64,000 bases of DNA, taken from NCBI RefSeq assembly GCF_023015765.1, contig NZ_JALKAL010000001.1, positions 47,478 through 111,477 on the forward strand, written 5' to 3'. A program made the position numbers and the translations under genes. The notes under the pieces are model-generated. The model had not been told where the DNA came from and made no database searches. It saw only the letters and a list, made by a program, of their open reading frames with translations. The DNA is from Ornithinimicrobium sp. F0845. Lineage in GTDB: Bacteria > Actinomycetota > Actinomycetes > Actinomycetales > Dermatophilaceae. Shown here piece after piece: positions 1 to 64,000 of the stretch (within the stretch, counting starts at the first letter, position 1; each line of letters begins with the position of its first letter).

Positions 1-47
1 CCTCGTCGATTTCTTCGGCCCCCACCGCCTCGGGTAACCTGCCTGGC

Positions 48-137
48 GGTGGCGTGTCCGAGCGGCCTAAGGAGCACGCCTCGAAAGCGTGTGAGGGCGC
101 AAGTCCTCCGTGGGTTCAAATCCCACCGCCACCGCCA
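48..137 (+). tRNA. serU: tRNA-Ser (anticodon CGA)
   Basis: The acceptor strands GGTGGCG (48-54) and CGCCACC pair, followed by discriminator G and an encoded CCA end at 135-137. The anticodon loop reads CTCGAAA, giving anticodon CGA, which decodes UCG. The long variable arm (GAGGGCGCAAGTCCTC) and the 90-nt length are typical of a class II serine tRNA. A TAACCT hexamer at 35-40 sits 7 nt upstream and could be the -10 box. The gene symbol is by analogy with the CGA isoacceptor. Confidence 0.96.
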
Positions 138-143
138 GTTGTC

Positions 144-181
144 CTGAGTCGCGACACCGTCCACACGGTGTCGCGACTCAG
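144..181. terminator. 17-bp perfect hairpin after tRNA-Ser
   Basis: A perfect 17-bp inverted repeat (144-160 and 165-181) closes a 4-nt CCAC loop seven bases after the tRNA CCA end. It has no clear U tract. It also spans the stop codon of the converging membrane-protein gene, so it probably ends transcription from both sides. Confidence 0.7.
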
Positions 182-567
182 CTGTGTGCGGGGGCGACTG
201 CCGGCCGGGCCGTTGCGCGGCCGAACAGCCACGCGGCGAGTCCGAACAGGCCGGCGTACATCATCGTGAGCCCCACCAGGTCGAGCACGGACACGTCATC
301 GCGCCCGGGCACCACGGCCACGAGGACGCCCACGGTCACGGCCACCGTGGCGACCGCGGCCGCGACGAGCGTGACCGCCATCCCACGCGCCCGGAACCTG
401 GCCAGGAGCGCACCCAGGACGAGGACCGCGAGGACCGCACCGTAGAGCAGATCGGCACGACCCCCAGACCCGACGATGCCCAGCGCTCCGGCGCCGAGGA
501 CGAGGAGGGCGGCGGTCCCCACCGTGACGAGGAGGCCGAGGCGGTATGCGGAGGTGCCGGTGGTCAT
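178..567 (-). CDS. small four-helix membrane protein, function unknown
   Basis: The product is a 129-residue, very hydrophobic protein with about four predicted membrane segments (roughly residues 9-31, 38-58, 64-88 and 96-117) and a short polar tail. I chose the ATG at 565-567 (MTTGTSAYRL); the longer open frame upstream has no support and runs into the divergent methyltransferase promoter. It shows no recognisable catalytic motif. Its stop codon is inside the terminator-like hairpin shared with the upstream tRNA. It faces away from the methyltransferase gene starting at 707, and the two share the 568-706 gap for promoters. Function not assigned. Confidence 0.7.
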   Translation of the reverse strand: MTTGTSAYRLGLLVTVGTAALLVLGAGALGIVGSGGRADLLYGAVLAVLVLGALLARFRARGMAVTLVAAAVATVAVTVGVLVAVVPGRDDVSVLDLVGLTMMYAGLFGLAAWLFGRATARPAVAPAHS

Positions 568-706
568 GACTGCCAGGCTATGACCGGCCTGGGGGCGAAG
601 GTGGGTGGAGCGTGTGAAGGTTGTGTGCAGATGCACAGCGCTCACCGGTCGGCCGCCCTCCGCGCCCCGCCCGCACCGCCTGCGAGCTGCCGTTAGCGTG
701 GACGGG

Positions 707-1345
707 ATGACGCCGACGGTGGACTTCTCGGGTCTGCAGATCACCTACGACGAGCGGGTCCTGGAGCCGAGGCGCTGGACCGCCGACCAGTCCCGGTGGG
801 CGGCAGAGCTCATGTCGCTGGCGCCTCCCGGGCCAGTGCTCGAGCTGTGCTGCGGGGCGGGGCACATCGGCCTCCTGGCGACGGCGCTCACCGCCGCTGA
901 CACGCGACGGCACCTTGTGGCCGTGGACCTCAACCCCGCCGCGGTCACCCTCTCGACCGCGAACGCCGCTGCCGCCGGACTCGACGACTGGGTCGAGGTC
1001 CGTGGCGGAGACATGAGCGAGGTCCTGAGCGACCGCGAGGTCTTCTCGGTGATCATCGCCGACCCGCCGTGGGTGGCGACCGAGCAGACCACCCGTTATC
1101 CCGAGGACCCGTTGCTGGCGATCGACGGCGGGCCCGACGGTCTTGCTGTGGCCCGACTCTGCGCGCGGGTCATGCAGGAGCACCTCCACCGCGACGGGGT
1201 CGCGGTCCTGCAGCTCGGCGACCTGGACCAGGTCGACGCCCTGGACCTCACGGCATACTGCCTGGAGGTGACAGAGGTGCGGGCAGGTGAGCGCGGGGTG
1301 CTCGCCAGCCTGCGGCGACTCGGCCCGGACGCCCGGCCGGCCTAG
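707..1345 (+). CDS. class I SAM-dependent methyltransferase (MTS/PrmC-like)
   Basis: A 212-residue Rossmann-type methyltransferase. Motif I is seen in VLELCCGAGHIGLLA (about residues 44-58), the acidic end of strand beta-2 in VAVDLNP, and the substrate-amide motif DPPW in IIADPPWVATE (about residue 120). DPPW/NPPY motifs are known in enzymes that methylate amide or exocyclic nitrogens of Gln, adenine or guanine (HemK/PrmC, RsmC families), so an N-methyltransferase acting on protein or nucleic acid is likely. The substrate cannot be read from the sequence. The ATG at 707 was chosen because the protein core starts there. Its 3' end overlaps the converging CDGSH gene by 4 nt. Confidence 0.82.
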   Translation: MTPTVDFSGLQITYDERVLEPRRWTADQSRWAAELMSLAPPGPVLELCCGAGHIGLLATALTAADTRRHLVAVDLNPAAVTLSTANAAAAGLDDWVEVRGGDMSEVLSDREVFSVIIADPPWVATEQTTRYPEDPLLAIDGGPDGLAVARLCARVMQEHLHRDGVAVLQLGDLDQVDALDLTAYCLEVTEVRAGERGVLASLRRLGPDARPA

Positions 1346-1545
1346 TCGGGACGCTTGTCCGGGGGCAGCCGCTTGTGGGTGCTGTCGCACCAGGGGAGCC
1401 TGCCGGAGAAGCCGCAGCGGCAGACCGCGACGACCGTGCGATCCACTGCGTGCTCGACCCCCTCGCCATCCGTGTAGGTCTGGCACCCGCGCAGGAGCAG
1501 GGGCCCTCCCGGGCACACGAGCACCCGCTCGGGCAGGGTCGTCAT
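1342..1545 (-). CDS. CDGSH-type iron-sulfur protein
   Basis: A 67-residue protein whose C-terminal half holds the CDGSH zinc-finger-like signature CRCGFSGRLPWCDSTHK: three cysteines and one histidine (C-x-C-x2-S-x3-P-x-C-D-x2-H) that bind a redox-active [2Fe-2S] cluster in mitoNEET-family proteins. The central CDGSH tetrad reads CDSTH here. The gene is the second of a two-gene unit: its ATG overlaps the stop of the upstream heme-oxygenase-like iron protein by 4 nt, so the two are almost surely co-translated. A role as electron carrier or cluster donor for that partner is inference. Confidence 0.9.
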   Translation of the reverse strand: MTTLPERVLVCPGGPLLLRGCQTYTDGEGVEHAVDRTVVAVCRCGFSGRLPWCDSTHKRLPPDKRPD

Positions 1546-2522
1546 GCGGCCACGCCCCAGCGACCGAGGATGGCCCGGGCGAAGCGGGCCTCCTGGTCCA
1601 GGCAGGTGAAGGCTCCGAAGAAGATGTCCTCGGCCTGGTCCGGCTCGTCGGCGGCCAGCGCGGCACAGATCAGCCGGACGGCGATCTGGTCGTGGACCGA
1701 GTCGGCGACGACGTGCTCGGCGTAGTAGTCGATGATCTCCTCGGCCATCCCCAGGCGCTGCAGTCCCTTGACCAGGCGGCCGCTGGGCACCGAACTGGTC
1801 ACCTCGAACGCGGCCAGGTGACCCATCGAGGCCCCGCGCAGACGCCCGTCGAGCCCGAAGAGCGTCATGACGTTGTTCATCTCGAGCACCTCCAGGGGGC
1901 ACTCGTCGAGGTAGTCGGCGTAGCGGGTGCTCAGGCCCAGCGCCTCCATCGCCCTCGCGAAGAGGTGTGCGTGCAGGCGGTCGGGGCGGCCCGAGCCGTA
2001 CTCGTCGTACTGCAGCTCGGCCAGTGCCGCCTTGGGGGCGGTCGTCAGCCGGGGCAGGGTCCAGGTGGAGGGGTCGGACTCCCTCAGGTGATAGATCGAG
2101 CGCCACCGCACGAGCTCGAGCACCTGGTCCGCGCTGGCGTGGCTGTGCACGTAGGACGCCACCGACGGCCCGTCGTCGCTCTCGATGAAGGCCATCAGGT
2201 CGTCGGCGAAGGTCTCCCGGGACACCTCGTGGCCGGGCCAGCGGGCCCGGAGCCGTGCCTCGAGGTCGCGCTGCAGGTGACGGCGGAGCGCGAGAACGGC
2301 CGGCTCCCACTCGGCGTCGGGCGAGACGTCCTCGAAGCCGCGGTAGGACAGCTCGTGCAGCACCCAGAGCGTGAGCGCGGCATCGACCTCGTCGACGTCC
2401 TGGGGGTCCCCCGGGTCTGTGGTGAGCCGGCCGGGATCGCTCCGCAGGGTGGTGAGGACGCGCTCGCTCAAGGGCCCTCGCGGGCTCGGCAATGACGCTG
2501 CGCGCGTCTCGGCCACGGTCAT
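1542..2522 (-). CDS. iron-containing redox enzyme (heme-oxygenase-like diiron fold)
   Basis: A 326-residue, mostly helical protein matching the actinobacterial iron-containing redox enzyme family (heme-oxygenase-like oxidase/oxygenase superfamily). Candidate metal ligands sit in three helices: DEYGSGRPDRLHAHLF (Glu and His, about residues 174-190), GHLAAFEVTS (Glu, about 240) and YYAEHVVADSVHDQIA (Glu, His, Asp, about 265-281). Relatives of this fold oxidise or cleave unactivated carbon or amine substrates, but this family's substrate is not established. The ATG at 2520-2522 opens toward the hydrolase at 2625, sharing a 102-nt divergent gap. It is translationally coupled to the CDGSH protein downstream. 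Confidence 0.85.
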   Translation of the reverse strand: MTVAETRAASLPSPRGPLSERVLTTLRSDPGRLTTDPGDPQDVDEVDAALTLWVLHELSYRGFEDVSPDAEWEPAVLALRRHLQRDLEARLRARWPGHEVSRETFADDLMAFIESDDGPSVASYVHSHASADQVLELVRWRSIYHLRESDPSTWTLPRLTTAPKAALAELQYDEYGSGRPDRLHAHLFARAMEALGLSTRYADYLDECPLEVLEMNNVMTLFGLDGRLRGASMGHLAAFEVTSSVPSGRLVKGLQRLGMAEEIIDYYAEHVVADSVHDQIAVRLICAALAADEPDQAEDIFFGAFTCLDQEARFARAILGRWGVAA

Positions 2523-2624
2523 GCCCTCATTGTTGATCGCGCTCGTCCGCCGCGCCCTCCGTCACGACACCCTCGCTCGCGCCGCCGCCGATGAGTTCCT
2601 GCCTCCGGTCGGGTCAGTCCTGCC

Positions 2625-3269
2625 ATGCGCTATCTCCTCGTCCCCGGGGCCGGTGGACAGGCGTGGTACTGGCACCGGCTCGTCCCGCTGCTGCCAGATG
2701 CCGTCGCTGTCGAGCTCCCCGCGGCTGATCCGCACGCCGGCCTTGTGGAGTATGCCGACACGATCGTTGCCGCGGCAGGTCCGGATCCCGGGCCGGTCAC
2801 CGTGGTCGCCCAGTCGATGGGCGGGCTGTCGGCGCCACTGGTCTGCGACGGGCTGGACGTCCGGGAGCTCGTGCTGGTCAACGCGATGATCCCCCGGCCC
2901 GGCGAGTCCGGTCATGAGTGGTGGGCCGCGACGGGCCACGCGCTGAGCGAGCCGATGGAGGTGATGCACCACTTCTTCCACGATGTGCCCGAGGACGTCA
3001 CGGCGGAGGCGATGGCCATGGGTGAGCCACAGCAGACCGAACGGCCGTTCGACGACCCGTGGCCACTGCCGGCGTGGCCCGACGTGCCCACCCGGGTGCT
3101 CACGGGCAGCCACGACCGGTTCTTCCCGCCGGACTTCCAGCGTCGAGTGGCGCAGGAACGGCTGGGCCTGCCGGTGGAGCTGGTGCCCGGCGGTCACCTG
3201 GCGGCGCTCAGCCGGCCGGAGGGGTTAGCCGCCGCGTTGCTCGGGGTGTCGGTCAGCCCGCGTCGATGA
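2625..3269 (+). CDS. alpha/beta hydrolase (EstC/MenH-like)
   Basis: A 214-residue alpha/beta hydrolase. The oxyanion-hole region is LVPGAGGQAWYW near the N terminus. The nucleophile elbow is VVAQSMGG (Ser about residue 65), the acid is in LTGSHDRFFPP (about residue 160) and the catalytic His in PGGHLAALS (about residue 191), so the triad is complete. It resembles small esterases of the EstC/salicylate-binding-protein type; the natural substrate is unknown. The last 17 nt overlap the converging YdeI-like gene. Confidence 0.85.
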   Translation: MRYLLVPGAGGQAWYWHRLVPLLPDAVAVELPAADPHAGLVEYADTIVAAAGPDPGPVTVVAQSMGGLSAPLVCDGLDVRELVLVNAMIPRPGESGHEWWAATGHALSEPMEVMHHFFHDVPEDVTAEAMAMGEPQQTERPFDDPWPLPAWPDVPTRVLTGSHDRFFPPDFQRRVAQERLGLPVELVPGGHLAALSRPEGLAAALLGVSVSPRR

Positions 3270-3780
3270 GCTTGCCGCTCCGGGAGAGCTCGGGGTCGGT
3301 GCAGGAGGAGAGGTCGAAGCAGCAGGGTCGGCGCTTGCCGTCGCGCAGCTTGGAGACGCTGACCTCGACCCGGCGCTCGCGGGTCGACGGGCTCCTCGTC
3401 GACTGGACCCACCGCACCCACTCCCAGCGCGCCATCGGCGTGAGGCTGACCCAGGTGTCGGCCAGGTCGGGAGCGTCGTCGAGCGCCGACCCGAGGTCCT
3501 CGGGAATCTCGGGCTCCGGCCACGTCTCGGTCGGCGTGACCTCACAGGTGAGGGTGTCCCCGTCCTCGAGCGCGAGCGTCTCCCGCAACCCGTCGTCGAC
3601 CGCGACCCAGTGGCCCTTGCGGCCGTCCGGCTCCAGGACGGTGGCGAAGGAGTGCCCGTTGGCCTCCCCCTCGACCGCGACCTGGCCGCGGGAGGGGAGC
3701 GCCCCGCTGGCGTCCGCTGGGAGTGGCACGATGAGCCGGTCGCCGATCTGCCGCACGCGTCCTTCGAATGTGATGCTCAT
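3253..3780 (-). CDS. DUF1905 / YdeI-OmpD-associated family protein
   Basis: A 175-residue protein with an N-terminal beta-rich DUF1905 domain (about residues 1-85, beginning SITFEGRVRQIG) and a C-terminal bacteriocin-protection/YdeI-type segment (about 95-165) with the pattern LADTWVSLTPMARWEWVRWV followed by a basic RRVEVSVSKLRDGKRRPCC stretch typical of this family's end. The fold pair is common in actinobacteria; molecular function is unknown. ATG at 3778-3780. Its upstream gap (3781-3917) is shared with the VOC gene and contains two tandem 40-bp repeats. Confidence 0.85.
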   Translation of the reverse strand: MSITFEGRVRQIGDRLIVPLPADASGALPSRGQVAVEGEANGHSFATVLEPDGRKGHWVAVDDGLRETLALEDGDTLTCEVTPTETWPEPEIPEDLGSALDDAPDLADTWVSLTPMARWEWVRWVQSTRSPSTRERRVEVSVSKLRDGKRRPCCFDLSSCTDPELSRSGKLIDAG

Positions 3781-3805
3781 GGGCACGACTGTAGTGACGC
3801 CCGCA

Positions 3806-3883
3806 GCCGGTGACTTCTCCATCTGTGATCGATGCATGGGCCGTTGCCGGTGACTCTCCACCTGTATCGATGCATATCCCGTT
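3806..3883. repeat. two tandem ~40-bp repeats in a divergent promoter gap
   Basis: Unit 1 (3806-3845) and unit 2 (3846-3883) both start GCCGGTGACT and both hold TCGATGCAT before a CCGTT end. The pair lies exactly between the divergent YdeI-like and VOC genes, so tandem regulator sites are possible; a neutral duplication is equally possible. Confidence 0.75.
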
Positions 3884-3917
3884 GCCGGCGCCGATCGGGG
3901 CGGCCTACCGTGAGGGG

Positions 3918-4620
3918 GTGAGGGCCTTGACCCTGCAGATCGACGCATTCGAGCCCGCGGGGCTCGGGCGGTTCTGGGCGGACCTCCTCGGGCTGCCGTT
4001 GGAGAGCGATCCGCGCGGACCGCTGATCGCCGGTGACGACCGGCGGCCGGGGCTGAGGTTCACTCTCACCCGCACGGAGCCCACGGTGCCCAACCCGATC
4101 CATCTGCCCCTGACCAACGCCGTGCTCACTGACCAGGACCGGACGGTGGAGCGTGCGGTCGCCCTGGGCGGTCGCCCTGGGCGGTCGCCCCGTGCGCGTC
4201 GGTCCGTTGCCGGAGGACCCCCACGTGCTGGCCGACACGGAGGGCAACGAGTTCTGCGTCATCGAGGCGGGGAACGCCTACCTGGAGGGTTGCGGCTTCC
4301 TCGGCGAGTTCGCCTGTGACGGGACGCGGGCGGTGGGGCTCTTCTGGCGGGATGTCCTTGGGTGGCCGCTGGTGTGGGACCGGGACGAGGAGACCGCCAT
4401 CCAGTCGCCCGCAGGTGGCACCATGGTGGCCTGGGGCGGTCCACCCCTGAGGCCCAGAGACGGCCGGCCACGACAGCGGTTCGAGCTTCACGTCGCCGAC
4501 CCTGCGGCCGAGGCCGACCGGCTGCGGGCCCTCGGCGCCACCCGGCTGCAGGACGCCGGTGATGCTGTCCTCATGACCGATCCCGACGGCAACGAGTTCA
4601 CCGTGTGGGGATCGTTATAA
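3918..4620 (+). pseudogene. VOC/glyoxalase-like protein, broken by a 13-bp tandem duplication
   Basis: Two overlapping frames together make one complete vicinal-oxygen-chelate protein: a GTG start at 3918 giving VRALTLQIDAFEP, then in a +1 frame GGRPVRVGPLPEDPHVLAD through to FTVWGSL at 4620. Two VOC modules are visible, each ending in the DPDGNEF-type motif (DTEGNEFCVIE and TDPDGNEFTVW). The frame breaks where 13 bp GCGGTCGCCCTGG occur twice in tandem (4155-4167 and 4168-4180) with a third imperfect copy. Removing one unit restores TVERAVALGGRPVRVG exactly. As written the gene yields a truncated N-terminal module. It may be a true lesion, a reversible slippage site or an assembly error. The 3' end overlaps the converging hemerythrin gene by 6 nt. 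Confidence 0.85.
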
Positions 4621-5085
4621 CGGTCCCAGCACCTCGGCGGGGTCCGCCCGCAGCTTGAGCGTCTCCAGCACGCTGAGCAGCTGCCGCTCCTCGTAGGCGA
4701 AGTGTGACTCCATGATGGCTCCGAGCCCGTCGAGATGTCGCTCGAGCTCGTCCGGGGGTGCGTTGGCCCCGAGGGCCTTCTGCAGCCCGCCGATCAGATG
4801 GTTCATCGTCGAGTGGTCCTGCTCCAGGTAGCGCAGCGTGTCCGCGAGCTCCGGGTGGGCCGCGGCGATCGCCGGGAACAACCGACGGTCCTCGCCCTCG
4901 TGGTGACCGGTCAGCGCGGTGCAGAACCCGTGACAGAAAAGCAGCAGGTCCCGGCTCACTTCTCCTGCGGGTGCCCCCGCGGCCAGCGCCTCACGGGTGA
5001 CGTGCAGTGCCTCGCGCAGCCGCTCGTGGACGGCGCGCAACTCGCGGCTCCAGGCGATCAGCCTGGTCTTCTCGCCCTCAGTCAC
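4615..5085 (-). CDS. hemerythrin HHE-domain protein
   Basis: A 156-residue four-helix bundle with the HHE diiron ligand set: FCHGFCTALTGHHEGEDRRLF (His, His, Glu; residues about 50-70), LEQDHSTMNHL (His, His; about 90-99) and MESHFAYEERQLL (His, Glu; about 125-137). Such proteins bind O2 or NO or sense iron/oxygen. The start is GTG at 5083-5085. The only good ribosome site (AAGGAG) instead serves an upstream ATG in another frame that makes an 11-residue peptide whose stop overlaps this GTG, so translation may be coupled to that short frame. Confidence 0.88.
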   Translation of the reverse strand: MTEGEKTRLIAWSRELRAVHERLREALHVTREALAAGAPAGEVSRDLLLFCHGFCTALTGHHEGEDRRLFPAIAAAHPELADTLRYLEQDHSTMNHLIGGLQKALGANAPPDELERHLDGLGAIMESHFAYEERQLLSVLETLKLRADPAEVLGPL

Positions 5086-5113
5086 GCTGAGGGCGAAGGG
5101 TCGACGTCGTCAT
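5078..5113 (-). CDS. possible 11-residue coupling ORF upstream of hemerythrin
   Basis: ATG at 5111-5113 preceded by a near-perfect AAGGAG at 6-nt spacing encodes MTTSTLRPQRD and stops with TGA. The GTG start of the hemerythrin lies within the last codons (sequence GTGACTGA). The best Shine-Dalgarno in the region therefore belongs to this mini-frame. Whether it is translated, or marks a misplaced hemerythrin start, cannot be told from sequence. Confidence 0.35.
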   Translation of the reverse strand: MTTSTLRPQRD

Positions 5114-5227
5114 CGTCTCTCCTTCGTATCCGGCGCCTCCATGCCTGGCACTGACTGCCACCGGCACGCGACGCTGGCCCCAGTGTAGGCGAATGGCGCC
5201 CTCAGCCTGCGCTCAGCGGTGTCCGGA

Positions 5228-6016
5228 TCAACGTGTGCCGTGGCCCTGCACCAGCCGGTAGACGGACACGTGCGAGCCCGAGTGTGCGGTGAAGTCATTG
5301 CCTGACCAGTCGGCGTGCCGGGACTCCAGCTCCATCCCGGCCAGCCGCGCCATCAGGTCCAGCTCCGAGGGCCAGATATAGCGGTGCGGGGTGCGGCCGA
5401 CGGTCGCGCGTCGCCGGTCCGCTGGGTCCTGGTCGAAGCGGAAGTGGTGCGAGACGACGCGCTGGTCGACAGTGTCGATAACGTCCAGGCCGACGTAGCC
5501 ATCCGCGACGGTGAACACCTGGGCCGCGGCGGTCCGCGACGCGCCGCGCAGGTCGGGCACCCAGAGCTCGACGACGAAGCGGCCGCCGGGCCGCAGGTGG
5601 GCCGCAGCGTTGCGGAAGCACTCGACCTGCTCGTCCTGGGTCAGCAGGTTGGCGATCGTGTTGAAGACCAGGAACACCAGCGAGAACTCACCGTCGACGC
5701 GGGTCGTGGCCATATCGCCCTGCACCACGGGCAGCTTCTGCGCGTCGACCTTCTCCCGCAGCCGCGCGATCATCGGTGCCGAGAACTCGATCCCGGTGAC
5801 CGGCACCCCGCGCTCCACGAGCGGGATCGCCACCCGCCCGGTCCCGACGGCGAACTCCAGCGCCGCGCCGCCGGACGCCAGCTCGACCAGCCGCTCGACG
5901 GTCGGCTCCAGCACCTCGGGCGCGAACATGTCGGTGCCCGGCGTGTCGTAGGCCGCTGCGGCCCGGGCGTCCCACAGCTCGTCCTGGGACAGGTGGTCCA
6001 ACGAGGTCAGGTCCAT
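5228..6016 (-). CDS. class I SAM-dependent methyltransferase
   Basis: A 262-residue methyltransferase. SAM-binding motif I is ALEFAVGTGRVAIPL (about residues 46-60), motif II acidic residue in VTGIEFS, motif III in VQGDMATT, and the post-core segment LRPGGRFVVELWVPDL is typical. The C-terminal half (ATVGRTPHRYIWPSELDLMARLAGMELESR) is like small-molecule methyltransferases; the substrate is unknown. The ATG at 6014-6016 was chosen because homologous structure starts there; the longer frame runs through the palindromic repeat at 6168-6249. It is divergent from the epimerase at 6385. Confidence 0.83.
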   Translation of the reverse strand: MDLTSLDHLSQDELWDARAAAAYDTPGTDMFAPEVLEPTVERLVELASGGAALEFAVGTGRVAIPLVERGVPVTGIEFSAPMIARLREKVDAQKLPVVQGDMATTRVDGEFSLVFLVFNTIANLLTQDEQVECFRNAAAHLRPGGRFVVELWVPDLRGASRTAAAQVFTVADGYVGLDVIDTVDQRVVSHHFRFDQDPADRRRATVGRTPHRYIWPSELDLMARLAGMELESRHADWSGNDFTAHSGSHVSVYRLVQGHGTR

Positions 6017-6167
6017 GCGTCCATCCTTGCCCCGACCGAGCGCGCGGCGCAGGGGTTTTCCGATGCCGTCCCACGAGCACGGCGTGAAGTCTCGACGCCT
6101 TCCCACGAGCGCACGGTGCCCCCACATGGTGTCCACCCCCTCCATACGCCGAGAGTGGCCGGGGCCC

Positions 6168-6249
6168 GCGTGTGGACTTTGTTCCAGTGTGTGGGATTTG
6201 ACCCCCGATTTGGGGTCGGATCCCACACACTGGCACATTTGCCACACGC
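6168..6249. repeat. 38-nt-arm palindromic intergenic element (family A, copy 1)
   Basis: Arms 6168-6205 and 6212-6249 are inverted copies with about 7 mismatches, around a 6-nt CGATTT loop. The centre is GACCCC-CGATTT-GGGGTC and the outer arms carry GTGTGG and CCAGTGTGTGGGA. A second member lies at 34798-34875. The element fills the divergent gap between the methyltransferase and the epimerase. Confidence 0.85.
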
Positions 6250-6384
6250 TGGTACGGCTCCGGGCACGTGGCAGGATCAGACGCGGTCCACGGCGTGGGG
6301 CCATCAGCCAACCGGACCGCCGCGTCAGTCACTCTCAGCCAACACGGACCGCCCGTCACTCACGCCCAGCCACTGAAGGACAAC

Positions 6385-7413
6385 ATGCCCGACACCGCGC
6401 TCCTGCTCGGCGGCACCGGCACCCTGCGCCGCACCGCCGAGCTGCTCGCCGCCCACGGGTGGCAGGTGACCGTCACCGGGCGCGACGCCTCGGTGGCGCC
6501 GGAGGACTGGGCGAGGCACGGCATACGGACCGTTGTTGCGGACCGCGCCGACGAGCAGGCGACGGGTGCGCTGGTCGGGTCAGGGGTCGGCCTGTTGGTC
6601 GACGGGCAGTGCTACACACCGGACCGGGCGCGGGAGCTGGCCAGGTGGTCCCGCGCGTGCGGCTCCACCGTGATGCTGTCGGCCAAGGCGGTGTATGTCG
6701 ACGGGCTGGGCCGCCACCTCAACTCACCGGAGAAGCCGGTCTGGGACGGACCGGTCACCGAGGAGCGACCGACGATGGCGTTCGCGGGGGAGGAGCACCA
6801 GTCGGCGGAGGGCTACGGCGCGAACAAGGCTGAGGCCGAACGGGTGCTGCGGGCCGAGGGGGAGCGGATCTCGCTGCTGCGGCCGAGCAAGATCCATGGG
6901 GCCGGCACACGGCAGCCGCGACTGTGGGGTGTGCTCGCGCGGGTGCTCGCCGGGCGCACGAGGATCGCGGTGCGCCACGGTGACGTCGTGGAGTCGACGA
7001 CCTCGACGGAGGCGCTGGCCCGCACGATCCTGGCCTGCGCGCAGACCCCCGCAGCGAGGGTGCTCAACGTCGCCGACGGCGACCCGCGCCCGGCGCGGGA
7101 GCTGCTCGGTGAGGCGGTCGCGCTGGCCGGCGGGGCCATGGAGCTCATCGACGTCGACGGGGACGGCTGTCCGGAGGGGATCGGCCGGCTGCCGTGGACC
7201 CTCGACATGGAGCTCGACACGTCGGCCGACGTGGCACTCGGAGTGGAGCCGACCGTCTTCGCCGACGGCGCGGCGGCCGAGCTCGACTGGCTGCGTTCCC
7301 AGGCGCGTCGGGAGCCGGGCGGCACGTGGCGGCTGCCCGAGCGCCTCGGTGCCGCCTGGCCCGACCTGGCGGCCGAGGACGCCTGCCTCGCGTTGGGCGC
7401 CGCGGCCCCCTGA
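6385..7413 (+). CDS. NAD-dependent epimerase/dehydratase (short-chain reductase)
   Basis: A 342-residue extended short-chain dehydrogenase-like protein. The dinucleotide-binding motif is LLLGGTGTLRRTAELL at the N terminus, and the active-site pair is in EGYGANKAEAERVL (YxxxK, about residues 139-152). A downstream segment LLRPSKIHGAGTRQP is typical of sugar or isoflavone-type epimerase/reductases. ATG at 6385 has GAAGGA about 7 nt upstream. The natural substrate is not evident. It stands alone, with a palindromic repeat upstream and a converging methyltransferase downstream. Confidence 0.8.
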   Translation: MPDTALLLGGTGTLRRTAELLAAHGWQVTVTGRDASVAPEDWARHGIRTVVADRADEQATGALVGSGVGLLVDGQCYTPDRARELARWSRACGSTVMLSAKAVYVDGLGRHLNSPEKPVWDGPVTEERPTMAFAGEEHQSAEGYGANKAEAERVLRAEGERISLLRPSKIHGAGTRQPRLWGVLARVLAGRTRIAVRHGDVVESTTSTEALARTILACAQTPAARVLNVADGDPRPARELLGEAVALAGGAMELIDVDGDGCPEGIGRLPWTLDMELDTSADVALGVEPTVFADGAAAELDWLRSQARREPGGTWRLPERLGAAWPDLAAEDACLALGAAAP

Positions 7414-7451
7414 CGGAGTCCGCCAGCGCCGCGGCCCGCTGAACGAGCAGG

Positions 7452-8201
7452 TCAGCGCCGCGCCTCAATGCGGTGTCGCGTTGAGTGCGCGACGACAGGG
7501 CGGCCCGCCCGCAGCTGCGCGTCGAGCGCGAGCAGCTCGTCGCGGTAACGGGCGACCGTGAAATCCGGCACCCACCACACGCACTTGCGGAGCGTCCAGA
7601 CGACAGCACCGATGTCGTGGAACTCCATCCGGCAAAGCGCCGTCCGCAGATCCACCACCGTCAGCCCGGCCGTTTCGGCGGCTGCGGCCTCGCGCTCCGG
7701 GTCCCGACCCTCCGGGCCGTCGGGCCAGGAGCCGACGAAGTGGGTGATCAGCTCCGCCGCCGACCTGGGCCCGACGTGCTGTGCCAGATAGGTCCCGCCC
7801 TCGACCAGCACCCGGTGGATCTCCGGCCAGTCGGGCGCCACCGGGTGCCGCGAGGTGACTAGCTCGAACGAGCGGTCCGGGAACGGCAGGCCCTCTTTCC
7901 GGGAGGTGTCGACGACCTCCACACCCCGCGGCCCCAGGCGCTCGCGAGCCCGCACCAGGTTCGGCGGCCACGCCTCGGTCGCCGCCATCCGCGGCGGGAG
8001 CGCTGCCGCCTCGCCCAGCACCTCGCCGCCACCGGTGTCCAGGTCGAGCGCGGAGTCGACGGTGGCCAGCCGCTCGGCCAGCAGCACGGCATACTGCCAC
8101 GGCGGTCGCTCCTCGGTGGCCCGCCCGTCGAGCCAGCCGAACCCCCACCCGGTGACGTCGGCCGCCTCGGCCTCGGCGACCAGATCCTCGAACGACCTCA
8201 T
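7452..8201 (-). CDS. SAM-dependent methyltransferase
   Basis: A 249-residue methyltransferase-fold protein. Motif I is degenerate (SALDLDTGGGEVLGEAA, about residues 47-63), followed by ATEAWPPNLVRARERL, VVDTSRKEGLPFPDRSFELVTSR-type motif III/IV and IHRVLVEGGTYLAQHVG. The C-terminal 60 residues include RMEFHDIGAVVWTLRKCVWWVPDF, common in actinobacterial relatives that are annotated only as methyltransferases. The ATG at 8199-8201 overlaps the PIN-toxin stop by 4 nt; an alternative ATG is at 8208-8210. It is the last gene of a four-gene DinB / AbrB / PIN / methyltransferase unit. Confidence 0.8.
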   Translation of the reverse strand: MRSFEDLVAEAEAADVTGWGFGWLDGRATEERPPWQYAVLLAERLATVDSALDLDTGGGEVLGEAAALPPRMAATEAWPPNLVRARERLGPRGVEVVDTSRKEGLPFPDRSFELVTSRHPVAPDWPEIHRVLVEGGTYLAQHVGPRSAAELITHFVGSWPDGPEGRDPEREAAAAETAGLTVVDLRTALCRMEFHDIGAVVWTLRKCVWWVPDFTVARYRDELLALDAQLRAGRPVVAHSTRHRIEARR

Positions 8202-8620
8202 CCGGGGCATATGCCGTGGGTCGCCTCGTCGGTCAGCAGGTGCCAGCCGAGTGAGCCGGCGGCCCGCCGATCGAAGGTGACGATGTCGGTGATGCCGAAG
8301 GGCTCCATGGCCCCGGCGATGAGGGCGTCGGCGAAGTCGGCACCTTCCTGTGCCAGGGTCAGGGCTCGGACGACTCCCTCCGCGTCGTCGAACTCCAGGC
8401 TCGTCGACGACACCAGCTGGGAGATGACCGTGAGCACGGTGTCGCGTGAGTAGCCATAGCTGCGGGTCAGCACCCAGTAGAACTCGACCAGCGTGACCTG
8501 CGTAATGAACCCAGGTCGTGCCGGAGCAAGGTCCGCCAGGACGGCGGCTGCCCGCTCGAACTGGTCCTCGTCGTCCCGCACGACGTAGCGCACCAGGACG
8601 TTGGTGTCGATGCCGATCAT
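8198..8620 (-). CDS. PIN-domain ribonuclease toxin (VapC family)
   Basis: A 140-residue PIN protein. The conserved acidic residues are visible: IGIDTNVLVRYV (Asp4), VTLVEFYWVL (Glu about 46), ADFADALIAG (Asp about 97) and IVTFDRRAAG (Asp about 116). PIN toxins cleave RNA, often tRNA or rRNA loops. The upstream AbrB-type gene overlaps its start by 4 nt and is the expected antitoxin. ATG at 8618-8620. Confidence 0.9.
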   Translation of the reverse strand: MIGIDTNVLVRYVVRDDEDQFERAAAVLADLAPARPGFITQVTLVEFYWVLTRSYGYSRDTVLTVISQLVSSTSLEFDDAEGVVRALTLAQEGADFADALIAGAMEPFGITDIVTFDRRAAGSLGWHLLTDEATHGICPG

Positions 8621-8859
8621 GCACCGGGCTCGTTGCGTGCTCCGGCCGTCGCGGCTGCATCGGCGATCCCCTCCTGCATCTCCTCGACCGTCCGTGGCGC
8701 CTGGCCAGGCCGCTGCAGGACGCCGGCGAGATCACGCAACGAACCAGTCCGCGCGAGCAGTCGGTAGTGCCCCTCGCCGACCTTGACGAACAGCACCCGC
8801 GAGCCGGCCAGCCCGAGGTCCTCCCGCACGCGGCGGGGGTCACTCGCCGGTGGCGCCAT
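8617..8859 (-). CDS. AbrB/MazE-type antitoxin
   Basis: An 80-residue protein with a swapped-hairpin-like core DPRRVREDLGLAGSRVLFV and a C-terminal tail SLRDLAGVLQ...TVEEMQEGIADAAA that matches the toxin-binding end of AbrB-type VapB antitoxins. The start ATG at 8857-8859 lies inside the end of the DinB gene; a longer frame to 8904 exists but adds residues of no family resemblance. The expected N-terminal beta-strand is short, so the true start is slightly uncertain. It is coupled by ATGA to the PIN toxin. Confidence 0.75.
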   Translation of the reverse strand: MAPPASDPRRVREDLGLAGSRVLFVKVGEGHYRLLARTGSLRDLAGVLQRPGQAPRTVEEMQEGIADAAATAGARNEPGA

Positions 8860-9361
8860 CGATCCGCTCACGCAAGAGGTCCGCGTGACCGTTGTGACGC
8901 GCATACTCCTCGATCATGTGCACGTAGATCCACCGCAGCGAGATGTCGGCGCCGGACCGGCTGCGGGACAGGACCGTGTCGAGGTCGGTGATGCCCGCGG
9001 CGAAGGCACGGGACCGCTCGACCGTGCCTCGGTAGGTCGCGAGATCGTCGGCCACCACGGCGTCGGCGAGGTTGTCGAAGTCGCCGTCGGGGTCCTGCTC
9101 GCTCCAGTAGATCCCCGGGATCTGCCCGTCAGCCAGGTCGTCGTTGAACCAGGCCTCAACCTCCGCGAGGTGGCGCAAGAGACCCAGCAGGGTGAGGGTC
9201 GACGGCTCGCACGAGCGGGTCTTGAGCTGCTCGTCGGTCAACCCCTCGCACTTGCGCAGCAGCGTGTCGCGGTGGAAGTCCAGGAAGCCCTCGAGGATCG
9301 CCCGCTCGCTCCCGGAGTGGGGCGGGTCCTGCCGGTCGGAGGCGAAGAGGTTCTGCGTCAT
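8840..9361 (-). CDS. DinB-family protein (DUF664)
   Basis: A 173-residue four-helix bundle of the DinB/YfiT-like superfamily. Histidines placed for metal binding occur in LLRHLAEVEAWF (about residue 64) and YVHMIEEYARHNGHADLLRE (about residues 144-161), matching the family's three-His site. Such proteins are often thiol-dependent transferases in actinobacteria (mycothiol or bacillithiol S-transferases), though this assignment is inference. ATG at 9359-9361. It leads the operon that continues with the AbrB-PIN pair; the 20-nt overlap with the antitoxin start is unusual. Confidence 0.87.
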   Translation of the reverse strand: MTQNLFASDRQDPPHSGSERAILEGFLDFHRDTLLRKCEGLTDEQLKTRSCEPSTLTLLGLLRHLAEVEAWFNDDLADGQIPGIYWSEQDPDGDFDNLADAVVADDLATYRGTVERSRAFAAGITDLDTVLSRSRSGADISLRWIYVHMIEEYARHNGHADLLRERIDGATGE

Positions 9362-9477
9362 GGGCGCCCACCCTAGGCGTGCCGTCGCTGCGTCGGCACC
9401 CGGTTTTGTGGGAGCCTGAGCCGCGCACCATGGCCGTCCAGCGGCGGCGACGACGCAACAGAGGGGACGGCGGCACG

Positions 9478-11649
9478 ATGGACAGCGGCTCGGCAGAGGC
9501 ACGGGGCGGGCGCCGGGTGCGCGGGTGGCTGCAGCGGCGCTGGTTGACCGGTCCCGGCTGGACCGGCGCGACGGTTGCGGTGGCCGTGACCGCGCTGGCC
9601 CTGTGGGGCTGGCGCGCGGCCGAGCAGATCCTCCCCGGCGCCGCGGCGGCGTCCTGGCGGATCCTGGTCAACGACCCGCTGCTGGCCTGCGGCGTGACGG
9701 TCGTGGTCGCCCTCCTGCTCACCGGTGTCGTTGCGGCGCTGCGCCGACACTGGCCGGTGCCCTTCCTGGCCGTGCTCGTCGGGGCGCTGCTGCTCCTGGT
9801 CACGATGGGCGCAGGAGCCTCCCGCACGGCCTGGCTGCTCCTCTGCGTGGTGGCCGTGACCACCGCCGCACTGATCGGCGGCGCCGTCGGCGGGCTCCTG
9901 GCCGGTGGCTCGGCACGTCCGGGCCGTGGCCGGGTAGTCGCAGCAGCCGTCAGCGCCGCCACAGTGGCCGTCGTTGCGGCGGGACTCGCCTGGCCCGGCC
10001 CCGGTGCCGACGCCCCCGACCTGCTGGCCGTCCGGGGAGGTGAGGCTCCGGCGGACCCCTCGGCACGCGGTCCGCACGAGGTGACGTCCACGTCATACGC
10101 CAGCGCTGTTCCCGGTCCGACCGACCACTACGCCTCCGCCGACGTGACCACCTCGCCGGTCGACGCGAGCGGGCTGATCAGCGGCTGGCGCAGCGGCGAC
10201 ACGCGCAGCCAGGTGTGGGGGTTCGACGCGTCAGCCCTGCCGGTGAACGGCGCGGTCTGGGCGCCGGCCGAGGGTGGACCGTTCCCGCTGGTGCTCATCG
10301 CGCACGGCAACTCCCCGCACGCGGACAGCGACCTGGGGTTCGCCTACCTGGCCGACGTGCTGGCCAGCCGGGGGTATGTCGTGGCCTCCCTGGACATGGG
10401 CTTTCTCAACACCAGCGTGCTGGACCGGGCGGGAGGCATCGTCGGTGCCGACCGGACCCGGGCCTGGCTCGTGCTGCAGCACCTGCGCCAGTGGGCGGCC
10501 TGGCAGGAGGGTGGCGGGCCCGTCGCGGCCCAGGTCGACCTCGGCCGCGTTGCCCTGGTCGGCCACTCCCGCGGCGGGGAGGCCGTCGCCGCCGCCACTG
10601 CCCTGGACGCACTCGGCTCCGACCCCGAGCTGCCGGGCCATGACCTGACCACCGGCGTCACCATCAGCAGCGTCGTGGCGCTGGCACCCAGTGACGGGCT
10701 CGTGCCGGTCGGGGGCGAGCCCGTGGTGCTGCAGGACGTCAACTACCTCACCCTGGCAGGGAGCCACGACGCGGACGTGGGGGCCTTCGCCGGCAGCAAC
10801 CAGTACGCCCGTACCGCAACCTCGGATGACACGGTGAAGGCGGCGGTCCTGATCCACCGGGCCAACCACAGCCAGTTCAACGCCCGGTGGGGGCGCTACG
10901 ACGTGGGGCTGGGGCTGAGCAAGCACGTGCTGGACACGGCGGCCCTGCTCGCACCGGAACAGCAGCGGCAGGTCGCCACCGTCCTCGTCTCGGCGTTCCT
11001 GGATCACACCCTGCGCGACGACCGGGCCGCGGGCACCCTGTTCGACGGGACGCTGCCCGAGGCAGGCTGGCTGCCCGACACCGGCTACCGGGTGGCGGCC
11101 GCCTCGGGGGAACGCGGTGGGGTGATCGGCTTCGACGACGCCGTGGTCGGTGCCGCGGGACTCGACACGTCGCTCGGCACGGTGCCGGTCGAGGGTGCCT
11201 CGGCCACGGTCGCCCCGCTGCCGCTGCGGGTCGGCACCTCGGACAACCCGGCTCTTCACCTGTCGCTCGACGGCGGCCCGGCGAGGGTCGGGATCCCGGT
11301 GGAGGGCCTCGGCGCGGACGCCCGAGTGGTCGTCGACCTGGCGCAGCTGAGCGCAGGCGGCGCACCGGTCACGGTCCACCTGGAGGTGACCGACGCGGGC
11401 GGCGCGGTGGCGACCTGCCCGGTCACCGGACCGGACGGCATACCGGATCAGTTGTCCGGGCAGACCGTCAAGCTGGCGGTGCTGCAGCCCACCGCCACCA
11501 GCGAGCCGGCCCTGCAGTCGTATGCCGTGTCGCCGGCCTGCGCGTCCGGTCCCGGGGGCGATCTCGGGCCGCCAGCGTCGGTCGCAATCGTGCTGGAGGC
11601 CGAGGCGTCCGCGAGCGTCCTGGTGGACAACCTCGGCGTGGTCCCCTGA
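9478..11649 (+). CDS. membrane-anchored alpha/beta hydrolase (chlorophyllase/PAF-acetylhydrolase-like)
   Basis: About 723 residues. The N-terminal third has four or five membrane segments (residues about 25-180, e.g. LLACGVTVVVALLLTGVVAAL and LLLCVVAVTTAALIGGAVGGLL). An exported hydrolase domain follows: oxyanion loop LVLIAHGNSPHADSD, nucleophile VALVGHSRGGEAV (Ser), and a downstream LTLAGSHDADVG acid and IHRANHSQFNARWG His. The last 150 residues look like a beta-sandwich domain. The ATG at 9478 has GAGGGG about 8 nt upstream; ATG 9430 is an alternative. It is probably a surface esterase or lipase; substrate unknown. Confidence 0.82.
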   Translation: MDSGSAEARGGRRVRGWLQRRWLTGPGWTGATVAVAVTALALWGWRAAEQILPGAAAASWRILVNDPLLACGVTVVVALLLTGVVAALRRHWPVPFLAVLVGALLLLVTMGAGASRTAWLLLCVVAVTTAALIGGAVGGLLAGGSARPGRGRVVAAAVSAATVAVVAAGLAWPGPGADAPDLLAVRGGEAPADPSARGPHEVTSTSYASAVPGPTDHYASADVTTSPVDASGLISGWRSGDTRSQVWGFDASALPVNGAVWAPAEGGPFPLVLIAHGNSPHADSDLGFAYLADVLASRGYVVASLDMGFLNTSVLDRAGGIVGADRTRAWLVLQHLRQWAAWQEGGGPVAAQVDLGRVALVGHSRGGEAVAAATALDALGSDPELPGHDLTTGVTISSVVALAPSDGLVPVGGEPVVLQDVNYLTLAGSHDADVGAFAGSNQYARTATSDDTVKAAVLIHRANHSQFNARWGRYDVGLGLSKHVLDTAALLAPEQQRQVATVLVSAFLDHTLRDDRAAGTLFDGTLPEAGWLPDTGYRVAAASGERGGVIGFDDAVVGAAGLDTSLGTVPVEGASATVAPLPLRVGTSDNPALHLSLDGGPARVGIPVEGLGADARVVVDLAQLSAGGAPVTVHLEVTDAGGAVATCPVTGPDGIPDQLSGQTVKLAVLQPTATSEPALQSYAVSPACASGPGGDLGPPASVAIVLEAEASASVLVDNLGVVP

Positions 11650-11650
11650 C

Positions 11651-11712
11651 GGTCTGTCCGTGGGCAGCCGGTCTATCCGTGGGCAGCCGGTCTGGCCCGT
11701 AGGCAGCCGGGC
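11651..11712. repeat. three ~19-bp tandem repeats between convergent genes
   Basis: The core GTCT(G/A)TCCGTGGGCAGCCG repeats with offset 19-20 bp, a third copy with CCCGTAGGCAGCCG follows, and a degenerate CGCTGGGCAG lies at the start of the thrE 3' end. It is the only content of the 62-bp gap. Confidence 0.7.
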
Positions 11713-12989
11713 TAGTCGCTGGGCAGACGCCGGCGGGTGCCGGGCAGGCGGCGCAGCAGCGGCAGCAGACCCACGCGGCGGGCGACCGACCGCATCGGCC
11801 GGGCCAGGGCGGCGCCGACGACGATGCCGAGGGCGATCGCGGCGACGATGATCACGACGCCGCCGAGCGCGCCGATCGCCGTGTCGGGCGCCACCTCGAT
11901 GCGGGTCAGCGAGACCAGCCCGAGGGAGCCCGGCACGAGCAGCCAGAAGCTCGGCAGGAACGCGATGACCCGCGGCAACTGGGGGCGCAGGAACTCCACG
12001 ACGGTGGCGACCAGGCTGGCGGCGGTCGCGCCCAGGAACGCGCCGAGCCACGGCGCGTCGGACAGCGCGTTGCCCGCGGTCAGGGCCAGGAAGGTGGCCA
12101 GGATCGTCGCCAGCAGCCAGGGCACCATCGAGATGGACACCGACTCCATCAGCGAGATGGCGATCGTCACGATGACGACACCGACCACCGGAGCCCACCA
12201 CCCCAGGGGACGGGTCAGGTCGATCTCCTCCGGAGGGACCCGCAGCAGCACGACCGCGGCACCCATGCCGAGGGCGAAGAGCAACAGCTGGGTCGCGCCG
12301 TAGCCGAGCCGGGCGGTGCCCGCCATCATCGACCCGGCGGCGAGCTCGGTCAGCCCGGTCACGATGAGCGCACCGGGCAGCAGCACGGCGATGGGGGCGA
12401 CCAGCGTCCACAGCGGCGAGGAGACCAGCCCCTGCCCGGCCGCGAGGAAGGCGATCATCGCGGCGATGAAGGCGGCGAAGAACGGCATCAGGGTCCGCAC
12501 GAGCGCGCTCCGCCCGGAGAACACCATGAGCGTGACCGTCCACGGTGCGATCAGGGCCGCAAAGAGCACCGAGGGCCAGCTGGGCGCCAGCACCAGGGCG
12601 ATGCCGACCGCGGCCAGCAGGCCGCCGCCGAGCAGGCCGCCGTGGGCGTAACGGTGCGGCTGCGCCCGCAGCGTCGACATCTTCGCCAGGGCGTCCTCGA
12701 CCGTGATGGTGCGGGTGCGCAGGCCGGCCTGGAGCACCGACACCTCGGCCAGCTGGTCCAGCCGCAGACCGCCCTCCACCCGCTCGAGGGTCGCCGGCTC
12801 CCCGGACGCGAGGGACAGGGTGATCGCATTGGGTGAGCAGGCGACCTGCGTGCGGGGATGGCCCAGCGCCGCCGCGACCGCCCGCACGTCCTCCTCGGCC
12901 TCGTGGACCGGCATGCCCCCGGCGAGCAGACCGCAGCCCAACCAGGCCAGCAGACGTCGGGTGCGGGTCTCGTCGGTCTCTGCGGGCAC
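11712..12989 (-). CDS. thrE: threonine/serine exporter, fused ThrE type
   Basis: A 425-residue protein combining the ThrE_1 (DUF1212) and ThrE_2 (DUF3815) domains in one chain, as in Corynebacterium ThrE. The N-terminal soluble part has LLAWLGCGLLAGGMPVHEAEEDV and CSPNAITLSLASGEP, followed by about ten hydrophobic segments. It should export threonine and serine using proton motive force. The GTG at 12987-12989 was chosen because an AGGAAG site lies 9 nt upstream in the reading direction. It is divergent from the HD-GYP regulator, sharing an 82-nt gap. Confidence 0.88.
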   Translation of the reverse strand: MPAETDETRTRRLLAWLGCGLLAGGMPVHEAEEDVRAVAAALGHPRTQVACSPNAITLSLASGEPATLERVEGGLRLDQLAEVSVLQAGLRTRTITVEDALAKMSTLRAQPHRYAHGGLLGGGLLAAVGIALVLAPSWPSVLFAALIAPWTVTLMVFSGRSALVRTLMPFFAAFIAAMIAFLAAGQGLVSSPLWTLVAPIAVLLPGALIVTGLTELAAGSMMAGTARLGYGATQLLLFALGMGAAVVLLRVPPEEIDLTRPLGWWAPVVGVVIVTIAISLMESVSISMVPWLLATILATFLALTAGNALSDAPWLGAFLGATAASLVATVVEFLRPQLPRVIAFLPSFWLLVPGSLGLVSLTRIEVAPDTAIGALGGVVIIVAAIALGIVVGAALARPMRSVARRVGLLPLLRRLPGTRRRLPSD

Positions 12990-13071
12990 GGGCCCATTCT
13001 TCCTCAGCAGGACCTGCAGTATGCCGGGGGAGACTCTGGTGCGCACCGGCCCGCTGTGCCATCGTGGAGAG

Positions 13072-14601
13072 GTGTTCCGCCTGCTGGGCCTGCTCGGCGC
13101 GCTGTCCCTCGGCACGGACCTGGGATCCGGGTCCCCGCTGGACGAGTCGCTGCGGCGCAGCGTGGTGGCGACGCGCTTCGCGACGGCGCTGGGGTGCCCG
13201 GGTGACCAGGTCTCCGACGTGCTCTACGCCTCGCTCCTGCAACACCTGGGGTGCACGGCCTACGCCCACGAGAACGGGCAGCGGTGGGGCGACGACACGG
13301 CCTTCGTGCGCCTGGCCTTCGGCACCGACTTCTCGGACAACCGCGACGTCTGGCGGACCTTCGTCACGGGCCTGGCGGAGAGCAGCGGCCGGTCCAGGGT
13401 GGGCGTGCTGGCCACCACGCTGACCACCGCGCGCAAGGACGCCACCCTCGGACCGACGGCCACGTGCGAGGTGACCCGGCAGGCCGCCGGGCGTCTGGGG
13501 CTGTCCGACACGGTCCAGGTCGCGCTGGTGCACGCGCTGGCGCAGTGGGACGGCCGGGGCTACCCGGACGTGCGTGGCGAGCAGATCCCCCGGGCGACCC
13601 GACTCGTGCACGTGGCCTCGGTCGCCGTGCAGACCGACGCGGAGGCGGGACGTGACGCGGTGGTGCCGGAGCTGCGGCGCCGCTCAGGGACCGTGCTCGA
13701 CCCGGCGCTGGTCCATGTCTTCGTGGAGCGGGCCGGTGACCTGATGGACACTGGGGACGCGGACCCCTTCGACCTGGCCCTCCAGTCGGAGCCTGACCCG
13801 GTGCGGTGGGTCGACGTGCCGGGCGTCCGGGAGGTCTCCCGGACGTTCGGCGACCTGGCGGACCTGAAGAGCCCGTGGTTCCAGGGGCACTCGGGTGCGG
13901 TCGGGGAGCTGGCAGCCTCGGCCGCGGCCGGGCTCGGCCTCGGGGAGGCGGAGGTCGAGACCGTGCGGGTCGCGGGCTACCTGCACGACCTGGGGCGCAT
14001 CGGCACACCCAGCAGCATCTGGGACAAGCCCGGCACCCTCACCCGCAGCGAGCTCGAGCAGACCCGGCTGCATCCCCAGCTCAGCGAACGCATCCTCTCG
14101 CGGGTCCCCGCGCTGGCCGAGGCGGGTGCCCTCGCAGGGCAGCACCACGAGCGCCTCGACGGCAGCGGCTACTTCCGCGGGCTGGGGGGCGCGCACCTGT
14201 CGGTCGCCTCGCGGGTGCTGGCGACGGCGGACGCCTACCGGAGACTGGTGGAGGACCGGGCGCACCGGCCGGGCACGGCCCCGGCACGCGCGGCCGAGCG
14301 GTTGCGGGCCGAGGCGAGGGCGGGCGCCCTGGACGGCGACGTCGTGGAGGCGGTCCTGCACGCGGCCGGGCACGGCACCGCGTCGCGAGGAGCCCGGCCG
14401 GCGGGCCTCACCGCGCGGCAGGTCGAGGTGCTCCGGCTCGTGGCGGCCGGGCAGTCGAACCGTCAGATCGCCCGGAGCCTCAGCATCTCTCCGCGCACGG
14501 CCGAGCACCACGTGCAGGACACCTACCTGAAGATCGGTTGCTCGACCCGGGCCGGCGCGGCCCTGTTCGCGATGGAGCACGGGCTGCTCAAAGATGGGTA
14601 A
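13072..14601 (+). CDS. HD-GYP domain protein with LuxR C-terminal DNA-binding domain
   Basis: About 509 residues. The start VFRLLGLLGALSLGTDLG matches the usual beginning of this actinobacterial family, which supports the GTG at 13072. The HD-GYP motifs are complete: GYLHDLGRIG (HD, about residue 307) and GQHHERLDGSGY (HHExxDGxGY, about 360). The C-terminal LuxR helix-turn-helix is LTARQVEVLRLVAAGQSNRQIARSLSISPRTAEHHV (about residues 445-480, positions 14410-14517). The HD-GYP fold normally hydrolyses cyclic dinucleotides; here it is fused to a DNA-binding output. The adjacent MFS gene 44 nt downstream is a likely target or partner. Confidence 0.9.
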   Translation: MFRLLGLLGALSLGTDLGSGSPLDESLRRSVVATRFATALGCPGDQVSDVLYASLLQHLGCTAYAHENGQRWGDDTAFVRLAFGTDFSDNRDVWRTFVTGLAESSGRSRVGVLATTLTTARKDATLGPTATCEVTRQAAGRLGLSDTVQVALVHALAQWDGRGYPDVRGEQIPRATRLVHVASVAVQTDAEAGRDAVVPELRRRSGTVLDPALVHVFVERAGDLMDTGDADPFDLALQSEPDPVRWVDVPGVREVSRTFGDLADLKSPWFQGHSGAVGELAASAAAGLGLGEAEVETVRVAGYLHDLGRIGTPSSIWDKPGTLTRSELEQTRLHPQLSERILSRVPALAEAGALAGQHHERLDGSGYFRGLGGAHLSVASRVLATADAYRRLVEDRAHRPGTAPARAAERLRAEARAGALDGDVVEAVLHAAGHGTASRGARPAGLTARQVEVLRLVAAGQSNRQIARSLSISPRTAEHHVQDTYLKIGCSTRAGAALFAMEHGLLKDG

Positions 14602-14612
14602 CCCTACCCATC
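14593..14612. other. 8-bp perfect inverted repeat at the HD-GYP stop codon
   Basis: GATGGGTA and TACCCATC pair around ACCC, overlapping the end of the regulator gene and lying 34 nt before the MFS start. It is a possible operator or weak attenuator for the MFS gene. Confidence 0.5.
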
Positions 14613-14645
14613 CGCCCGGTGGCTGCGACGGACGACGCTTGGTAC

Positions 14646-15884
14646 ATGAACACCACGGAGCCCAGCGCCCGCGCCCGTGAGTCCGCCGCGGCGGAAGCCC
14701 ACCCCCGTGAGTCCGCCGCGACGGAGCGCTTGCTGACCCGTTCGCTGGTGCAGCTGACGGCGGCAGACCTGGCCTACTTCACTGCGGCGGGGGTGGCGAT
14801 CTACACCCTGCCGATGTTCGTCACCGGACCGGTGGGGTCCGGACGCGCTGGGGCCGGCCTGGCGTTCGGCGCCTTCGCGGTCACCGCCCTCGTGCTGCGG
14901 CCGTTCGCCGGGCGCCTCACCGACCGCCACGGCCGACGACCGCTGCTCCTCGGGGGTGCGGCGCTCGCCGCGGCGACCATGCTGCTCACCGGACTGGTCG
15001 AGGACCTGGCTCTCGTCATACTCCTGAGGCTGCTGCTCGGAGTGGCCGAGGCGGCCTTCATGGTGGCCTCGTTCGCGGCGGTCGCCGACCTGGCACCGCC
15101 GAGCCGGATGGGCCAGGTGCTGAGCTACAACTCCCTCGGGCTCTACCTGGGTCTGGCCGCGGGGCCGCCGCTCGGGGAACTGCTCACCAGGAGCCTCGGC
15201 TTCCCCGCTGCCTGGACCGGGGCGGCGGCACTCGCCGGGTTGGCCGTCCTGCTCGTGGCCGGCCTGCCCGAGACGAGGTCCTCGGAGCCAGGGGCCGCAT
15301 CCGGGGCGGGGCGGACGGGGCCGGCGCACCAGCCGGTCGTGCACCGACCCTCGATCCCGCCGGCGCTCGGCTTCCTGGCCTCGACGATCGCCATGAGCGC
15401 GTTCCTGGCGTTCGCTGCGCTGCACGCGGACGCGGTGGGTCTGGCCGGCGCGAGTCTGCCGCTGACCGTCTACGGCGGCGTGGTGGTCCTCGGCCGGATC
15501 AGCTTCGCCCGCTTCATGGACGTGCTGCCACCGCACCTGGTGGCGGCGACTGCCCTGGTGACGATGGCGCTCGGACTCGCAGCGGCCGCGCTCTGGCAGT
15601 CGGCGGCGGGTCTGCTGGTCGGGGCCGCCGTGCTCGCGCTCGGCGTCGTCTTCAGCACGCCCGCCTTCTTCAGCGCGATCTTCGCGACCGCCGGGCCGGC
15701 GGAGCGCGGCGCCGCCGCCGGGACCGCCAGTGCGGCGATCGACCTGGGCCTCGGCGCCGGCCCGATCGCGCTGGGTCTGGTGGCCGAGGGGCTCGGGCTC
15801 CCGTGGGTGTTCGGCGCCGGTGCGGCCGCGGCCCTGGTGGGCACGGTCTGGACGGTGTCCGTCGCAGCCCGGGCGGACCGCTGA
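14646..15884 (+). CDS. MFS transporter
   Basis: A 412-residue major-facilitator protein with about 12 membrane segments. The motif A-type loop RPFAGRLTDRHGRRPLLLGG lies between helices 2 and 3 and a second, weaker one (GRISFARFMD) lies between helices 8 and 9. The substrate is not evident; drug or metabolite efflux is likely for this class. ATG at 14646 starts a 35-residue charged N terminus before helix 1. It sits 44 nt after the HD-GYP-LuxR gene, suggesting a regulator-transporter pair. Confidence 0.85.
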   Translation: MNTTEPSARARESAAAEAHPRESAATERLLTRSLVQLTAADLAYFTAAGVAIYTLPMFVTGPVGSGRAGAGLAFGAFAVTALVLRPFAGRLTDRHGRRPLLLGGAALAAATMLLTGLVEDLALVILLRLLLGVAEAAFMVASFAAVADLAPPSRMGQVLSYNSLGLYLGLAAGPPLGELLTRSLGFPAAWTGAAALAGLAVLLVAGLPETRSSEPGAASGAGRTGPAHQPVVHRPSIPPALGFLASTIAMSAFLAFAALHADAVGLAGASLPLTVYGGVVVLGRISFARFMDVLPPHLVAATALVTMALGLAAAALWQSAAGLLVGAAVLALGVVFSTPAFFSAIFATAGPAERGAAAGTASAAIDLGLGAGPIALGLVAEGLGLPWVFGAGAAAALVGTVWTVSVAARADR

Positions 15885-15892
15885 GGCCGAGC

Positions 15893-16456
15893 TCAGTCCG
15901 CCAGCAGCGCGCTCGGGGTCAGCCGCACCGGGAAGGGCGTGGTCACCGCCACGGGTTGGTCGCCCTGGGCGACCACCACCCGCTCGTAGGTGCCCTCCTG
16001 CAGCTCCCACATGGTGACGGAAGGCACCAGGGGGTCCACCGTCCAATAGGACGCACAGCCCGCCTCGCGGAACCGGTCCCGCTTGAGCGTCAGGTCGATC
16101 CGGCGGGTGCTCGGCGAGAGCACCTCGACCGCCAGCACCGGGGCAGTCGGCAGGTTGCGGTCGGTGAGGTCGCCGCGGCGGGCGACGAGGATGTCCGGCT
16201 GCAGGCTGGTGTCCTCGGAGAGGTCGACGTCGAAGGGGGCCATCAGCACGACGAGCTCATGAGGTTTGTGCTCGTGAAGCAGCCGGGCGAGCCCGAAGGC
16301 CGCGGTCTGGTGCCACCGACCGGGTGCCGGCGTCACCAGGATGCTCCCGTCCAGCAACTCATAGCGGATCGCCGACTCGCCCTGCGCGGACCGGAGCTCC
16401 TCCAGGTCCTCGCGGGTCATCGGTCCCGCGTGCGGGATGACCGTCATGGTCCCCAT
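15893..16456 (-). CDS. Uma2-family endonuclease-like protein (DUF820)
   Basis: A 187-residue PD-(D/E)XK-fold protein. The catalytic region reads LQPDILVARR (Asp about residue 102), VLAVEVLSPSTRRIDLTLKRDRF (Glu and Lys, about 119-142) and AGCASYWTVDP. Uma2 proteins are abundant in actinobacteria and cyanobacteria and their biological role is unclear. The ATG at 16454-16456 has AAAGGGGG about 5 nt upstream; ATG 16447 is an alternative. It ends 8 nt from the MFS gene, tail to tail. Confidence 0.88.
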   Translation of the reverse strand: MGTMTVIPHAGPMTREDLEELRSAQGESAIRYELLDGSILVTPAPGRWHQTAAFGLARLLHEHKPHELVVLMAPFDVDLSEDTSLQPDILVARRGDLTDRNLPTAPVLAVEVLSPSTRRIDLTLKRDRFREAGCASYWTVDPLVPSVTMWELQEGTYERVVVAQGDQPVAVTTPFPVRLTPSALLAD

Positions 16457-16546
16457 TGTGCCCCCTTTCGCTCATGGCCCCCACCGTGCCACGGATCGCG
16501 CCCGAGCCTCGCGGGTTGTCCACAGGTGCCGTGGCACCATGCCTGG

Positions 16547-17084
16547 GTGAGTGAACCGACCGACCCCGTGCCTGCTGACGACCTCCCCGCCGACGTCGCG
16601 GGCGGCCCAGGCTGGGTGATGGACGGCGCGAGCCTCCGGCCCCGGATCACCGACCTGACCGCCTTCCGGGAGGGCATGGCGACCGACCCGCTGGTGGACG
16701 CGATCGAGGCCCTCTGGTCAGGTGACCCGTCCCGCGCACGCGAGCGACTGCATACTGCCGAGTCGTCGGTGCGGGTGCGCGCCCTGCGCGCCGACTGTGC
16801 CCGCGCCCCTGGGCGAGGTCGACGAGGCCCTGCGGCAGTATGCCGACCTGCTGGCCGAGTGCACCGGCTCGCCCTGGGAGCCGGTCCTGCGGCAGCATCA
16901 CGGCAAGGCGCTGCTGGCCGCCGGACGGGTGGAGGACGCGCTGGCGGAGTTCGAGACCGCCCTCGTGATGCGGGTCGAGGCGGGTGCGCCCGCCGATCTG
17001 GTCGCCTCCAGCAGCCAGGCACGCGACCGGGCCCGGCAACTCGTGGCCGCCCGGCACCAACCTCCGGGGCCCTCCCCGCGTTGA
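16547..17084 (+). pseudogene. TPR-like conserved actinobacterial protein with a +1 frameshift
   Basis: The GTG frame from 16547 (VSEPTDPVPADDL) is a good match in style to a short tetratricopeptide-like protein up to LRADCARA near 16806. The match continues in the next frame as GEVDEALRQYADLL...EDALAEFETALVM, ending at 17084. Deleting one C from the CCCC at about 16808 gives ADCARALGEVDEALRQY in one frame. The protein would be about 178 residues with two TPR-like helix pairs. It is either a recent single-base insertion or a sequencing error. Function unknown. Confidence 0.75.
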
Positions 17085-17128
17085 GTCACTGAGGCTGAGC
17101 CGACGGGGCCAGCCGAGGAGGAGGTCCG

Positions 17129-17626
17129 GTGGCCGAGCATGAGCGGGAGTTCGAGGCGTGGGCGCTGTCGCGCCAGCGCGACTTCCTGCGCTCGGCGATC
17201 CTGCTGACCGGCGACCAGTCGACAGCGGAGGACCTGGTCCAGGACGCTCTCCTCAAGGTTGCCGACCGCTGGTCGCGGCTGCGGCACGAGGCGCCGGACG
17301 CCTATGCGCGGCGGATCATCTACAACGCTGCTGTGTCCCGATGGCGGCGACGTCGGCGTGAGACGCCGATGGACGAGCTGCCCGAGACGGGTGTCGCCGG
17401 CCGCAGCGAGGCATGGGTGGCCGGGGCCGATGTCCGGGCGGCGCTGCAGGCGCTGACGCCGAGACAGCGTGCGGTCCTGGTGCTGCGTTACTACGACGAC
17501 CTGTCCGAGCAGCAGATTGCCCAGACCCTGGGGGTCACGCCGGGGACGGTCAAGAGCCAGGCGCACGTGGCGCTGCGCCGGCTCCGGGAGGAGTTCGGCG
17601 TCATGGTGGCGGAGGAGGCCCGATGA
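17129..17626 (+). CDS. SigE-family ECF RNA polymerase sigma factor
   Basis: A 165-residue ECF sigma factor. Region 2 is FLRSAILLTGDQSTAEDLVQ and DALLKVADRW (about residues 20-55); region 4 is ALTPRQRAVLVLRYYDDLSE followed by QQIAQTLGVTPGTVKSQ (about 108-150). GTG at 17129 is preceded by GAGGAGGAGGT. The stop overlaps the next gene's ATG (ATGA), the usual arrangement for a sigma factor with its regulator. Confidence 0.92.
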   Translation: MAEHEREFEAWALSRQRDFLRSAILLTGDQSTAEDLVQDALLKVADRWSRLRHEAPDAYARRIIYNAAVSRWRRRRRETPMDELPETGVAGRSEAWVAGADVRAALQALTPRQRAVLVLRYYDDLSEQQIAQTLGVTPGTVKSQAHVALRRLREEFGVMVAEEAR

Positions 17627-18711
17627 GTGACCTGCGTGAGTTCCTGGATCGTGGCGTGGCCGGCGCCCCCGAGGTCGACCTTGTCGAGGGAGTGTGGCGG
17701 ACGGCCCGCCGGCGTCGCCGGAACCGGCGGCTCGTGGCCGGTTCGGCCGTGGTCGCCGTGGCGCTCGGAGGCTTCGCGGTGAGCCAGTGGGACCGTGCGC
17801 CGGTCGACCTGGCGCCGGCCGTCGAGACCACGCCGTCGCCGGGGCCGGTGGATGACCTGCTGGTCGCGAACCAGGCCTTCCTGGCCGGGATGCGGGCGAG
17901 CGGGCTGCAGGTGGACTACCGCCCGCTGAAGAGCCCCACGCTGGCCATCAGCCCGGCTGCCGCCTACGTCGTCGTCGGGGAGGTGTGGGACGTGCGGGCC
18001 CGCGGCGACGACTTCGTCGTCACTGTCGACGTGGCAGAGACCATCCCGGAGGACTTCCTGGCGCGAGATCGGATCGACGTCCTCCTCGACAGCGGGCCAC
18101 TGCACGAGGTGACGCCGCAGGTGAGCGCGGCCGTCGGTGGTCCCGTGCTGGTGGTGCTGCGCAACCAGGTGCAGCCGGTGGACGAGAGCGCGCCCGTCCG
18201 GCCCTATGTGGACGGGTTCTGGATCGACGTCCCCGGCGGGATCGGCAATCCCTATACCGACTACGCCGACATGCGGGCGGACTGGCCGCCGGTCGGCTCA
18301 GTGGAGGAGCTCGCGGACGTGCTGTCCGAGGCGGAGGTGGCCGCCCGGCGGGTGCCACCGCCGCTGCCGGTCGAGTGCTCGACCTCCTGGCAGAACCCGC
18401 CACCCCTGAACTCGACGGGCCTGAGCGCACTGGCCCTGCAGACCGCGAACGACCTGATCGGGATGGCGGCGACCTGTGACGAGGAGGCCCTGATCGCCCG
18501 TGCCCTCGCCGACGGCACCGTCGTCGCCGTCGGGGAGGGCGACGTGGGCCAGCAGCTGGCCACCCCGGACGACAACGACGCCTACCTCCGGCTCGAGGCC
18601 ACCTTCGGGGTGCCGGCGACGAGGGAGGGCGACCAGCACGTGTTCGAGCTCGAGGGCTGGCGGGTCGTCGTCGCCAGTGACGGCCGCTGGGTCGAGTTCA
18701 GCCGCGAGTAG
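17623..18711 (+). CDS. membrane-anchored partner of the SigE-type sigma factor
   Basis: A 362-residue protein with a short cytosolic N terminus (MSDLREFLDRGVAG), a basic patch RRRRRNRR, one membrane helix LVAGSAVVAVALGGFAVS (about residues 36-53) and a 300-residue extracytoplasmic domain of unknown fold. Two cysteines (VECSTSW and AATCDEE) could form a disulfide. Topology and translational coupling to the sigma gene suggest an anti-sigma or co-regulated surface protein, but no zinc-binding ZAS motif is present, so this is inference. Confidence 0.75.
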   Translation: MSDLREFLDRGVAGAPEVDLVEGVWRTARRRRRNRRLVAGSAVVAVALGGFAVSQWDRAPVDLAPAVETTPSPGPVDDLLVANQAFLAGMRASGLQVDYRPLKSPTLAISPAAAYVVVGEVWDVRARGDDFVVTVDVAETIPEDFLARDRIDVLLDSGPLHEVTPQVSAAVGGPVLVVLRNQVQPVDESAPVRPYVDGFWIDVPGGIGNPYTDYADMRADWPPVGSVEELADVLSEAEVAARRVPPPLPVECSTSWQNPPPLNSTGLSALALQTANDLIGMAATCDEEALIARALADGTVVAVGEGDVGQQLATPDDNDAYLRLEATFGVPATREGDQHVFELEGWRVVVASDGRWVEFSRE

Positions 18712-18878
18712 GCGCTAGGTCAGGGGGGTGCCCTAAGGTCCTTCGGGTCGATGCCGTGGGCCCAGGCAAGGAGCGGATCACCTTCACCACGTCGCAGACC
18801 TCCCACCGGTCACCGGGACAGGGGTGCTGAACGGTGTGAGACTGCCACGCCTCGGCGGCCACTCCGCACGGCCTGCAC

Positions 18879-18928
18879 TTTTGGTCACGCAGAAGTCGTC
18901 GCATGCGACGTCTTCTACGCGACCGAAA
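18879..18928. repeat. 25-nt-arm palindrome with GCATGC centre (family B, copy 1)
   Basis: Arms 18879-18903 and 18904-18928 are inverted copies with 4 mismatches and no loop, centred on CGTCGCATGCGACG. The arms carry GGTC-CGCAGAAG. Related elements occur at 61851-61906 and, more distantly, 31511-31575. It lies in the 273-bp gap before the TetR gene, so it could also act as an operator. Confidence 0.8.
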
Positions 18929-18984
18929 CTGCTGGTCGCAACCGGCGCTGCGTGCAGTGCTCTCGGATGTGTGATGATCCGGGC

Positions 18985-19707
18985 ATGACCGAGCACACCC
19001 CGCCGACCGAGACCCACGAGCCCGGCGTGCGGGAGCGCAACCGTGCCGAGGTGATGGCGCAGATCATGGCCGCGGGCCGTCGCGAGCTGGCCGAGCACGG
19101 GGCCGACGGGCTCTCCCTGCGCGCGGTCGCGAGGGAGATCGGCATGGTCTCCTCGGCGGTCTACCGCTACGTCGCCAGCCGTGACGAGCTGCTCACCCTG
19201 CTCATCATCGAGAGCTACGACGCCGTCGGGCTGGCGGTCGAGCGGGCGGCGGAGGGGGAGGGCACCGCGGCCGAGCGGTTCGTGGCGATGGCTGCAGCGA
19301 TCCGCGGCTGGGGCCGTGAGCACCCGCACGAGTTCGCGCTGCTTCACGGCTCGCCGGTCCCCGGCTACCGCGCGCCGGATGACACCATCGCCCCCGGCAC
19401 ACGCGTCCCCGCCGCGATGATGGGGCTGCTGATCGAGGAGTATGCCGCGGGCCGGGTCTCCCCGCCTCTCGCCGGCGAGGACGCGCCGATCAGCGCAGCA
19501 CTGAGCGCTCAGCTGGACATCGTCCGGGCCTTCTTCGGTACCGAGGTGCCTGACGCGGTCCTGCTCCGGGGGATCGCGGCGTGGACCCAGGTCTACGGCC
19601 TGATCAGCTTCGAGCTGTTCGGTCAGTTCAGGAACACCTTCGAGCCTGCGGACGACCTCATGGACCACCAGTTCGCCCTGGCCGCGGCCCGTGTGGGCAT
19701 CGCGTGA
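18985..19707 (+). CDS. TetR/AcrR-family regulator
   Basis: A 240-residue TetR protein. The N-terminal helix-turn-helix is GRRELAEHGADGLSLRAVAR and EIGMVSSAVYRYVASRDEL (about residues 30-68). The C-terminal ligand domain has WGREHPHEFALLHGSPVPGY, the WHG-type pattern. ATG at 18985. Its TGA overlaps the GTG of the GMC oxidoreductase gene (GTGA), so it almost certainly controls that gene and itself. The effector is unknown. Confidence 0.92.
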   Translation: MTEHTPPTETHEPGVRERNRAEVMAQIMAAGRRELAEHGADGLSLRAVAREIGMVSSAVYRYVASRDELLTLLIIESYDAVGLAVERAAEGEGTAAERFVAMAAAIRGWGREHPHEFALLHGSPVPGYRAPDDTIAPGTRVPAAMMGLLIEEYAAGRVSPPLAGEDAPISAALSAQLDIVRAFFGTEVPDAVLLRGIAAWTQVYGLISFELFGQFRNTFEPADDLMDHQFALAAARVGIA

Positions 19708-21566
19708 GCGCGACGACGCGCACGAGGGGTTGGCCGCAGGGGCATCCCTGGCGCAGGGCCGCCCGGAGCGCACGGGAGCACTGGGACGTCATCGTCGTCG
19801 GCTCCGGGTTCGGCGGGTCCGTGGCGGCCCTGCGGCTCGCGGAGAAGGGCTACCGCGTGCTGGTCCTGGAGGCCGGAGCCTGGTTCGCCGACGCCGACTT
19901 CGCGACGACCTCCTTCGAGCTGCGGCGCTACCTGTTCCGTCCCGAGATCGGGTGCTACGGCATCCAGCGCATCGACACGCTCAACAACGCGATGATCCTC
20001 TCGGGCGCGGGCGTCGGGGGTGGTTCCCTCGTCTACGCCAACACCCTGTACGAACCGCTCCCGGAGTTCTACACCGACCCGCAGTGGGCGCACCTCACCG
20101 ACTGGCGGGCCGAGCTCGCGCCCTACTACGACCAGGCCAAGCGGATGCTCGGCGTGGTCACCAACCCGACGCACACCCCGTCCGACGAGGCACTGCGTCA
20201 GGTCGCCGAGGAGATGGGCGTGGGGGACACCTTCCACTCCGCGCCGGTCGGCGTGCACTTCGGCACGGGCGCGGGGGAGCCGGTCGCCGATCCCTACTTC
20301 GGCGGGGCGGGACCGGAGCGCCGGGGTTGCACGGAGTGCGGCGAGTGCATGACCGGCTGCCGGCACAACGCGAAGAACACGCTGGTCAAGAACTACCTGC
20401 ACCTGGCGGAGAGGCTCGGGGCACAGGTCCGCCCGCTGAGCACGGTCACCCGGATCCGGCCCGTCGGTGCCGACGGGCAGCACCTACGCAAGGACCTGCA
20501 GAACCTCCCCAACGACGTGCAGAACCTCCCCACGGATGCGCGGGAGGCGGGCAAGACCACCCCAAGAATTGGGGAGGGTCGGTACGTCGTGACGGTGAAG
20601 GACACTCGGCCCACGCGGCCCGGGCGTTACGAGCTCACGGCGAGCCACGTCATACTCGCGGCCTCTGCACTCGGGACCCAGCGCCTGCTGCACCGGATGC
20701 GGGAGACGGGTGACCTGCCGGAGCTCTCGCCGCGGCTGGGGGCCTTGTCGCGGACCAACTCCGAGTCGCTGCTCGGGGCGATCCGCACCGGCGACGGGCC
20801 GGACTTCAGCCGGGGCGTGGCGATCACCTCCTCGATCCACCCCGACCCGCAGACGCACATCGAGCCGGTCAGGTACGGCCACGGCTCCAACGCGATGTCG
20901 GCCCTGCAGACGGTGCTCACCGACGAGGTCGAGGGGACGCCGCGGTGGCGCACCTGGGCGGCGGAGCTGTGGCGCCAGCGGCGCATCCTGCCCAGGATCT
21001 ACGACCTGCGGCACTGGTCGGAGCGCACCGTGATCGCGCTGGTCATGCAGTCGCTGGACAACTCGATCACCACCTTCCCGCGCCGCACCCGGTTCACCCG
21101 CCGCTGGGTGCTCGGCAGCCGGCAGGGGCACGGCGCCCCGAACCCGACCTGGATCCCGGCGGCCAACGAGGCGGTCCGCAGGATGGCCCGCATCGTCGGC
21201 GGCGTCCCCGGCGGCAACATCGGCGAGCAGTTCAACCGGCCGCTGACCGCACACTTCCTCGGGGGCTGCGTCATCGGCGACAGCGCCGGGACGGGGGTCA
21301 TCGACCCCTACCACCGGGTCTTCAACTATCCCGGCCTGCACGTCGTCGACGGCTCCGCGGTCTCGGCGAACCTCGGCGTCAACCCCTCGCTCACCATCAC
21401 CGCCCAGGCCGAGCGCGCGATGGCCCTGTGGCCCAACAAGGGCGAGCCCGACCCGCGCCCCGACCTCGGCGAGCAGTATGCCGTCACCCGCCCGGTCCCG
21501 CCCCTCACCCCCGCGGTGCCCGGCCCCGCGCCCGGCGCGCTGCGGCTGCCGATCACGCCGGTCTGA
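19704..21566 (+). CDS. GMC-family FAD oxidoreductase (cholesterol-oxidase-like)
   Basis: A 620-residue flavoenzyme. The FAD-binding motif is VIVVGSGFGGSVAALRLAEK (about residues 29-48); further family motifs are GAGVGGGSLVYANTLYEP, CTECGECMTGC (three or four cysteines, about 211-221), and the C-terminal HFLGGCVIGDSAGTGVID and VVDGSAVSANLGVNPSLTI. This pattern fits ChoD-type or related alcohol oxidase/dehydrogenases acting on bulky alcohols such as sterols. Substrate not proven. The start GTG overlaps the tetR stop. Between the nucleotide-binding halves lies a proline/asparagine-rich stretch (about residues 262-292) encoded by repeat-like DNA, see 20497-20574. Confidence 0.88.
   Translation: MSATTRTRGWPQGHPWRRAARSAREHWDVIVVGSGFGGSVAALRLAEKGYRVLVLEAGAWFADADFATTSFELRRYLFRPEIGCYGIQRIDTLNNAMILSGAGVGGGSLVYANTLYEPLPEFYTDPQWAHLTDWRAELAPYYDQAKRMLGVVTNPTHTPSDEALRQVAEEMGVGDTFHSAPVGVHFGTGAGEPVADPYFGGAGPERRGCTECGECMTGCRHNAKNTLVKNYLHLAERLGAQVRPLSTVTRIRPVGADGQHLRKDLQNLPNDVQNLPTDAREAGKTTPRIGEGRYVVTVKDTRPTRPGRYELTASHVILAASALGTQRLLHRMRETGDLPELSPRLGALSRTNSESLLGAIRTGDGPDFSRGVAITSSIHPDPQTHIEPVRYGHGSNAMSALQTVLTDEVEGTPRWRTWAAELWRQRRILPRIYDLRHWSERTVIALVMQSLDNSITTFPRRTRFTRRWVLGSRQGHGAPNPTWIPAANEAVRRMARIVGGVPGGNIGEQFNRPLTAHFLGGCVIGDSAGTGVIDPYHRVFNYPGLHVVDGSAVSANLGVNPSLTITAQAERAMALWPNKGEPDPRPDLGEQYAVTRPVPPLTPAVPGPAPGALRLPITPV
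20497..20574. repeat. repeat element read through in frame inside the GMC gene
   Basis: Two direct copies of TGCAGAACCTCCCCA (20497-20511 and 20518-20532, 21-bp unit, encoding LQNLPND and VQNLPTD) are followed by the palindrome CCCCAA-GAA-TTGGGG (20560-20574). The same words (AAAACCTCCCCAA and CCAATTTTTGGGG) form the intergenic element at 29466-29516. The reading frame stays open. Confidence 0.65.
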
Positions 21567-21582
21567 GGCGGGTGCGCCGGCC

Positions 21583-21720
21583 CGGCCCCCGCCGTCCACG
21601 CGCTCGTCCCCCCGCCACCTGCCCGGCCCCGCAGCCCACGCGCCCGTCCACCCGCCAACTGCTCGGCCCCGCCGTCCACGCGCTCGTCCACCGCCACCTG
21701 CTCGGCCCCACCGTCCATCG
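21583..21720. repeat. 3.5 tandem copies of a ~40-bp unit
   Basis: Units start CGGCCCC at 21583, 21624, 21664 and 21703 and share GCCGTCCACGCGCTCGTCC followed by CCGCCACCTGC. They fill the first part of the 419-bp gap between the GMC and M28 genes. Confidence 0.85.
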
Positions 21721-21790
21721 TCTTCGAGCGCCTCGCTCATCCTCGGGCCGACTGTAACCAGCTCGAAGCGACACAGGGCGCTCGAAGACG
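21719..21790. repeat. palindromic element with CTTCGAGCGCC arms (family C, copy 1)
   Basis: Perfect 14-bp arms CGTCTTCGAGCGCC (21719-21732) and its complement (21777-21790) enclose 44 nt including CTCGGGCCGACTG. The second member at 42464-42532 shares both the arms and this inner word. Confidence 0.85.
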
Positions 21791-21856
21791 GGGGTCGCTG
21801 CCGTCCTCGCGCTCGAAGACGGGGGCTGCCGCCGTCCTCGCGCTCGAAGACGGGGG
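21778..21856. repeat. 31-bp direct repeats, 2.5 copies
   Basis: GCGCTCGAAGACGGGGG begins at 21778, 21809 and 21840; the first two full units end GCCGTCCTC. The first copy uses the right arm of the family C palindrome, as if that arm had been amplified. Confidence 0.85.
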
Positions 21857-21914
21857 CAAACACGAGGATCACCGGCACCACGGGGGAGCACCGGCACCAC
21901 GGGGGCGCGGACAG

Positions 21915-21954
21915 CACGGCGCCCCAGGACCGGGAGTCGTCCTGGGGCGCCGTG
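21915..21954. terminator. 16-bp perfect bidirectional hairpin
   Basis: CACGGCGCCCCAGGAC (21915-21930) pairs with 21939-21954 around an 8-nt loop. It stands between the convergent GMC and M28 genes. No U tract, but stem strength and location fit a terminator. Confidence 0.75.
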
Positions 21955-21985
21955 AGTCGGGCCAGAGGTCAGTGACCTGCGGCGG

Positions 21986-23530
21986 TCATGTTGCGAACGT
22001 GCCTTCCGGGCCGGCGGGCGCCGGGATGCGGAAGTTGCCCGGGACCTTCTTGCCCTTGACGCCGTTGACGGACTCCGTGGAGTAGGCGAAGGTCAGCACG
22101 GCGAAGGCCACCGAGTCGACGTTGACGTCCAGGGCGTGCATGCTCACGTTGCCCAGGTCGTCGCACGCCTGGTGGTAGCACGGGTCGAACCAGTCGCCCG
22201 CCGTGCCGCCCCAGATCGCGGCCTGCTCGTCGGTCTTCACGCCCTCTGCGCCGGTGAACAGACCACCGGAGGGGATGTCGTTGGCGATGAAGGCCTGGTA
22301 GTCGCTGCGCCCGCTGAACTGCGAGTCGTCGTAGGGCTCGCCGGCGAGGGTGTAGAACGACTCGAAGGTGCGCTCGATGGCCACCGAGCCCTCCGGGATC
22401 GGCACACCGGCCGGGGCCGGGAACGTCGACTCGTTGGCGTCGTAGACACCGAGGTAGTAGTTGGGCGAACCGATCATGTCGAAGTTCAGGTAGAGCGCGA
22501 TCCGGTCGAGCTCCTCCTGCGACTGGTCGGCGACCCACTCGGTGGAGCCGATCAGGCCGATCTCCTCAGCACCCCAGAACGCGAAGCGCAGGGTGTTCTG
22601 GGGCTTGTGGTTGCCCAGCTTCTGGGCGACCTCGAGCAGCCCGGCCGAGCCGGATCCGTTGTCGTTGATGCCCGCGCCCTCCTCGACGCTGTCGAGGTGC
22701 GCACCGGCCATGACGACGTTGTTGTCGTTGCGGCCCGGCAGCTCGGCGATGACGTTGAGCGACTCCTTGATCACGTAGTCGACCTGGACGTGCGCCGTGG
22801 AGCCGTCCTGGGCCAGGGCCTCGCCGTCGGCATATGTCAGCCCGACGACGGGGATGGTCACCACGGACGGCACGAGCGTCGGGTTGAGCGGCCCGCACCG
22901 GTCCGGGGTGTCGCACTGGTTCATGATGAGGACCGCGCTGGCGCCGGCGGCCTCGGCGTTCTCCGCCTTGAGGCCGAAGGCACAGGTCCCGCGCTGCACG
23001 AGCGCGATGTCACCGGGGGTGAACCCGTCGAAGTCCGCGGCCTCGCAGCCGCTGGTGCTCGCACGCGGCGGGTCCAGGGCGAGGTCCACGCCGCTGACGG
23101 CAGCCGTCACGTCACCCTCGCCGGACCCCTCGGCCACGTAGTGGCTGTAGGTGGCCTGGACCGGCGTCAGCTGTTCGACCACAGAGTTGGTGCCCTCGTA
23201 GTCGAAGGGCACGGCCTCGGCGTCCCAGCCGGCGTCCTCCATGACGTCAATGACGTAGTCGACGCTGGCCTGGTATCCGGGCGTGCCCTCGGCACGGCTG
23301 CCGTGCTCGTCGGCGATCGCCTGGAAGGCCTCGAGGTGCTCGAAGGCGCCGTCGCCGCTCACGCAGTCCAGCAGCTTGGGGTAGGTGTTGTTGTTGCGGT
23401 TGTCGCACGCGACGGGGTTGGGCTTGGTCGGCGGGGCGGCGGTGCTGGGGAGGGCGACGAGGCCGGAGACGGCCAGCCCTCCCGCGGCGATGAGTACGCC
23501 GAACCGACGCATCCTGGTGTGCTGGTGCAT
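21986..23530 (-). CDS. secreted M28-family zinc aminopeptidase with PA domain
   Basis: A 514-residue exported peptidase. A signal peptide is visible (RMRRFGVLIAAGGLAVSGLVALPSTAA, cut after AxA near residue 32). A protease-associated domain follows (PGDIALVQRGTCAFGLKAEN...SAVLIMNQCDTPD). The M28 zinc site is complete: AGAHLDSVEEGAGINDNGSG (His, Asp), FWGAEEIGL (catalytic Glu, metal Glu), NFDMIGSPN (Asp) and PCYHQACDD (His, with disulfide cysteines). It resembles Streptomyces-type leucine aminopeptidases, which release N-terminal residues outside the cell. ATG 23528-23530, or 23510-23512, both precede the signal sequence. Confidence 0.92.
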   Translation of the reverse strand: MHQHTRMRRFGVLIAAGGLAVSGLVALPSTAAPPTKPNPVACDNRNNNTYPKLLDCVSGDGAFEHLEAFQAIADEHGSRAEGTPGYQASVDYVIDVMEDAGWDAEAVPFDYEGTNSVVEQLTPVQATYSHYVAEGSGEGDVTAAVSGVDLALDPPRASTSGCEAADFDGFTPGDIALVQRGTCAFGLKAENAEAAGASAVLIMNQCDTPDRCGPLNPTLVPSVVTIPVVGLTYADGEALAQDGSTAHVQVDYVIKESLNVIAELPGRNDNNVVMAGAHLDSVEEGAGINDNGSGSAGLLEVAQKLGNHKPQNTLRFAFWGAEEIGLIGSTEWVADQSQEELDRIALYLNFDMIGSPNYYLGVYDANESTFPAPAGVPIPEGSVAIERTFESFYTLAGEPYDDSQFSGRSDYQAFIANDIPSGGLFTGAEGVKTDEQAAIWGGTAGDWFDPCYHQACDDLGNVSMHALDVNVDSVAFAVLTFAYSTESVNGVKGKKVPGNFRIPAPAGPEGTFAT

Positions 23531-23730
23531 GAGCGACCTCCATGTCGCGAGGGGACTCGACCCGCAGGGTTTCGCGGGCGGCCGGGGCGGGACAGAACCT
23601 AGTCACCGTCCTGCTCGCAGGGAAGAGACTTTGCCAAGTCATAGGCCAGTAATGGGGTGATTGTTGCGATTCGTCCTCGGGCCGGCGCATCAATGGCTGG
23701 GTGGCTCGACGTCGGGACTTGACTCAGCCT

Positions 23731-23759
23731 TTACCAAACATTTACCAGCGCTCTATAGT
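23731..23759 (+). promoter_or_regulatory. candidate sigma-70-type promoter
   Basis: TTACCA (23731-23736), a 17-bp spacer and TATAGT (23754-23759) form a plausible promoter in an AT-rich patch of an otherwise GC-rich gap. It would drive the small frames at 23807 and 23872. Weak -35 match. Confidence 0.35.
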
Positions 23760-23806
23760 TCGCGCAGTGAGCGCATGTATCTTCCGGTCCGCTCTCCTGA
23801 AGGGAA

Positions 23807-23875
23807 GTGCTCGTGGGCAGACACCTGGCGACCACGGACGAGGAACGTGCCGACAGTCGAGACGGCCGCGGATGA
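23807..23875 (+). CDS. possible 22-codon leader ORF
   Basis: GTG at 23807, preceded by GAAGGGA, encodes VLVGRHLATTDEERADSRDGRG and ends with TGA inside ATGA, the ATG of which starts the next gene at 23872. Third-position GC is fairly high. The start resembles the GRHxxxxDEE beginning seen in some actinobacterial cell-wall proteins, so it could also be a remnant of a longer N terminus lost by frameshift. Confidence 0.3.
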   Translation: MLVGRHLATTDEERADSRDGRG

Positions 23876-24465
23876 GCAGGCGGCCGGGCGCTCGGGGGGC
23901 TGACGCATGGGGTGGCGTGGCGTGGTTGCACGTCCCCGGGGTCGTTGCCCTCCCCTCCGGGCGACGCGTGCTGGTGGGGCAACGGGAGAAGACGTGGGTG
24001 ACCCTGGAGCTCCTCGGGGGAGTGCGCATCGTCGTGGAGCTGGGCGAACCCCACGTCGTCACCCTGTCGCTCCACCGGGCCCGCGGTGAGCTCGACGGCC
24101 CGCCCGCGACCCGACCCCAGGGCTCCCCGGCGACGGTGGCCATGGACGTCCCCGGTGGTGGCCTGGTGATCAGGGATGTGCCCGCCACGCACCAGCGCTC
24201 CCGCGAGGAGGGCCAAGTCGCGGGTGCGGGCCAGTTCAGGGTCACCGTACCGCCCGCCATGGTGGGGGAGTATGTCGATGTGCTGGCCGGTCTCCCGCTC
24301 GACACCCGGCCCTGGGCGGTCCCCGTCGCCGGCGTGCGCCTGTGGCGTGGCCGGGTCAACGACGACGGGTGGGCGCTGGTCGAGCTGCTGGGCGACGAAG
24401 AACGGCGGTGGGGCGCGGAGATGCCGGTCGTCGCGAGGGTGGACCTCGGCCTTGGCCAGCACTGA
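23872..24465 (+). CDS. hypothetical protein
   Basis: A 197-residue protein with no family I recognise. The frame has strong GC at third positions, unlike the two antisense frames. Visible parts: a hydrophobic beta-rich core (VALPSGRRVLVGQREKTWVT and LLGGVRIVVELGEPHVVTLS, about residues 25-65), a polar middle, and VTVPPAMVGEYVDVLAGLPL with a C-terminal DGWALVELLGDEERRWGAEM. No signal peptide or membrane segment is seen. ATG 23872 was chosen because it overlaps the stop of a possible leader frame. It converges on the flavodoxin gene. Confidence 0.55.
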   Translation: MSRRPGARGADAWGGVAWLHVPGVVALPSGRRVLVGQREKTWVTLELLGGVRIVVELGEPHVVTLSLHRARGELDGPPATRPQGSPATVAMDVPGGGLVIRDVPATHQRSREEGQVAGAGQFRVTVPPAMVGEYVDVLAGLPLDTRPWAVPVAGVRLWRGRVNDDGWALVELLGDEERRWGAEMPVVARVDLGLGQH

Positions 24466-24519
24466 GCGCAGTTCAACGATTGCGGTGACGCTCGGCATAC
24501 TGTGGGGCCGTCGAGGGCA

Positions 24520-24984
24520 TCAGTCCTCGGGCATGACGGTGGCCGCGAGGACGGCGCCGAGCTCCTGGCACCCCTCGATGGCCTCCCGGTCCGGTGCGCC
24601 CATCACCTCCAAGGTCGGGGCCACCGCCTCCCAGCCCAGGGCCGAGGTGATGCTCCCGATCGCCCGGACGGCACCCTCGAGTCCCTCGTTGCCGTGGACG
24701 TAGGCCGCGAACGGCCGCCCCCTCGTGGCCTCCAGGCACGGGTAGTAGACCTGGTCGAAGAAGTGCTTCATCGCCCCGGAGATGTAGCCGATGTTCGCCG
24801 GGGTCCCCAGCAGGTAGGCGTCGGCCTCGAGCACGTCCACCGGGCCGGCGGTCAGGGCCGGCCGGACCACGACGTCGACGCCGGTGATCTCCTCGTCCCG
24901 GGCCCCTGTCAGCGCCGCCTCGAGCATGGCCTGCATCCCCGGGGAGGGGGTGTGGTGGACGACGAGCAACCGCCGGGAGGTCAT
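24520..24984 (-). CDS. flavodoxin-like / NADPH-dependent FMN reductase family protein
   Basis: A 154-residue flavodoxin-fold protein. The phosphate loop is LLVVHHTPSPGMQAMLEA at the N terminus, and the flavin-binding loop GTPANIGYISGAMKHFFDQVYYP (encoded within 24751-24819) is the clear family signature of WrbA/flavodoxin-type proteins. It lies 4 nt after the aldehyde dehydrogenase stop, in the same direction, and is likely co-transcribed with it. Probably an FMN-dependent reductase or electron carrier; partner unknown. Confidence 0.87.
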   Translation of the reverse strand: MTSRRLLVVHHTPSPGMQAMLEAALTGARDEEITGVDVVVRPALTAGPVDVLEADAYLLGTPANIGYISGAMKHFFDQVYYPCLEATRGRPFAAYVHGNEGLEGAVRAIGSITSALGWEAVAPTLEVMGAPDREAIEGCQELGAVLAATVMPED

Positions 24985-24988
24985 CTGC

Positions 24989-26551
24989 TCACGCCCTCCA
25001 CGGCCGCTTGCCGTGCACCAGCGTGAGTGCGGTCCTGAAGATTCCGTCCACGCGTGCCCGGCGCTCGAAGTTGGTCATGCTTACGGGCGGCGTGAAGCGC
25101 TGCCTCGCCACGGACTTGGCGTAGCAGAACTCGCGCAGCCCGTCCTCGCCGTGGATCCGGCCGAAGCCGGAGCCGCCCACGCCGCCGAACGGGAGGGCGG
25201 GCAGGCCGGCGAAGCCCACCACGTTGTTGACCGAGGTCATGCCGCTGCGCACGCGACGGGCGATCTCGGGGCCGTTGCGACGGGAGTAGACCGCGCCCCC
25301 CAGGCCGTAGGGCACCGCGTTGGCGACGGCCACGGCCTCGTCCATGTCGCTGACCCGGTCGACGGTGATCACGGGACCGAAGGTCTCCTCGGACTGGATC
25401 CGGGCGCCGGTCGGCGTGTCGACCAGGACGACCGGTTGGATCACCCGGGCCGGGTCGGAGATCGGCGCGTCGTCCGGCACCTGAGGTCCGCGGGGTGCGT
25501 CCTGACCGGCCTGCTCGCCCCGCACCACAGCCTGCTCGCCCCCCACCGCGGCCTGCTCGCCCCCCACCACGGCCCGCGCGCCGGCGGCCACGGCCTCGGT
25601 CACCTGGTCGCGGATGATGCCGAGCTGCTTCGGCAGCGTGATCGGCCCGAGGTCCGCGTCCTCGTCGGTGCCGGCACGCAGGTGGGACGCCTCCCGGCAG
25701 ATGGCGGCGACCAGCTCGTCGTACACCGCCTCGTGGGCCAGCACCCGCTCGACGCCGATGCAGGTCTGACCGGCGTTGCTCACCCCGCCCCAGACCGCCG
25801 CCAGCGCAGCGGCCGCGACGTCGGCGTCCGCGTCGACGATGAGGGCGTCCTTGCCGCCGCCCTCGATGAGCACGGGCGTCAGGGTCTCCGCGCACGTGGC
25901 CATCACCTTCTGGGCGGTGCGCGTCGACCCGGTGAAACCGACCTTGTCGACGCCGGAGCGGCACAGCGCGTCACCGACCTCCGCGCCACCCTGGACCGCC
26001 AGGAGGACCGGTCGTCCGACGGCCCGCTCGAAGCTGTCGACCAGCCACTGACCGGTCTGCGGCGTGAGCTCGGAGGGCTTGAACACCACGGCATTGCCGC
26101 CCGCCAGGGCGTAGCCGATGGAGCCCATCGGCGTGAAGACCGGGTAGTTCCAGGGGCCGATCACGCCGATCACTCCGAAGGGGAGGTACTCCACCGTCGC
26201 GGAGAGGTGCACCGCCAGCAGCGTCGAGCCCACCCGTCGGCGGCCCAGCGTCCTGCTGGCGTGCTTGGCCGCCCACGCCAGGTGCTCGACCGCCAACCCG
26301 ATCTCCAGCACGGCGTCCCCGTGCGGCTTGCCGGTCTCGCGGCGCACGACCGCGGCCAGCTCGTCGAGGTGCTCCACGATGTCCTCGCGCCACCGGTCCA
26401 GCAGGTGCCGCCTCCCGGCGAACCCGATCGAGGACCACCAGGCCTGCGTCTCCCGGGCCAGGGCCACCGCCTCATCGACGTGCACAGCCGGTCTGCCACC
26501 GCCGTCGGTGACGGAGGGGTCGGCCGGCCTGACGGCATACTCGGTGCTCAT
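24989..26551 (-). CDS. NAD(P)-dependent aldehyde dehydrogenase (succinate-semialdehyde type)
   Basis: A 520-residue aldehyde dehydrogenase. Motifs: IGVIGPWNYPVFTPMGS (about 116-132), nucleotide loop VGFTGSTRTAQKV, the general-base glutamate in LIEGGGKDALIV (usual form ELGGK), the catalytic cysteine in NAGQTCIGVERV (about 277), and the C-terminal ETFGPVITV and PFGGVGGSGFGR. An extra loop near residues 328-348 is encoded by three tandem 21-bp repeats (25509-25571) giving GEQAxVxG units. ATG 26549-26551 has GGGAGG about 8 nt upstream. It leads an operon with the flavodoxin. Confidence 0.9.
   Translation of the reverse strand: MSTEYAVRPADPSVTDGGGRPAVHVDEAVALARETQAWWSSIGFAGRRHLLDRWREDIVEHLDELAAVVRRETGKPHGDAVLEIGLAVEHLAWAAKHASRTLGRRRVGSTLLAVHLSATVEYLPFGVIGVIGPWNYPVFTPMGSIGYALAGGNAVVFKPSELTPQTGQWLVDSFERAVGRPVLLAVQGGAEVGDALCRSGVDKVGFTGSTRTAQKVMATCAETLTPVLIEGGGKDALIVDADADVAAAALAAVWGGVSNAGQTCIGVERVLAHEAVYDELVAAICREASHLRAGTDEDADLGPITLPKQLGIIRDQVTEAVAAGARAVVGGEQAAVGGEQAVVRGEQAGQDAPRGPQVPDDAPISDPARVIQPVVLVDTPTGARIQSEETFGPVITVDRVSDMDEAVAVANAVPYGLGGAVYSRRNGPEIARRVRSGMTSVNNVVGFAGLPALPFGGVGGSGFGRIHGEDGLREFCYAKSVARQRFTPPVSMTNFERRARVDGIFRTALTLVHGKRPWRA
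25509..25571. repeat. three tandem 21-bp repeats inside the aldehyde dehydrogenase
   Basis: Units 25509-25529, 25530-25550 and 25551-25571 (GCCTGCTCGCCCC-CACC) encode a GGEQAxV heptapeptide repeat in the minus-strand protein. A multiple of three keeps the frame, so copy number can vary without loss of function. Confidence 0.9.
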
Positions 26552-26954
26552 GGGTCCATCCTCCCCGCTGGAGTGACGGTCGCCAATCATGAGAAGACTC
26601 TCATCGAAGTCTCACGGGATTCTCACGGCGGGTGCCATAGCGTACTGAATACGCACAATGCGCCCGGTGCCCTGTTGGCAAGCAGTGGTGACGGGTTCTC
26701 GGAGGACATGTGCCGGCGACTCGATTGCCTGAGAGTCCCCTGGCACGCTCGGTAGGTCCCGCGAAGCCCCCCCTCCTCGCGGGGCCTACCGCCGTCCGAC
26801 GTGGGTGGTCGGGCTGGTGACCCGCGCGGTGGTCCCCCCGAGTCAGGTCCTGGCCGTCACTGCGATGGCGACCAGGTCCTGCTCGAGCTCCGCGCGGGTC
26901 ACCGTGACCGCCCTGCCACACGCGTGCGGACCATCGGCCGGTCCGCGGAAGCCG
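26552..26954. other. 403-bp gap with possible small transcript
   Basis: Upstream of the aldehyde dehydrogenase are three spaced TCTCAC/TCTCAT words (26592-26630) and the short palindrome GCGTACTGAATACGC (about 26639-26653), a plausible operator. On the plus strand GGAGG-AC-ATG (26701-26710) opens a 15-codon frame MCRRLDCLRVPWHAR that stops at the base of the terminator 26750-26791. The remaining 26792-26954 shows no gene I can support. Confidence 0.3.
26750..26791. terminator. 15-bp-stem terminator-like hairpin
   Basis: CGGTAGGTCCCGCGA (26750-26764) pairs with 26777-26791 with one mismatch around a C-rich loop. It separates the minus-strand LytR_C gene from the aldehyde dehydrogenase promoter region. 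Confidence 0.7.
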
Positions 26955-27473
26955 TCAGCCCGTCGCGCTCGGCGAGTCGCCCGGCGCGGGCTCGAGCTCG
27001 ACGAAGTCGGTGCCGATGTAGAGGTCGATCTCGTTGATCTCGCGCGTGTCCTCCACGAGCACGGCGCCGGAGATGTAGGTGGCCAGCAACTCGGCCGCCT
27101 CCTGGTTCGCCGCACCGAAGCGGATCTCCGCGACCTCCGGGGTCTGGGTGCCCGCGGGGGCGTCGGCCACGGCGTCGATCTGGAACCCGTGCGTGCTCAG
27201 GGCCTGCGAGGTCCGCCCGGCGATGCCCGTGACGCCTGAGGCGTTGTAGACGTTGACCGTCACGTCCGAGGGAGCCAGCGACGGTGCGGTGGACGTCGCG
27301 GTGACCTGGTCGATGTCGCCGCCCTCGGTGCCGGGCAGCCAGCCCTGGTAGTAGGCGACGGCGTAGCCGGCGACAGCGATCAGCAGCGCGACCAGCGCGG
27401 TCAGCACCAGGGCGGCACGGCGCCGACGGCGGCGCGCGGCGGTCGACATACCGGCAGTACGGACGTAACCCAC
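26955..27473 (-). CDS. LytR C-terminal-domain membrane protein
   Basis: A 172-residue protein: basic N terminus (RRRRRRAA), one membrane helix LVLTALVALLIAVAGYAVAYY (about residues 22-42), and an extracellular LytR_C domain with the signature VTVNVYNASGVTGIAGRTSQ (about 78-97). LytR_C domains accompany LCP cell-wall ligases; free forms are common in actinobacteria, where the role is unclear. GTG at 27471-27473 was chosen over the ATG at 27449 because AAGGAG lies exactly 6 nt upstream of it. Confidence 0.88.
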   Translation of the reverse strand: MGYVRTAGMSTAARRRRRRAALVLTALVALLIAVAGYAVAYYQGWLPGTEGGDIDQVTATSTAPSLAPSDVTVNVYNASGVTGIAGRTSQALSTHGFQIDAVADAPAGTQTPEVAEIRFGAANQEAAELLATYISGAVLVEDTREINEIDLYIGTDFVELEPAPGDSPSATG

Positions 27474-27504
27474 GGGAAGCTCCTTGTGATCCGGTGAGCG
27501 AACG

Positions 27505-27807
27505 CTACCGAGCGGTGGGGGCGGGGACCACGAGGACACGCCCGTGCACGAACGGACGACCTGCGAGCGCGGCCCGCAGGGCCCGGTGCAGACCGTCCTC
27601 CAGGTAGAGCTGGCCGTCGTAGTCCACCACGTGACAGAAGATGTCGCCGTAGAACGTGGAGTCCGCCGCGAGCAGGTGCTGCAGGTCCAGCGTCGCCTTC
27701 GTCGTGACCAGCTCGTCGAGCCGGATCATGCGTGGCGGCAGGTGCGACCAGTCCTCGAGGTGGTGGGGAGGGTATGGCTGCCCGTCGCCCACTCCCTTGA
27801 AGATCAT
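27505..27807 (-). CDS. conserved actinobacterial protein (annotated in relatives as VapB-type antitoxin)
   Basis: A 100-residue protein with the highly conserved pattern PPRMIRLDELVTTKATLDL, DSTFYGDIFCHVV and LYLEDGLHRALRAALAGR. This is a ParB/sulfiredoxin-like core found next to LytR_C genes across actinobacteria. Databases sometimes name it a VapB antitoxin, but no toxin is nearby and the conservation suggests a housekeeping role. ATG 27805-27807. Upstream, an 8-bp-stem palindrome (27823-27840) lies between it and the divergent HerA-like gene. Confidence 0.82.
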   Translation of the reverse strand: MIFKGVGDGQPYPPHHLEDWSHLPPRMIRLDELVTTKATLDLQHLLAADSTFYGDIFCHVVDYDGQLYLEDGLHRALRAALAGRPFVHGRVLVVPAPTAR

Positions 27808-27847
27808 GCTCCCAGTGTAGGGAGTCCGGCGGGCCGGACTCACTAGA

Positions 27848-29461
27848 GTGCTGCCCGTGACCGAGAACGTGACCGAGACCCAGCTCGACCAGATCCGCGC
27901 CGGCTACACCTTCGAGGGGCCGTCCATCACGCTGGGCGCCGCCCTGCACGAGGGAGCGCCCGTGCCCGACGCCACCGTCCGGCTGCCGCTGGCCTCGATG
28001 AACCGGCACGGCCTCGTGGCCGGCGCGACCGGCACGGGCAAGACGGTGACCCTGCAGGTGATGGCCGAGCAGCTGTCCGCGGAGGGGGTGCCGGTGTTCC
28101 TGGCCGACATCAAGGGTGACCTGACCGGGTTGGCGACCCCCGCGGAGGCCAACCCCAAGGTGACCGAGCGCATGACGGGACTGGCGCAGCCGTGGGAGGG
28201 CACGGCATACCCGGTGGAGTTCCTGGCACTCGGCGGCCGTGGCAAGGGCACCCCGATCCGGGCCACCATCAGCTCCTTCGGCCCGATCCTGCTGTCCAAG
28301 GTGCTCGGGTTGAACGACACGCAGGAGTCGAGCCTCGGGCTGATCTTCCACTACGCGGACACCAACGGCCTGGCGCTGCTGGACCTGAAGGACCTGCGCT
28401 CGGTCGTGCAGCACCTGGTCTCCGACGAGGGCAAGGCCGAGCTGAAGGCCCTCGGCGGACTCTCCACCGCGACGGCCGGGGTGATCCTGCGTGAGCTGAT
28501 CGCCTTCGAGAGCGCCGGGGCCGACGAGTTCTTCGGTGAGCCGGAGTTCGCCGCGTCCGACCTGATGCGCACCGCCGAGGACGGCCGCGGAGTCATCAGC
28601 TGCCTCGAGCTGCCCGGTGTCCAGGACCAGCCGGCGGTCTTCTCGACGTTCCTGATGTGGCTGCTCGCCGAGCTGTTCCAGGACCTGCCCGAGGTGGGCA
28701 ACCCCGACAAGCCCAAGCTGGTCTTCTTCTTCGACGAGGCGCACCTGCTGTTCAAGGACGCGTCCAAGGCCTTCCTGGAGTCGATCGAGCAGGCCGTGCG
28801 GCTGATCCGCTCCAAGGGCGTCGGCGTCTTCTTCGTCACCCAGGTGCCCAAGGACGTGCCGGAGTCGGTGCTGGCCCAGCTCGGCAACCGGGTGCAGCAC
28901 GCCCTGCGGGCCTTCACCCCCTCCGACGCCAAGGCGCTGAAGGCCGCGGCCAAGACCTTCCCGATCAGCGACTACGACCTGGAGGAGGTGCTGACCCAGC
29001 TGGGCACCGGCGAGGCGATCGTGACCGTCCTGTCCGACCGCGGTGCGCCGACGCCCGTGGCGTGGACGCTGCTGCGCGCCCCGCAGGGCACGATCGGTCC
29101 CTCGCCCGAGGCGACGGTGGACACGGTGGTCGCCGGGTCGCCGCTGGCCTCGAAGTATGCCGAGGGGCTGGACCGCGAGTCCGCCTACGAGCTCCTCGCG
29201 GCCCGGATGGAGGCCGGTGCCAAGGCCGCGGCCGAGGCGGCCGCCGCCGAGGAGGCGGCTGCCGAGGAGGCGGCTGCCGAGGAGGCGGAGAAGCAGGCGG
29301 CCGCGGCGGAGAAGGCGGCCCGCAAGCGTGAGGAGGAGGACCCCTCGATCGTCGAGCAGGTCGTCGGCTCCTCCGCGTTCAAGTCGATGCTCCGCTCGGC
29401 CGGCACCGTCATCGGCCGGGAGATCTCGCGGAGCATCTTCGGCACCGGCCGTCGTCGCTGA
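27848..29461 (+). CDS. HerA-like helicase / DUF853 ATPase (YjgR family)
   Basis: A 537-residue P-loop ATPase. Walker A GATGTGKTVTLQ (about residues 58-69), ADIKGDLTGL, Walker B KLVFFFDEAHLL (about 291-302) and the arginine-finger region FFVTQVPKDVPESVL are all present. The C terminus has an Ala/Glu-rich coiled coil encoded by 15-bp repeats (about 29246-29290) and ends with a basic FGTGRRR tail. DUF853 proteins are widespread; a DNA-translocase role is assumed from HerA similarity. Start is GTG 27848 or GTG 27857; no ribosome site is seen, so the message may be leaderless. Confidence 0.9.
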   Translation: MLPVTENVTETQLDQIRAGYTFEGPSITLGAALHEGAPVPDATVRLPLASMNRHGLVAGATGTGKTVTLQVMAEQLSAEGVPVFLADIKGDLTGLATPAEANPKVTERMTGLAQPWEGTAYPVEFLALGGRGKGTPIRATISSFGPILLSKVLGLNDTQESSLGLIFHYADTNGLALLDLKDLRSVVQHLVSDEGKAELKALGGLSTATAGVILRELIAFESAGADEFFGEPEFAASDLMRTAEDGRGVISCLELPGVQDQPAVFSTFLMWLLAELFQDLPEVGNPDKPKLVFFFDEAHLLFKDASKAFLESIEQAVRLIRSKGVGVFFVTQVPKDVPESVLAQLGNRVQHALRAFTPSDAKALKAAAKTFPISDYDLEEVLTQLGTGEAIVTVLSDRGAPTPVAWTLLRAPQGTIGPSPEATVDTVVAGSPLASKYAEGLDRESAYELLAARMEAGAKAAAEAAAAEEAAAEEAAAEEAEKQAAAAEKAARKREEEDPSIVEQVVGSSAFKSMLRSAGTVIGREISRSIFGTGRRR

Positions 29462-29465
29462 CCAA

Positions 29466-29516
29466 TTTTTGGGGAAGTTTTGTAGGCGTCCCGCGGCTTT
29501 TTGGGGAGGTTTTGTA
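29466..29516. repeat. direct repeats TTTTTGGGGARGTTTTGTA
   Basis: Two 19-bp copies (29466-29484 and 29498-29516, one mismatch, offset 32) begin 5 nt after the HerA-like stop codon. They are AT-rich for this genome and match words in the in-frame insertion at 20497-20574. They may also act as a terminator region. The rest of the gap to 29658 holds CCGGT-rich short inverted repeats and no gene. Confidence 0.8.
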
Positions 29517-29658
29517 CGGGCCGCCCGCCCCGGGGGACCGGCCACCGCCCCCACGCGGTGACCGGTCCCGGTCTGTGGTGATGTCGCCGTGCCCTACGAG
29601 AGGACTCGGCCGGAGGGACGCTGTCCCCCGGTAAGGCTCACGGTGTGAGCGTGAAGCG

Positions 29659-31296
29659 TCAGTCCCTCTCCTCGTAGGGGACCGGCGCCCGCAGGTCCTC
29701 ATCGAGCAGGTCGAGCAGGTCCTCGATGCCGGCCACGTCCGACCCCGCTAGGGTCTCGGCCTCTTCACGCAGGTCCTTGAGCGTGAAGCCGCGCTCGCTG
29801 ACGATGCTGTTGCCCTTCAGCAGCTCGGCCGAGTCCGCCACGAGCGCGGCCAGTTGCAGCGCGTCCGTAGCCTCCGCCTGCGACCACTCGATCGGTGCGT
29901 TGACCTCGGTGGTCTCCCCGCTGTCCGGATCCGCCCACCGGAGCCGGGCCTCGCCGACCACGGTGCCGTCGGTGACCGCGCCGGTCGGGACCAGCTCATA
30001 GAGCGCGGACACCTGGTGGCCCGCCCCCAGCTCGCCGGCGTCGACCGTGTCGTCGCGGAACTCATCGTCCTCGAGCGCGCGGTTCTGATAGCCGATCAGG
30101 CGGTAGGACTCCACGAACTCGGGGTCGAACTCCACCTGGCTCTTGGCGTCACGAGCCACCACGGTCAACGTCTCGGTGAGGTCCTCGACGAAGAGCTGCT
30201 CGGCCTCCTCGAAGGTGTCCAGGTAGGCGTAGAACCCGTCGCCCTGGTTGGCCAGCTGCTCCATGAGCGTGTCGTTGTAGTTGCCCATGCCGTAGCCGAC
30301 GGTCACCAGGTGGATGCCCTCCTCGCCCGCACCGGCGATCTCCTCGGCCAGGGCGCCGCCGTCGCTGACGCCGACGTTGGCCACGCCGTCGGAGGCGAGC
30401 ACCACCGCATTGATGCCGTCCTCGACGTGCGCGGTGCGGGCCTGGGAGTATCCCATCCGCAGCCCGGCTTCCATGTTGGTGCTGCCCCCGGGCCTCAGGT
30501 CCTCGATCGCGTTGATGATGGTGTCCCGGTCCGCGACACGGGTCGGCTCCAGCAACGGCGTCGCCTCGTCGCCGTAGATGACGATCGCGATCGTGTCGTC
30601 CGGGTTGAGGCTGTCGACGAGCAGCGCCAGGGACGACTGCACCAGACCCAGCCGGTTGCGGATGTCCATCGAGCCGGAGGTGTCGACGACGAAGGTGATG
30701 TTGGCCTGCGGCCGGTCCTCGTCGGCGATCTCCACCGAGCTCACCCCCACGCGCACCAGCGCCGTGCCCTCCGCGGCACGGGGCGCGGCCCCGGTCTCCA
30801 CCTGCAGACCGAGCGCGGTGTCCTCAGGTGCCTGGTCGCCATACTCGAAAGCGTTGACCCACTCCTCGACCCGGATCGAGTCCGGCTCCGGTGCCAGGCC
30901 CTCGGCGACCATCGCGTGAGCCACCCGGTAGGAGCCGGTGTCGACGTCCAGCGCGAACGTCGACTGCGGGTCCTCCTGCGCCCTCACCCACACCGTCTCG
31001 CCGACGTCGGTGAAGGTGTTGTCCTCACCCGGCCCCGGCGGGATCGGCGGCACGGGCACCGGCTCGACCCCGACGCCAGCGTCGGCCGCTGACTCCTTGA
31101 GCGTCGTGCTGGGCGCAGGTGCCCCGGCTCCGTCCATGTCGGCCTGCTCGTCGTAGTCCTCGACGTAGCGGCGCGCCTCCTCGTGGTCGGCGCCCTGCGT
31201 GCCCTCCGTGGGGTCGTGCGGCTCGGAGTCCCCTGAGCATGCCGTGGCGCCGAGCCCCACCACCAGCAGCATTGCGAGCAACGTCGTGTTCTTCAT
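29659..31296 (-). CDS. von Willebrand factor A lipoprotein (YfbK-like)
   Basis: A 545-residue lipoprotein. The lipobox is LVVGLGATAC (Cys20). A YfbK-type N-terminal domain precedes the VWA domain, whose MIDAS motif is complete: FVVDTSGSMDIRNR (DxSxS, about residues 205-218), GGSTNMEAGL (Thr) and LASDGVANVGV (Asp). A C-terminal DUF3520 domain follows (residues about 370-540). It probably binds ligands or partner proteins on the outer face of the membrane. ATG 31294-31296. It lies just downstream of the SRP RNA in the same orientation. Confidence 0.9.
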   Translation of the reverse strand: MKNTTLLAMLLVVGLGATACSGDSEPHDPTEGTQGADHEEARRYVEDYDEQADMDGAGAPAPSTTLKESAADAGVGVEPVPVPPIPPGPGEDNTFTDVGETVWVRAQEDPQSTFALDVDTGSYRVAHAMVAEGLAPEPDSIRVEEWVNAFEYGDQAPEDTALGLQVETGAAPRAAEGTALVRVGVSSVEIADEDRPQANITFVVDTSGSMDIRNRLGLVQSSLALLVDSLNPDDTIAIVIYGDEATPLLEPTRVADRDTIINAIEDLRPGGSTNMEAGLRMGYSQARTAHVEDGINAVVLASDGVANVGVSDGGALAEEIAGAGEEGIHLVTVGYGMGNYNDTLMEQLANQGDGFYAYLDTFEEAEQLFVEDLTETLTVVARDAKSQVEFDPEFVESYRLIGYQNRALEDDEFRDDTVDAGELGAGHQVSALYELVPTGAVTDGTVVGEARLRWADPDSGETTEVNAPIEWSQAEATDALQLAALVADSAELLKGNSIVSERGFTLKDLREEAETLAGSDVAGIEDLLDLLDEDLRAPVPYEERD

Positions 31297-31365
31297 GCGG
31301 GTGCGACGGCCCGCGGCGCGTGGCCGGTTCCCGCCCCCGGGTCACGATCGGGTCACGGACGCAAG

Positions 31366-31453
31366 GGTCCCCCGCGCACCTGGAAGAGCTCACCTGCCCT
31401 TGCTGCATTCCTGCCCTGGGGGAGTTCAGTGAGGTACCACCGCACGGGGGACC
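31366..31453 (-). ncRNA. ffs: signal recognition particle RNA (4.5S type)
   Basis: Read on the minus strand, the conserved SRP domain IV loop AGGGCAGGAATGCAGCAAGGGCAGG is split by its apical GGAA-type tetraloop and the A-C-rich internal loop, flanked by CTGAACTCCCCC and GTGAGCTCTTCCAGG. The ends GGTCCCCCG and CGGGGGACC close the long stem. The 88-nt size suits a short bacterial SRP RNA that binds Ffh to target membrane proteins. A TAGCAT hexamer about 7 nt upstream could be the -10 box. Confidence 0.93.
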
Positions 31454-31510
31454 GGCTCCCATGCTACGTGGCCCGCCCCCGTCGGACGAAACCGCGCGGG
31501 GCCGACGTGA

Positions 31511-31575
31511 GCCGTGCGACGTATTGTGCGCCGCGCGACGTCAGAGCTCTCCTGGCGCACAAAAGGTCGCACGGC
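31511..31575. repeat. 22-nt-arm palindrome (family B-like, copy 2)
   Basis: Arms 31511-31532 and 31554-31575 match inverted at 20 of 22 positions. The right arm word GCACAAAAGGTCGCACGG is close to GCAGAAAAGGTCGTGCGG at 61850-61867. It sits between the SRP RNA promoter and the tRNA-Ser terminator. Confidence 0.8.
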
Positions 31576-31635
31576 CCGGGCCAGGGAGAGGCCGGGGCGG
31601 CGTCGGAGCGCGGCCGGGCCCGGGCGGGGCCACAG

Positions 31636-31663
31636 AAAACCCCCAGCCCGTGGGGGCTGGGGG
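31636..31663 (-). terminator. intrinsic terminator of tRNA-Ser(GGA)
   Basis: On the minus strand CCCCCAGCCCCCACGGGCTGGGGG forms a strong GC stem followed directly by TTTT, six bases after the tRNA 3' end. This is the clearest classic intrinsic terminator in the window. Confidence 0.9.
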
Positions 31664-31668
31664 CTTCG

Positions 31669-31756
31669 TGGCGGAGGATGGGGGATTTGAACCCCCGAGG
31701 GTTTTATCCCAACACGATTTCCAATCGTGCGCACTAGGCCACTATGCGAATCCTCC
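31669..31756 (-). tRNA. serX: tRNA-Ser (anticodon GGA)
   Basis: Minus-strand acceptor arms GGAGGAT and ATCCTCC, discriminator G, and encoded CCA. The anticodon loop is TTGGAAA, anticodon GGA, decoding UCC/UCU. A long class II variable arm (GTTGGGATAAAACCCTC) marks it as serine. Length 88 nt. The symbol is by analogy. Confidence 0.96.
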
Positions 31757-31873
31757 GTCGGAGAGGTTACCTGACAGCCTGCTGACCACCGAAATCGCGG
31801 GGGAGTGATGCCGTGATCAGGGGAGTATGCCGTGGGTCAGGGGCGGCGGGCCGTGGGTCAGGGCCCTCGGCGC
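31757..31873. other. 117-bp gap with short direct repeats
   Basis: Contains the words CCGTGGGTCAGGG twice (about 31829 and 31851) and a GTATGCCG octamer at 31825. No gene. It lies between the tRNA promoter and the alcohol dehydrogenase 3' end. Confidence 0.4.
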
Positions 31874-32920
31874 TCAGGGACGCAGCATCACCTTGATGGC
31901 GGTGCGCTCGTCCATCGCGCGGTAGGCGTCGGCCACCTGGGTCAGCGGCAGCACCCGGTCGAAGACGCGGCCGGGGTTGATCCGGCCGTCCAGGACCCGC
32001 TCGAGCAGGTCGGGCAGGTAGGCGCGCACCGGCGCCATCCCGCCGGCCAGGCCGACGTTGCGGCCGAACATCTGCCGCACCGGGGCCTCCGCGCCGTGGG
32101 GCACCCCGACGAACCCGACCGTGCCACCGGGGCGGGTGCTGGCGAATGCCTGCTCCATGGACTCCTTGGTGCCGACGCACTCCAGGACCGCGTCGGCACC
32201 GACGCCGTCGGTGAGCTCCATGACCCGCTCCACGCCGTCGGGCCCGCGCTCGGCCACGATGTCGGTCGCGCCGAACTCGGTGGCGATCGCCTGGCGGTCG
32301 GCGTGCCGCGACATGGCGATCACCCGGCCGGCACCCAGCTGGCTGGCGGAGAGCACCCCACACAGCCCCACGGCGCCGTCGCCCACGACTGCGACGGTGC
32401 CACCCTCGCGCACCCGTGCCGAGACCGCCGCGTGCCAGCCGGTGGCCATGACGTCGGAGAGCGTCAGCAACGAGGGCAGCAGGTCCTCGTCGGGCTGCTC
32501 GGGCGTCGCGACGAGGGTCCCGTCGGCCAGCGGCACCCGCACGAACTCGCCCTGGCACCCGTCGACGAGGTTGCCGTCGCGGTCCGGGCCGCCGAATCCT
32601 CCGCCGTGGGCGCAGGCCGACTGTATGCCGGCGCGGCAGTGGGCGCAGGTGTTGTCCGACCACAGGAAGGGGGCGATCACGAAGTCACCCGTCCGGATGG
32701 TGCTGACCTCGCTGCCCACCTCCTCGACGACGCCGACGTGCTCGTGCCCGATCCGGCGGGGGCGCTTCACCGGCGAGACGCCGCGGTAGGGCCACAGGTC
32801 CGACCCGCAGACGCACGAGGCCGTCACCCGCACGACGGCGTCGGTCGGCCTGACGATCGTGGGGTCCGGCACCTGCTCGAGGCGGATGTCTCCGGGGGCG
32901 TGCAGCACGGTCGCTTCCAT
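31874..32920 (-). CDS. zinc-dependent alcohol dehydrogenase family protein
   Basis: A 348-residue medium-chain dehydrogenase. Catalytic zinc ligands are in [14 protein letters not shown] (Cys38 region) and [14 protein letters not shown] (His-Glu); the structural-zinc cysteines are reduced to [12 protein letters not shown]. The Rossmann motif is [14 protein letters not shown] (about 171-184). Relatives act on alcohols, sugars or glutathione/mycothiol adducts; the exact substrate is unclear. ATG 32918-32920. Divergent from arcA, sharing a 149-bp gap. Confidence 0.88.
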
Positions 32921-33023
32921 GGCGCCATTCTTGTCTGCCGACCCGACCCGGGATCACCCGGCCTGGTGCGCCCAGCCGGCTCACGGCATACTCCCGCCGT
33001 TTGTCACTCCCCCTGGGAGAGGT

Positions 33024-33052
33024 GCGGGTGCGAGGATGGGGGGCGCACCCGC
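33024..33052 (+). promoter_or_regulatory. hairpin immediately upstream of the arcA ribosome site
   Basis: A perfect 9-bp stem GCGGGTGCG / CGCACCCGC with an 11-nt G-rich loop ends 4 nt before the GAAAGG ribosome site of arcA. It could modulate translation or mark a structured 5' leader. Confidence 0.5.
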
Positions 33053-33069
33053 GACCGAAAGGACCCTTC

Positions 33070-34308
33070 ATGCCACTCCACGTCGACTCGGAGGTGGGCC
33101 GGCTCAGGCAGGTGATCGTGCACAGGCCGGGCCTTGAGATGCGTCGGCTGACCCCGGAGAACAAGGAGAGATACCTCTTCGACGAGGTCCTGTGGGTCGA
33201 GCGTGCGCAGGAGGAGCACGAGGAGTTCGTGCGGGTGATGGAGGAACGGGACATCACCGTCCACCACTTCCACGAGCTCCTCGAGGAGACCGTCGGCATC
33301 CCCGAGGCGCGCAAGCAGATCCTGTCGCAGTCGCTGGACGACCGGCACCTCGGGCCCTTCGCGGCGCACGAGATGCACGAGCTGTTCGACCAGATGGCCG
33401 ACCACGAGCTGGCCGAGTTCCTCATCGGCGGCATCACCAAGGCCGAGGTGCTCGAGCGGATGGACGCGCCGCGCTCGGTCGTGATTTCGCAGATGGGGCT
33501 GCACGAGGCGCTGCTCGCGCCTCTGCCGAACCACCTGTTCACCCGGGACACCTCCGCGTGGCTCTATCGCGGTGTCGCCGTCAACTCGATGCACAAGAAG
33601 GCCCGGCGCCGGGAGACCGTGCACTACGAGGCGATCTACCAGTGGCACCCGATGTTCCGCGACGCCGGCATGGACTGGTGGACCGAGGGCGTCGAGGCCG
33701 GGCCCGCGACGTCCGAGGGCGGTGACATCCTGGTGCTCGGCAACAAGGTGCTGCTGGTCGGCATCAGCGAGCGGACCACCACCCAGGGCGTCGAGCGGCT
33801 CGCCCAGCGCACCCTGGCCTCCGACCAGATCGACACGATCATCGCGCTGGACATGCCCCGGGCGCGGGCGCTGATGCACCTGGACACCGTCATGACGATG
33901 CTGGACGAGGAGACCTTCACGCTCTACTCGGAGCTGCCCGACCTCGCCTCGTTCACGATCACCGCGAGCGGGTCCGGTGACTCCCGGCTGCCCAACCTCA
34001 ACATCCAGGCCAACGACCCGGCCGACATGATGAAGGTGATCGGCGAGGCCATGGGCATCGGCACCCCTCGGGTGGTTGCTGCCGACCAGGACCCGCGGGC
34101 GGCGGCGCGCGAGCAGTGGGACGACGGGTGCAACGTGCTGGCGCTCGAGCCGGGTGTCGTCGTGGGCTATCAGCGCAACACGGTCACCAACGACTACCTG
34201 CGCGGCCTCGGCTTCGAGGTCCTGGAGATCGCCGGCCAGGAGCTGGGCCGCGGTCGCGGCGGACCGCGCTGTATGTCGTGTCCCATCGAGCGCGACCCGC
34301 TGGGCTGA
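33070..34308 (+). CDS. arcA: arginine deiminase
   Basis: A 412-residue arginine deiminase, converting arginine to citrulline and ammonia. Active-site features: [12 protein letters not shown] (Asp, binding guanidinium), [30 protein letters not shown] (catalytic His) and the nucleophilic cysteine in [14 protein letters not shown] near the C terminus. ATG 33070 has GAAAGG upstream. No ornithine carbamoyltransferase or carbamate kinase gene lies next to it, so the full ADI energy pathway is not encoded here; acid resistance or arginine catabolism linked to argG-derived citrulline cycling is possible. Confidence 0.95.
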
Positions 34309-34334
34309 GCGTGGGTCTCGTGGGAGGTCGCTGA

Positions 34335-34697
34335 GTGCCTCCACGTCGACGCGTGCCGATCGACCGGGGTGAGCTGGCCCTGGCGGAGTGGCGTGCCGAC
34401 CCCTCTGGTGCGCCGCGCTCGGTCCTGGCGACCGCCGTGCGTTTCACCCTGGAGGAGCTGGCCGAGCGTGCCCCCGGCCGGTCCGTCGAGGTGCGGGTGC
34501 CGCCGTTCGGTGCGGTCCAGTGCGTGGAGGGGCCACGGCACACCCGGGGAACCCCGACCAACGTCATCGAGACCGACGGCGTGACGTGGTTGCGGCTCGT
34601 GGTGGGCGAGGCCTCCTGGGAGGACGAGGAGCAGGCCGGCCGCGTCCGCGCCAGCGGCCAGCGGGCTGACCTCACGGAGTGGCTCCCCCTCCTCTGA
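34335..34697 (+). CDS. conserved actinobacterial 'sterol carrier family' small protein
   Basis: A 120-residue protein with the strongly conserved core [20 protein letters not shown] and [20 protein letters not shown], then [15 protein letters not shown]. It belongs to a family often labelled sterol carrier-like and usually found close to purF in actinobacteria; here purF is about 5 kb away. The conserved [14 protein letters not shown] motif suggests ligand or nucleotide binding but function is not established. GTG at 34335, 26 nt after arcA. Confidence 0.85.
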
Positions 34698-34797
34698 CGT
34701 CGCCGCCTGCTTGACCGGGCACACCGTGTGGCGCTCTCACCCCTGAACGGGCCTCGCGTGCTGTGGCGCCCTCCCCTGTCATCGGGCGAGCGCTGGT

Positions 34798-34875
34798 GTG
34801 TGGACTCTGTGCCGGTGTGTGGGTTTTGACCCCAATTTGGGGGTCAAAAGTCGCACGCGGGAACAAAGTCCACAC
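34798..34875. repeat. 36-nt-arm palindromic element (family A, copy 2)
   Basis: Arms 34798-34833 and 34840-34875, loop AATTTG. The centre TTTTGACCCC-AATTTG-GGGTCAAAA and outer GTGTGGACTTTGTTCC match copy 1 at 6168-6249 closely. Confidence 0.85.
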
Positions 34876-34900
34876 GCGCGATGGCGCCGTCCGGGCCTGC

Positions 34901-34964
34901 ATCGCACCTGGTGGTCGTCGCACCTGGTGGTCGTCGCACCTGGCGGTCGTCGCACCTGGCGGCC
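34901..34964. repeat. four tandem 16-bp repeats
   Basis: Units 34901-34916, 34917-34932, 34933-34948 and 34949-34964 share GTCGCACCTGGYGGTC. They directly follow the family A palindrome. Confidence 0.9.
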
Positions 34965-35094
34965 GGGCGCGGCGAGGTGGGTGCCATTGGGCGACGGGGA
35001 CCACCGGGCTCCGGGCACCTTCTCCTTGCCCTCCCCCCTGCGGGCGGTCGGGCCGTGTGGCGCCCAAACCCGTGACCCGGCGCGTGGGGTCGCG

Positions 35095-35331
35095 CTACGA
35101 CCGTCCGGAGAAGCGCTCGGCCAGCAGGTACACGATGCCGCCGAGGAGGCCTCCGAGCAGCGCACCGGGCAGTCCGATCGCGATGACCTCCTGCGCGGGC
35201 GAGGCGTTCGGCGCGTCCGGGCCGGTGACGGCCAGCAGCACGCCGACGACCAGACCCACCAGGGCGCCGGTCACCAGGAACGGCACCAGCCGGGGGCGGC
35301 GGTAGACGGGTCGGCGCTGGGGGGTGGTCAC
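35095..35331 (-). CDS. small two-helix membrane protein
   Basis: A 78-residue protein with two membrane segments (LVPFLVTGALVGLVVGVLLA about 15-34; VIAIGLPGALLGGLLGGIVYLLA about 49-71) joined by a short polar loop, and a basic N terminus. GTG at 35329-35331. Similar small proteins lie near pur genes in actinobacteria. Function unknown. Confidence 0.75.
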   Translation of the reverse strand: MTTPQRRPVYRRPRLVPFLVTGALVGLVVGVLLAVTGPDAPNASPAQEVIAIGLPGALLGGLLGGIVYLLAERFSGRS

Positions 35332-35386
35332 CCCTCAAGGATGCCACGGGCGCCGACGGGCGTGCGGAGCCGGTCGGGCGCAGGAG

Positions 35387-36787
35387 TCACGCGAGATCGG
35401 ACGTGGGCGCCGACGGATCTGGTTCGAGCGCGAGCACCAGATACGTCTCGACCGGTTCAGCCTTGCCCTTCAGCTGCAACGTCCCGAGCGGGGTCGTCCG
35501 CGCCCCGGGGATCGCCTCGAGCGTGGCCGGCCCGATCGCCACACCGCCCGCGGGCGCCTGGCCCTCGATGCGCGAGGCGGTGTTGACGGTGTCGCCGATG
35601 ACCGTGTGCGTCCGCCCGCCGTGCGTGCCCAGCAGGCCCACCGAGATCGGTCCGGTGTTGACGCCCACCCGGAACCGCGGCCACCCGCTGTGCCGCTCGG
35701 CGACCCGGCCCGTCGCCTCCTGCAGTGCCAGGCCCGCCCGCACCGCCCGAAGCGCATGGTCGGGCTGGTCGCCCCGCTTGTTGAAGGTGACCATGAGGGC
35801 GTCGCCGATGATCCGGTCCACGTCCCCGCCGTGTCGCAGGGCGGCCGGCACGGCGACCGAGAAGTAGTCGTTCAGCATGGCGGTGACCTCCGCGGGAGCG
35901 TGGCCCTCGGAGAACGTGGTGAACCCCTGCAGGTCCGCGAAGAGCACGCTCGCCTCGCGATGACCAGCAGCCGTGTCGTCGAGGTAGAGACCCGCGAAGC
36001 GCTCCTCGTGCCAGGAGCGACGTGCGCCGACCACGACGAGCCCGAACGCGACCAGCAGCAGCACGTGCCACTCCCACCACGCGATCCGCCAGGTGGTCGC
36101 CAGCGCCATCGCGACCAGTGCCTCTGCGAGCAGGATGTATGCCGTGCAGACGGCCAAGAGCACCCCGTCCCGCCGGGCGCGCCACAGTCGGGCATAGCGC
36201 CAGGCCGCCACGACATACAGCAGGACTCCCGGCACCGCCACCAGGACGGGCAGGGACTCGACCTGGGTCGGCAGCCCGTTCAGGGGCGGCAGCCGCAGCA
36301 GCGACACGGCACCCCACAGCACCATGGCGGCCACGAGCACCCAGCGCAGACGCCTGGTCAGCGCGACCTCGGCCACGGCCGCCGACCCGGCGAACTCCGT
36401 GGTCGAGCGCACGGCGAAGAGGGACCCGACGGCCACCCCGATGGGAGTGGCCACGGCGAAGCCGACGTTCGACTCGTCCAGGAGCACCCCTGGGGTGGCG
36501 AGCGCGTGGAGCCCCAGGAAGCCGGACGACGCGAGGAAGGCGAGGGAGACGTGGCTGAGGCGTGCGTCACCGCGTCGGGCAGCGGCGTCCCCGGTGGTGT
36601 ACGCCAGCACCGCCGAGAGCGTGGCCGTGCCCAGGACCAGCCAGAAGTGAGCCGGATGGTGGGCCCAGTGCAGGTCCAGCCGGGGGACGCCCAGCAGCAG
36701 CGCCAACCCGAAAAGGGGCAGCGCGATCGCGACCACTGCGGCAACCAGCGCCGCGGGCCCTCGTCCCCCGACGCGGTGCCTGGTCAA
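35387..36787 (-). CDS. membrane-bound class III adenylate/guanylate cyclase
   Basis: A 466-residue cyclase. The N-terminal half has seven or eight membrane segments (residues about 12-250). The catalytic domain starts near residue 275: metal-binding aspartates in ASVLFADLQGFTTFSEGH and DRIIGDALMVTFNK, and VGVNTGPISVGLLG...IGDTVNTASRIEG for substrate and transition-state residues. The start is a rare TTG (36785-36787) overlapping the upstream stop as TTGA. It should make cAMP (or cGMP) and is strictly coupled to the redox/receiver-like protein before it. Confidence 0.88.
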   Translation of the reverse strand: MTRHRVGGRGPAALVAAVVAIALPLFGLALLLGVPRLDLHWAHHPAHFWLVLGTATLSAVLAYTTGDAAARRGDARLSHVSLAFLASSGFLGLHALATPGVLLDESNVGFAVATPIGVAVGSLFAVRSTTEFAGSAAVAEVALTRRLRWVLVAAMVLWGAVSLLRLPPLNGLPTQVESLPVLVAVPGVLLYVVAAWRYARLWRARRDGVLLAVCTAYILLAEALVAMALATTWRIAWWEWHVLLLVAFGLVVVGARRSWHEERFAGLYLDDTAAGHREASVLFADLQGFTTFSEGHAPAEVTAMLNDYFSVAVPAALRHGGDVDRIIGDALMVTFNKRGDQPDHALRAVRAGLALQEATGRVAERHSGWPRFRVGVNTGPISVGLLGTHGGRTHTVIGDTVNTASRIEGQAPAGGVAIGPATLEAIPGARTTPLGTLQLKGKAEPVETYLVLALEPDPSAPTSDLA

Positions 36788-38472
36788 CGGCGTCGCACGC
36801 TCAGGTGCTGGTGGACCTCGGACACGACCACGGACCCTTCCCCGACGCCGGAGGCGACCCGCTTGACCGACCCGCTGCGGACGTCGCCGACCGCGAAGAT
36901 CCCCCGCACAGTCGTCTCGTGCGGCCGGAGCGGCGGGTCCTCGGTCTCCCCGGCCTCGCTGCCGGTCAGGACGTATCCCCGCTGGTCACGCCGGACCTCC
37001 TCGGGCAGCCAGTCGGTGTGCGGCTCGGCACCGATCATCACGAACAGGCCGTCCATCTCCAGCTGCGTCGTCCGCGAGGTGTCCAGGTCGGTGAGGGTCA
37101 GCTGCTCGAGCCGCCCGGTGCCGGTCGCGTCGGTGACCGCGGAGGAGGTGTGGACGGTGATGACCGGTTCGCCGGCGATGGCCTCGATCAAGTATGTCGA
37201 CATCGTCGCCTCAAGCGTCGGTCCCCGGACGATGAGGTGGACGGCTCGGCAGTAGCGCGCCAGCTGGAGCACGGCCTGCCCGGCGGAGTTGCCGCCTCCG
37301 ACCACGGCCGCGGACAGTCCGGCTAGGGCGTGCGCTGCCGAGACGCTGGCGCCGTAGTAGACCCCGTTGCCGGTGAAGGCCTCGACGGCGGGGACGCCCA
37401 GCCGGCGGTAGGCGACGCCGCAGGCCACCACGACGGCGCCGGCCGTCACGGTGCCCTGGCCGGACACCGACGCGCGGAAGCGCCCGTCCTCCGGCTCGAT
37501 GCGGTCGACGGTGCGGGTCAGCAGGAAGTGCGCGCCGAAGACCCAGGCCTGCTGGAAGCCGCGCTGGGCCAGCTCGGAGCCGCTGAGGCCGCGCGAGAAG
37601 CCGAGGTAGTTGCGGATCAATGAGCTGGTCCCGGCCTGGCCGCCGATGGCCTCGCGCTCGACGACCAGGGTCCGCAGCCCTTCCGAGGCGGCATAGACCG
37701 CGGCCGCCAGGCCGGCCGGGCCGGCGCCCACGACCAGCAGGTCGACCTCGCGCGACTCCTCGGACAGGGTGGTCGGGATGCCCCAGGCGTCCAGGATCTC
37801 GCTGTCGGTGGGGTCGACGAGGGCCGGTCCGCCGAGCGCCGCCAGCCACACCACGACCTCACCGTGCCGGGGTGGTGTCGCGGCCTCGAGGACCTGATGG
37901 CCCTGGGCCGAGTCGCGCTCGCGGAAGGCGTAGGGGATGCGGTTGCGGTGCAGCAGGTTGCTGATCTCGAACGCGCGACCGGAGTGACGGTCGGCCACCA
38001 CCACGACCTCGCGCTTGGTGCGCGGGTCGGCGCGCGACCAGTCCTGGACGAACTCCGCCACCGTGCGGTGGAACAGCTCGTCGCCGGAGGTCCACGGACG
38101 CAGCACGTAGGAGTGCAGGTCGCCGACGGCGGAGCCCTGGAGGATGACCCGGGCGACCTCGGCGTCCGACCAGGACCCCCAGTCGATGAGGAGCGCCCGG
38201 CGCGCCTCGGGGTGCAGGGAGCGCGCTGCCGCGACGACCACGTCCCGGCCCTCCGCGGACAGGTCGTCCCCGATGAGGACGAGCGCCACCCGTTCGTCGC
38301 GGTGTCGGGCGCCCTCGAGCGTCCGCACCGCGTCGGAGGCAGAGGCCTCTCCGCGCACCCGCAGGGAGGCACCGAAGTGGCGCGCGAGCTCGGTCTCGGT
38401 CCGACCCAGACGAGCGGGGTCCGACTCGACCGCGAGCAGGAGGGGACGCGCGCCCCAGCCGTCTGTGGCCAT
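36784..38472 (-). CDS. thioredoxin-reductase-like flavoprotein with N-terminal receiver-like domain, lacking the CxxC
   Basis: A 562-residue two-part protein. The N-terminal part (about 1-230) looks like a response-regulator-type domain followed by a thioredoxin/glutaredoxin-like module (PLLLAVESDPARLGRTETEL; REVVVVADRHSGRAFEISNLL). The C-terminal part is a TrxR-type flavoprotein: FAD motif LLVVGAGPAGLAAAVYAASEG (about 250-270), NADPH motif AAVVGGGNSAGQAVLQLA, and the closing IFAVGDVRSGSVKRVASGVGEG. Where thioredoxin reductase has CATC, this protein reads GNGVYYGASVSA, so it cannot reduce thioredoxin by the usual dithiol route. Coupled by overlap to the cyclase. Confidence 0.85.
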   Translation of the reverse strand: MATDGWGARPLLLAVESDPARLGRTETELARHFGASLRVRGEASASDAVRTLEGARHRDERVALVLIGDDLSAEGRDVVVAAARSLHPEARRALLIDWGSWSDAEVARVILQGSAVGDLHSYVLRPWTSGDELFHRTVAEFVQDWSRADPRTKREVVVVADRHSGRAFEISNLLHRNRIPYAFRERDSAQGHQVLEAATPPRHGEVVVWLAALGGPALVDPTDSEILDAWGIPTTLSEESREVDLLVVGAGPAGLAAAVYAASEGLRTLVVEREAIGGQAGTSSLIRNYLGFSRGLSGSELAQRGFQQAWVFGAHFLLTRTVDRIEPEDGRFRASVSGQGTVTAGAVVVACGVAYRRLGVPAVEAFTGNGVYYGASVSAAHALAGLSAAVVGGGNSAGQAVLQLARYCRAVHLIVRGPTLEATMSTYLIEAIAGEPVITVHTSSAVTDATGTGRLEQLTLTDLDTSRTTQLEMDGLFVMIGAEPHTDWLPEEVRRDQRGYVLTGSEAGETEDPPLRPHETTVRGIFAVGDVRSGSVKRVASGVGEGSVVVSEVHQHLSVRRR

Positions 38473-38506
38473 GGTTCAGGGTAGAAGCGCCAGGGCTCCG
38501 TGCGCT

Positions 38507-38553
38507 AGACGTTTTGAACGCGCGCACACCCTGCGCCTGCCCGCAGAACGTCT
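38507..38553. repeat. 10-bp inverted repeat AGACGTTTTG / CAGAACGTCT
   Basis: Arms at 38507-38516 and 38544-38553 differ at one position. They lie 35 nt upstream of the receiver-flavoprotein start, so an operator for the redox-cyclase operon is as likely as a repeat. The word TAGACGTT recurs in the family C element at 42475. Confidence 0.6.
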
Positions 38554-38593
38554 GGAATGCCCACGGCGACCGCTGCCGACAACCGCCTGAGCG

Positions 38594-39490
38594 TCAGGCA
38601 CGGCCGAGCGACGCCACGTAGTCCTCCAGCACTGCGAGGTCGGCGCGGTACGGGTCTGCGGACCGTGGCCAGTGCACGATGACATCGGTGAAGCCGAGCT
38701 CCTCGGCCCGGCCCACCTGGTCGGTCAGGAACTCCACGCTGCTCAGGACCGCTGGGCCACCGGCGTCGAGGGTGAGGTAGCGGTCCAGCGCCGGGCGACT
38801 CGCGCTGCCTGCCTCGGCCGCCCACGCCTCGTGGGCAGCGTGCTCCGCGTCGCTGAACCGCTGCGCAGCGTCGGCCACCCCGCGCCACCACTCGTCGACG
38901 GCGTCCCGCTCGGCCCAGTCGCCACTGGCCGGTCCGGTGGTGACCCAGCCCTCGGCATACTGCACAGCCAGGGCCATCGCCCGCGGACCGTCCGCCGCGA
39001 CGAGCAGGGGAGTGGCGGACGGGGTGCGGTTCCGGACGTCGACCGTGCGATAGAAGGTGCCCTCGTGGGTGACGTGGTCCTCGCGCAGGGCGCGGTCCAG
39101 CAGGGGCACGAACTCGCGGAACCGCCGCGAGCGCTCCCCGCGGGTGAGCTCGTCGCCCAGCAGGCGCGCGTCCAGGTCGCCGCCGGCCCCGACCCCGAGC
39201 AGGATCCGGCCGCCGCTGATGTCGTCGAGCGTGACGACGTCGCGGGCCAGCGTCACCGGGTGCCGGAAGTTGGGTGAGCTCACCAGGGTGCCGAGCCGGA
39301 TGCGCTCGGTGACCATGGCCGCCGCCGTGAGCGTCGCGACCGTCGAGTGCCACGGCGAGTCCGGCAGTCCGGCCCACACCAGGTGGTCGTAGGTCCAGGC
39401 GTGGTCGAAGCCCAGCTCCTCGGCGCGACGCCAGAGGTGTTGGGCCTCGGCCCAGGGATACTCGGGCAGGATGCAGACGCCGTGACGCAT
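38594..39490 (-). CDS. LLM-class F420-dependent oxidoreductase
   Basis: A 298-residue TIM-barrel protein of the luciferase-like monooxygenase superfamily. Signature segments: RAEELGFDHAWTYDHLVWAG (about 22-41), IRLGTLVSSPNFRHPVTLARDVVTLDDISGGRILLGVGAG (39271-39150 region) and a C-terminal VEFLTDQVGRAEELGFTDVIVHWP. In actinobacteria this group mostly uses cofactor F420 rather than FMN. Substrate unknown. ATG 39488-39490; a convergent/divergent repeat pair follows before purF. Confidence 0.88.
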   Translation of the reverse strand: MRHGVCILPEYPWAEAQHLWRRAEELGFDHAWTYDHLVWAGLPDSPWHSTVATLTAAAMVTERIRLGTLVSSPNFRHPVTLARDVVTLDDISGGRILLGVGAGGDLDARLLGDELTRGERSRRFREFVPLLDRALREDHVTHEGTFYRTVDVRNRTPSATPLLVAADGPRAMALAVQYAEGWVTTGPASGDWAERDAVDEWWRGVADAAQRFSDAEHAAHEAWAAEAGSASRPALDRYLTLDAGGPAVLSSVEFLTDQVGRAEELGFTDVIVHWPRSADPYRADLAVLEDYVASLGRA

Positions 39491-39511
39491 GGGTCAAGGG
39501 TAGGCACGTGC

Positions 39512-39574
39512 GCGACGCTCGACACGCTCGGCGGGGCTGGGGGGCGACGCTCGACGCGCTCGGTGGGGCTGCGG
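39512..39574. repeat. two tandem 32-bp repeats upstream of purF
   Basis: GCGACGCTCGACRCGCTCGG units start at 39512 and 39544 and both end GGGGCTG. They fill the gap between the oxidoreductase and the purF promoter. Confidence 0.85.
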
Positions 39575-39618
39575 GGCGCAACACAGTGGGCCCGGTCGGC
39601 GTGTGGGACGATAGGGCA

Positions 39619-41208
39619 GTGGCACGCGCAGACGGACGGCTCTCCCACGATCTGATGCCTGACGAGAAGGGCCCGCAGGACGCCTGCGGTGTCTTCGGTG
39701 TCTGGGCGCCCGGGGAGGAGGTCGCCAAGCTCACCTACTACGGCCTCTACGCGCTGCAGCACCGCGGGCAGGAGGCGGCGGGCATCGCGACCAGCGACGG
39801 GCACTCGCTGCTGGTCTACAAGGACGTCGGGCTCGTCTCCCAGGTCTTCGACGAGTCCAGCCTGGCCTCCCTGCGCGGGCACCTCGCGGTCGGCCACTGC
39901 CGCTACTCCACCACCGGGCGCAACTCCTGGGAGAACGCCCAGCCCACGCTCGGCGGTACCGAGGACCAGACGGTCGCCCTCGCGCACAACGGCAACCTGA
40001 TCAACACGGCCGAGCTGCGCGACCGGCTCGCAGAGGCCTACGGCGGCGAGCTGCGCAACGCGCCGGGCGAGGTCCGCCGCGGCAGCACCACCGACACCGC
40101 CCTGGTCACCGGTCTGCTCACGGCCGACCCGGACCGCTCCCTCGAGGCCTCCGCGATGGAGGTGCTGCCCACCCTGCGCGGCGCGTTCTCCCTGGTCTTC
40201 TGCGACGAGCAGACGCTGTATGCCGCGCGCGACCCGCAGGGGGTCCGTCCCCTGGTCCTGGGTCGCCTCGAGCGGGGGTGGGTGGTCTCCTCCGAGACCG
40301 CCGGCCTGGACATCGTGGGCGCCTCCTTCGTGCGCGAGGTCGAGCCCGGCGAGCTGATCGCCATCGACCAGAACGGCCTGCGCACGCAGCAGTTCGCCCA
40401 GACCGACCGCAAGGGCTGCGTCTTCGAGTACGTCTACCTCGCCCGGCCGGACACCTCCCTCAACGGGCGGGGCGTCTACGAGTCGCGCGTCGAGATGGGG
40501 CGCACGCTGGCGCGAGAGCACCCGGTCGAGGCCGACATGGTGATGCCGACGCCGGAGTCCGGCACCCCCGCCGCGATCGGTTACGCCGAGGCCTCGGGCA
40601 TCCCCTACGGCGCCGGTCTGGTGAAGAACGCCTACGTCGGCCGCACCTTCATCGCGCCCAGCCAGACGATCCGCCAGCTCGGCATCCGGCTCAAGCTCAA
40701 CCCGCTGCGCGACGTGATCCGCGGCAAGCGGCTCGTCGTGGTCGACGACTCGATCGTGCGCGGCAACACCCAGCGGGCGCTGGTGCGGATGCTGCGCGAG
40801 GCCGGCGCCGCCGAGGTCCACGTGCGGATCTCCTCCCCGCCCGTGCGGTGGCCGTGCTTCTACGGCATCGACTTCGCCACCCGGGCCGAGCTGATCGCCA
40901 CCGGGCTGGGCGTGGAGGAGATCTGCCAGTCCATCGGCGCCGACAGCCTGGGCTATATCAGCCACGACGGTATGGTGGCCGCCACCCAGCAGCCGCGCGA
41001 GCAGCTCTGCACCGCCTGCTTCTCGGGCGTCTACCCGATCGAGCTGCCCGCGGCGGAAAAGCTCGGCAAGGACGTCCTCGAGCTCGAGTTCCCCTCACGC
41101 GAGCCGGACGGCCCGCCGGCCGAACGGCATACTCCCCTCCGGGCGCGAGCCGACAGCGTCAGCCTGACCGCCCACGGGGGCGCGGCCGAGGCCGTCCGCC
41201 GCCCCTGA
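39619..41208 (+). CDS. purF: amidophosphoribosyltransferase
   Basis: A 529-residue first enzyme of purine synthesis: glutamine plus PRPP to phosphoribosylamine. A propeptide precedes the nucleophile in GPQDACGVFGVWAPGEE. The PRPP loop is KRLVVVDDSIVRGNTQRALV. Four cysteines placed as in the B. subtilis enzyme (KGCVFEYVY, RWPCFYGIDF, LCTACFSGVYP) indicate a [4Fe-4S] cluster, matching the propeptide-processed class. GTG 39619 or ATG 39655 could start it. purM follows 25 nt later. Confidence 0.96.
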   Translation: MARADGRLSHDLMPDEKGPQDACGVFGVWAPGEEVAKLTYYGLYALQHRGQEAAGIATSDGHSLLVYKDVGLVSQVFDESSLASLRGHLAVGHCRYSTTGRNSWENAQPTLGGTEDQTVALAHNGNLINTAELRDRLAEAYGGELRNAPGEVRRGSTTDTALVTGLLTADPDRSLEASAMEVLPTLRGAFSLVFCDEQTLYAARDPQGVRPLVLGRLERGWVVSSETAGLDIVGASFVREVEPGELIAIDQNGLRTQQFAQTDRKGCVFEYVYLARPDTSLNGRGVYESRVEMGRTLAREHPVEADMVMPTPESGTPAAIGYAEASGIPYGAGLVKNAYVGRTFIAPSQTIRQLGIRLKLNPLRDVIRGKRLVVVDDSIVRGNTQRALVRMLREAGAAEVHVRISSPPVRWPCFYGIDFATRAELIATGLGVEEICQSIGADSLGYISHDGMVAATQQPREQLCTACFSGVYPIELPAAEKLGKDVLELEFPSREPDGPPAERHTPLRARADSVSLTAHGGAAEAVRRP

Positions 41209-41233
41209 CCCACGCCCACCCGAGGAGACCTGA

Positions 41234-42343
41234 GTGACCCAGCCGAGCGAGCCGATCACCTATGCCGGGGCCGGTGTGGACGTCGAGGCCGGCGACCGTG
41301 CCGTGGAGCTGATGAAGGCCTCCGTCGCCCGCGCCCAGCGCCCCGAGGTCATCGGCGGTCTCGGCGGGTTCGCCGGCATGTTCGACGCCAGCGCGCTGCG
41401 GGGGATGCAGCGGCCGGTCCTGGCCACCAGCACCGACGGCGTCGGCACCAAGGTCGCGATCGCGCAGGCCATGGACGTGCACGACACGATCGGCATCGAC
41501 CTGGTCGGGATGGTCGTCGACGACATCGTGGTGTGCGGGGCCGAGCCGCTGTTCATGACCGACTACATCGCGTGCGGCAAGGTCGTCCCGGAGCGCATCG
41601 CGGCCGTGGTCAGCGGGATCGCCCGTGGGTGCGAGCTGGCCGGCGTGGCCCTGGTCGGCGGCGAGACCGCGGAGCACCCGGGGCTGCTCGGCGAGGGGGA
41701 GTATGACGTCGCCGGCGCGGCCACCGGCGTCGTCGAGTATGACGACGTGCTGGGTCCGCAACGGGTGCGCGAGGGCGACGCGGTGATCGCGCTGGCCTCC
41801 TCGGGGTTGCACTCCAACGGGTACTCCCTGGTGCGCCGGGTCGTCGCCGCCGCCGGGTGGGGGTGGGACCGGCGCGTCGACGAGCTCGGCCGCACGCTCG
41901 GTGAGGAGGCGCTGGAGCCGACCCGGGTCTATGCCCGGATGCTGCTGGACCTGATCCGCACGCCCGACCTTGACGTCCACGCGCTGTCGCACGTCACCGG
42001 CGGGGGGCTGGCGGCCAACCTCGCGCGCGTGCTGCCGACCGGTGCGCTGGCCACGGTCGACCGTGCGACGTGGACCCCGCCCGCGGTCTTCGGCCTCGTG
42101 CAGCAGCTGGGGTCGGTGCCGCAGCAGGACCTGGAGCGCACGCTCAACATGGGGGTGGGCTTCGTCGTCGTGCTGCCCGGCGACCAGGCGGACCTGGCCG
42201 TGCGGCGCAGCGTCGAGCTGGGCGTGCCCGCGTGGGTGCTCGGTGAGGTGCAGGCGGACACCGGCGCCACCGGCGGCGACGTCGTGCGCGGCGCCAAGGG
42301 TGTCGACGGCGGCGCGGTGCGCGTCACCGGCTCCCACGCCTGA
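41234..42343 (+). CDS. purM: phosphoribosylformylglycinamidine cyclo-ligase (AIR synthetase)
   Basis: A 369-residue PurM. Family motifs: YAGAGVDVEAGDRAVELMK at the N terminus, STDGVGTKVAIAQAM (ATP loop), DLVGMVVDDIVVCGAEPLF, ALVGGETAEHPG and SSGLHSNGYSLVRRVV, then HVTGGGLAANLARVLP. It closes the imidazole ring of AIR using ATP. GTG 41234 with GAGGAG upstream. Operon with purF. Confidence 0.97.
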   Translation: MTQPSEPITYAGAGVDVEAGDRAVELMKASVARAQRPEVIGGLGGFAGMFDASALRGMQRPVLATSTDGVGTKVAIAQAMDVHDTIGIDLVGMVVDDIVVCGAEPLFMTDYIACGKVVPERIAAVVSGIARGCELAGVALVGGETAEHPGLLGEGEYDVAGAATGVVEYDDVLGPQRVREGDAVIALASSGLHSNGYSLVRRVVAAAGWGWDRRVDELGRTLGEEALEPTRVYARMLLDLIRTPDLDVHALSHVTGGGLAANLARVLPTGALATVDRATWTPPAVFGLVQQLGSVPQQDLERTLNMGVGFVVVLPGDQADLAVRRSVELGVPAWVLGEVQADTGATGGDVVRGAKGVDGGAVRVTGSHA

Positions 42344-42370
42344 GCGCCGACCGTCACGCGACCGACCTCA

Positions 42371-42455
42371 CCCCGCCCCCAGCGGCGCCGACCTCACCCC
42401 ACCGCAGCGGCGCCGGCCTTCACCCGACCCCCAGCGGCGCGGGCCTTCACCCCCT
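42371..42455. repeat. three ~26-bp tandem repeats after purM
   Basis: The core CAGCGGCGCSGRCCTTCACCC recurs at about 42380, 42405 and 42432. It leads directly into the family C palindrome, the same order (tandem repeat then palindrome) seen at 21583-21790. Confidence 0.8.
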
Positions 42456-42463
42456 CAGCGCAA

Positions 42464-42532
42464 CTTCGAGCGCCTAGACGTTCCTCGGGCCGACTGCAGT
42501 CGTACCGAGGATGACGAAGGCGCTCGAAGACG
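42464..42532. repeat. palindromic element with CTTCGAGCGCC arms (family C, copy 2)
   Basis: Outer arms CTTCGAGCGCCT / AGGCGCTCGAAG (42464-42475, 42518-42529), an inner CCTCGG / CCGAGG stem (42483-42488, 42505-42510) and the perfect 12-bp palindrome CGACTGCAGTCG at the tip. It stands between convergent purM and the membrane-protein gene. Confidence 0.88.
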
Positions 42533-42598
42533 TGGGTGGGACCGCCGTGGGTGGGACGGACGTGGCTGGGGCTGCGGGTCCTGCGGGGTCTTCGTGCG

Positions 42599-43126
42599 TC
42601 AGCGGGGGGCGACGACGAGGTAGAGCTCGAGGGTGTCGATGTCGCCCAGGTTGCGGGCGAAGACGGTGCGGTCCACGTCACCGGCCCGCATCTCGCGCAG
42701 GACGGTGGGCGGGGTCGTCGAGGCGTCGGCGATGAAGACCCTCCCCGCGGACTCCTCGAGATAGACGTCGAGTCCCAGCGTGGTGAAGGCGGAGGGCATA
42801 TTCCCGAACTGCCAGGTCGTCCCATCGGTCTCGACATCCTCGGCGGGCCTGCCCCCGTCGAGCAACCGGATCTCGATGCCCGGGATCTCGGACTCCTCGC
42901 AGCCGGCGGCGTCCATGTCCGACCACGTGGCACCCTCGGCCAGTGGGGCCTCGCACGCAACCGTCGTGACGGTGAAGTCGTCGTACTGCCAGTAGTCGTT
43001 GAACCGCGCGACCGAGAAGAGGATCAGCACGGCGGGGATCAGGAGTAGCCACAGCCAGCCCATGCGCACGCCGCGCTTCTTCTTCCCGTCGGGGTCGACC
43101 CAGGTCGCTTCGTGCCAGGCAGGCAT
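42599..43126 (-). CDS. single-pass membrane protein, function unknown
   Basis: A 175-residue protein: short cytosolic N terminus with charged DGKKKRGVR, one membrane helix MGWLWLLLIPAVLILFSVA (about 22-40), and an extracytoplasmic domain with two cysteines (VACEAPL and AGCEESE, about residues 58 and 74) that may pair. ATG 43124-43126 has GGAAAGG upstream. I do not recognise the family. It follows purM and precedes DUF3073 on the opposite strand to purFM. Confidence 0.7.
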   Translation of the reverse strand: MPAWHEATWVDPDGKKKRGVRMGWLWLLLIPAVLILFSVARFNDYWQYDDFTVTTVACEAPLAEGATWSDMDAAGCEESEIPGIEIRLLDGGRPAEDVETDGTTWQFGNMPSAFTTLGLDVYLEESAGRVFIADASTTPPTVLREMRAGDVDRTVFARNLGDIDTLELYLVVAPR

Positions 43127-43197
43127 GGGTGCCTTTCCCAAGACGGCGCCGCCGTATCCCGGGGGCTTCCCGGGCACGGCGGCGGTGGTGCTATCGG

Positions 43198-43404
43198 TCA
43201 GTTCTCGGAGGAGGCCCAGCGCTCGTAGGCGTCGTCCTCGTCGAACTCCTCGTCCGCGGACTCGACGGCAGCGTCCTCGGGTGCGGCGGGGTCACCGCTG
43301 GCTCCCAACTCGCGCGCGAGTGCGTTGAGGTCAGTCTCCGGAGAGTAGTACTTCAGTCTCCGGGCGACCTTCGTCTGCTTTGCTTTGGCCCGGCCGCGCC
43401 CCAT
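43198..43404 (-). CDS. DUF3073 protein
   Basis: A 68-residue protein with the invariant basic N terminus MGRGRAKAKQTKVARRLKYY, then SPETDLNALARELGA and an acidic tail ending DDAYERWA. DUF3073 is near-universal in actinobacteria and typically sits beside purM/purF, as here. Basic head and acidic tail suggest an RNA- or ribosome-associated role, but function is unknown. A TGTACC-17-TAACAT promoter-like pair lies upstream in 43480-43520. Confidence 0.93.
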   Translation of the reverse strand: MGRGRAKAKQTKVARRLKYYSPETDLNALARELGASGDPAAPEDAAVESADEEFDEDDAYERWASSEN

Positions 43405-43565
43405 GGCGAGACCCCCTTGTGCGTTGTGCGGATCGGCATCGCCTGCGTGAGGGCACCTTGGTGCCACCACCCCGCGGAGCCGGTCCGGGGAATGTTATCT
43501 GTCGTGCGTCTAACGGTACATGACTCCGCGCGCTCTAGCCTCATCGATATCGCGGGTCGTCGGCC

Positions 43566-44237
43566 TCAGTTGCGTCGGAAGGCAAGGAACCCGCAGGCCA
43601 CCAGGCCCACGGCCGCCACGCCGGCGACGAGCCAGCCCCAGAAGGGCATGCCCTGGGAGGTGCTCCCCGGGTCAGTGGCCGCGGCGGTGTCCGCGGTCGT
43701 CTCGGCCACGTCGGTCGTCGCGCCGCCCGTCGTGGGGTCCTCCGTGGGAGATGCGTCCGTCGTGGGTGCCTCGGTCGTGGATGCCTCGGTGGTGGGTGCC
43801 GCCGTGGGCTCGGGGGTGCCCGTCGCGGTCTCGTTGGCGGACCCGGCCTCGATCGTGAAGGTGATGATGCCTGAGATCGGGTGGCCGTCGGAGGAGGTCA
43901 CCCGCCAGGCGGCCTCGTAGTCGCCGTCCGCGAGCTCCTCGGCCAGCGCCTGGGTCACCGCGGTGCCGTCAACGGTGGGGGTGCCCTGCACCACGTCGCG
44001 GCCCTCGGGACCGGTCACCACGAACTGCACGCCCAGGTCGGAGATCTCTCCGGAGAAGGTCAGCCGCAGCTCGGTCGGGACCTCCTGGAGCACCTCCCCC
44101 TCGGAGGGCGAGCTGTCGGTGAGGGTGTCGTGGGCGCTGGCGGGCAGCGCGAGGAGCGTCAGGCAGAAGGCCAGCAGGATCGTGCCGAGTGCTGCACGGC
44201 CCCCTGGACGTCGCCCCCGGTCAAGGAGGGTAAACAC
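43566..44237 (-). CDS. CopC-domain copper-binding exported protein
   Basis: About 223 residues: signal peptide (LGTILLAFCLTLLALPASAHDTL), a CopC domain starting with the mature N-terminal His and ASDTLTDSSPSEGEVL-type motif through EAAWRVTSSDGHPISGIITF, a Thr/Ala/Pro-rich spacer, and a C-terminal membrane helix (FWGWLVAGVAAVGLVACGFLA) with basic FRRN. CopC binds Cu(I)/Cu(II) outside the cell. Start GTG 44235-44237 is favoured because TAGTCT lies 6-7 nt upstream (leaderless); GTG 44267 is the longer option. Confidence 0.88.
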   Translation of the reverse strand: MFTLLDRGRRPGGRAALGTILLAFCLTLLALPASAHDTLTDSSPSEGEVLQEVPTELRLTFSGEISDLGVQFVVTGPEGRDVVQGTPTVDGTAVTQALAEELADGDYEAAWRVTSSDGHPISGIITFTIEAGSANETATGTPEPTAAPTTEASTTEAPTTDASPTEDPTTGGATTDVAETTADTAAATDPGSTSQGMPFWGWLVAGVAAVGLVACGFLAFRRN

Positions 44238-44281
44238 GCCTCTCAGACTACGCTGCGTCCCTCCCACGTATCCTGCGGCCC

Positions 44282-44914
44282 ATGGCCAGCACCGGATACC
44301 GCACGATCCGCGGGGCGGTCACCGCCTCGATCGAGGAGCGGCGCTCGGTCTTCACCTGCCGGCTCGAGCGCGTGGACACCGAGGACGCCGCCCGGGCCGT
44401 GGTCGAGAAGGCTCGCACCACGCACTGGGACGCCCGCCACCACTGCTCGGCGTGGGTGCTCGGCCCCGACGGCACGCTGACCCGCTCCAACGACGACGGC
44501 GAACCCTCGGGGACCGCGGGCACGCCGATGCTGGAGGCACTGACCCACAGCGGGTTCAGCGACGTCGCGGCCGTCGTCACCCGCTGGTTCGGCGGGACCC
44601 TGCTGGGCACCGGCGGCCTGGTCCGCGCCTACGGCGACGCGGTGCGGGCCGCGCTCGCGCAGGCCGTCCCGCTGGAGCGCGAGCTGCGCCGCCTGGCGAC
44701 CCTGGAGGTCGGGCACGCCGACGCCGGGCGCCTCGAACACGACCTGCGGGCCCACGATGTCGTGGTGAGGGACGTGACCTACTCGGCGCACGTCATACTG
44801 CACCTGGCTGCCCCGGTGGGGGACGAGGGGGAGGTGACGTCCCTGGTCGCCCGGCTCACCGGCGGCACCGCCGAGTTGGTGCCCGGCGAGACCGAGTGGG
44901 TCGACCTGGCCTGA
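44282..44914 (+). CDS. yigZ: YigZ/IMPACT family protein
   Basis: A 210-residue protein with the UPF0029/IMPACT N-terminal domain: RSVFTCRLERVDTEDAARAV, THWDARHHCSAWVLG, SNDDGEPSGTAGTPML and VVTRWFGGTLLGTGGLVRAYGD are diagnostic. A C-terminal DUF1949 half follows. Bacterial YigZ may bind nucleic acid; the precise role is unsettled. ATG 44282 sits 8 nt after TATCCT, so the message may be leaderless. Divergent from copC across about 44 bp. Confidence 0.93.
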   Translation: MASTGYRTIRGAVTASIEERRSVFTCRLERVDTEDAARAVVEKARTTHWDARHHCSAWVLGPDGTLTRSNDDGEPSGTAGTPMLEALTHSGFSDVAAVVTRWFGGTLLGTGGLVRAYGDAVRAALAQAVPLERELRRLATLEVGHADAGRLEHDLRAHDVVVRDVTYSAHVILHLAAPVGDEGEVTSLVARLTGGTAELVPGETEWVDLA

Positions 44915-44985
44915 GGCACAGCGTGGTTGGGACAGCCAGCGTGCCTCGCGGCGGAGGCGGTTGCTCGTCGCAGCCGCTCGACGGT

Positions 44986-46233
44986 TCAGAAGCCGGAGTC
45001 GGTCGGCTTGGGGTAGTAGGTCGCGTACTTCTTGACGAAGTTGGCCTTCGCAGCGACGACGTAGGCCTTGCGCCACAGCGAGTCGGGGTAGACCAGCGGG
45101 TGGTGCACACCCTTGGCCGAGATGCGCTTGTGCAGGGCCCTCGCCTCCCCGCTGAGGTAGCGGCGCAGCAGCGGCTGGGGCAGCACCGAGTAGAGGATCT
45201 CGTTGCGGACGACGACCTGGTCGTGCGGCTGCTTCTCGATGAGGTCGGTGGTGATGAACTCGGCCACGTTGGCCCCGGCGGCGGTCACGTAGTAGTTGTT
45301 GCGACCGATGCGGGGGTTCATCTCGAAGAACTTCATGACGCCGTCACGCGGGTCGAGCTTGACGTCGAAGTTGGCGAAGCCGTGATAGCCGACGTGCTTG
45401 AGGAAGCGCTCGGCCTGGTCCATCAGCTCGGGGAACGGCGTGGTCACCATCGCGGCCGGGTTGCCGATCGCCAGCGGCTGGTGCTCCTGCAGCAGCACCT
45501 GGGCGGTGGCCAGCAGCGTCACCTCGCCGGAGGAGTCCATGTAGGCGGTGATGGAGCGCATCGCCGTGTCGTCGCCGGGGATCAGCTCCTGCACGACGAA
45601 CCGGTCGCGGAAGCCCGCACCGCGCACGAGCCCGAAGATCTCGCGGAGCCGCTCGGGGGTGTCGACCTTGTAGATCTTCTGCTTGCCCTCGAACTTCAGC
45701 CCCTCGTAGGCCGCGCCCACGGCCGGCTTGGCCACGACCGGGAAGTCCAGGTCCACCTCGTCCGGGGTCCAGTCGGCCTCGTCCGCGCGGGAGAAGTCCT
45801 GCAGCAGGGTGCGCGGCGTCGGGATGTCCAGCTCCTCGCAGACGCGCGCGAACTCCACCTTGTCGGCGACCATGTCGAGCACGGAGCCGTCGACGGCGGG
45901 CACGACATACCACTGCCGCAGCCACTCGGCCTGGTCGGAGAGCATCCGGCTGAACGTGTCGGCGTTGGACAGCAGCAGCGTGGTGCGCCCGGCGGCCTTG
46001 CGCTTGCGGCCCTCGCGCTCCAGGGCGGCGAGGGTCTCGGGGCGGCCGGAGTCCTCGCCGATGTCGATCGTGTCGATGATCCGGGAGTTCTTGATCGGTC
46101 CGGCGATCACCCGGGAGATGACCGTGCTGACGATGCCGTAGCGCTCGTGGAAGGCCCGTGCGAGACCGTAGATGCCGATGTCGGTGCCGAGCAGGACGAC
46201 GTCGAAGTCCGGGTCGGGGTTCACGGTGGCCAT
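44986..46233 (-). CDS. ATP-grasp carboxylate-amine ligase
   Basis: A 415-residue ATP-grasp protein. Features: N-terminal VLLGTDIGIYGLARAFHERYG, VVAKPAVGAAYEGLKFEGKQ (ATP loop), FVVQELIPGDDTAMRSITAY, and metal site FFEMNPRIGRNNYYVTAAG. It resembles D-aspartate ligase (Asl) enzymes that add the branching amino acid to the peptidoglycan stem, a fit for actinobacteria with D-Asp or D-Glu cross-bridges; other carboxylate-amine ligations remain possible. ATG 46231-46233 has GAGGAGC 5 nt upstream. Stands alone. Confidence 0.83.
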   Translation of the reverse strand: MATVNPDPDFDVVLLGTDIGIYGLARAFHERYGIVSTVISRVIAGPIKNSRIIDTIDIGEDSGRPETLAALEREGRKRKAAGRTTLLLSNADTFSRMLSDQAEWLRQWYVVPAVDGSVLDMVADKVEFARVCEELDIPTPRTLLQDFSRADEADWTPDEVDLDFPVVAKPAVGAAYEGLKFEGKQKIYKVDTPERLREIFGLVRGAGFRDRFVVQELIPGDDTAMRSITAYMDSSGEVTLLATAQVLLQEHQPLAIGNPAAMVTTPFPELMDQAERFLKHVGYHGFANFDVKLDPRDGVMKFFEMNPRIGRNNYYVTAAGANVAEFITTDLIEKQPHDQVVVRNEILYSVLPQPLLRRYLSGEARALHKRISAKGVHHPLVYPDSLWRKAYVVAAKANFVKKYATYYPKPTDSGF

Positions 46234-46384
46234 GCTGCTCCTCTGGGTCGTGCCCACCGTGCGCAGGGGCGTGCCACGGCAGAACTGGTGCGGGGCGAAG
46301 CCTAGTCGTTCCCGGGGACCTTGCCGCGCAGGCCGCCGCCCCGTCGGGGATGGGGATGTCGGCGGCCGGGCCTACCATTCATCC

Positions 46385-47929
46385 ATGCCTCGGGGAGTGG
46401 TGCGCCGACCGCGCTGCAGTATGCCGTCAGGCCGGCTCTCCCTGCCGGCGGCGGCACTCCTCGCTGCCCTGGTCAGCGGGTGCGCGGCCAGCGCGCCCGT
46501 GACCGTCACCCCGGCCCGGCCCCTGGAGTCCACGCAGGCAGCGCCCACCCCGCGCGACGGGGCGGTGCCCGGTCCGGGAGGCGAGGCCGCGGGCGGTCGG
46601 GGCGGCGAGGAGACCCGGGAGGGCCGAGGCGAGAAGGCCGCGGTCACCACCGATGAGCTCATCGCGCTCGGGGCGGAGCTCACCGCGGCGCTCGAGAGCG
46701 GCGACGTCGAGCAGTGGCTCGCCCTGACCACCCTGACCGGCGAGGACGCGCAGCAGCAGCGCGACTGGTTCGCGGGCGTCCACGCGGTCCCGATGGACGT
46801 GCGGGAGATGCACCCGACCTGGCTGCTGGAGCGGGACGTCGACGGGCCGGTGCACGGGCCGCTCGTGGAGTTCTCCTTCCGCCACCAGGTGACTGGCGTC
46901 GACGCGCAGCCGGCCGTCGAGCTCTACGAGTTCACCCTCGAGCGGGTGGGGACCGACGGTCCCTACCGGATCGTCGGGGTGAGCGGCTCGGAGGACCTCG
47001 ACTCGGCCTATCCGCAGCTGTGGGACCTCGGCCCGATCGAGGTGGTGGAGACCGAGCACACGGTGCTCATCGCCGAGCCGGACAGCGGGATCGGTGAGCT
47101 CAGCGCGGCTCTCGACGCTGGGGCCGCCGCGGTCCTCGAGGCGTTCCCGGTCGAGGGCGTCGACCGGATGTCGGTGACGGTCGTCGACGAGGAGCTCGTC
47201 GCGACGGTCTACCAGGAGTCGGACCCGGGCACCTACGCCGGTTTCGTGGTCCCCGTGCCCGCCTCCCCGGTGGTGGAGACGGGCTCCGGGCTGCCCGACG
47301 TGGTCACCGGCGACTCGATCGGGGCACGGCTGGTGGTCGACCAGGAGTATGCCGAGGACGAGTGGGGGGCCTATGACGAGCCTGCGGGCGGGTCGCCCGT
47401 CATGCGGCACGAGGGGCTCCACCTGGCAATGACCCTGCGCTATCCCGACGACATCCCGCCGCGCTGGGCGGTGGAGGGCTTCGCCAGCTGGTTCGAGGTG
47501 ACCGGCGACCCCGAGGTGCTCGCGAGCCACGAGGACTGGTACCGCGTGCTCACCACCGAGGACGACCTGCCCGACTCGTTGCCGCCGAGCGGCTACGAGG
47601 AGTTCTTCGGCGATCTCCACGGCGAGCCCGATGAGGAGTCCGGGGACGAGGAGTCGATCTGGGACGAGCCGCTCGAGGACCCGTGGTGGGACTCCGATCC
47701 CGACGTGGTCGAGCTGGCCTACCTCGAGTCGGCGAACGTCTTCCTCTATGTCGACGCGACCTTCGGCCCGGAGGTCACGGCGGCCCTCGGCGACGCTCTG
47801 CACACCCACGACCTCTGGCTCGACGACGACGAGGACCTGGACGCGCTCGTCCACGACCACCTCGGCGTCGACCTGGACGAGCTCGAGGGCGGCTACGTCG
47901 ACTGGGTTCACGACACCTATGGCCGGTGA
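46385..47929 (+). CDS. lipoprotein with HExxH metallopeptidase-like motif
   Basis: A 514-residue lipoprotein. The lipobox LLAALVSGC gives Cys at about residue 32. A low-complexity linker precedes a large extracellular domain with SPVMRHEGLHLAMTL (HEGLH, fitting HExxH) and RWAVEGFASWFEVTG (third ligand Glu), the arrangement of gluzincin or peptidase-MA-like domains. The C terminus is very acidic. Substrate unknown. ATG 46385 (or 46421). It is not followed by a coupled gene. Confidence 0.8.
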   Translation: MPRGVVRRPRCSMPSGRLSLPAAALLAALVSGCAASAPVTVTPARPLESTQAAPTPRDGAVPGPGGEAAGGRGGEETREGRGEKAAVTTDELIALGAELTAALESGDVEQWLALTTLTGEDAQQQRDWFAGVHAVPMDVREMHPTWLLERDVDGPVHGPLVEFSFRHQVTGVDAQPAVELYEFTLERVGTDGPYRIVGVSGSEDLDSAYPQLWDLGPIEVVETEHTVLIAEPDSGIGELSAALDAGAAAVLEAFPVEGVDRMSVTVVDEELVATVYQESDPGTYAGFVVPVPASPVVETGSGLPDVVTGDSIGARLVVDQEYAEDEWGAYDEPAGGSPVMRHEGLHLAMTLRYPDDIPPRWAVEGFASWFEVTGDPEVLASHEDWYRVLTTEDDLPDSLPPSGYEEFFGDLHGEPDEESGDEESIWDEPLEDPWWDSDPDVVELAYLESANVFLYVDATFGPEVTAALGDALHTHDLWLDDDEDLDALVHDHLGVDLDELEGGYVDWVHDTYGR

Positions 47930-47983
47930 GCAGGGGTCGGATGCTCCCGACGGCTAGAGTGGCTGGTGAGGGAGGTGAGCACG

Positions 47984-48484
47984 ATGGAGTGGCTCACGGA
48001 GACGCAGTGGTTGTGGTGGATCGCGGCCGCCCTGGTCCTGGGTCTGATCGAGATCGCCTCGCTCGATCTCGTCTTCTCGATGCTGTCCCTCGCGGCCCTG
48101 GCCGCCGCCGGTGCCGCGGGGCTCGGCCAGGACATCACCGTCCAGGTGCTGACGTTCGTCGCGATGTCCGCCCTCCTGCTCGCCGTCCTGCGCCCGCTGG
48201 CGCTGCGCAAGCTCAAACCGGCCGGCGAGGGCGAGCGCACCAACGCCGACGCGCTCGTCGGCCGGACCGCCGTCGTGCTCCAGGAGGTCACCGACCGCAC
48301 CGGGCTGGTCAAGCTGACCGGCGAGGAGTGGACCGCCCGGACCGCCCCCGGCTCGGCGCTGCCCGTCGACGACACAGTGCAGGTGCTGCGCATCGACGGC
48401 GCCACGGCGGTGGTCGCACCGCTGCCCGACGCGGGTCCGGACGGACCCGATGTCGGGACCACACGGCATACTGACAACCCGTAA
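47984..48484 (+). CDS. NfeD-family membrane protein
   Basis: A 166-residue protein with two or three membrane segments (WLWWIAAALVLGLIEIASLDLVFSMLSLAALAAAGAAG and VLTFVAMSALLLAVLRPLAL) and a C-terminal OB-fold NfeD domain (ADALVGRTAVVLQEVTDRTGLVKLTGEEWTAR...DDTVQVLRIDGA). NfeD proteins partner with SPFH proteins in membrane microdomains; the SPFH gene follows 17 nt later. ATG 47984, preceded by GAGGTGAG. Confidence 0.92.
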   Translation: MEWLTETQWLWWIAAALVLGLIEIASLDLVFSMLSLAALAAAGAAGLGQDITVQVLTFVAMSALLLAVLRPLALRKLKPAGEGERTNADALVGRTAVVLQEVTDRTGLVKLTGEEWTARTAPGSALPVDDTVQVLRIDGATAVVAPLPDAGPDGPDVGTTRHTDNP

Positions 48485-48501
48485 CCTCCGGAGGTCGCGC
48501 C

Positions 48502-49665
48502 ATGCCCGAACCATCGACAGTCGCACTCTGGGTCGTTCTTGCCCTCCTGGTCGTCTTCACGGGGGTGGCGATCAGCCGGGCCATCCGGATCGTGCCACAG
48601 GCCACCGCCGTGATCGTGCAGCGGCTGGGTCGCTACCACCGGACGCTCGACGCCGGGCTGCACTTCCTGATCCCGTTCATCGACAAGGTGCGCGCCACCG
48701 TCGACCTGCGCGAGCAGGTGGTGTCGTTCCCGCCGCAGCCGGTGATCACCAGCGACAACCTGGTGGTCAGCATCGACACCGTCATCTACTTCCAGCCGAC
48801 CGATCCCAAGGCGGCGGTCTATGAGATCGCCAACTACATCCAGGGCATCGAGCAGCTGACCGTCACCACGCTTCGCAACGTCATCGGCTCCCTCGACCTC
48901 GAGCAGACGCTGACCAGCCGCGACCAGATCAACGGTCAGTTGCGTGGGGTGCTGGACGACGCGACGGGTCGCTGGGGCATCCGGGTGAACCGGGTCGAGC
49001 TGAAGGCGATCGACCCGCCGGCGAGCGTGCAGGACTCGATGGAGAAGCAGATGCGCGCCGAGCGTGACCGCCGCGCCGCGATCCTCAACGCCGAGGGTGT
49101 CAAGCAGTCCCAGATCCTCACCGCCGAGGGTGAGAAGCAGGCCCAGATCCTGCGGGCCGAGGGCACCGCGCAGGCCGCGATCCTGGAGGCGCAGGGTGAG
49201 GCCAAGGCGATCCTGCGGGTCTTCGACGCCATCCACACCGGCAACCCGGACTCCAAGCTGCTGGCCTACCAGTACCTCCAGATGCTCCCGCAGATCGCGC
49301 AGGGCGAGTCCAACAAGATGTGGATCGTGCCGACCGAGCTCACGCAGGCGCTGCAGGGGATCGGTGCCGCGCTCGGGCCGCACGGGCCCTCCGGCACGGG
49401 CTCGCTCGACGGTCCGCCCGTGGGCACGGCCGGTGGCTTCGACCACGCTGACGAGGTGGAGGTCGACGAGCCGTCGCTGGAGGACCCCGCCAAGGCGCTG
49501 GCCCGGGCGCGGCGGGAGGCCGCCGGTGCGGCCAAGGAGGCCGAGGAGTCCACGCGCGCGGCTCGCCGCCGTGGGCTCGGGGCGTCGCAACCCGGGCCCG
49601 GCCCCACTGAGCCCGGCCCGGCGCCCGCGGCCGAGCCGGAGATGCCGGACGAGCCGACCGAGTAG
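48502..49665 (+). CDS. SPFH/stomatin-like protein (slipin)
   Basis: A 387-residue stomatin/QmcA-type protein: one N-terminal membrane helix (VALWVVLALLVVFTGVAIS), then the band-7 core VQRLGRYHRTLDAGLHFLIPF, SIDTVIYFQPTDPKAAVYEI, RNVIGSLDLEQTLTSRDQIN and ERDRRAAILNAEGVKQSQIL with the coiled-coil AEGEKQAQILRAEGTAQAA, and an acidic Pro/Gly-rich tail. It likely scaffolds membrane domains with the adjacent NfeD. ATG 48502 with GGAGG upstream. Confidence 0.94.
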   Translation: MPEPSTVALWVVLALLVVFTGVAISRAIRIVPQATAVIVQRLGRYHRTLDAGLHFLIPFIDKVRATVDLREQVVSFPPQPVITSDNLVVSIDTVIYFQPTDPKAAVYEIANYIQGIEQLTVTTLRNVIGSLDLEQTLTSRDQINGQLRGVLDDATGRWGIRVNRVELKAIDPPASVQDSMEKQMRAERDRRAAILNAEGVKQSQILTAEGEKQAQILRAEGTAQAAILEAQGEAKAILRVFDAIHTGNPDSKLLAYQYLQMLPQIAQGESNKMWIVPTELTQALQGIGAALGPHGPSGTGSLDGPPVGTAGGFDHADEVEVDEPSLEDPAKALARARREAAGAAKEAEESTRAARRRGLGASQPGPGPTEPGPAPAAEPEMPDEPTE

Positions 49666-49761
49666 GCCTCGCGCGGGGTCTTGAGCTGGCCAGAAGACGC
49701 CTGCAGACGACCGAACGTGGCGATCCTGCACGGAACATGTCCTCGAGCCGGCGTGTGATAG

Positions 49762-51558
<1,797 letters not shown>

Positions 51559-51575
<17 letters not shown>

Positions 51576-51789
51576 CGGCCCACTCCTGCATCGCTGCCTT
51601 GATCGCGGCACGATCTGCGGGGTCGGCCATTGCGAGCCGGGCGTCGTCCAGCATCGCGCGGCGGCGGCGGACGGCGATCGCGTCCAGCAACGCCTGCCGC
51701 ACTGCGTCTGAGGTGCTGGTCCCGTCCGCCGTCAACTGCTGCAAGGCACGCTCGGCCTCTCCTGAGATACGCACGTTCACGATGGCCAT
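51559..51789 (-). CDS. RHH-type antitoxin of MazF
   Basis: A 76-residue ribbon-helix-helix protein: MAIVNVRISGEAERALQQLT and TSTSDAVRQALLDAIAVRRRR form the DNA-binding part, then an acidic toxin-binding tail ending AMQEWADVDPW. Typical MazE-like partner, though of RHH type. ATG 51787-51789, with TATCCT 6 nt upstream (leaderless). Confidence 0.88.
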
Positions 51790-51795
51790 GCTGTC

Positions 51796-51831
51796 AGGAT
51801 AGCGGCCTGTCACACAGATGTCATACGTATG
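51796..51831 (-). promoter_or_regulatory. toxin-antitoxin promoter with palindromic operator
   Basis: On the minus strand ATGACA, 17-bp spacer and TATCCT (51796-51801) give a good promoter; the message starts at the antitoxin ATG. The perfect palindrome CATACGTATG (51822-51831) overlaps the -35 and is a likely site for autorepression by the antitoxin. Confidence 0.7.
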
Positions 51832-51888
51832 CCTGTGGACAACGTTGCACGGTGGAGAACTCGGTGTCCCCGGGACTGCGGAGCTTGG

Positions 51889-53178
51889 TCACCAGAGGCC
51901 GGTGCCGTTGAGCACCGGGGGCATGCCAGGGGCGCTCAGCGGGACGGCCGGTCGCACCTCAGCGCGGTATGGCCGGGTGGCCAGGGGTGAACTGGTGCCA
52001 ACTGCTGCTGCGCCGACGGTGGCGGGGTGCCCGTTGATGCGGTGCCCGCTGGGCTGGTGGCTGTTGGCGCGGTGGCGCTGGGCGGGGCGGCCGTGCAGCG
52101 CGTCGTCGATCGCGGCGAAGATCTGGTCGGTCTCGATCAGGAAGCCGTCGTGTCCGAACGGCGAGGACACGGTCACCAGACCGCGGCACGCGGGGGAGCC
52201 AGCGATTCGCTCGCCCTCGGCGGGGGTGAACAGCCGGTCGCTGTCCACCACCACGACCGTGAGGTCCGCGGTGATCCGCCGCAGAGCAGCCTCGACGCCG
52301 CCACGGTCCCGGCCGATGTCGTGGGTGTTCATCGACTCGGTGAGGGTGACGTAGCTGTTCGCGTCGAACCTGCGGGCCAGTTTCTGCCCGTGGTGCTCCA
52401 GGTAGGACTGCACCGCGAACCGGCCACCGGCCAGCGGGTCCTCACCAGGCTGCGGCTCGGCCCCGAAGCGGTCGCCCAACTCTCCGGCGGTCCGGTAGGT
52501 CGCATGCGCGATCTGTCGCGCGAGCTCCAGGCCCGTGCGTGGACCAGGGCCGGGGTAGTAGTCACCCCGGTGGTACGCCGGGTCCTGCCGGATCGCGAAG
52601 AGCTGCGGCGTGGCCCAGCCGATCTGGTCGGCAGAGGCCACGGCCGAGGTGGCGATCGGCAGGCACCGCCGGACCCGCCCGGGGAGGGTCACTGCCCACT
52701 CCAGGGCGCGCATCCCGCCCATCGACCCGCCCACGACGGCGGCGAAGGTGTGGATCCCTAGCCGGTCGGCCAGCAGGGCCTCGGCGCGGACCTGGTCCCG
52801 AACGGTCACCTGGGGGAAGAGTGAACCCCAGGGGCGACCATCCGGGCCGGGTGAGGAGGGCCCGGTCGTGCCGCGACAGCCGCCGAGCACGTTGGGTGCC
52901 ACGACGAAGTAGCGGTCGGTGTCCAGGACCCTCCCCGGGCCGATCAGCCCGGGCCACCACCCGGGCGTCGGACTGTCCGGTCCGGCAGGACCCTCCACGT
53001 GGGAGTCCCCGGTGAGCGCGTGGAGCACCAGCACGGCGTTGTCCCTGGCCTCGTTGAGCCGTCCCCACGTCTCGTAGGCCATTCGCACGCCGGGCAGGTT
53101 CTCCCCGGACTCCAGGAGCAGGTCACCGACGGGGAGCGTGTGCCGTCGGCTGCCGGACCGGACAGTGTCTGCGGTCAT
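51889..53178 (-). CDS. metX: homoserine O-acetyltransferase
   Basis: A 429-residue alpha/beta-fold acyltransferase using acetyl-CoA. Catalytic triad: VVGGSMGGMRALEW (Ser about 144), VVDSDRLFTPAEG (Asp about 318) and SPFGHDGFLIE (His about 350). The last ~70 residues form a Ala/Pro/His-rich tail absent from standard MetX. ATG 53176-53178. It lies 5 nt after metY and makes O-acetylhomoserine for it. Confidence 0.95.
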   Translation of the reverse strand: MTADTVRSGSRRHTLPVGDLLLESGENLPGVRMAYETWGRLNEARDNAVLVLHALTGDSHVEGPAGPDSPTPGWWPGLIGPGRVLDTDRYFVVAPNVLGGCRGTTGPSSPGPDGRPWGSLFPQVTVRDQVRAEALLADRLGIHTFAAVVGGSMGGMRALEWAVTLPGRVRRCLPIATSAVASADQIGWATPQLFAIRQDPAYHRGDYYPGPGPRTGLELARQIAHATYRTAGELGDRFGAEPQPGEDPLAGGRFAVQSYLEHHGQKLARRFDANSYVTLTESMNTHDIGRDRGGVEAALRRITADLTVVVVDSDRLFTPAEGERIAGSPACRGLVTVSSPFGHDGFLIETDQIFAAIDDALHGRPAQRHRANSHQPSGHRINGHPATVGAAAVGTSSPLATRPYRAEVRPAVPLSAPGMPPVLNGTGLW

Positions 53179-53183
53179 CGCGC

Positions 53184-54500
53184 TCAGAGACCCTTGGCGG
53201 CCCGGAAGCCCGTCTCCAGGTCGGCGATGATGTCGTCGATGTGCTCGAGCCCGACGGCCAGGCGCACCAGACCGGGCGTGACGCCCGCCGCGGCCAGGGC
53301 GTGCTCGTTGAGCTGCCGGTGCGTCGTCGACGCCGGGTGGATCACCAGCGAGCGCACGTCACCGATGTTGGCGACGTTGGAGTGCAGCTCCAGCGCGGAG
53401 ACGAACGCCTTGCCCGCCTCCAGACCGCCGGCGATCTCGAAGGCGAGGACGGCGCCGGCGCCACCGGGCAGATACTGCTGGGCCAGCTCGTATGACGGGT
53501 GGCCGGGCAGGCCGGCGTAGCTCACCGAGACGACCTGCTCCTGGTCCAGCAGCCAGTTGGCCACCTGCTTGGCGTTCGCGACGTGGCGCTCCACCCGCAG
53601 CGACAGGGTCTCGATGCCCTGGGCGATGAGGAAGGCGTTGAACGGCGAGATCGCCGGGCCGAGGTCGCGCAGCAGGGTGACTCGGGCGCGCAGGATGTAG
53701 GACAGGTTGACGCCGCCGAAGATCTCGTTGCCGACGCCGAGGTCCTTGGCGAAGGTCAGGCCGTGGTAGCCCTCGTCCGGCTCGTTGAACAGCGGGAACT
53801 TCTCCGGGTGCTGCGCATAGTCGAAGTTGCCGCTGTCCACGAGGACGCCACCGATCGCGGTGCCGTGGCCGCCGAGGTACTTGGTGGCGGAGTGCACCAC
53901 GATGTCGGCCCCGTGCTCGATCGGTCGGGTCAGGTAGGGAGTGGCGATGGTGTTGTCGATGATCAGCGGCACGCCGACCTCGTGCGCCACGTCGGCCACC
54001 GCGCGGATGTCCAGGACGAGCGCGCTGGGGTTGGCGATGCTCTCGCCGAAGAAGGCGCGGGTCCGCTCGTTGGCGGCAGCACGCCACGACTCCGGGTCGG
54101 TCGGGTCCTCGACGAAGGTGACGTCGATGCCGAGCCGCGGCAGGGTCTGGGCGAACAGGTTCTGGGTGCCGCCGTAGAGGCTGGGCGAGGCGACCAGGTG
54201 GTCACCGGCCTGGGCGACGTTGAGGATCGAGAAGGTGGAGGCCGACTGCCCGCTGGCCAGCAGCAGGGCACCGACGCCGCCCTCGAGGTCGGCGATGCGG
54301 TTCTCGACGACCTCGGTGGTCGGGTTGCCGATGCGGGTGTAGATCGGACCGAGGTCCTCGAGGTTGAACCGGGCCGCGGCGACGTCGGCGTCGTCGAAGA
54401 CGAAGGAGGTGGTCTGGTAGATCGGCAGGGCGCGGGCGCCGGTGGCGGCGTCCGGGGTCTGACCGGCGTGAATCTGACGGGTGGCGAAGGACCAGGACAT
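53184..54500 (-). CDS. metY: O-acetylhomoserine aminocarboxypropyltransferase (MetY)
   Basis: A 438-residue PLP enzyme that replaces the acetyl group of O-acetylhomoserine with sulfide to give homocysteine. Visible motifs: [38 protein letters not shown] and the PLP lysine region [16 protein letters not shown] (Lys about 209). Usual family length. ATG 54498-54500. First gene of metYX; preceded by a SAM-sensing leader. Confidence 0.95.
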
Positions 54501-54719
54501 GGTGTGCTCCAAGGGTGTGTGGGTGCGCGGCAGCGCGCGATGACAGGGGTGTTCTGGGGCGGCGCAGGCGTGGTGGCGCCGGCTGAGTCACGCAGACCGG
54601 GGTCCGATGGCGGTCGCGCCGGTCTCGGGTGGCGTCCTCAGCGACTAGGCATTCGACAACAGGTCACAGCAGCGCTCCTTCGTGCGTCACTGGGCCCACC
54701 GGTCGACGGGCCCGCGCTT

Positions 54720-54831
54720 GCGGATCACGGCTCCTGTGCCGTGGTCCGCCGGGTCATCACCCGGGGCACCCCACCGCGAGTGGAGGGTTGCCGCCCAGCG
54801 AGCCGGGGCTTGACGCTGGGACTCTTGACCT
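54720..54831 (-). promoter_or_regulatory. SAM riboswitch (SAM-IV type)
   Basis: The minus strand begins GGTCAAGAGTCCCAGCG, then GCCCCGGCTCGCTGGGCGGC, AACCCTCC, GCGGTGGGGTGCCCCGGG and closes TGATGACC, the SAM-binding core order of the actinobacterial SAM-IV family. A further hairpin (54722-54748, GGATCACGGC stem) and the GGGCCC-GGGCCC stem downstream fit the pseudoknot/expression platform. It lies 220 nt upstream of metY and should repress metYX when SAM is high. Confidence 0.85.
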
Positions 54832-54839
54832 GAGGTAGT

Positions 54840-54867
54840 TGTATCAGACACTGATCACCGTGGTCAA
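54840..54867 (-). promoter_or_regulatory. promoter of the metY-metX leader
   Basis: Minus strand TTGACC (54862-54867), 16-bp spacer, GATACA (54840-54845), just upstream of the riboswitch. An inverted TATCAG-ACA-CTGATC overlaps the -10. Confidence 0.6.
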
Positions 54868-55046
54868 TTCGGTCACACGCGCCAGTGAACGGGGTGGAAT
54901 CGCATGAACTGCGTTAGAGAGACTCTTTGCCGAGGATTATGCAGTATGACGTGTGCTGGGTGGGATCCTGCCCACCCGACGCCGGGGTGGGACCGCCGTT
55001 TCTCCGGGGTCTGCCAGGCCCCAGCGCGCCGCTATAAGGTCTCCCG

Positions 55047-55730
55047 ATGATGAACGCTGCGCAGCCGCCCGACCCACCCCGGACCGTCGTGCTCGCCGAG
55101 GGACTGGCCCTGACGACGGAACGCGACGCGGTCTTTGGTCCGATCGACCTGTCGATCGATGCCGGCGAGATCACCCTGCTGGTGGGCCCAGCCGGGTCAG
55201 GGCGCTCCACGCTGCTGCTCGCCCTGACCGGTCGCATGAAGGGCCTCACCGGGGTGCTGGTCGTGGACCACCGTCACCTGGATCGCTCCCGCAGCGTCCG
55301 GGACATCACCTCGGTCGCCCGGATCTCTGGTCTCATCGGGTTGGAGGAGCAGCTGACCGTGGGGGAGTGCATCGTGGAGCGCTGCCTCATGGACGGGGTC
55401 CCCACCGGGCAGGGCAGTGACCGGATGGCGCTGCTGGCCGGTCGACTGCGACTGCTGCTCGACCACGCCACCCTGGTCACCGACCTGACGCCCCTCGACC
55501 AGACCCTGCTGGCCGTGGCGCTGGCCTGCCTGCGCCGGACCGAGCTCGTGGTGCTCGACGACCTTGACGCCGGGCTCCGGCGTGACGAGCAGCGGGAGGT
55601 CCTGCGCCGCCTGGAGCGCCTGACCGAGGACGGCCTCAGCGTCGTCGCCTCGTGTCTGGAGGACCCGAGCGGCGGCCGTTACCCGGTGATCGAACTGCCC
55701 GCGGCGCCCCACGGAGAGGACCTGACATGA
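55047..55730 (+). CDS. ABC transporter ATPase-like protein with degenerate Walker A
   Basis: A 227-residue ABC-type subunit. The nucleotide loop reads LLVGPAGSGRSTLLLAL, with Arg in place of the essential Lys of GxxGxGK(S/T). The signature LSGGQ is replaced by LTPLDQT, and Walker B is LVVLDDLDAG, with Asp where the catalytic Glu normally is. It keeps the LEDP D-loop region. It overlaps the YhgE/Pip membrane gene by ATGA and probably acts as a non-hydrolysing or weakly active partner. ATG 55047 follows TATAAG by 8 nt (leaderless likely). Confidence 0.85.
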   Translation: MMNAAQPPDPPRTVVLAEGLALTTERDAVFGPIDLSIDAGEITLLVGPAGSGRSTLLLALTGRMKGLTGVLVVDHRHLDRSRSVRDITSVARISGLIGLEEQLTVGECIVERCLMDGVPTGQGSDRMALLAGRLRLLLDHATLVTDLTPLDQTLLAVALACLRRTELVVLDDLDAGLRRDEQREVLRRLERLTEDGLSVVASCLEDPSGGRYPVIELPAAPHGEDLT

Positions 55731-57871
55731 GTTTCCCGGCCACCCGCCTGGCCCGCTACGAGCTGCGGCGTTTCCGCGGCACCCTGCCCCGGCTCGCGCT
55801 GGGCTTCGTGCTGATCATCCCGTTGCTCTACGGCGCGATCTACCTCACGGCCAACTGGGACCCCTACGGCAAGCTGGACCGGCTGCCCGTGGCTGTGGTC
55901 AACGAGGACGAGCCCACCACGGTCAGCGGACGGACGGTCACCGCGGGTGACGACTTCGTGGAGTCCCTGCAGGACAAGCCCACCTTCGCCTGGCGGGTGA
56001 CCGATGCCGAGGACGCCGCGGCGGGGCTGCGTGACGGGCGCTACTACATGACCGTCACCGTGCCGTCGGACTTCTCGACCAACCTGGTGAGCGGGGCCGG
56101 CGAGGACCCGCGCCGCGCGCAGATCCAGTTGCGGACCGACGACGCCAACGGCTTCGTCATCGGGTCGATCACCGCCAAGGCCCGCGAGAGCATCGAGCTC
56201 GCGGTCGACGAGTCGGCCATCGAGTCCTACTTCGAGGCGGTCTTCGCCAACCTCGACACCATCCGGGACGGCATGACGCAGGCCAGCGACGGCAGCACCG
56301 AGCTGGCGGACGGTCTGGACCAGGCACACGACGGCGCGACCCAGCTGGCCGACGGTGCCGACCGCGCGGACCAGGCGGGCGCGGAGGCCGCGGACGGCGC
56401 AGCCCAGGTGGCCGCGGGGACCAGCACGGCCCACGCGGGTGCCCAGTCGCTGGACGCCGGCCTGGTGCAGCTGCGGGACGGGTCGGCCGAGCTCGCCGAC
56501 GGTGCCGGGCAGGTCGCCGACGGCACGAGCCAGCTCAACGCGACGGTCCTGCCTCCGCTGGAGCAGCTCCAGGAGGACCTGCCGGCGCTGCAGGCCGACG
56601 CCGAGCAGATCTCCGGCGACGCCGTGACCATCACCACCCAGGTCAGCGAACTGACCGGAGCGCTCGATGAGGATGTCGCGGCGCTCCAGGCCGGGATGAC
56701 CGACCTGGAGGAGCGCTATCCCGAGCTCGCTGACGACCCGACGTGGCAGCAGATGACCGGCGTGGTCGGCCAGGTCGGCGACCACACCGCCGACATCGAC
56801 GAGACGGCCCAGCGGGTGGCGGACGCCGCGACCCGGATCGACGAACGCATCCGGGAGACCGACCTCACGGCCACGCTGCAGACGGCCCACGACAATCTCG
56901 TCGCACTGGACGACGGCGCCCAGCAGGTCGCGGCGGGCGCCGACACCCTGCACGAGGGCCTCGTCGAGGCCCAGGCGGGCAGCGCGGAGCTGTCCTCCGG
57001 CCTCGCCGAGCTGGAGACCGGGTCCGTGGCGCTGGCCGACGGCCTCACCGAGCTGTCCGGGGGGCTGGCCACCCTGCATACTGGCGTCGCCGACCTGGCC
57101 GACGGTCTCACCCAGCTCCAGGAGGGTGCCCACCAGCTGCGCGACGGACTGGTCGACGGGGTGGAGCGCCTTCCGGTCTACAGCCAGGCGGAGCAGCAGG
57201 AGGCCGCCTCGGTGCTGTCCTCCCCCGCCGACGTGCAGATGACGGTGGACAACCCGGCGACCTACTACGGGCGGGGCGTGGCCCCGATGTTCTTCTCGAT
57301 CGCGCTCTGGGTGTTCGGGATCTCGGTGTTCATGGTGGTGCGACCCATCTCCGCGCGCGTGCTGTCCGGCCGGGCCAACGCCGTGCGGCTGGCGCTGACG
57401 GCGTGGTTCCCGATCGCGTGGATCGCGGTCGTCGGAGGACTGCTGATGGTCTTCACGGTGTGGCTCACCCTCGGGCTCGCGCCGGTCCACCCGGTCCTGC
57501 TCGTGCTGCTGACGGTGCTCGGCGCCCTGTGCTTCTCGGCGATCGCCCACATGTTGCGCACCGCGCTGGGTGCCGTCGCGACGGCGCTGACCCTGGTGCT
57601 GCTCATCCTGCAGCTGCCCGCATCGGGCGGCACCTACCCGTCCGCGATCCTGCCCGGGTTCTTCTCCGCGATCGCGCCGTTCCTGCCGATGACCTACCTC
57701 ATCGACGCCTACCGCATCGTCATCTCGGGCGGACCCCTGTCACGACTGGCTCTGGACGTGATCGTCCTCGCGGTGATCACCGGGATCACCATGCTGCTCT
57801 GCACCGTCGTGGTGCGCCGCCGACAACGGTTCACCGTGCGGGACCTGCACCCGGTGCTGGTCACCCCCTAG
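55727..57871 (+). CDS. YhgE/Pip-domain membrane protein (ABC-2-like)
   Basis: A 714-residue membrane protein. Helix 1 (LALGFVLIIPLLYGAIYLTA) precedes an extracytoplasmic part rich in DGxxELADG-type repeats (about residues 185-280 and 385-480, e.g. DGSTELADGLDQAHDGATQL), then five C-terminal membrane segments of the ABC-2 type ending with a basic tail. Homologues include phage-infection protein Pip and ESX/T7SS-linked YhgE proteins. ATG 55727 overlaps the upstream stop. The DUF-like repeat stalk likely projects outside. Confidence 0.92.
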   Translation: MSFPATRLARYELRRFRGTLPRLALGFVLIIPLLYGAIYLTANWDPYGKLDRLPVAVVNEDEPTTVSGRTVTAGDDFVESLQDKPTFAWRVTDAEDAAAGLRDGRYYMTVTVPSDFSTNLVSGAGEDPRRAQIQLRTDDANGFVIGSITAKARESIELAVDESAIESYFEAVFANLDTIRDGMTQASDGSTELADGLDQAHDGATQLADGADRADQAGAEAADGAAQVAAGTSTAHAGAQSLDAGLVQLRDGSAELADGAGQVADGTSQLNATVLPPLEQLQEDLPALQADAEQISGDAVTITTQVSELTGALDEDVAALQAGMTDLEERYPELADDPTWQQMTGVVGQVGDHTADIDETAQRVADAATRIDERIRETDLTATLQTAHDNLVALDDGAQQVAAGADTLHEGLVEAQAGSAELSSGLAELETGSVALADGLTELSGGLATLHTGVADLADGLTQLQEGAHQLRDGLVDGVERLPVYSQAEQQEAASVLSSPADVQMTVDNPATYYGRGVAPMFFSIALWVFGISVFMVVRPISARVLSGRANAVRLALTAWFPIAWIAVVGGLLMVFTVWLTLGLAPVHPVLLVLLTVLGALCFSAIAHMLRTALGAVATALTLVLLILQLPASGGTYPSAILPGFFSAIAPFLPMTYLIDAYRIVISGGPLSRLALDVIVLAVITGITMLLCTVVVRRRQRFTVRDLHPVLVTP

Positions 57872-58275
57872 GACCCGGGCTCCTCGTCCTCGTCGCCGCG
57901 CCGCACGAGCGCGGCCAGACCGACGAGCACCAGCACCAGGCCGACGCCAACCAGCATCAACGGTCCGGAGCGGGTCCAGTCCAGCGTCACGTCCGCCCAC
58001 TCCACCCACAGTGCGCCGCCGGCGACCAGGACACAGATCAGGCCCAGGGCGACGGTGCCCCACGAGGGGCCCTTCGGACGGGACAGGCGCGGGGCGGGCT
58101 CGGCCGGCCCGGTGCCGTCGTCGGTGCTCTGCTCGTAGGCCCCGGGCCCGAAGCCCTCGGCGGACTGGTCCTGCCAGTCGTCGTGCGTGGCGCTCATCGC
58201 GACGTCCTCTCCTGTGGTCTGCTCGGTCCCCCCGAGGGGGCCGGTCGTCATCCTGCTGTCGTCGTTCCCGGTCAT
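57868..58275 (-). CDS. small membrane protein downstream of PspC/LiaF gene
   Basis: A 135-residue protein: acidic N-terminal half, then two membrane segments (VALGLICVLVAGGALWVEWAD and LMLVGVGLVLVLVGLAALV) and an acidic tail. Its ATG overlaps the upstream PspC-gene stop (TGATG), so it belongs to that unit. It overlaps the Pip gene 3' end by 4 nt. Likely part of the envelope-stress locus; not recognised otherwise. Confidence 0.75.
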   Translation of the reverse strand: MTGNDDSRMTTGPLGGTEQTTGEDVAMSATHDDWQDQSAEGFGPGAYEQSTDDGTGPAEPAPRLSRPKGPSWGTVALGLICVLVAGGALWVEWADVTLDWTRSGPLMLVGVGLVLVLVGLAALVRRGDEDEEPGS

Positions 58276-59756
58276 CACCCGCGCTCCTCCACGAGGACCT
58301 GCCCGAAGCCGACGTTGGCCTCGACCTCCACGTCGACGGGGCCGTCGCCGACCACGATCACCTCGTCGACCCCGATCCCGCCGACGTCCTGGCCGTTCTT
58401 GTTGACGGCGCCCATGCCGGCGCCCGCCTCGATGCGGACGGTCAGGTCGTCGGGGACCACGACCGTGAGGTTGCCGAAGGAGACGCTGGCCACAATCGGG
58501 TCCGGGAAGTCGCCCGGGTCGACGCCGCGCAGGTCGAGGGTGCCGGTCCCGGCACCGAGCCGGAACGGCCCGTCGTCGCCGATGCTGGCGTCCGGCCGCC
58601 AGGTGACGTCACCCATCCGCCCGGAGGGGACGAAGTTGTGGCCGACCGGCACCGCGACCATCGTCAGGATCAGCGCGCACACCGCCAGGAAGCCGGGGAA
58701 CCCCGAGGTCCGGCCGAGAAGGCCCAGGAGCAGGATCACTAGACCGAGGGCGGCCAGCGCACCGGTCAGGCCGATGACGACGGGGTCGACCGGCCAGTCG
58801 TACTCCGTGGCCGCCCAGGCCAGCCCACCGCCCGCGGCGAGCGCCAGGCCGGTGCCCAGCAGTGTGCCCGCGACACCCGCCGAGCGTCGCGAGGGACGCC
58901 GCGGGGCCTTGGGCGGCTTGGGTGGGCGGGGCGTCGCGGGGGTCGGTCCGCCGCCCTGGTGGTCGCCGGACTGCCCGAGGGACTGCCCGACGGACGGCTC
59001 GGTCGGGGACCAGGCCGTCGCCCCGCTGGAGCCGGCGATCGGCGCGGTGCTCCCGAGCGCGTCCTCGGGCCGGTCCTGGGTCGTCGAGACCGAGGCCGTG
59101 TCCTGGCCGGCGTAGGGCGGGGCAGGATGCTGCGAGCTCCACGCCTGCGAGCTCCACGCCTGCGTGGTCCCCGACGGCGACCCCCACGGCTGCGCCGAAC
59201 CAGACTGCGCCGGATCAGGCTGCACGGGACCAGACTGTGCCGGACCGGCTTGCGAGGCTCCGGACTGCGCGGCCCGGTTGCTGTAGAACCCGGGCTGCTC
59301 ACGTCGGGACCACTCGGTCCACAGCCACCAGCCACCCAGGGCCAGCAGCGTGAGGGAGATCACCGTCCAGAGCCCACCGAACCACCAGTCGTTGCCCCAC
59401 CAGCCGAACGTCCCGAAGACGCTGAGCACCGTGAAGACCAGCAGGATCACCGAGCCGACCTCGCCATTGCGCAGGGCCTGCTCGATGTGGGTGGTCTCGT
59501 CGCGGTCCGGGATCAGCAGCCAGCCGGCCAGGTAGAGCAGGACCCCCGCCCCCAGCCCCAGGCTCAGCACCACGAACAGGGCGCGGACGACGATCGGGTC
59601 GATGCCCAGCCGCTCGGCCAGCCCGGAGCACACGCCGCCGAACCAGCTGTCCCCCGAGCGCCGCATGTCGATCCTGCGCAACCCCACGAAGAAGTTGTCG
59701 GCGCTGCGCGGGCCCGGCTGCCCGCCATACTGTCCGCCGGGTGGTGTCTGTGTCAT
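58275..59756 (-). CDS. PspC-domain protein with C-terminal LiaF/toast-rack domain
   Basis: A 493-residue protein. An N-terminal PspC domain (RRSGDSWFGGVCSGLAERLGIDPIVVRALFVV), several membrane segments, a Gln/Ser/Ala/Gly/Pro-rich spacer (residues about 165-275) built of QSGxAQ-like repeats, more helices, and a C-terminal DUF2154/LiaF-like beta domain (SVSFGNLTVVVPDDLTVRIEAGAGMG). Such proteins sense cell-envelope stress and usually control the adjacent LiaSR-like pair, which lies divergently here. ATG 59754-59756. Confidence 0.87.
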   Translation of the reverse strand: MTQTPPGGQYGGQPGPRSADNFFVGLRRIDMRRSGDSWFGGVCSGLAERLGIDPIVVRALFVVLSLGLGAGVLLYLAGWLLIPDRDETTHIEQALRNGEVGSVILLVFTVLSVFGTFGWWGNDWWFGGLWTVISLTLLALGGWWLWTEWSRREQPGFYSNRAAQSGASQAGPAQSGPVQPDPAQSGSAQPWGSPSGTTQAWSSQAWSSQHPAPPYAGQDTASVSTTQDRPEDALGSTAPIAGSSGATAWSPTEPSVGQSLGQSGDHQGGGPTPATPRPPKPPKAPRRPSRRSAGVAGTLLGTGLALAAGGGLAWAATEYDWPVDPVVIGLTGALAALGLVILLLGLLGRTSGFPGFLAVCALILTMVAVPVGHNFVPSGRMGDVTWRPDASIGDDGPFRLGAGTGTLDLRGVDPGDFPDPIVASVSFGNLTVVVPDDLTVRIEAGAGMGAVNKNGQDVGGIGVDEVIVVGDGPVDVEVEANVGFGQVLVEERG

Positions 59757-59762
59757 GACTCC

Positions 59763-59819
59763 AGGGTCCCGCCCACGCGGGGGTGCGCGCTATGAGGGTC
59801 GACCCTGACCGGACCCTGA
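59763..59819. promoter_or_regulatory. operator cluster of GACCCT/AGGGTC half-sites
   Basis: AGGGTC at 59763 and 59795, GACCCT at 59801 and 59812; together 59795-59806 is the perfect palindrome AGGGTCGACCCT, and GACCCTGA repeats 11 bp apart. The cluster lies between the divergent PspC/LiaF gene and its histidine kinase, the expected site for the cognate response regulator. Confidence 0.65.
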
Positions 59820-59871
59820 TCGCACCCCGAGAACCGCGGATCCGAGGGCGGTGGTGCGAGAGTATGAGGTG

Positions 59872-61119
59872 GTGACCAGTCCGCACGCCGCCCCGGGACC
59901 GCAGGGTGTCGCTCCCCGTCGGGAGCGTCCGCCGCTGCGGCGGGCGAGCGAGGGCCGGGTCGTCGCGGGAGTATGCCGTGGGCTGGCCGACCACCTCGGC
60001 CTCCACCCGCTCGCGCTGCGGGCCGCGATCGTCGTGCTCACCCTGGTGGGCGGCACGGGTGCCCTGATCTACGCCTTCCTGTGGGCCACGGTGGAGCCGG
60101 ACGAGGGCGAGGCCCAGATCCGGGCGGCCCGGACCCGCTGGGCCGACCCGGGGGTGCTCCTCGTGGTCGGTGGTGGGCTCGCGGTCCTGCTCGGCGTGGC
60201 CGCCCTGGTCCAGTCCTGGGGGCTCGACCTGCGGCTGGACATCACGCTGCCGGTGCTGCTGCTCACCGTCGGAGCGGTCTTCGTCTGGTCGCAGCTGGAC
60301 GCGCCGCGGCGGGACCGGCTGCTGGCCCACCAGGGCATCGACCGGCGGCAGGCGCTGGGGCGCCTCGTCCTCGGGCTCGGGCTGGCGGTCGCCGGCCTCG
60401 TCGCGCTCGGGGTGCAGGGGGGCAACCTGGCTCAGCTGCGCGACGTGGGCGGGGCCGTCCTGCTGACCCTGGCCGGCGTGAGCCTGCTGGCCGCGCCGTA
60501 CGTCGCGCGCCTGTGGCGGGACCTGCGCGAGGAGCAGGCCGGCCGCATCCGGGAGACCGAGCGGGCCGACATCGCCGCCCACCTTCACGACTCCGTCCTG
60601 CAGACGCTCGCGCTGATCCAGCGCAGGGCCGACGACCCGGTGCAGGTGGCGCGGCTGGCGCGTGCGCAGGAGCGGGAGCTGCGCAGCTGGCTCTACACCG
60701 GCCCGACCGGGCACGCGGCGACCCTGGCCGGTGCCGTCGCGGCCGTCGGGCACGAGGTCGAGGACCTGCACGGGGTGCCGATCGAGCTGGTCGTCACCGG
60801 CGACCGGCCGCTGGACGCCGACGGTCAGGCCCTGGTCAACGCGCTGCGCGAGGCTCTGGTCAACGCGGTGCGGCACGGGGAGCCGCCGGTGTCGGCCTAC
60901 GTCGAGGTGGGCCGGGTCTCGGTGGAGGCCTTCGTCCGCGACCACGGCGCCGGCTTCGACCCCGATGACGTCCCGGCCGACCGGCTCGGCGTGCGCGAGT
61001 CGATCCTGGGCCGGATGCAACGCCACGGAGGGACGGCGCGCGTGCGCCGCCTCGAGAGCGGCACCGAGGTCAGCCTCGAGCTGCCGGTGCCCGTCGAACA
61101 CCAAGGAGCAGAGTCATGA
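59872..61119 (+). CDS. PspC-domain histidine kinase (LiaS/DesK-like)
   Basis: A 415-residue sensor kinase. An N-terminal PspC domain (RRASEGRVVAGVCRGLADHLGLHPLALRAAIVVLT), five or six membrane segments, a HisKA_3 dimerisation helix with the phosphorylated His in ADIAAHLHDSVLQTLALIQ (about 250), and an ATPase domain with NALREALVNAVRHG and DHGAGFDPDDV. It pairs with the response regulator by ATGA overlap. GTG 59872 chosen; GTG 59851 is an alternative. Confidence 0.9.
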   Translation: MTSPHAAPGPQGVAPRRERPPLRRASEGRVVAGVCRGLADHLGLHPLALRAAIVVLTLVGGTGALIYAFLWATVEPDEGEAQIRAARTRWADPGVLLVVGGGLAVLLGVAALVQSWGLDLRLDITLPVLLLTVGAVFVWSQLDAPRRDRLLAHQGIDRRQALGRLVLGLGLAVAGLVALGVQGGNLAQLRDVGGAVLLTLAGVSLLAAPYVARLWRDLREEQAGRIRETERADIAAHLHDSVLQTLALIQRRADDPVQVARLARAQERELRSWLYTGPTGHAATLAGAVAAVGHEVEDLHGVPIELVVTGDRPLDADGQALVNALREALVNAVRHGEPPVSAYVEVGRVSVEAFVRDHGAGFDPDDVPADRLGVRESILGRMQRHGGTARVRRLESGTEVSLELPVPVEHQGAES

Positions 61120-61811
61120 CCGAACCTAGCGGCAGTATGCCGATCCGCCTGGTCCTCGTCGACGACCACCGGATGTTCCGGTCCGGGGTGCGGGCCGAGC
61201 TGGACGAGATCTCCGGCAACCGGCTGGAGATCGTGGGGGAGGCCGGCACCGTCGACCGGGCCGTCGAGGTGATCCGGGAGCAGCAGCCCGACGTGGTGCT
61301 CCTGGACGTGCACCTGCCCGGCGGGAACGGCCGTGGTGGGTCCGACGTGATCGCCGGGTCCGCCGGGGTGAGCACCCGGGCCGGGGGACCGGTGCGGTTC
61401 CTCGCGCTGTCGGTCTCCGACGCGGCCGAGGACGTGATCGCGGTGATCCGGGCCGGGGCCCGCGGCTATGTCACCAAGACGATCAGCGGCCCCGAGCTGG
61501 GCGGTGCGATCGTGCGGGTGGCCGACGGTGACGCGGTCTTCAGCCCCCGCCTGGCGGGCTTCGTGCTCGACGCGTTCGGCGCCGCGGCGGGCGAGATCGC
61601 CGAGGTCGACGAGGAGCTGGACCGGCTCAGCTCCCGCGAGCGCGAGGTGATGCGACTGATCGCCCGCGGCTATCAGTACAAGGAGGTGGCCAAGGAGCTG
61701 TTCATCTCGGTCAAGACCGTCGAGACGCACGTCTCCTCGGTGCTGCGCAAGCTGCAGCTCTCCTCCCGCCACGAGCTCACCGCCTGGGCCTCCGCCCGCC
61801 GCCTGCTCTGA
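61116..61811 (+). CDS. LuxR-type response regulator
   Basis: A 231-residue regulator. Receiver domain: VLVDDHRMFRSG (acidic pair and phospho-acceptor region), VVLLDVHLPGGNG (Asp about 64), and KTISGPELGG (Lys). LuxR helix-turn-helix: LSSREREVMRLIARGYQYKE and VAKELFISVKTVETHV. Its stop is followed by a palindromic repeat and a converging MFS gene. It should bind the operator cluster at 59763-59819. Confidence 0.95.
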   Translation: MTEPSGSMPIRLVLVDDHRMFRSGVRAELDEISGNRLEIVGEAGTVDRAVEVIREQQPDVVLLDVHLPGGNGRGGSDVIAGSAGVSTRAGGPVRFLALSVSDAAEDVIAVIRAGARGYVTKTISGPELGGAIVRVADGDAVFSPRLAGFVLDAFGAAAGEIAEVDEELDRLSSREREVMRLIARGYQYKEVAKELFISVKTVETHVSSVLRKLQLSSRHELTAWASARRLL

Positions 61812-61850
61812 CCCGGATCCACGACCGGGACGCGCTGCGGTTGCGCGGGG

Positions 61851-61906
61851 CAGAAAAGGTCGTGCGGTCCTGGTCGCATGCGCCATGTTCTGCGCGACCA
61901 CTTCTG
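61851..61906. repeat. 28-nt-arm palindrome with GCATGC centre (family B, copy 3)
   Basis: Arms 61851-61878 and 61879-61906 match inverted at 20 of 28 positions, centred on GGTCGCATGCGCC. The left arm word CAGAAAAGGTCGTGCGG parallels copy 2 and the arms of copy 1 (18879-18928). Between convergent genes. The rest of the 61812-62026 gap adds short GCGCTCGG direct repeats. Confidence 0.75.
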
Positions 61907-62026
61907 CTCGTCGTTCTGGGGTGGCGCAGTCAGGTGCTTGGTGGGGGTGGGCTCTCGCAACGCGGCGTGCTCGGTGGGGGGAAATCGCGCAACACGGTGC
62001 GCTCGGTCCCGAGGGGAGGGGTGCCG

Positions 62027-63244
62027 TCAGGCCGGGCGCCGCTGCAGCAGCGCCGTGCCCGCGCCGACGACGAGGATCGCGCCGGAGAGCAGCAGGCCGG
62101 TGCCGAGGTCGGCGGTGACGTCCGAGACCCATCCGGTCAGCGTGGGACCGACGGTCTGGCCCAGGCCGAAGGCGACGGTCGCGAAGGCGATGCCGGCGGT
62201 CCACCACGGCTGCGGCAGGCTCTCGCGGACCGCGATGCTGACCGCCGTGACCACCGCCAGGAAGCTCCCGCCCACGACGGCACCCGACAGGTAGGCCGCC
62301 ACGGCACCGTCGAGCACCACGGGCAGAATCGTGCCGACCGCCAGGGCCGTCATGACGACGGCCATCCCGCGCGCGCCACCGAGGCGTCCGAGCAGCGGAC
62401 CCCACGCCAGGCCGGACACGGCGGCGGCGAGACCGACCACCGCCCAGAAGCCGGCGATCAGGGGACCGCTCATGCCCTGTTCGGTGAGGTACTGGCTGAT
62501 GAAGGTCAGATACGCGATGTAGCCCAGGCCGAAGCAGGTGTAGGCGGCCACCGCCCACCCGATGCGGCGCCGGTCCCAGCGACTCGCGTGGTCCCCCGGC
62601 GGTGCGGGATCGGACACCCGCCGTGCGGCGAGGACCGCGGCCACGGTGGCGACGACCCCCACGGCTGCGAGCGTGAGCCACCCCTGCCGCCAGCCCGCGC
62701 CGTCGGTGACGTCCAGGACCCACGGCACCAACAGCCCGGCGGCGACGATCCCGGCACCGGCACCCCCGAAGTAGACGCCGAGCAGCACGGCGGCCCGACC
62801 GGGCGTGCCCCGGTGGCTGGCCTCGGCGACCAGCGCCGCGCCGAGGACGAAGGCCAGGGCCCCCGAGAGTCCGGCGACGAAGCGGATGGTGAGGAGCACG
62901 GCATACGTGCTGGTCACGGCGGTGAGCGCCAGGGCGACGGTGGTGACCGCGGTGCCCGCGACGAAGGCCCGTCGGGTGCCCCACGTCCTGGCGAGCGTGG
63001 TCGCGATCACCGCGCCGATCAGATAGCCGGCGGCGTTCGCGGTGTTGAGGGCGCCGGCCGCGGAGTAGGACCAGCCCAGGTCCTCGCTCATCGCCGGGAG
63101 CAGGAGGGCGTAGGCGAACCGGGCCAGGCCGAGCGCCACCAGCGGACCTGCGGCGAGCCCCACGGCGAGCAGCAGGCGACCGTTGCCGTCGTCGGTGACC
63201 AGGGGGAGGCGTGGCGTCGTGCCGTGCCCGCCCTCACCCGTCAT
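62027..63244 (-). CDS. YbfB/YjiJ-type MFS transporter
   Basis: A 405-residue transporter of the YbfB/YjiJ family with about 12 membrane segments. Family features: SALNTANAAGYLIGAVIATTLAR near the N terminus, ASHRGTPGRAAVLLGVYFGGAGAGIV, and GWVSDVTADLGTGLLLSGA. Substrate unknown. ATG 63242-63244, preceded by GTG/GAG-rich leader and no strong ribosome site. Divergent from the lipoprotein at 63317, sharing 72 bp. Confidence 0.9.
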   Translation of the reverse strand: MTGEGGHGTTPRLPLVTDDGNGRLLLAVGLAAGPLVALGLARFAYALLLPAMSEDLGWSYSAAGALNTANAAGYLIGAVIATTLARTWGTRRAFVAGTAVTTVALALTAVTSTYAVLLTIRFVAGLSGALAFVLGAALVAEASHRGTPGRAAVLLGVYFGGAGAGIVAAGLLVPWVLDVTDGAGWRQGWLTLAAVGVVATVAAVLAARRVSDPAPPGDHASRWDRRRIGWAVAAYTCFGLGYIAYLTFISQYLTEQGMSGPLIAGFWAVVGLAAAVSGLAWGPLLGRLGGARGMAVVMTALAVGTILPVVLDGAVAAYLSGAVVGGSFLAVVTAVSIAVRESLPQPWWTAGIAFATVAFGLGQTVGPTLTGWVSDVTADLGTGLLLSGAILVVGAGTALLQRRPA

Positions 63245-63316
63245 GGGTGCAGTCCACCACACCGCACCCGGGCGGGTCGGCGGCCCCAGGGGCGGAGCGG
63301 TGCGAGGATCGTGGCT

Positions 63317-64000
63317 ATGTCCCGCAGCGTGCTCGCTCTCGCCACCACCGCTGTGCTGCTTGCCGCCGCCGGGTGCTCGGTCGAGTCGGACAGCGAGGAG
63401 CCGACGGCGACGCACACGGGTGAGGCGTCCGCCGAGGCGCCGACCACCGAGGCAGGTCAGACCACCCCCGAGGACCGGGCGAGCACCGCCTCGCCGGAGG
63501 GCACCGCGGGAGCCGGCCTGTCGGCATACGGGATGGCCCTGCTGGCCACGCCGGTGGAGGCGACTCACCTGACCGTCACCGACTTCGACGCGGTCCGGGG
63601 GCGGCTCGGGGTGCCCGACCTGACCTCGGCGGACCTGATGACCGACCGGCTTGAGTTCTGGCGCGCGGCGGAGGGCTCGAGCGTGCTGCTCAGCGACGGG
63701 CTGCTGCGGCTGGAGAACAGTCGCTACGACCTGACCTACGGCTTCACGCAGGACGACGTCGACGCCGAGGTGCACTGGACCGGCCCGGACGGCGGCGGCT
63801 TCCTGCTGGCCCTGCGCCCCGGCCTGGACCTCGACCTCGTGCAGGCGGCGATCGACGACGACGCGCCCGGTCTGGCGGACGCGATCCTCGACCCGGCAAC
63901 GGCCACGGTCGGCCAGGGCGTGGGCACCGACGCGGTGTGGGCGACCAGCAGCCACAGTGCCGCCGCCAGGGTCGGGGAGGTGCCGGCCGAGAGCCTGATC
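63317..64000 (+). CDS. lipoprotein, 3' part beyond the window
   Basis: The frame from ATG 63317 stays open for 228 codons to the window end. It begins SRSVLALATTAVLLAAAGCS, a clear signal sequence and lipobox with Cys21, then an acidic/Thr-rich linker and a folded domain with LTVTDFDAVRGRLGVPDLTS and YGFTQDDVDAEVHWTGPDGGGF. Codon use (GC-rich third positions) supports a real gene. Family not recognised. It is divergent from the MFS gene. Confidence 0.8.
   Translation, partial: MSRSVLALATTAVLLAAAGCSVESDSEEPTATHTGEASAEAPTTEAGQTTPEDRASTASPEGTAGAGLSAYGMALLATPVEATHLTVTDFDAVRGRLGVPDLTSADLMTDRLEFWRAAEGSSVLLSDGLLRLENSRYDLTYGFTQDDVDAEVHWTGPDGGGFLLALRPGLDLDLVQAAIDDDAPGLADAILDPATATVGQGVGTDAVWATSSHSAAARVGEVPAESLI

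Follow-up and report, generated by a model that had tools for sequence, protein, structure and literature searches.

The question raised by this locus is why one octamer, GTATGCCG or its degenerate form GTATGNCG, recurs so often in the window (the whole stretch of 64,000 nucleotides analysed here), and what kind of machinery might read it. The window contains 30 copies of GTATGCCG (16 plus, 14 minus) compared with 1.01 in dinucleotide shuffles, where the maximum of 100 shuffles was 3, and 48 copies of GTATGNCG compared with 3.24 expected and a shuffle maximum of 8. The over-representation on both strands claimed in a preliminary description is thus real and larger than claimed there, and each of its 22 coordinates for GTATGCCG lies within 3 bases of a real site. 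The excess is not confined to the window, as the 4.2 Mb Ornithinimicrobium genome holds 1,692 copies of GTATGCCG, 864 forward and 828 reverse, with 52 + 60 copies of the word read backwards. In full, the consensus reads GnAGTATGNCG(T)G, comprising seven fixed bases with weak flanks, and A precedes the word at 59% of the 191 sites counted over 451 kb, in agreement with the preference described earlier. Pooled one-mismatch neighbours rise above expectation only by the surplus at degenerate position 6, with the exception of CTATGCCG (21 compared with 7.2 expected). The commonest frame of the word in genes is the in-frame form (xxG TAT GNC G), as would suit an artefact of composition, codon or dicodon usage. 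However, a codon-aware shuffle of 451 kb, a check that the description had proposed, gave 45.9 expected copies of GTATGNCG within genes against 257 observed, and the excess extends to noncoding DNA and to each of the six frames. In genes from our own simple gene caller, the word covers 5 of the 8 ATA codons in the window and 42 of the 68 in the 451 kb, as the description had noted for codons forced by it. For the spelling GTACGNCG, considered below, counts in genes are at codon expectation in G342 (31 versus 29.6) and G073 (38 versus 33.4). The all-frame and noncoding excess, the ATA usage and the conservation between species support the earlier suggestion that the DNA word itself is selected, and an artefact is highly improbable.

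The word sites can be followed into aligned relatives, where conservation was judged with position 6 ignored and against control octamers of the same strong/weak pattern as the word. Exact conservation was found for 21 of 33 sites in G006 compared with 24 of 117 controls (p=5e-6), and for 20 of 27 in G015 compared with 14 of 86 (p=5e-8). Among the GTATGCCG sites, those at 40218..40225 (+) and 62899..62906 (-) are exact in five of five aligned relatives, those at 41125..41132 (-) and 63522..63529 (-) in G006, G010, G008, and G015, and those at 16838..16845 (+, outside called genes), 21476..21483 (+), and 38953..38960 (-) in G006, G010, and G015. The sites at 28203..28210 (-) and 26533..26540 (-) are exact in G006 and G015, the former also in G013, and 29155..29162 (+) is exact in G006 and G013, not in G015. 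The sites at 1251..1258 (-), 6519..6526 (-), and 19440..19447 (+) are exact in G006, the last with no word in G010. The GTATGGCG word at 30837..30844 (-) reads GTATGCCG in G006, G010, G008, and G015. No word is present in five of five aligned relatives at 32623..32630 (+, GTATGCCG) or at 27444..27451 (-) and 34271..34278 (+), which both carry the position 6 variant GTATGTCG. The remaining GTATGCCG words entering the count are located at 2750..2757, 11520..11527, 13019..13026, 31825..31832, 36137..36144, 46419..46426, 47347..47354, 51081..51088, 59971..59978, and 61135..61142 on the plus strand, and at 8087..8094, 11436..11443, 24493..24500, 32984..32991, 48464..48471, and 49767..49774 on the minus strand; of these, 31825..31832, 8087..8094, 24493..24500, 32984..32991, and 49767..49774 fall outside called genes. 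The count is completed by GTATGTCG at 6693..6700, 10374..10381, 24270..24277, and 37192..37199 (+) and at 36211..36218 and 45903..45910 (-), by GTATGACG at 41701..41708, 41737..41744, 53490..53497, and 54944..54951 (+) and at 10091..10098, 15014..15021, 20648..20655, and 44791..44798 (-), and by GTATGGCG at 59723..59730 (-).

The arrangement of the words on the two strands bears on what may read them. Over five samples the strands carry 251 and 269 words, showing no replichore polarity by strand counts with origins unmapped, and 50 kb blocks of G000 hold 9–21 forward and 12–18 reverse words, while other samples, taken in 20 kb blocks, vary (for example 3 versus 7 in G173) with no consistent side. 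KOPS and AIMS are octamers spread over the chromosome, and the data agree with the preliminary description in speaking against a word of this type, there being no strand bias by replichore in the samples. Words on the same strand shun each other within 1 kb, with 135 same-strand compared with 275 opposite-strand pairs in seven samples (p=4e-12), and neighbouring consecutive words share a strand less often than half the time. None of 300 other G000 octamers of comparable abundance shows avoidance this strong. As a control, 600 kb of E. coli MG1655 shows Chi divided 104 versus 34 between the strands and no same-strand exclusion within 1 kb (19 versus 20.2 expected, in a small sample of lower density). 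The same-strand avoidance, unlike E. coli Chi, hints that the reader of the word probably acts directionally. Inverted word pairs, which in uptake sequences would be expected as hairpins behind genes, exceed expectation by up to 15-fold in 17 of the 30 genera (p<1e-3), and the sample of G187 has four such pairs 15–177 bases past called gene ends; the window's own genome has no excess (7 versus 4.8), nor have 12 others of the 30 genera at the same threshold. An abundant nucleoid protein of evolving specificity, bound every 0.4–2.5 kb and organising the chromosome, would fit the conserved sites, the similar density within and outside genes in G000, and the slightly even spread in G000 (CV 0.88 versus 0.99+-0.06) and G057 (0.88 versus 0.98+-0.09). 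However, G011 and G173 have an uneven spread (CV 1.50 and 1.53, with gaps of 22.5 and 16.9 kb, respectively), a simple bound site gives no cause for exclusion in the same orientation only, and no candidate protein was found, making such an architectural role unlikely.

The word could also be functionless as such, a by-product of methylation-dependent mismatch repair, which is one possibility discussed for the cyanobacterial word HIP1 in PMC4390886, or, in a variant of this explanation, a breakage site at which direct copies less than 1 kb apart delete each other so that only the spacing is selected. Such deletion between direct repeats would yield the same-strand exclusion, a title in the reference list of PMC4390886 mentions HIP1-promoted excision, and the same paper describes how some cyanobacteria lost HIP words fast and gained entirely different words. 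The proposed precursor GTACGCCG, described earlier as almost absent, occurs three times in the window (starts 252, 23494, and 52573) and 19 times compared with 22.9 expected in 451 kb. As depletion is not clear, the idea that a methylation or repair bias converts GTACGCCG is left unsupported, GTACGNCG itself being enriched in some relatives. The counts of GTCTGCCG (31 versus 49.0) and GCATGCCG (31 versus 44.9) are low, but they are low also in the word-poor G022 (3 versus 11.6 and 7 versus 11.7). The conservation of words between species and a same-strand avoidance unmatched by similarly abundant octamers argue against a by-product as well, and PMC4390886 itself argues that HIP1 is functional. 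We therefore regard either form of this explanation as quite improbable.

The distribution among relatives places the word in a larger family. The search for the same word recommended earlier found it in abundance in 81 of the 149 genomes of the GTDB family, and a different word is present in 6 of 11 sampled word-poor genomes. In a chosen register, the six spellings GTATGNCG, GTATGCGG, GGATGCCG, GTACGNCG, CGATGNGG, and CGAAGGGG have A3, G5, and G8 in common, the register of CGAAGGGG having been picked to fit this core; GTAGCGGC of G022 does not fit it. Nocardioides and Kribbella are enriched in GTACGNCG, which is abundant in several families of the class Actinomycetes. GTATGNCG is the local dialect of a high-copy, non-palindromic word family in several Actinomycetes groups.

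Two directional readings remain to be weighed. In the first, the word would act like Chi on a helicase-nuclease that resects double-strand breaks from both ends and, on recognising it in one orientation, switches to loading RecA, the equal supply on both strands being expected as breaks are two-ended. AdnAB would be the candidate helicase-nuclease in Actinobacteria. A non-palindromic octamer with one free position, an apparently orientation-specific reader, conserved sites, and the scarcity of words in a 40 kb prophage stretch of G002 (3 versus 13 expected) are consistent with this role, the wide spread of GTACGNCG suits a housekeeping repair enzyme, and PMC8022716 describes Chi-like mechanisms as widespread, possibly even universal. 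Against it stand the replichore polarity and the lack of same-strand exclusion seen for Chi in the E. coli control. RecBCD is unlikely to be the reader, since no more than 27 of 85 word-rich genomes gave a RecC match, compared with 29 of 54 word-poor ones. A possible reading is a Chi-like word recognised by an enzyme other than RecBCD, nearly as likely as the one that we tentatively place first, an uptake-type self-recognition word that would be read directionally. The word is probably read in one orientation by a sequence-specific protein belonging to some directional machine that acts on DNA. In the uptake reading this machine might be the apparatus of natural transformation (Tad-type pilus, ComEA/ComEC), and the word may mark DNA of the cell's own kind in the manner of a DNA uptake sequence (DUS). 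Preferential uptake, with recombination afterwards, would both spread the word and keep it in place, an altered receptor would change the dialect, and each word would serve DNA on one side only, giving the strand-specific spacing; such one-sided service would suit the entry of one strand in a fixed polarity. An orientation-blind uptake sequence would not predict the 1 kb strand-specific spacing. Natural transformation of Micrococcus luteus needs tad genes at two loci (PMC4322843), and the DUS of Neisseriaceae fall into eight dialects around an invariant CTG core (PMC3630211). Within the GTDB family, 145 of 149 genomes have a ComEC domain and 146 of 149 the T2SSF domain, which Tad and GspF proteins share, but against the uptake reading these do not track the word among the 149 genomes. 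The genomes with no ComEC match, G252, G255, G256, and G298, are incomplete or fragmented and have 341–1,407 words; those with no T2SSF match, G233, G299, and G304, are all word-poor and too few to read, and all other word-poor genomes have both domains. Also against uptake, comEC of G015 is without its middle part (query residues 341–478 unmatched) and this genome keeps 1,520 words. No candidate receptor or reader protein for the word was found, and the type IVa retraction ATPase PilT occurs in 4 of 149 genomes. To our knowledge, documented competence is narrower than the spread of GTACGNCG across the class.

A wider reading, which we consider possible though doubtful, is that much of the Actinomycetes shares one ancient, evolving high-copy word, perhaps spelled GTACGNCG ancestrally and GTATGNCG, GGATGCCG, CGATGNGG, or CGAAGGGG elsewhere, which is strand-balanced yet spaces its same-facing copies about 1 kb apart. 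Such a word would join Chi and KOPS as a third polar type; a directional machine would read it, and its dialects would form lineage barriers to DNA exchange or repair. Uptake words are known in Pasteurellaceae and Neisseriaceae (PMC7811141), and searches of open-access full texts listed neither an uptake word nor a Chi word from Actinobacteria. An uptake word would predict natural transformation with species barriers in many soil bacteria and offer a route for transformation, whereas a recombination word would be a candidate Chi of Actinobacteria. In either case the strand-specific spacing is countable and any genome can be screened for it, and covariation with the dialects offers a way of seeking the reader protein.

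When compared with known systems, the word resembles the DUS of Neisseriaceae and the USS of Pasteurellaceae in its more than 1,000 copies, its use of both orientations inside and outside genes, dialects around a constant core, the excess of inverted pairs in many genera though not in the window's own genome, and low numbers in one prophage. It is not classed as a DUS, and it differs in belonging to another phylum, of monoderm cells whose pili are Tad-type and not type IVa and in which no receptor was found, and in its seven fixed bases with weak flanks and same-strand 1 kb exclusion. The string ATGCCGT, common to the word and the Neisseria DUS, is probably a chance likeness. With the Chi sites of RecBCD and AddAB it shares over-representation as an octamer, apparent orientation specificity, and scarcity in one prophage, but it is denser, shows no replichore polarity where Chi favours the leading strand, occurs largely in genomes with no RecC match, and has a same-strand exclusion that E. 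coli Chi lacks. KOPS and AIMS are strand-biased by replichore, in contrast to the unbiased word in the samples examined. Like cyanobacterial HIP1 as described in PMC4390886, the word has a very high copy number and is replaced by other words in some relatives; however, HIP1 is a palindrome tied to orphan methyltransferases, whereas GTATGNCG is non-palindromic.

The octamer GTATGCCG, carried for example by the DNA string AGTATGCCGTG, occurs 30 times in the window compared with 1.0 in dinucleotide shuffles (highest of 100 shuffles, 3), and GTATGNCG, the same word with position 6 left free, occurs 48 times compared with 3.2 (highest of 100 shuffles, 8). All 22 GTATGCCG positions listed in the preliminary description were correct, with an offset of at most 3 bases. 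When the window's 8-mers are ranked by an order-3 Markov model, GTATGCCG comes second behind its own overlap TATGCCGT, and the extended form of the word is AGTATGCCGT. The enrichment is not confined to the window: the whole genome (G000; 4,198,449 bases in 59 contigs) contains 864 forward and 828 reverse copies, compared with 52 and 60 for the word read backward as a control. The consensus of 191 GTATGCCG sites in 451 kb of the window's contig is GnAGTATGNCG(T)G, with A preceding the word at 59% of these sites, in agreement with the earlier remark that it usually does, and T (41%) and then G (68%) following it. The enrichment is a property of the DNA word rather than of codon choice. When synonymous codons were shuffled inside genes, 45.9 copies of GTATGNCG were expected across genes in the 451 kb but 257 were observed, with an excess in all six frames. 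A separate run restricted to three of the four position-6 bases gave 236 compared with 37.7. The genes come from a simple GC-position caller, so the gene sets are approximate. The noncoding part holds 49 copies compared with 5.4, word density is alike in coding (0.63/kb) and noncoding DNA (0.59/kb), and 42 of 68 ATA codons lie within the word, which supports the proposal that the DNA word itself is selected.

The boundary of the word is fairly sharp. Alternatives at position 6 are tolerated (observed/expected: T 52/4.7, A 38/5.2, and G 25/8.4), and the net surplus of the pooled one-mismatch words (412 compared with 314.8) is the position-6 surplus. Single neighbours deviate in both directions, with CTATGCCG (21/7.2), GGATGCCG (73/51.9), and GTAGGCCG (40/23.5) above expectation and GTCTGCCG (31/49.0) and GCATGCCG (31/44.9) below it, the latter two being low also in G022, a genome of the same genus with few copies. 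It had been considered that a methylation or repair bias converts GTACGCCG, the supposed unmutated precursor, into the word. The precursor shows no clear depletion (19 observed, 22.9 expected), and together with the neighbour counts this leaves decay of a methylated cytosine unsupported. Alignment of five related genomes to the window (77–83% identity) shows that individual word sites are kept between species. With position 6 ignored, exact words were found at 21/33 sites in G006, 20/27 in G015, and 12/22 in G010, compared with 24/117, 14/86, and 14/76 for control octamers of the same strong/weak pattern (Fisher p = 5e-6, 5e-8, and 0.001, respectively). The surplus is marginal in G013 (5/19 compared with 4/54, p = 0.046) and not significant in G008 (8/23 compared with 12/62, p = 0.12). 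Single-base-changed words are few in G006 (0/33), G015 (2/27), G010 (3/22), and G013 (0/19), but G008 has 6/23.

Within the genus, 22 of the 23 other genomes searched carry 394 to 1,901 copies, and G022 carries 50. In the GTDB family (149 genomes, 53 genera), 81 genomes reach 300 copies and three times the backward control, 54 do not exceed 150, and 14 are intermediate, the maximum being 4,724; in 184 genomes of the order outside the family, a count blind to dialects (other spellings of the word) found at most 31 copies of AGTATGCCG. The comEC loci of Intrasporangium oryzae, Arsenicicoccus bolidensis, Phycicoccus elongatus, Terrabacter, Knoellia remsis, and others are word-rich, and those of Intrasporangium flavum and Janibacter indicus contain zero copies; we take these organisms to be members of the same family. 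A codon-aware 8-mer scan covered sixteen 100 kb samples as well as the window. Word-rich relatives vary in the flanks and at positions 6–7 (GGTATGCCG, GTATGCCGT, GGTATGCCGCG, and GTATGCGG). When eleven word-poor samples were rescanned with a Markov criterion added, six showed a different clear word, namely GGATGCCG in G249 (110 copies compared with 11.7 by Markov), GTACGNCG in G159 and G286, CGATGNGG in G275, and CGAAGGGG in G089 and G336. A weaker GTAGCGGC is present in G022 (32 compared with 7.2), and the scan, which is blind to short or degenerate words, gave no standout word in G073, G342, G301, and G260; CCGGACGC occurs 60 times in G301 compared with 19.7. A further word-poor genome, G335, lies outside the samples. 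Each tested dialect word is in excess in noncoding DNA as well as in almost every frame, and six spellings (with GTATGNCG and GTATGCGG) match xxAxGxxG in a register that was chosen. Loss of the word does not describe G286, where GTACGNCG is found instead, and recent decay is not seen in G022, as its one-mismatch words show no surplus (46 compared with 70.7).

CGAAGGGG is iterated on both strands, with 69 copies per 100 kb in G089 (L064–L068; L-numbers denote sampled sequence pieces) and 46 in G336 (L268–L272), and occurs 6 times within 12 kb at the Janibacter indicus locus L141. In G020 (L034–L038), an Ornithinimicrobium with a sample GC of 62%, GTATGCGG is used beside GTATGNCG, as if this genome were caught between two dialects. 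At comEC-flanking loci, GTACGNCG reaches 2.7 times codon expectation in Nocardioides (12 loci, 265 kb; noncoding 60 compared with 10.6) and 5.1 times in Kribbella (2 loci; noncoding 13 compared with 2.9); it is weak in Micromonospora (2.0) and Streptomyces (1.6) and at codon expectation in G342 (1.0) and G073 (1.1). Counts of GTACGNCG in the class (148 genomes) go up to 10,071 in the 4.9 Mb of G429 (backward control 982) and 8,353 in the 3.2 Mb of G447 (control 643), and since the backward control ignores codon context, moderate class-wide ratios mean little.

The two strands carry the word about equally (142/139, 17/21, 30/39, 15/17, and 47/53 in five samples), as the preliminary description had held in arguing against a KOPS-type polarity. 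There is no consistent strand side between blocks, judged without mapped origins, and a replichore-polar signal is therefore unlikely; the strand counts likewise reveal no KOPS/AIMS signal. Successive words alternate in strand, same-strand neighbours making up 112/305, 26/68, 31/99, 8/31, 16/48, and 42/109 in six samples (pooled 235/660, p = 1e-13). G006 (23/72), G010 (12/45), and G015 (23/68) concur and share descent with the window, and G013 shows no alternation (23/44). The neighbour test is weak for GTATGCCG alone in G000 (86/190 same, p = 0.22) and flat in samples with GTACG, CGATG, and CGAAGG words (70/152, 48/87, 93/184, 31/68, and 21/45 same-strand); pair counts in these other dialects are just slightly low (0.84, 0.81, and 0.92), the split from GTATG/GGATG samples having been made post hoc, after the neighbour-test results.

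Relative to jittered positions, same-strand pairs closer than 1 kb number 142 in seven samples compared with ~260 expected, the ratios in four distance classes being 0.51, 0.42, 0.47, and 0.64, with normal values beyond 1 kb; for opposite-strand pairs the same classes give 1.88, 1.25, 1.01, and 0.94. Pairs 60 to 1,000 bases apart number 135 on the same strand and 275 on opposite strands. Of 300 similarly abundant control octamer patterns in G000, none has a same-strand share as low (0.307; controls 0.544 ± 0.057, minimum 0.366). The pair test is not significant in the single samples G187 (2 compared with 6), G011 (6 compared with 14), and G020 (9 compared with 14). Fourteen word-rich named loci, which played no part in finding the effect, gave 73 same-strand and 115 opposite-strand pairs (p = 0.001). 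With GTACGNCG, exclusion is seen in Nocardioides (192 compared with 245, p = 0.006) and not in Kribbella (142 compared with 150). The overall distribution of words is slightly even in G000 and in G057 but uneven in G011, with a gap of 22.5 kb, and in G173, with one of 16.9 kb. The most economical interpretation is orientation-specific reading of the word by some factor that acts over ~1 kb and in the same way on each strand. Same-strand exclusion would also result if a fragile word led to deletion between its direct copies.

Inverted word pairs (gap 3–30) exceed random placement in 17 of 30 genera (p < 1e-3, up to 15-fold), each represented by its first listed member with at least 900 words; G000 shows no excess (7 compared with 4.8). 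In the G187 sample, four inverted pairs lie 15–177 bases downstream of called genes. The four similar hairpins GTATGCCGCGTGGT-N-ACCACGCGGCATAC of this sample (L049–L053), two of them exact, stand downstream of called genes at joined positions 67366, 69447, 73213, and 78748 and are possibly terminators made of two words. A 40-kb stretch of a prophage in comEC of G002 contains 3 GTATGCCG compared with 13 expected at genome density. This insert (C1, ~1161213–1201312; L318, L319) separates two comEC parts by ~40 kb and encodes an integrase (PHROG 95), which we read as serine type, as well as terminase, tail, and DnaB-like genes; ~40 kb also separates two comEC parts in G018 (C46, ~68541–108976), like G002 an Ornithinimicrobium. 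ComEC matches begin at domain position 27–30 in G308, G328, and G267, which suggests a shared insertion point. The match in G015 (L097) lacks query residues 341–478, and that in G022 (L096) ends at residue 366, ~155 bases before the contig end. Within the window, 27848–29461 encodes a HerA-like C-terminal ATPase (PF05872, E = 1e-195) of a DNA-translocase family, and 58275–61811 encodes a pair of PspC-domain proteins, of which one carries a histidine-kinase ATPase domain, adjoining a NarL-type response regulator, perhaps an envelope-stress two-component set.

ComEC (145/149 family genomes), T2SSF (146/149), PilT (4/149), and RecC (60/149) do not track the word. ComEC and T2SSF are too nearly universal to discriminate, type IVa pili are set aside by the rarity of PilT, and RecBCD as the reader is mismatched in distribution, RecC being, if there is any difference, more frequent among word-poor genomes (29/54 compared with 27/85 word-rich, here defined by 300 or more copies at three times the control, or else by 1,000 or more; p = 0.013, kinship ignored). 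The tested features slightly favour an uptake word over a Chi-like word, because the dialects keep a constant core, no replichore polarity is seen, inverted pairs occur in many genera, and ComEC and T2SSF parts are present. In M. luteus, transformation needs tad genes at two loci, according to PMC4322843. A Chi-like site of a non-RecBCD system stays close behind the uptake reading, as the strand-specific spacing and wide spread favour a directional, perhaps housekeeping, machine. Searches of open-access full texts turned up no such word for Actinobacteria, and the bare octamer as a query returned unrelated matches. Among known words, KOPS of E. coli (56 sites) is too sparse for a spacing test. 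Chi of E. coli MG1655, a small sample from 600 kb, shows no same-strand exclusion (19 compared with 20.2) and is polar (104/34), whereas the word studied here is balanced between the strands.
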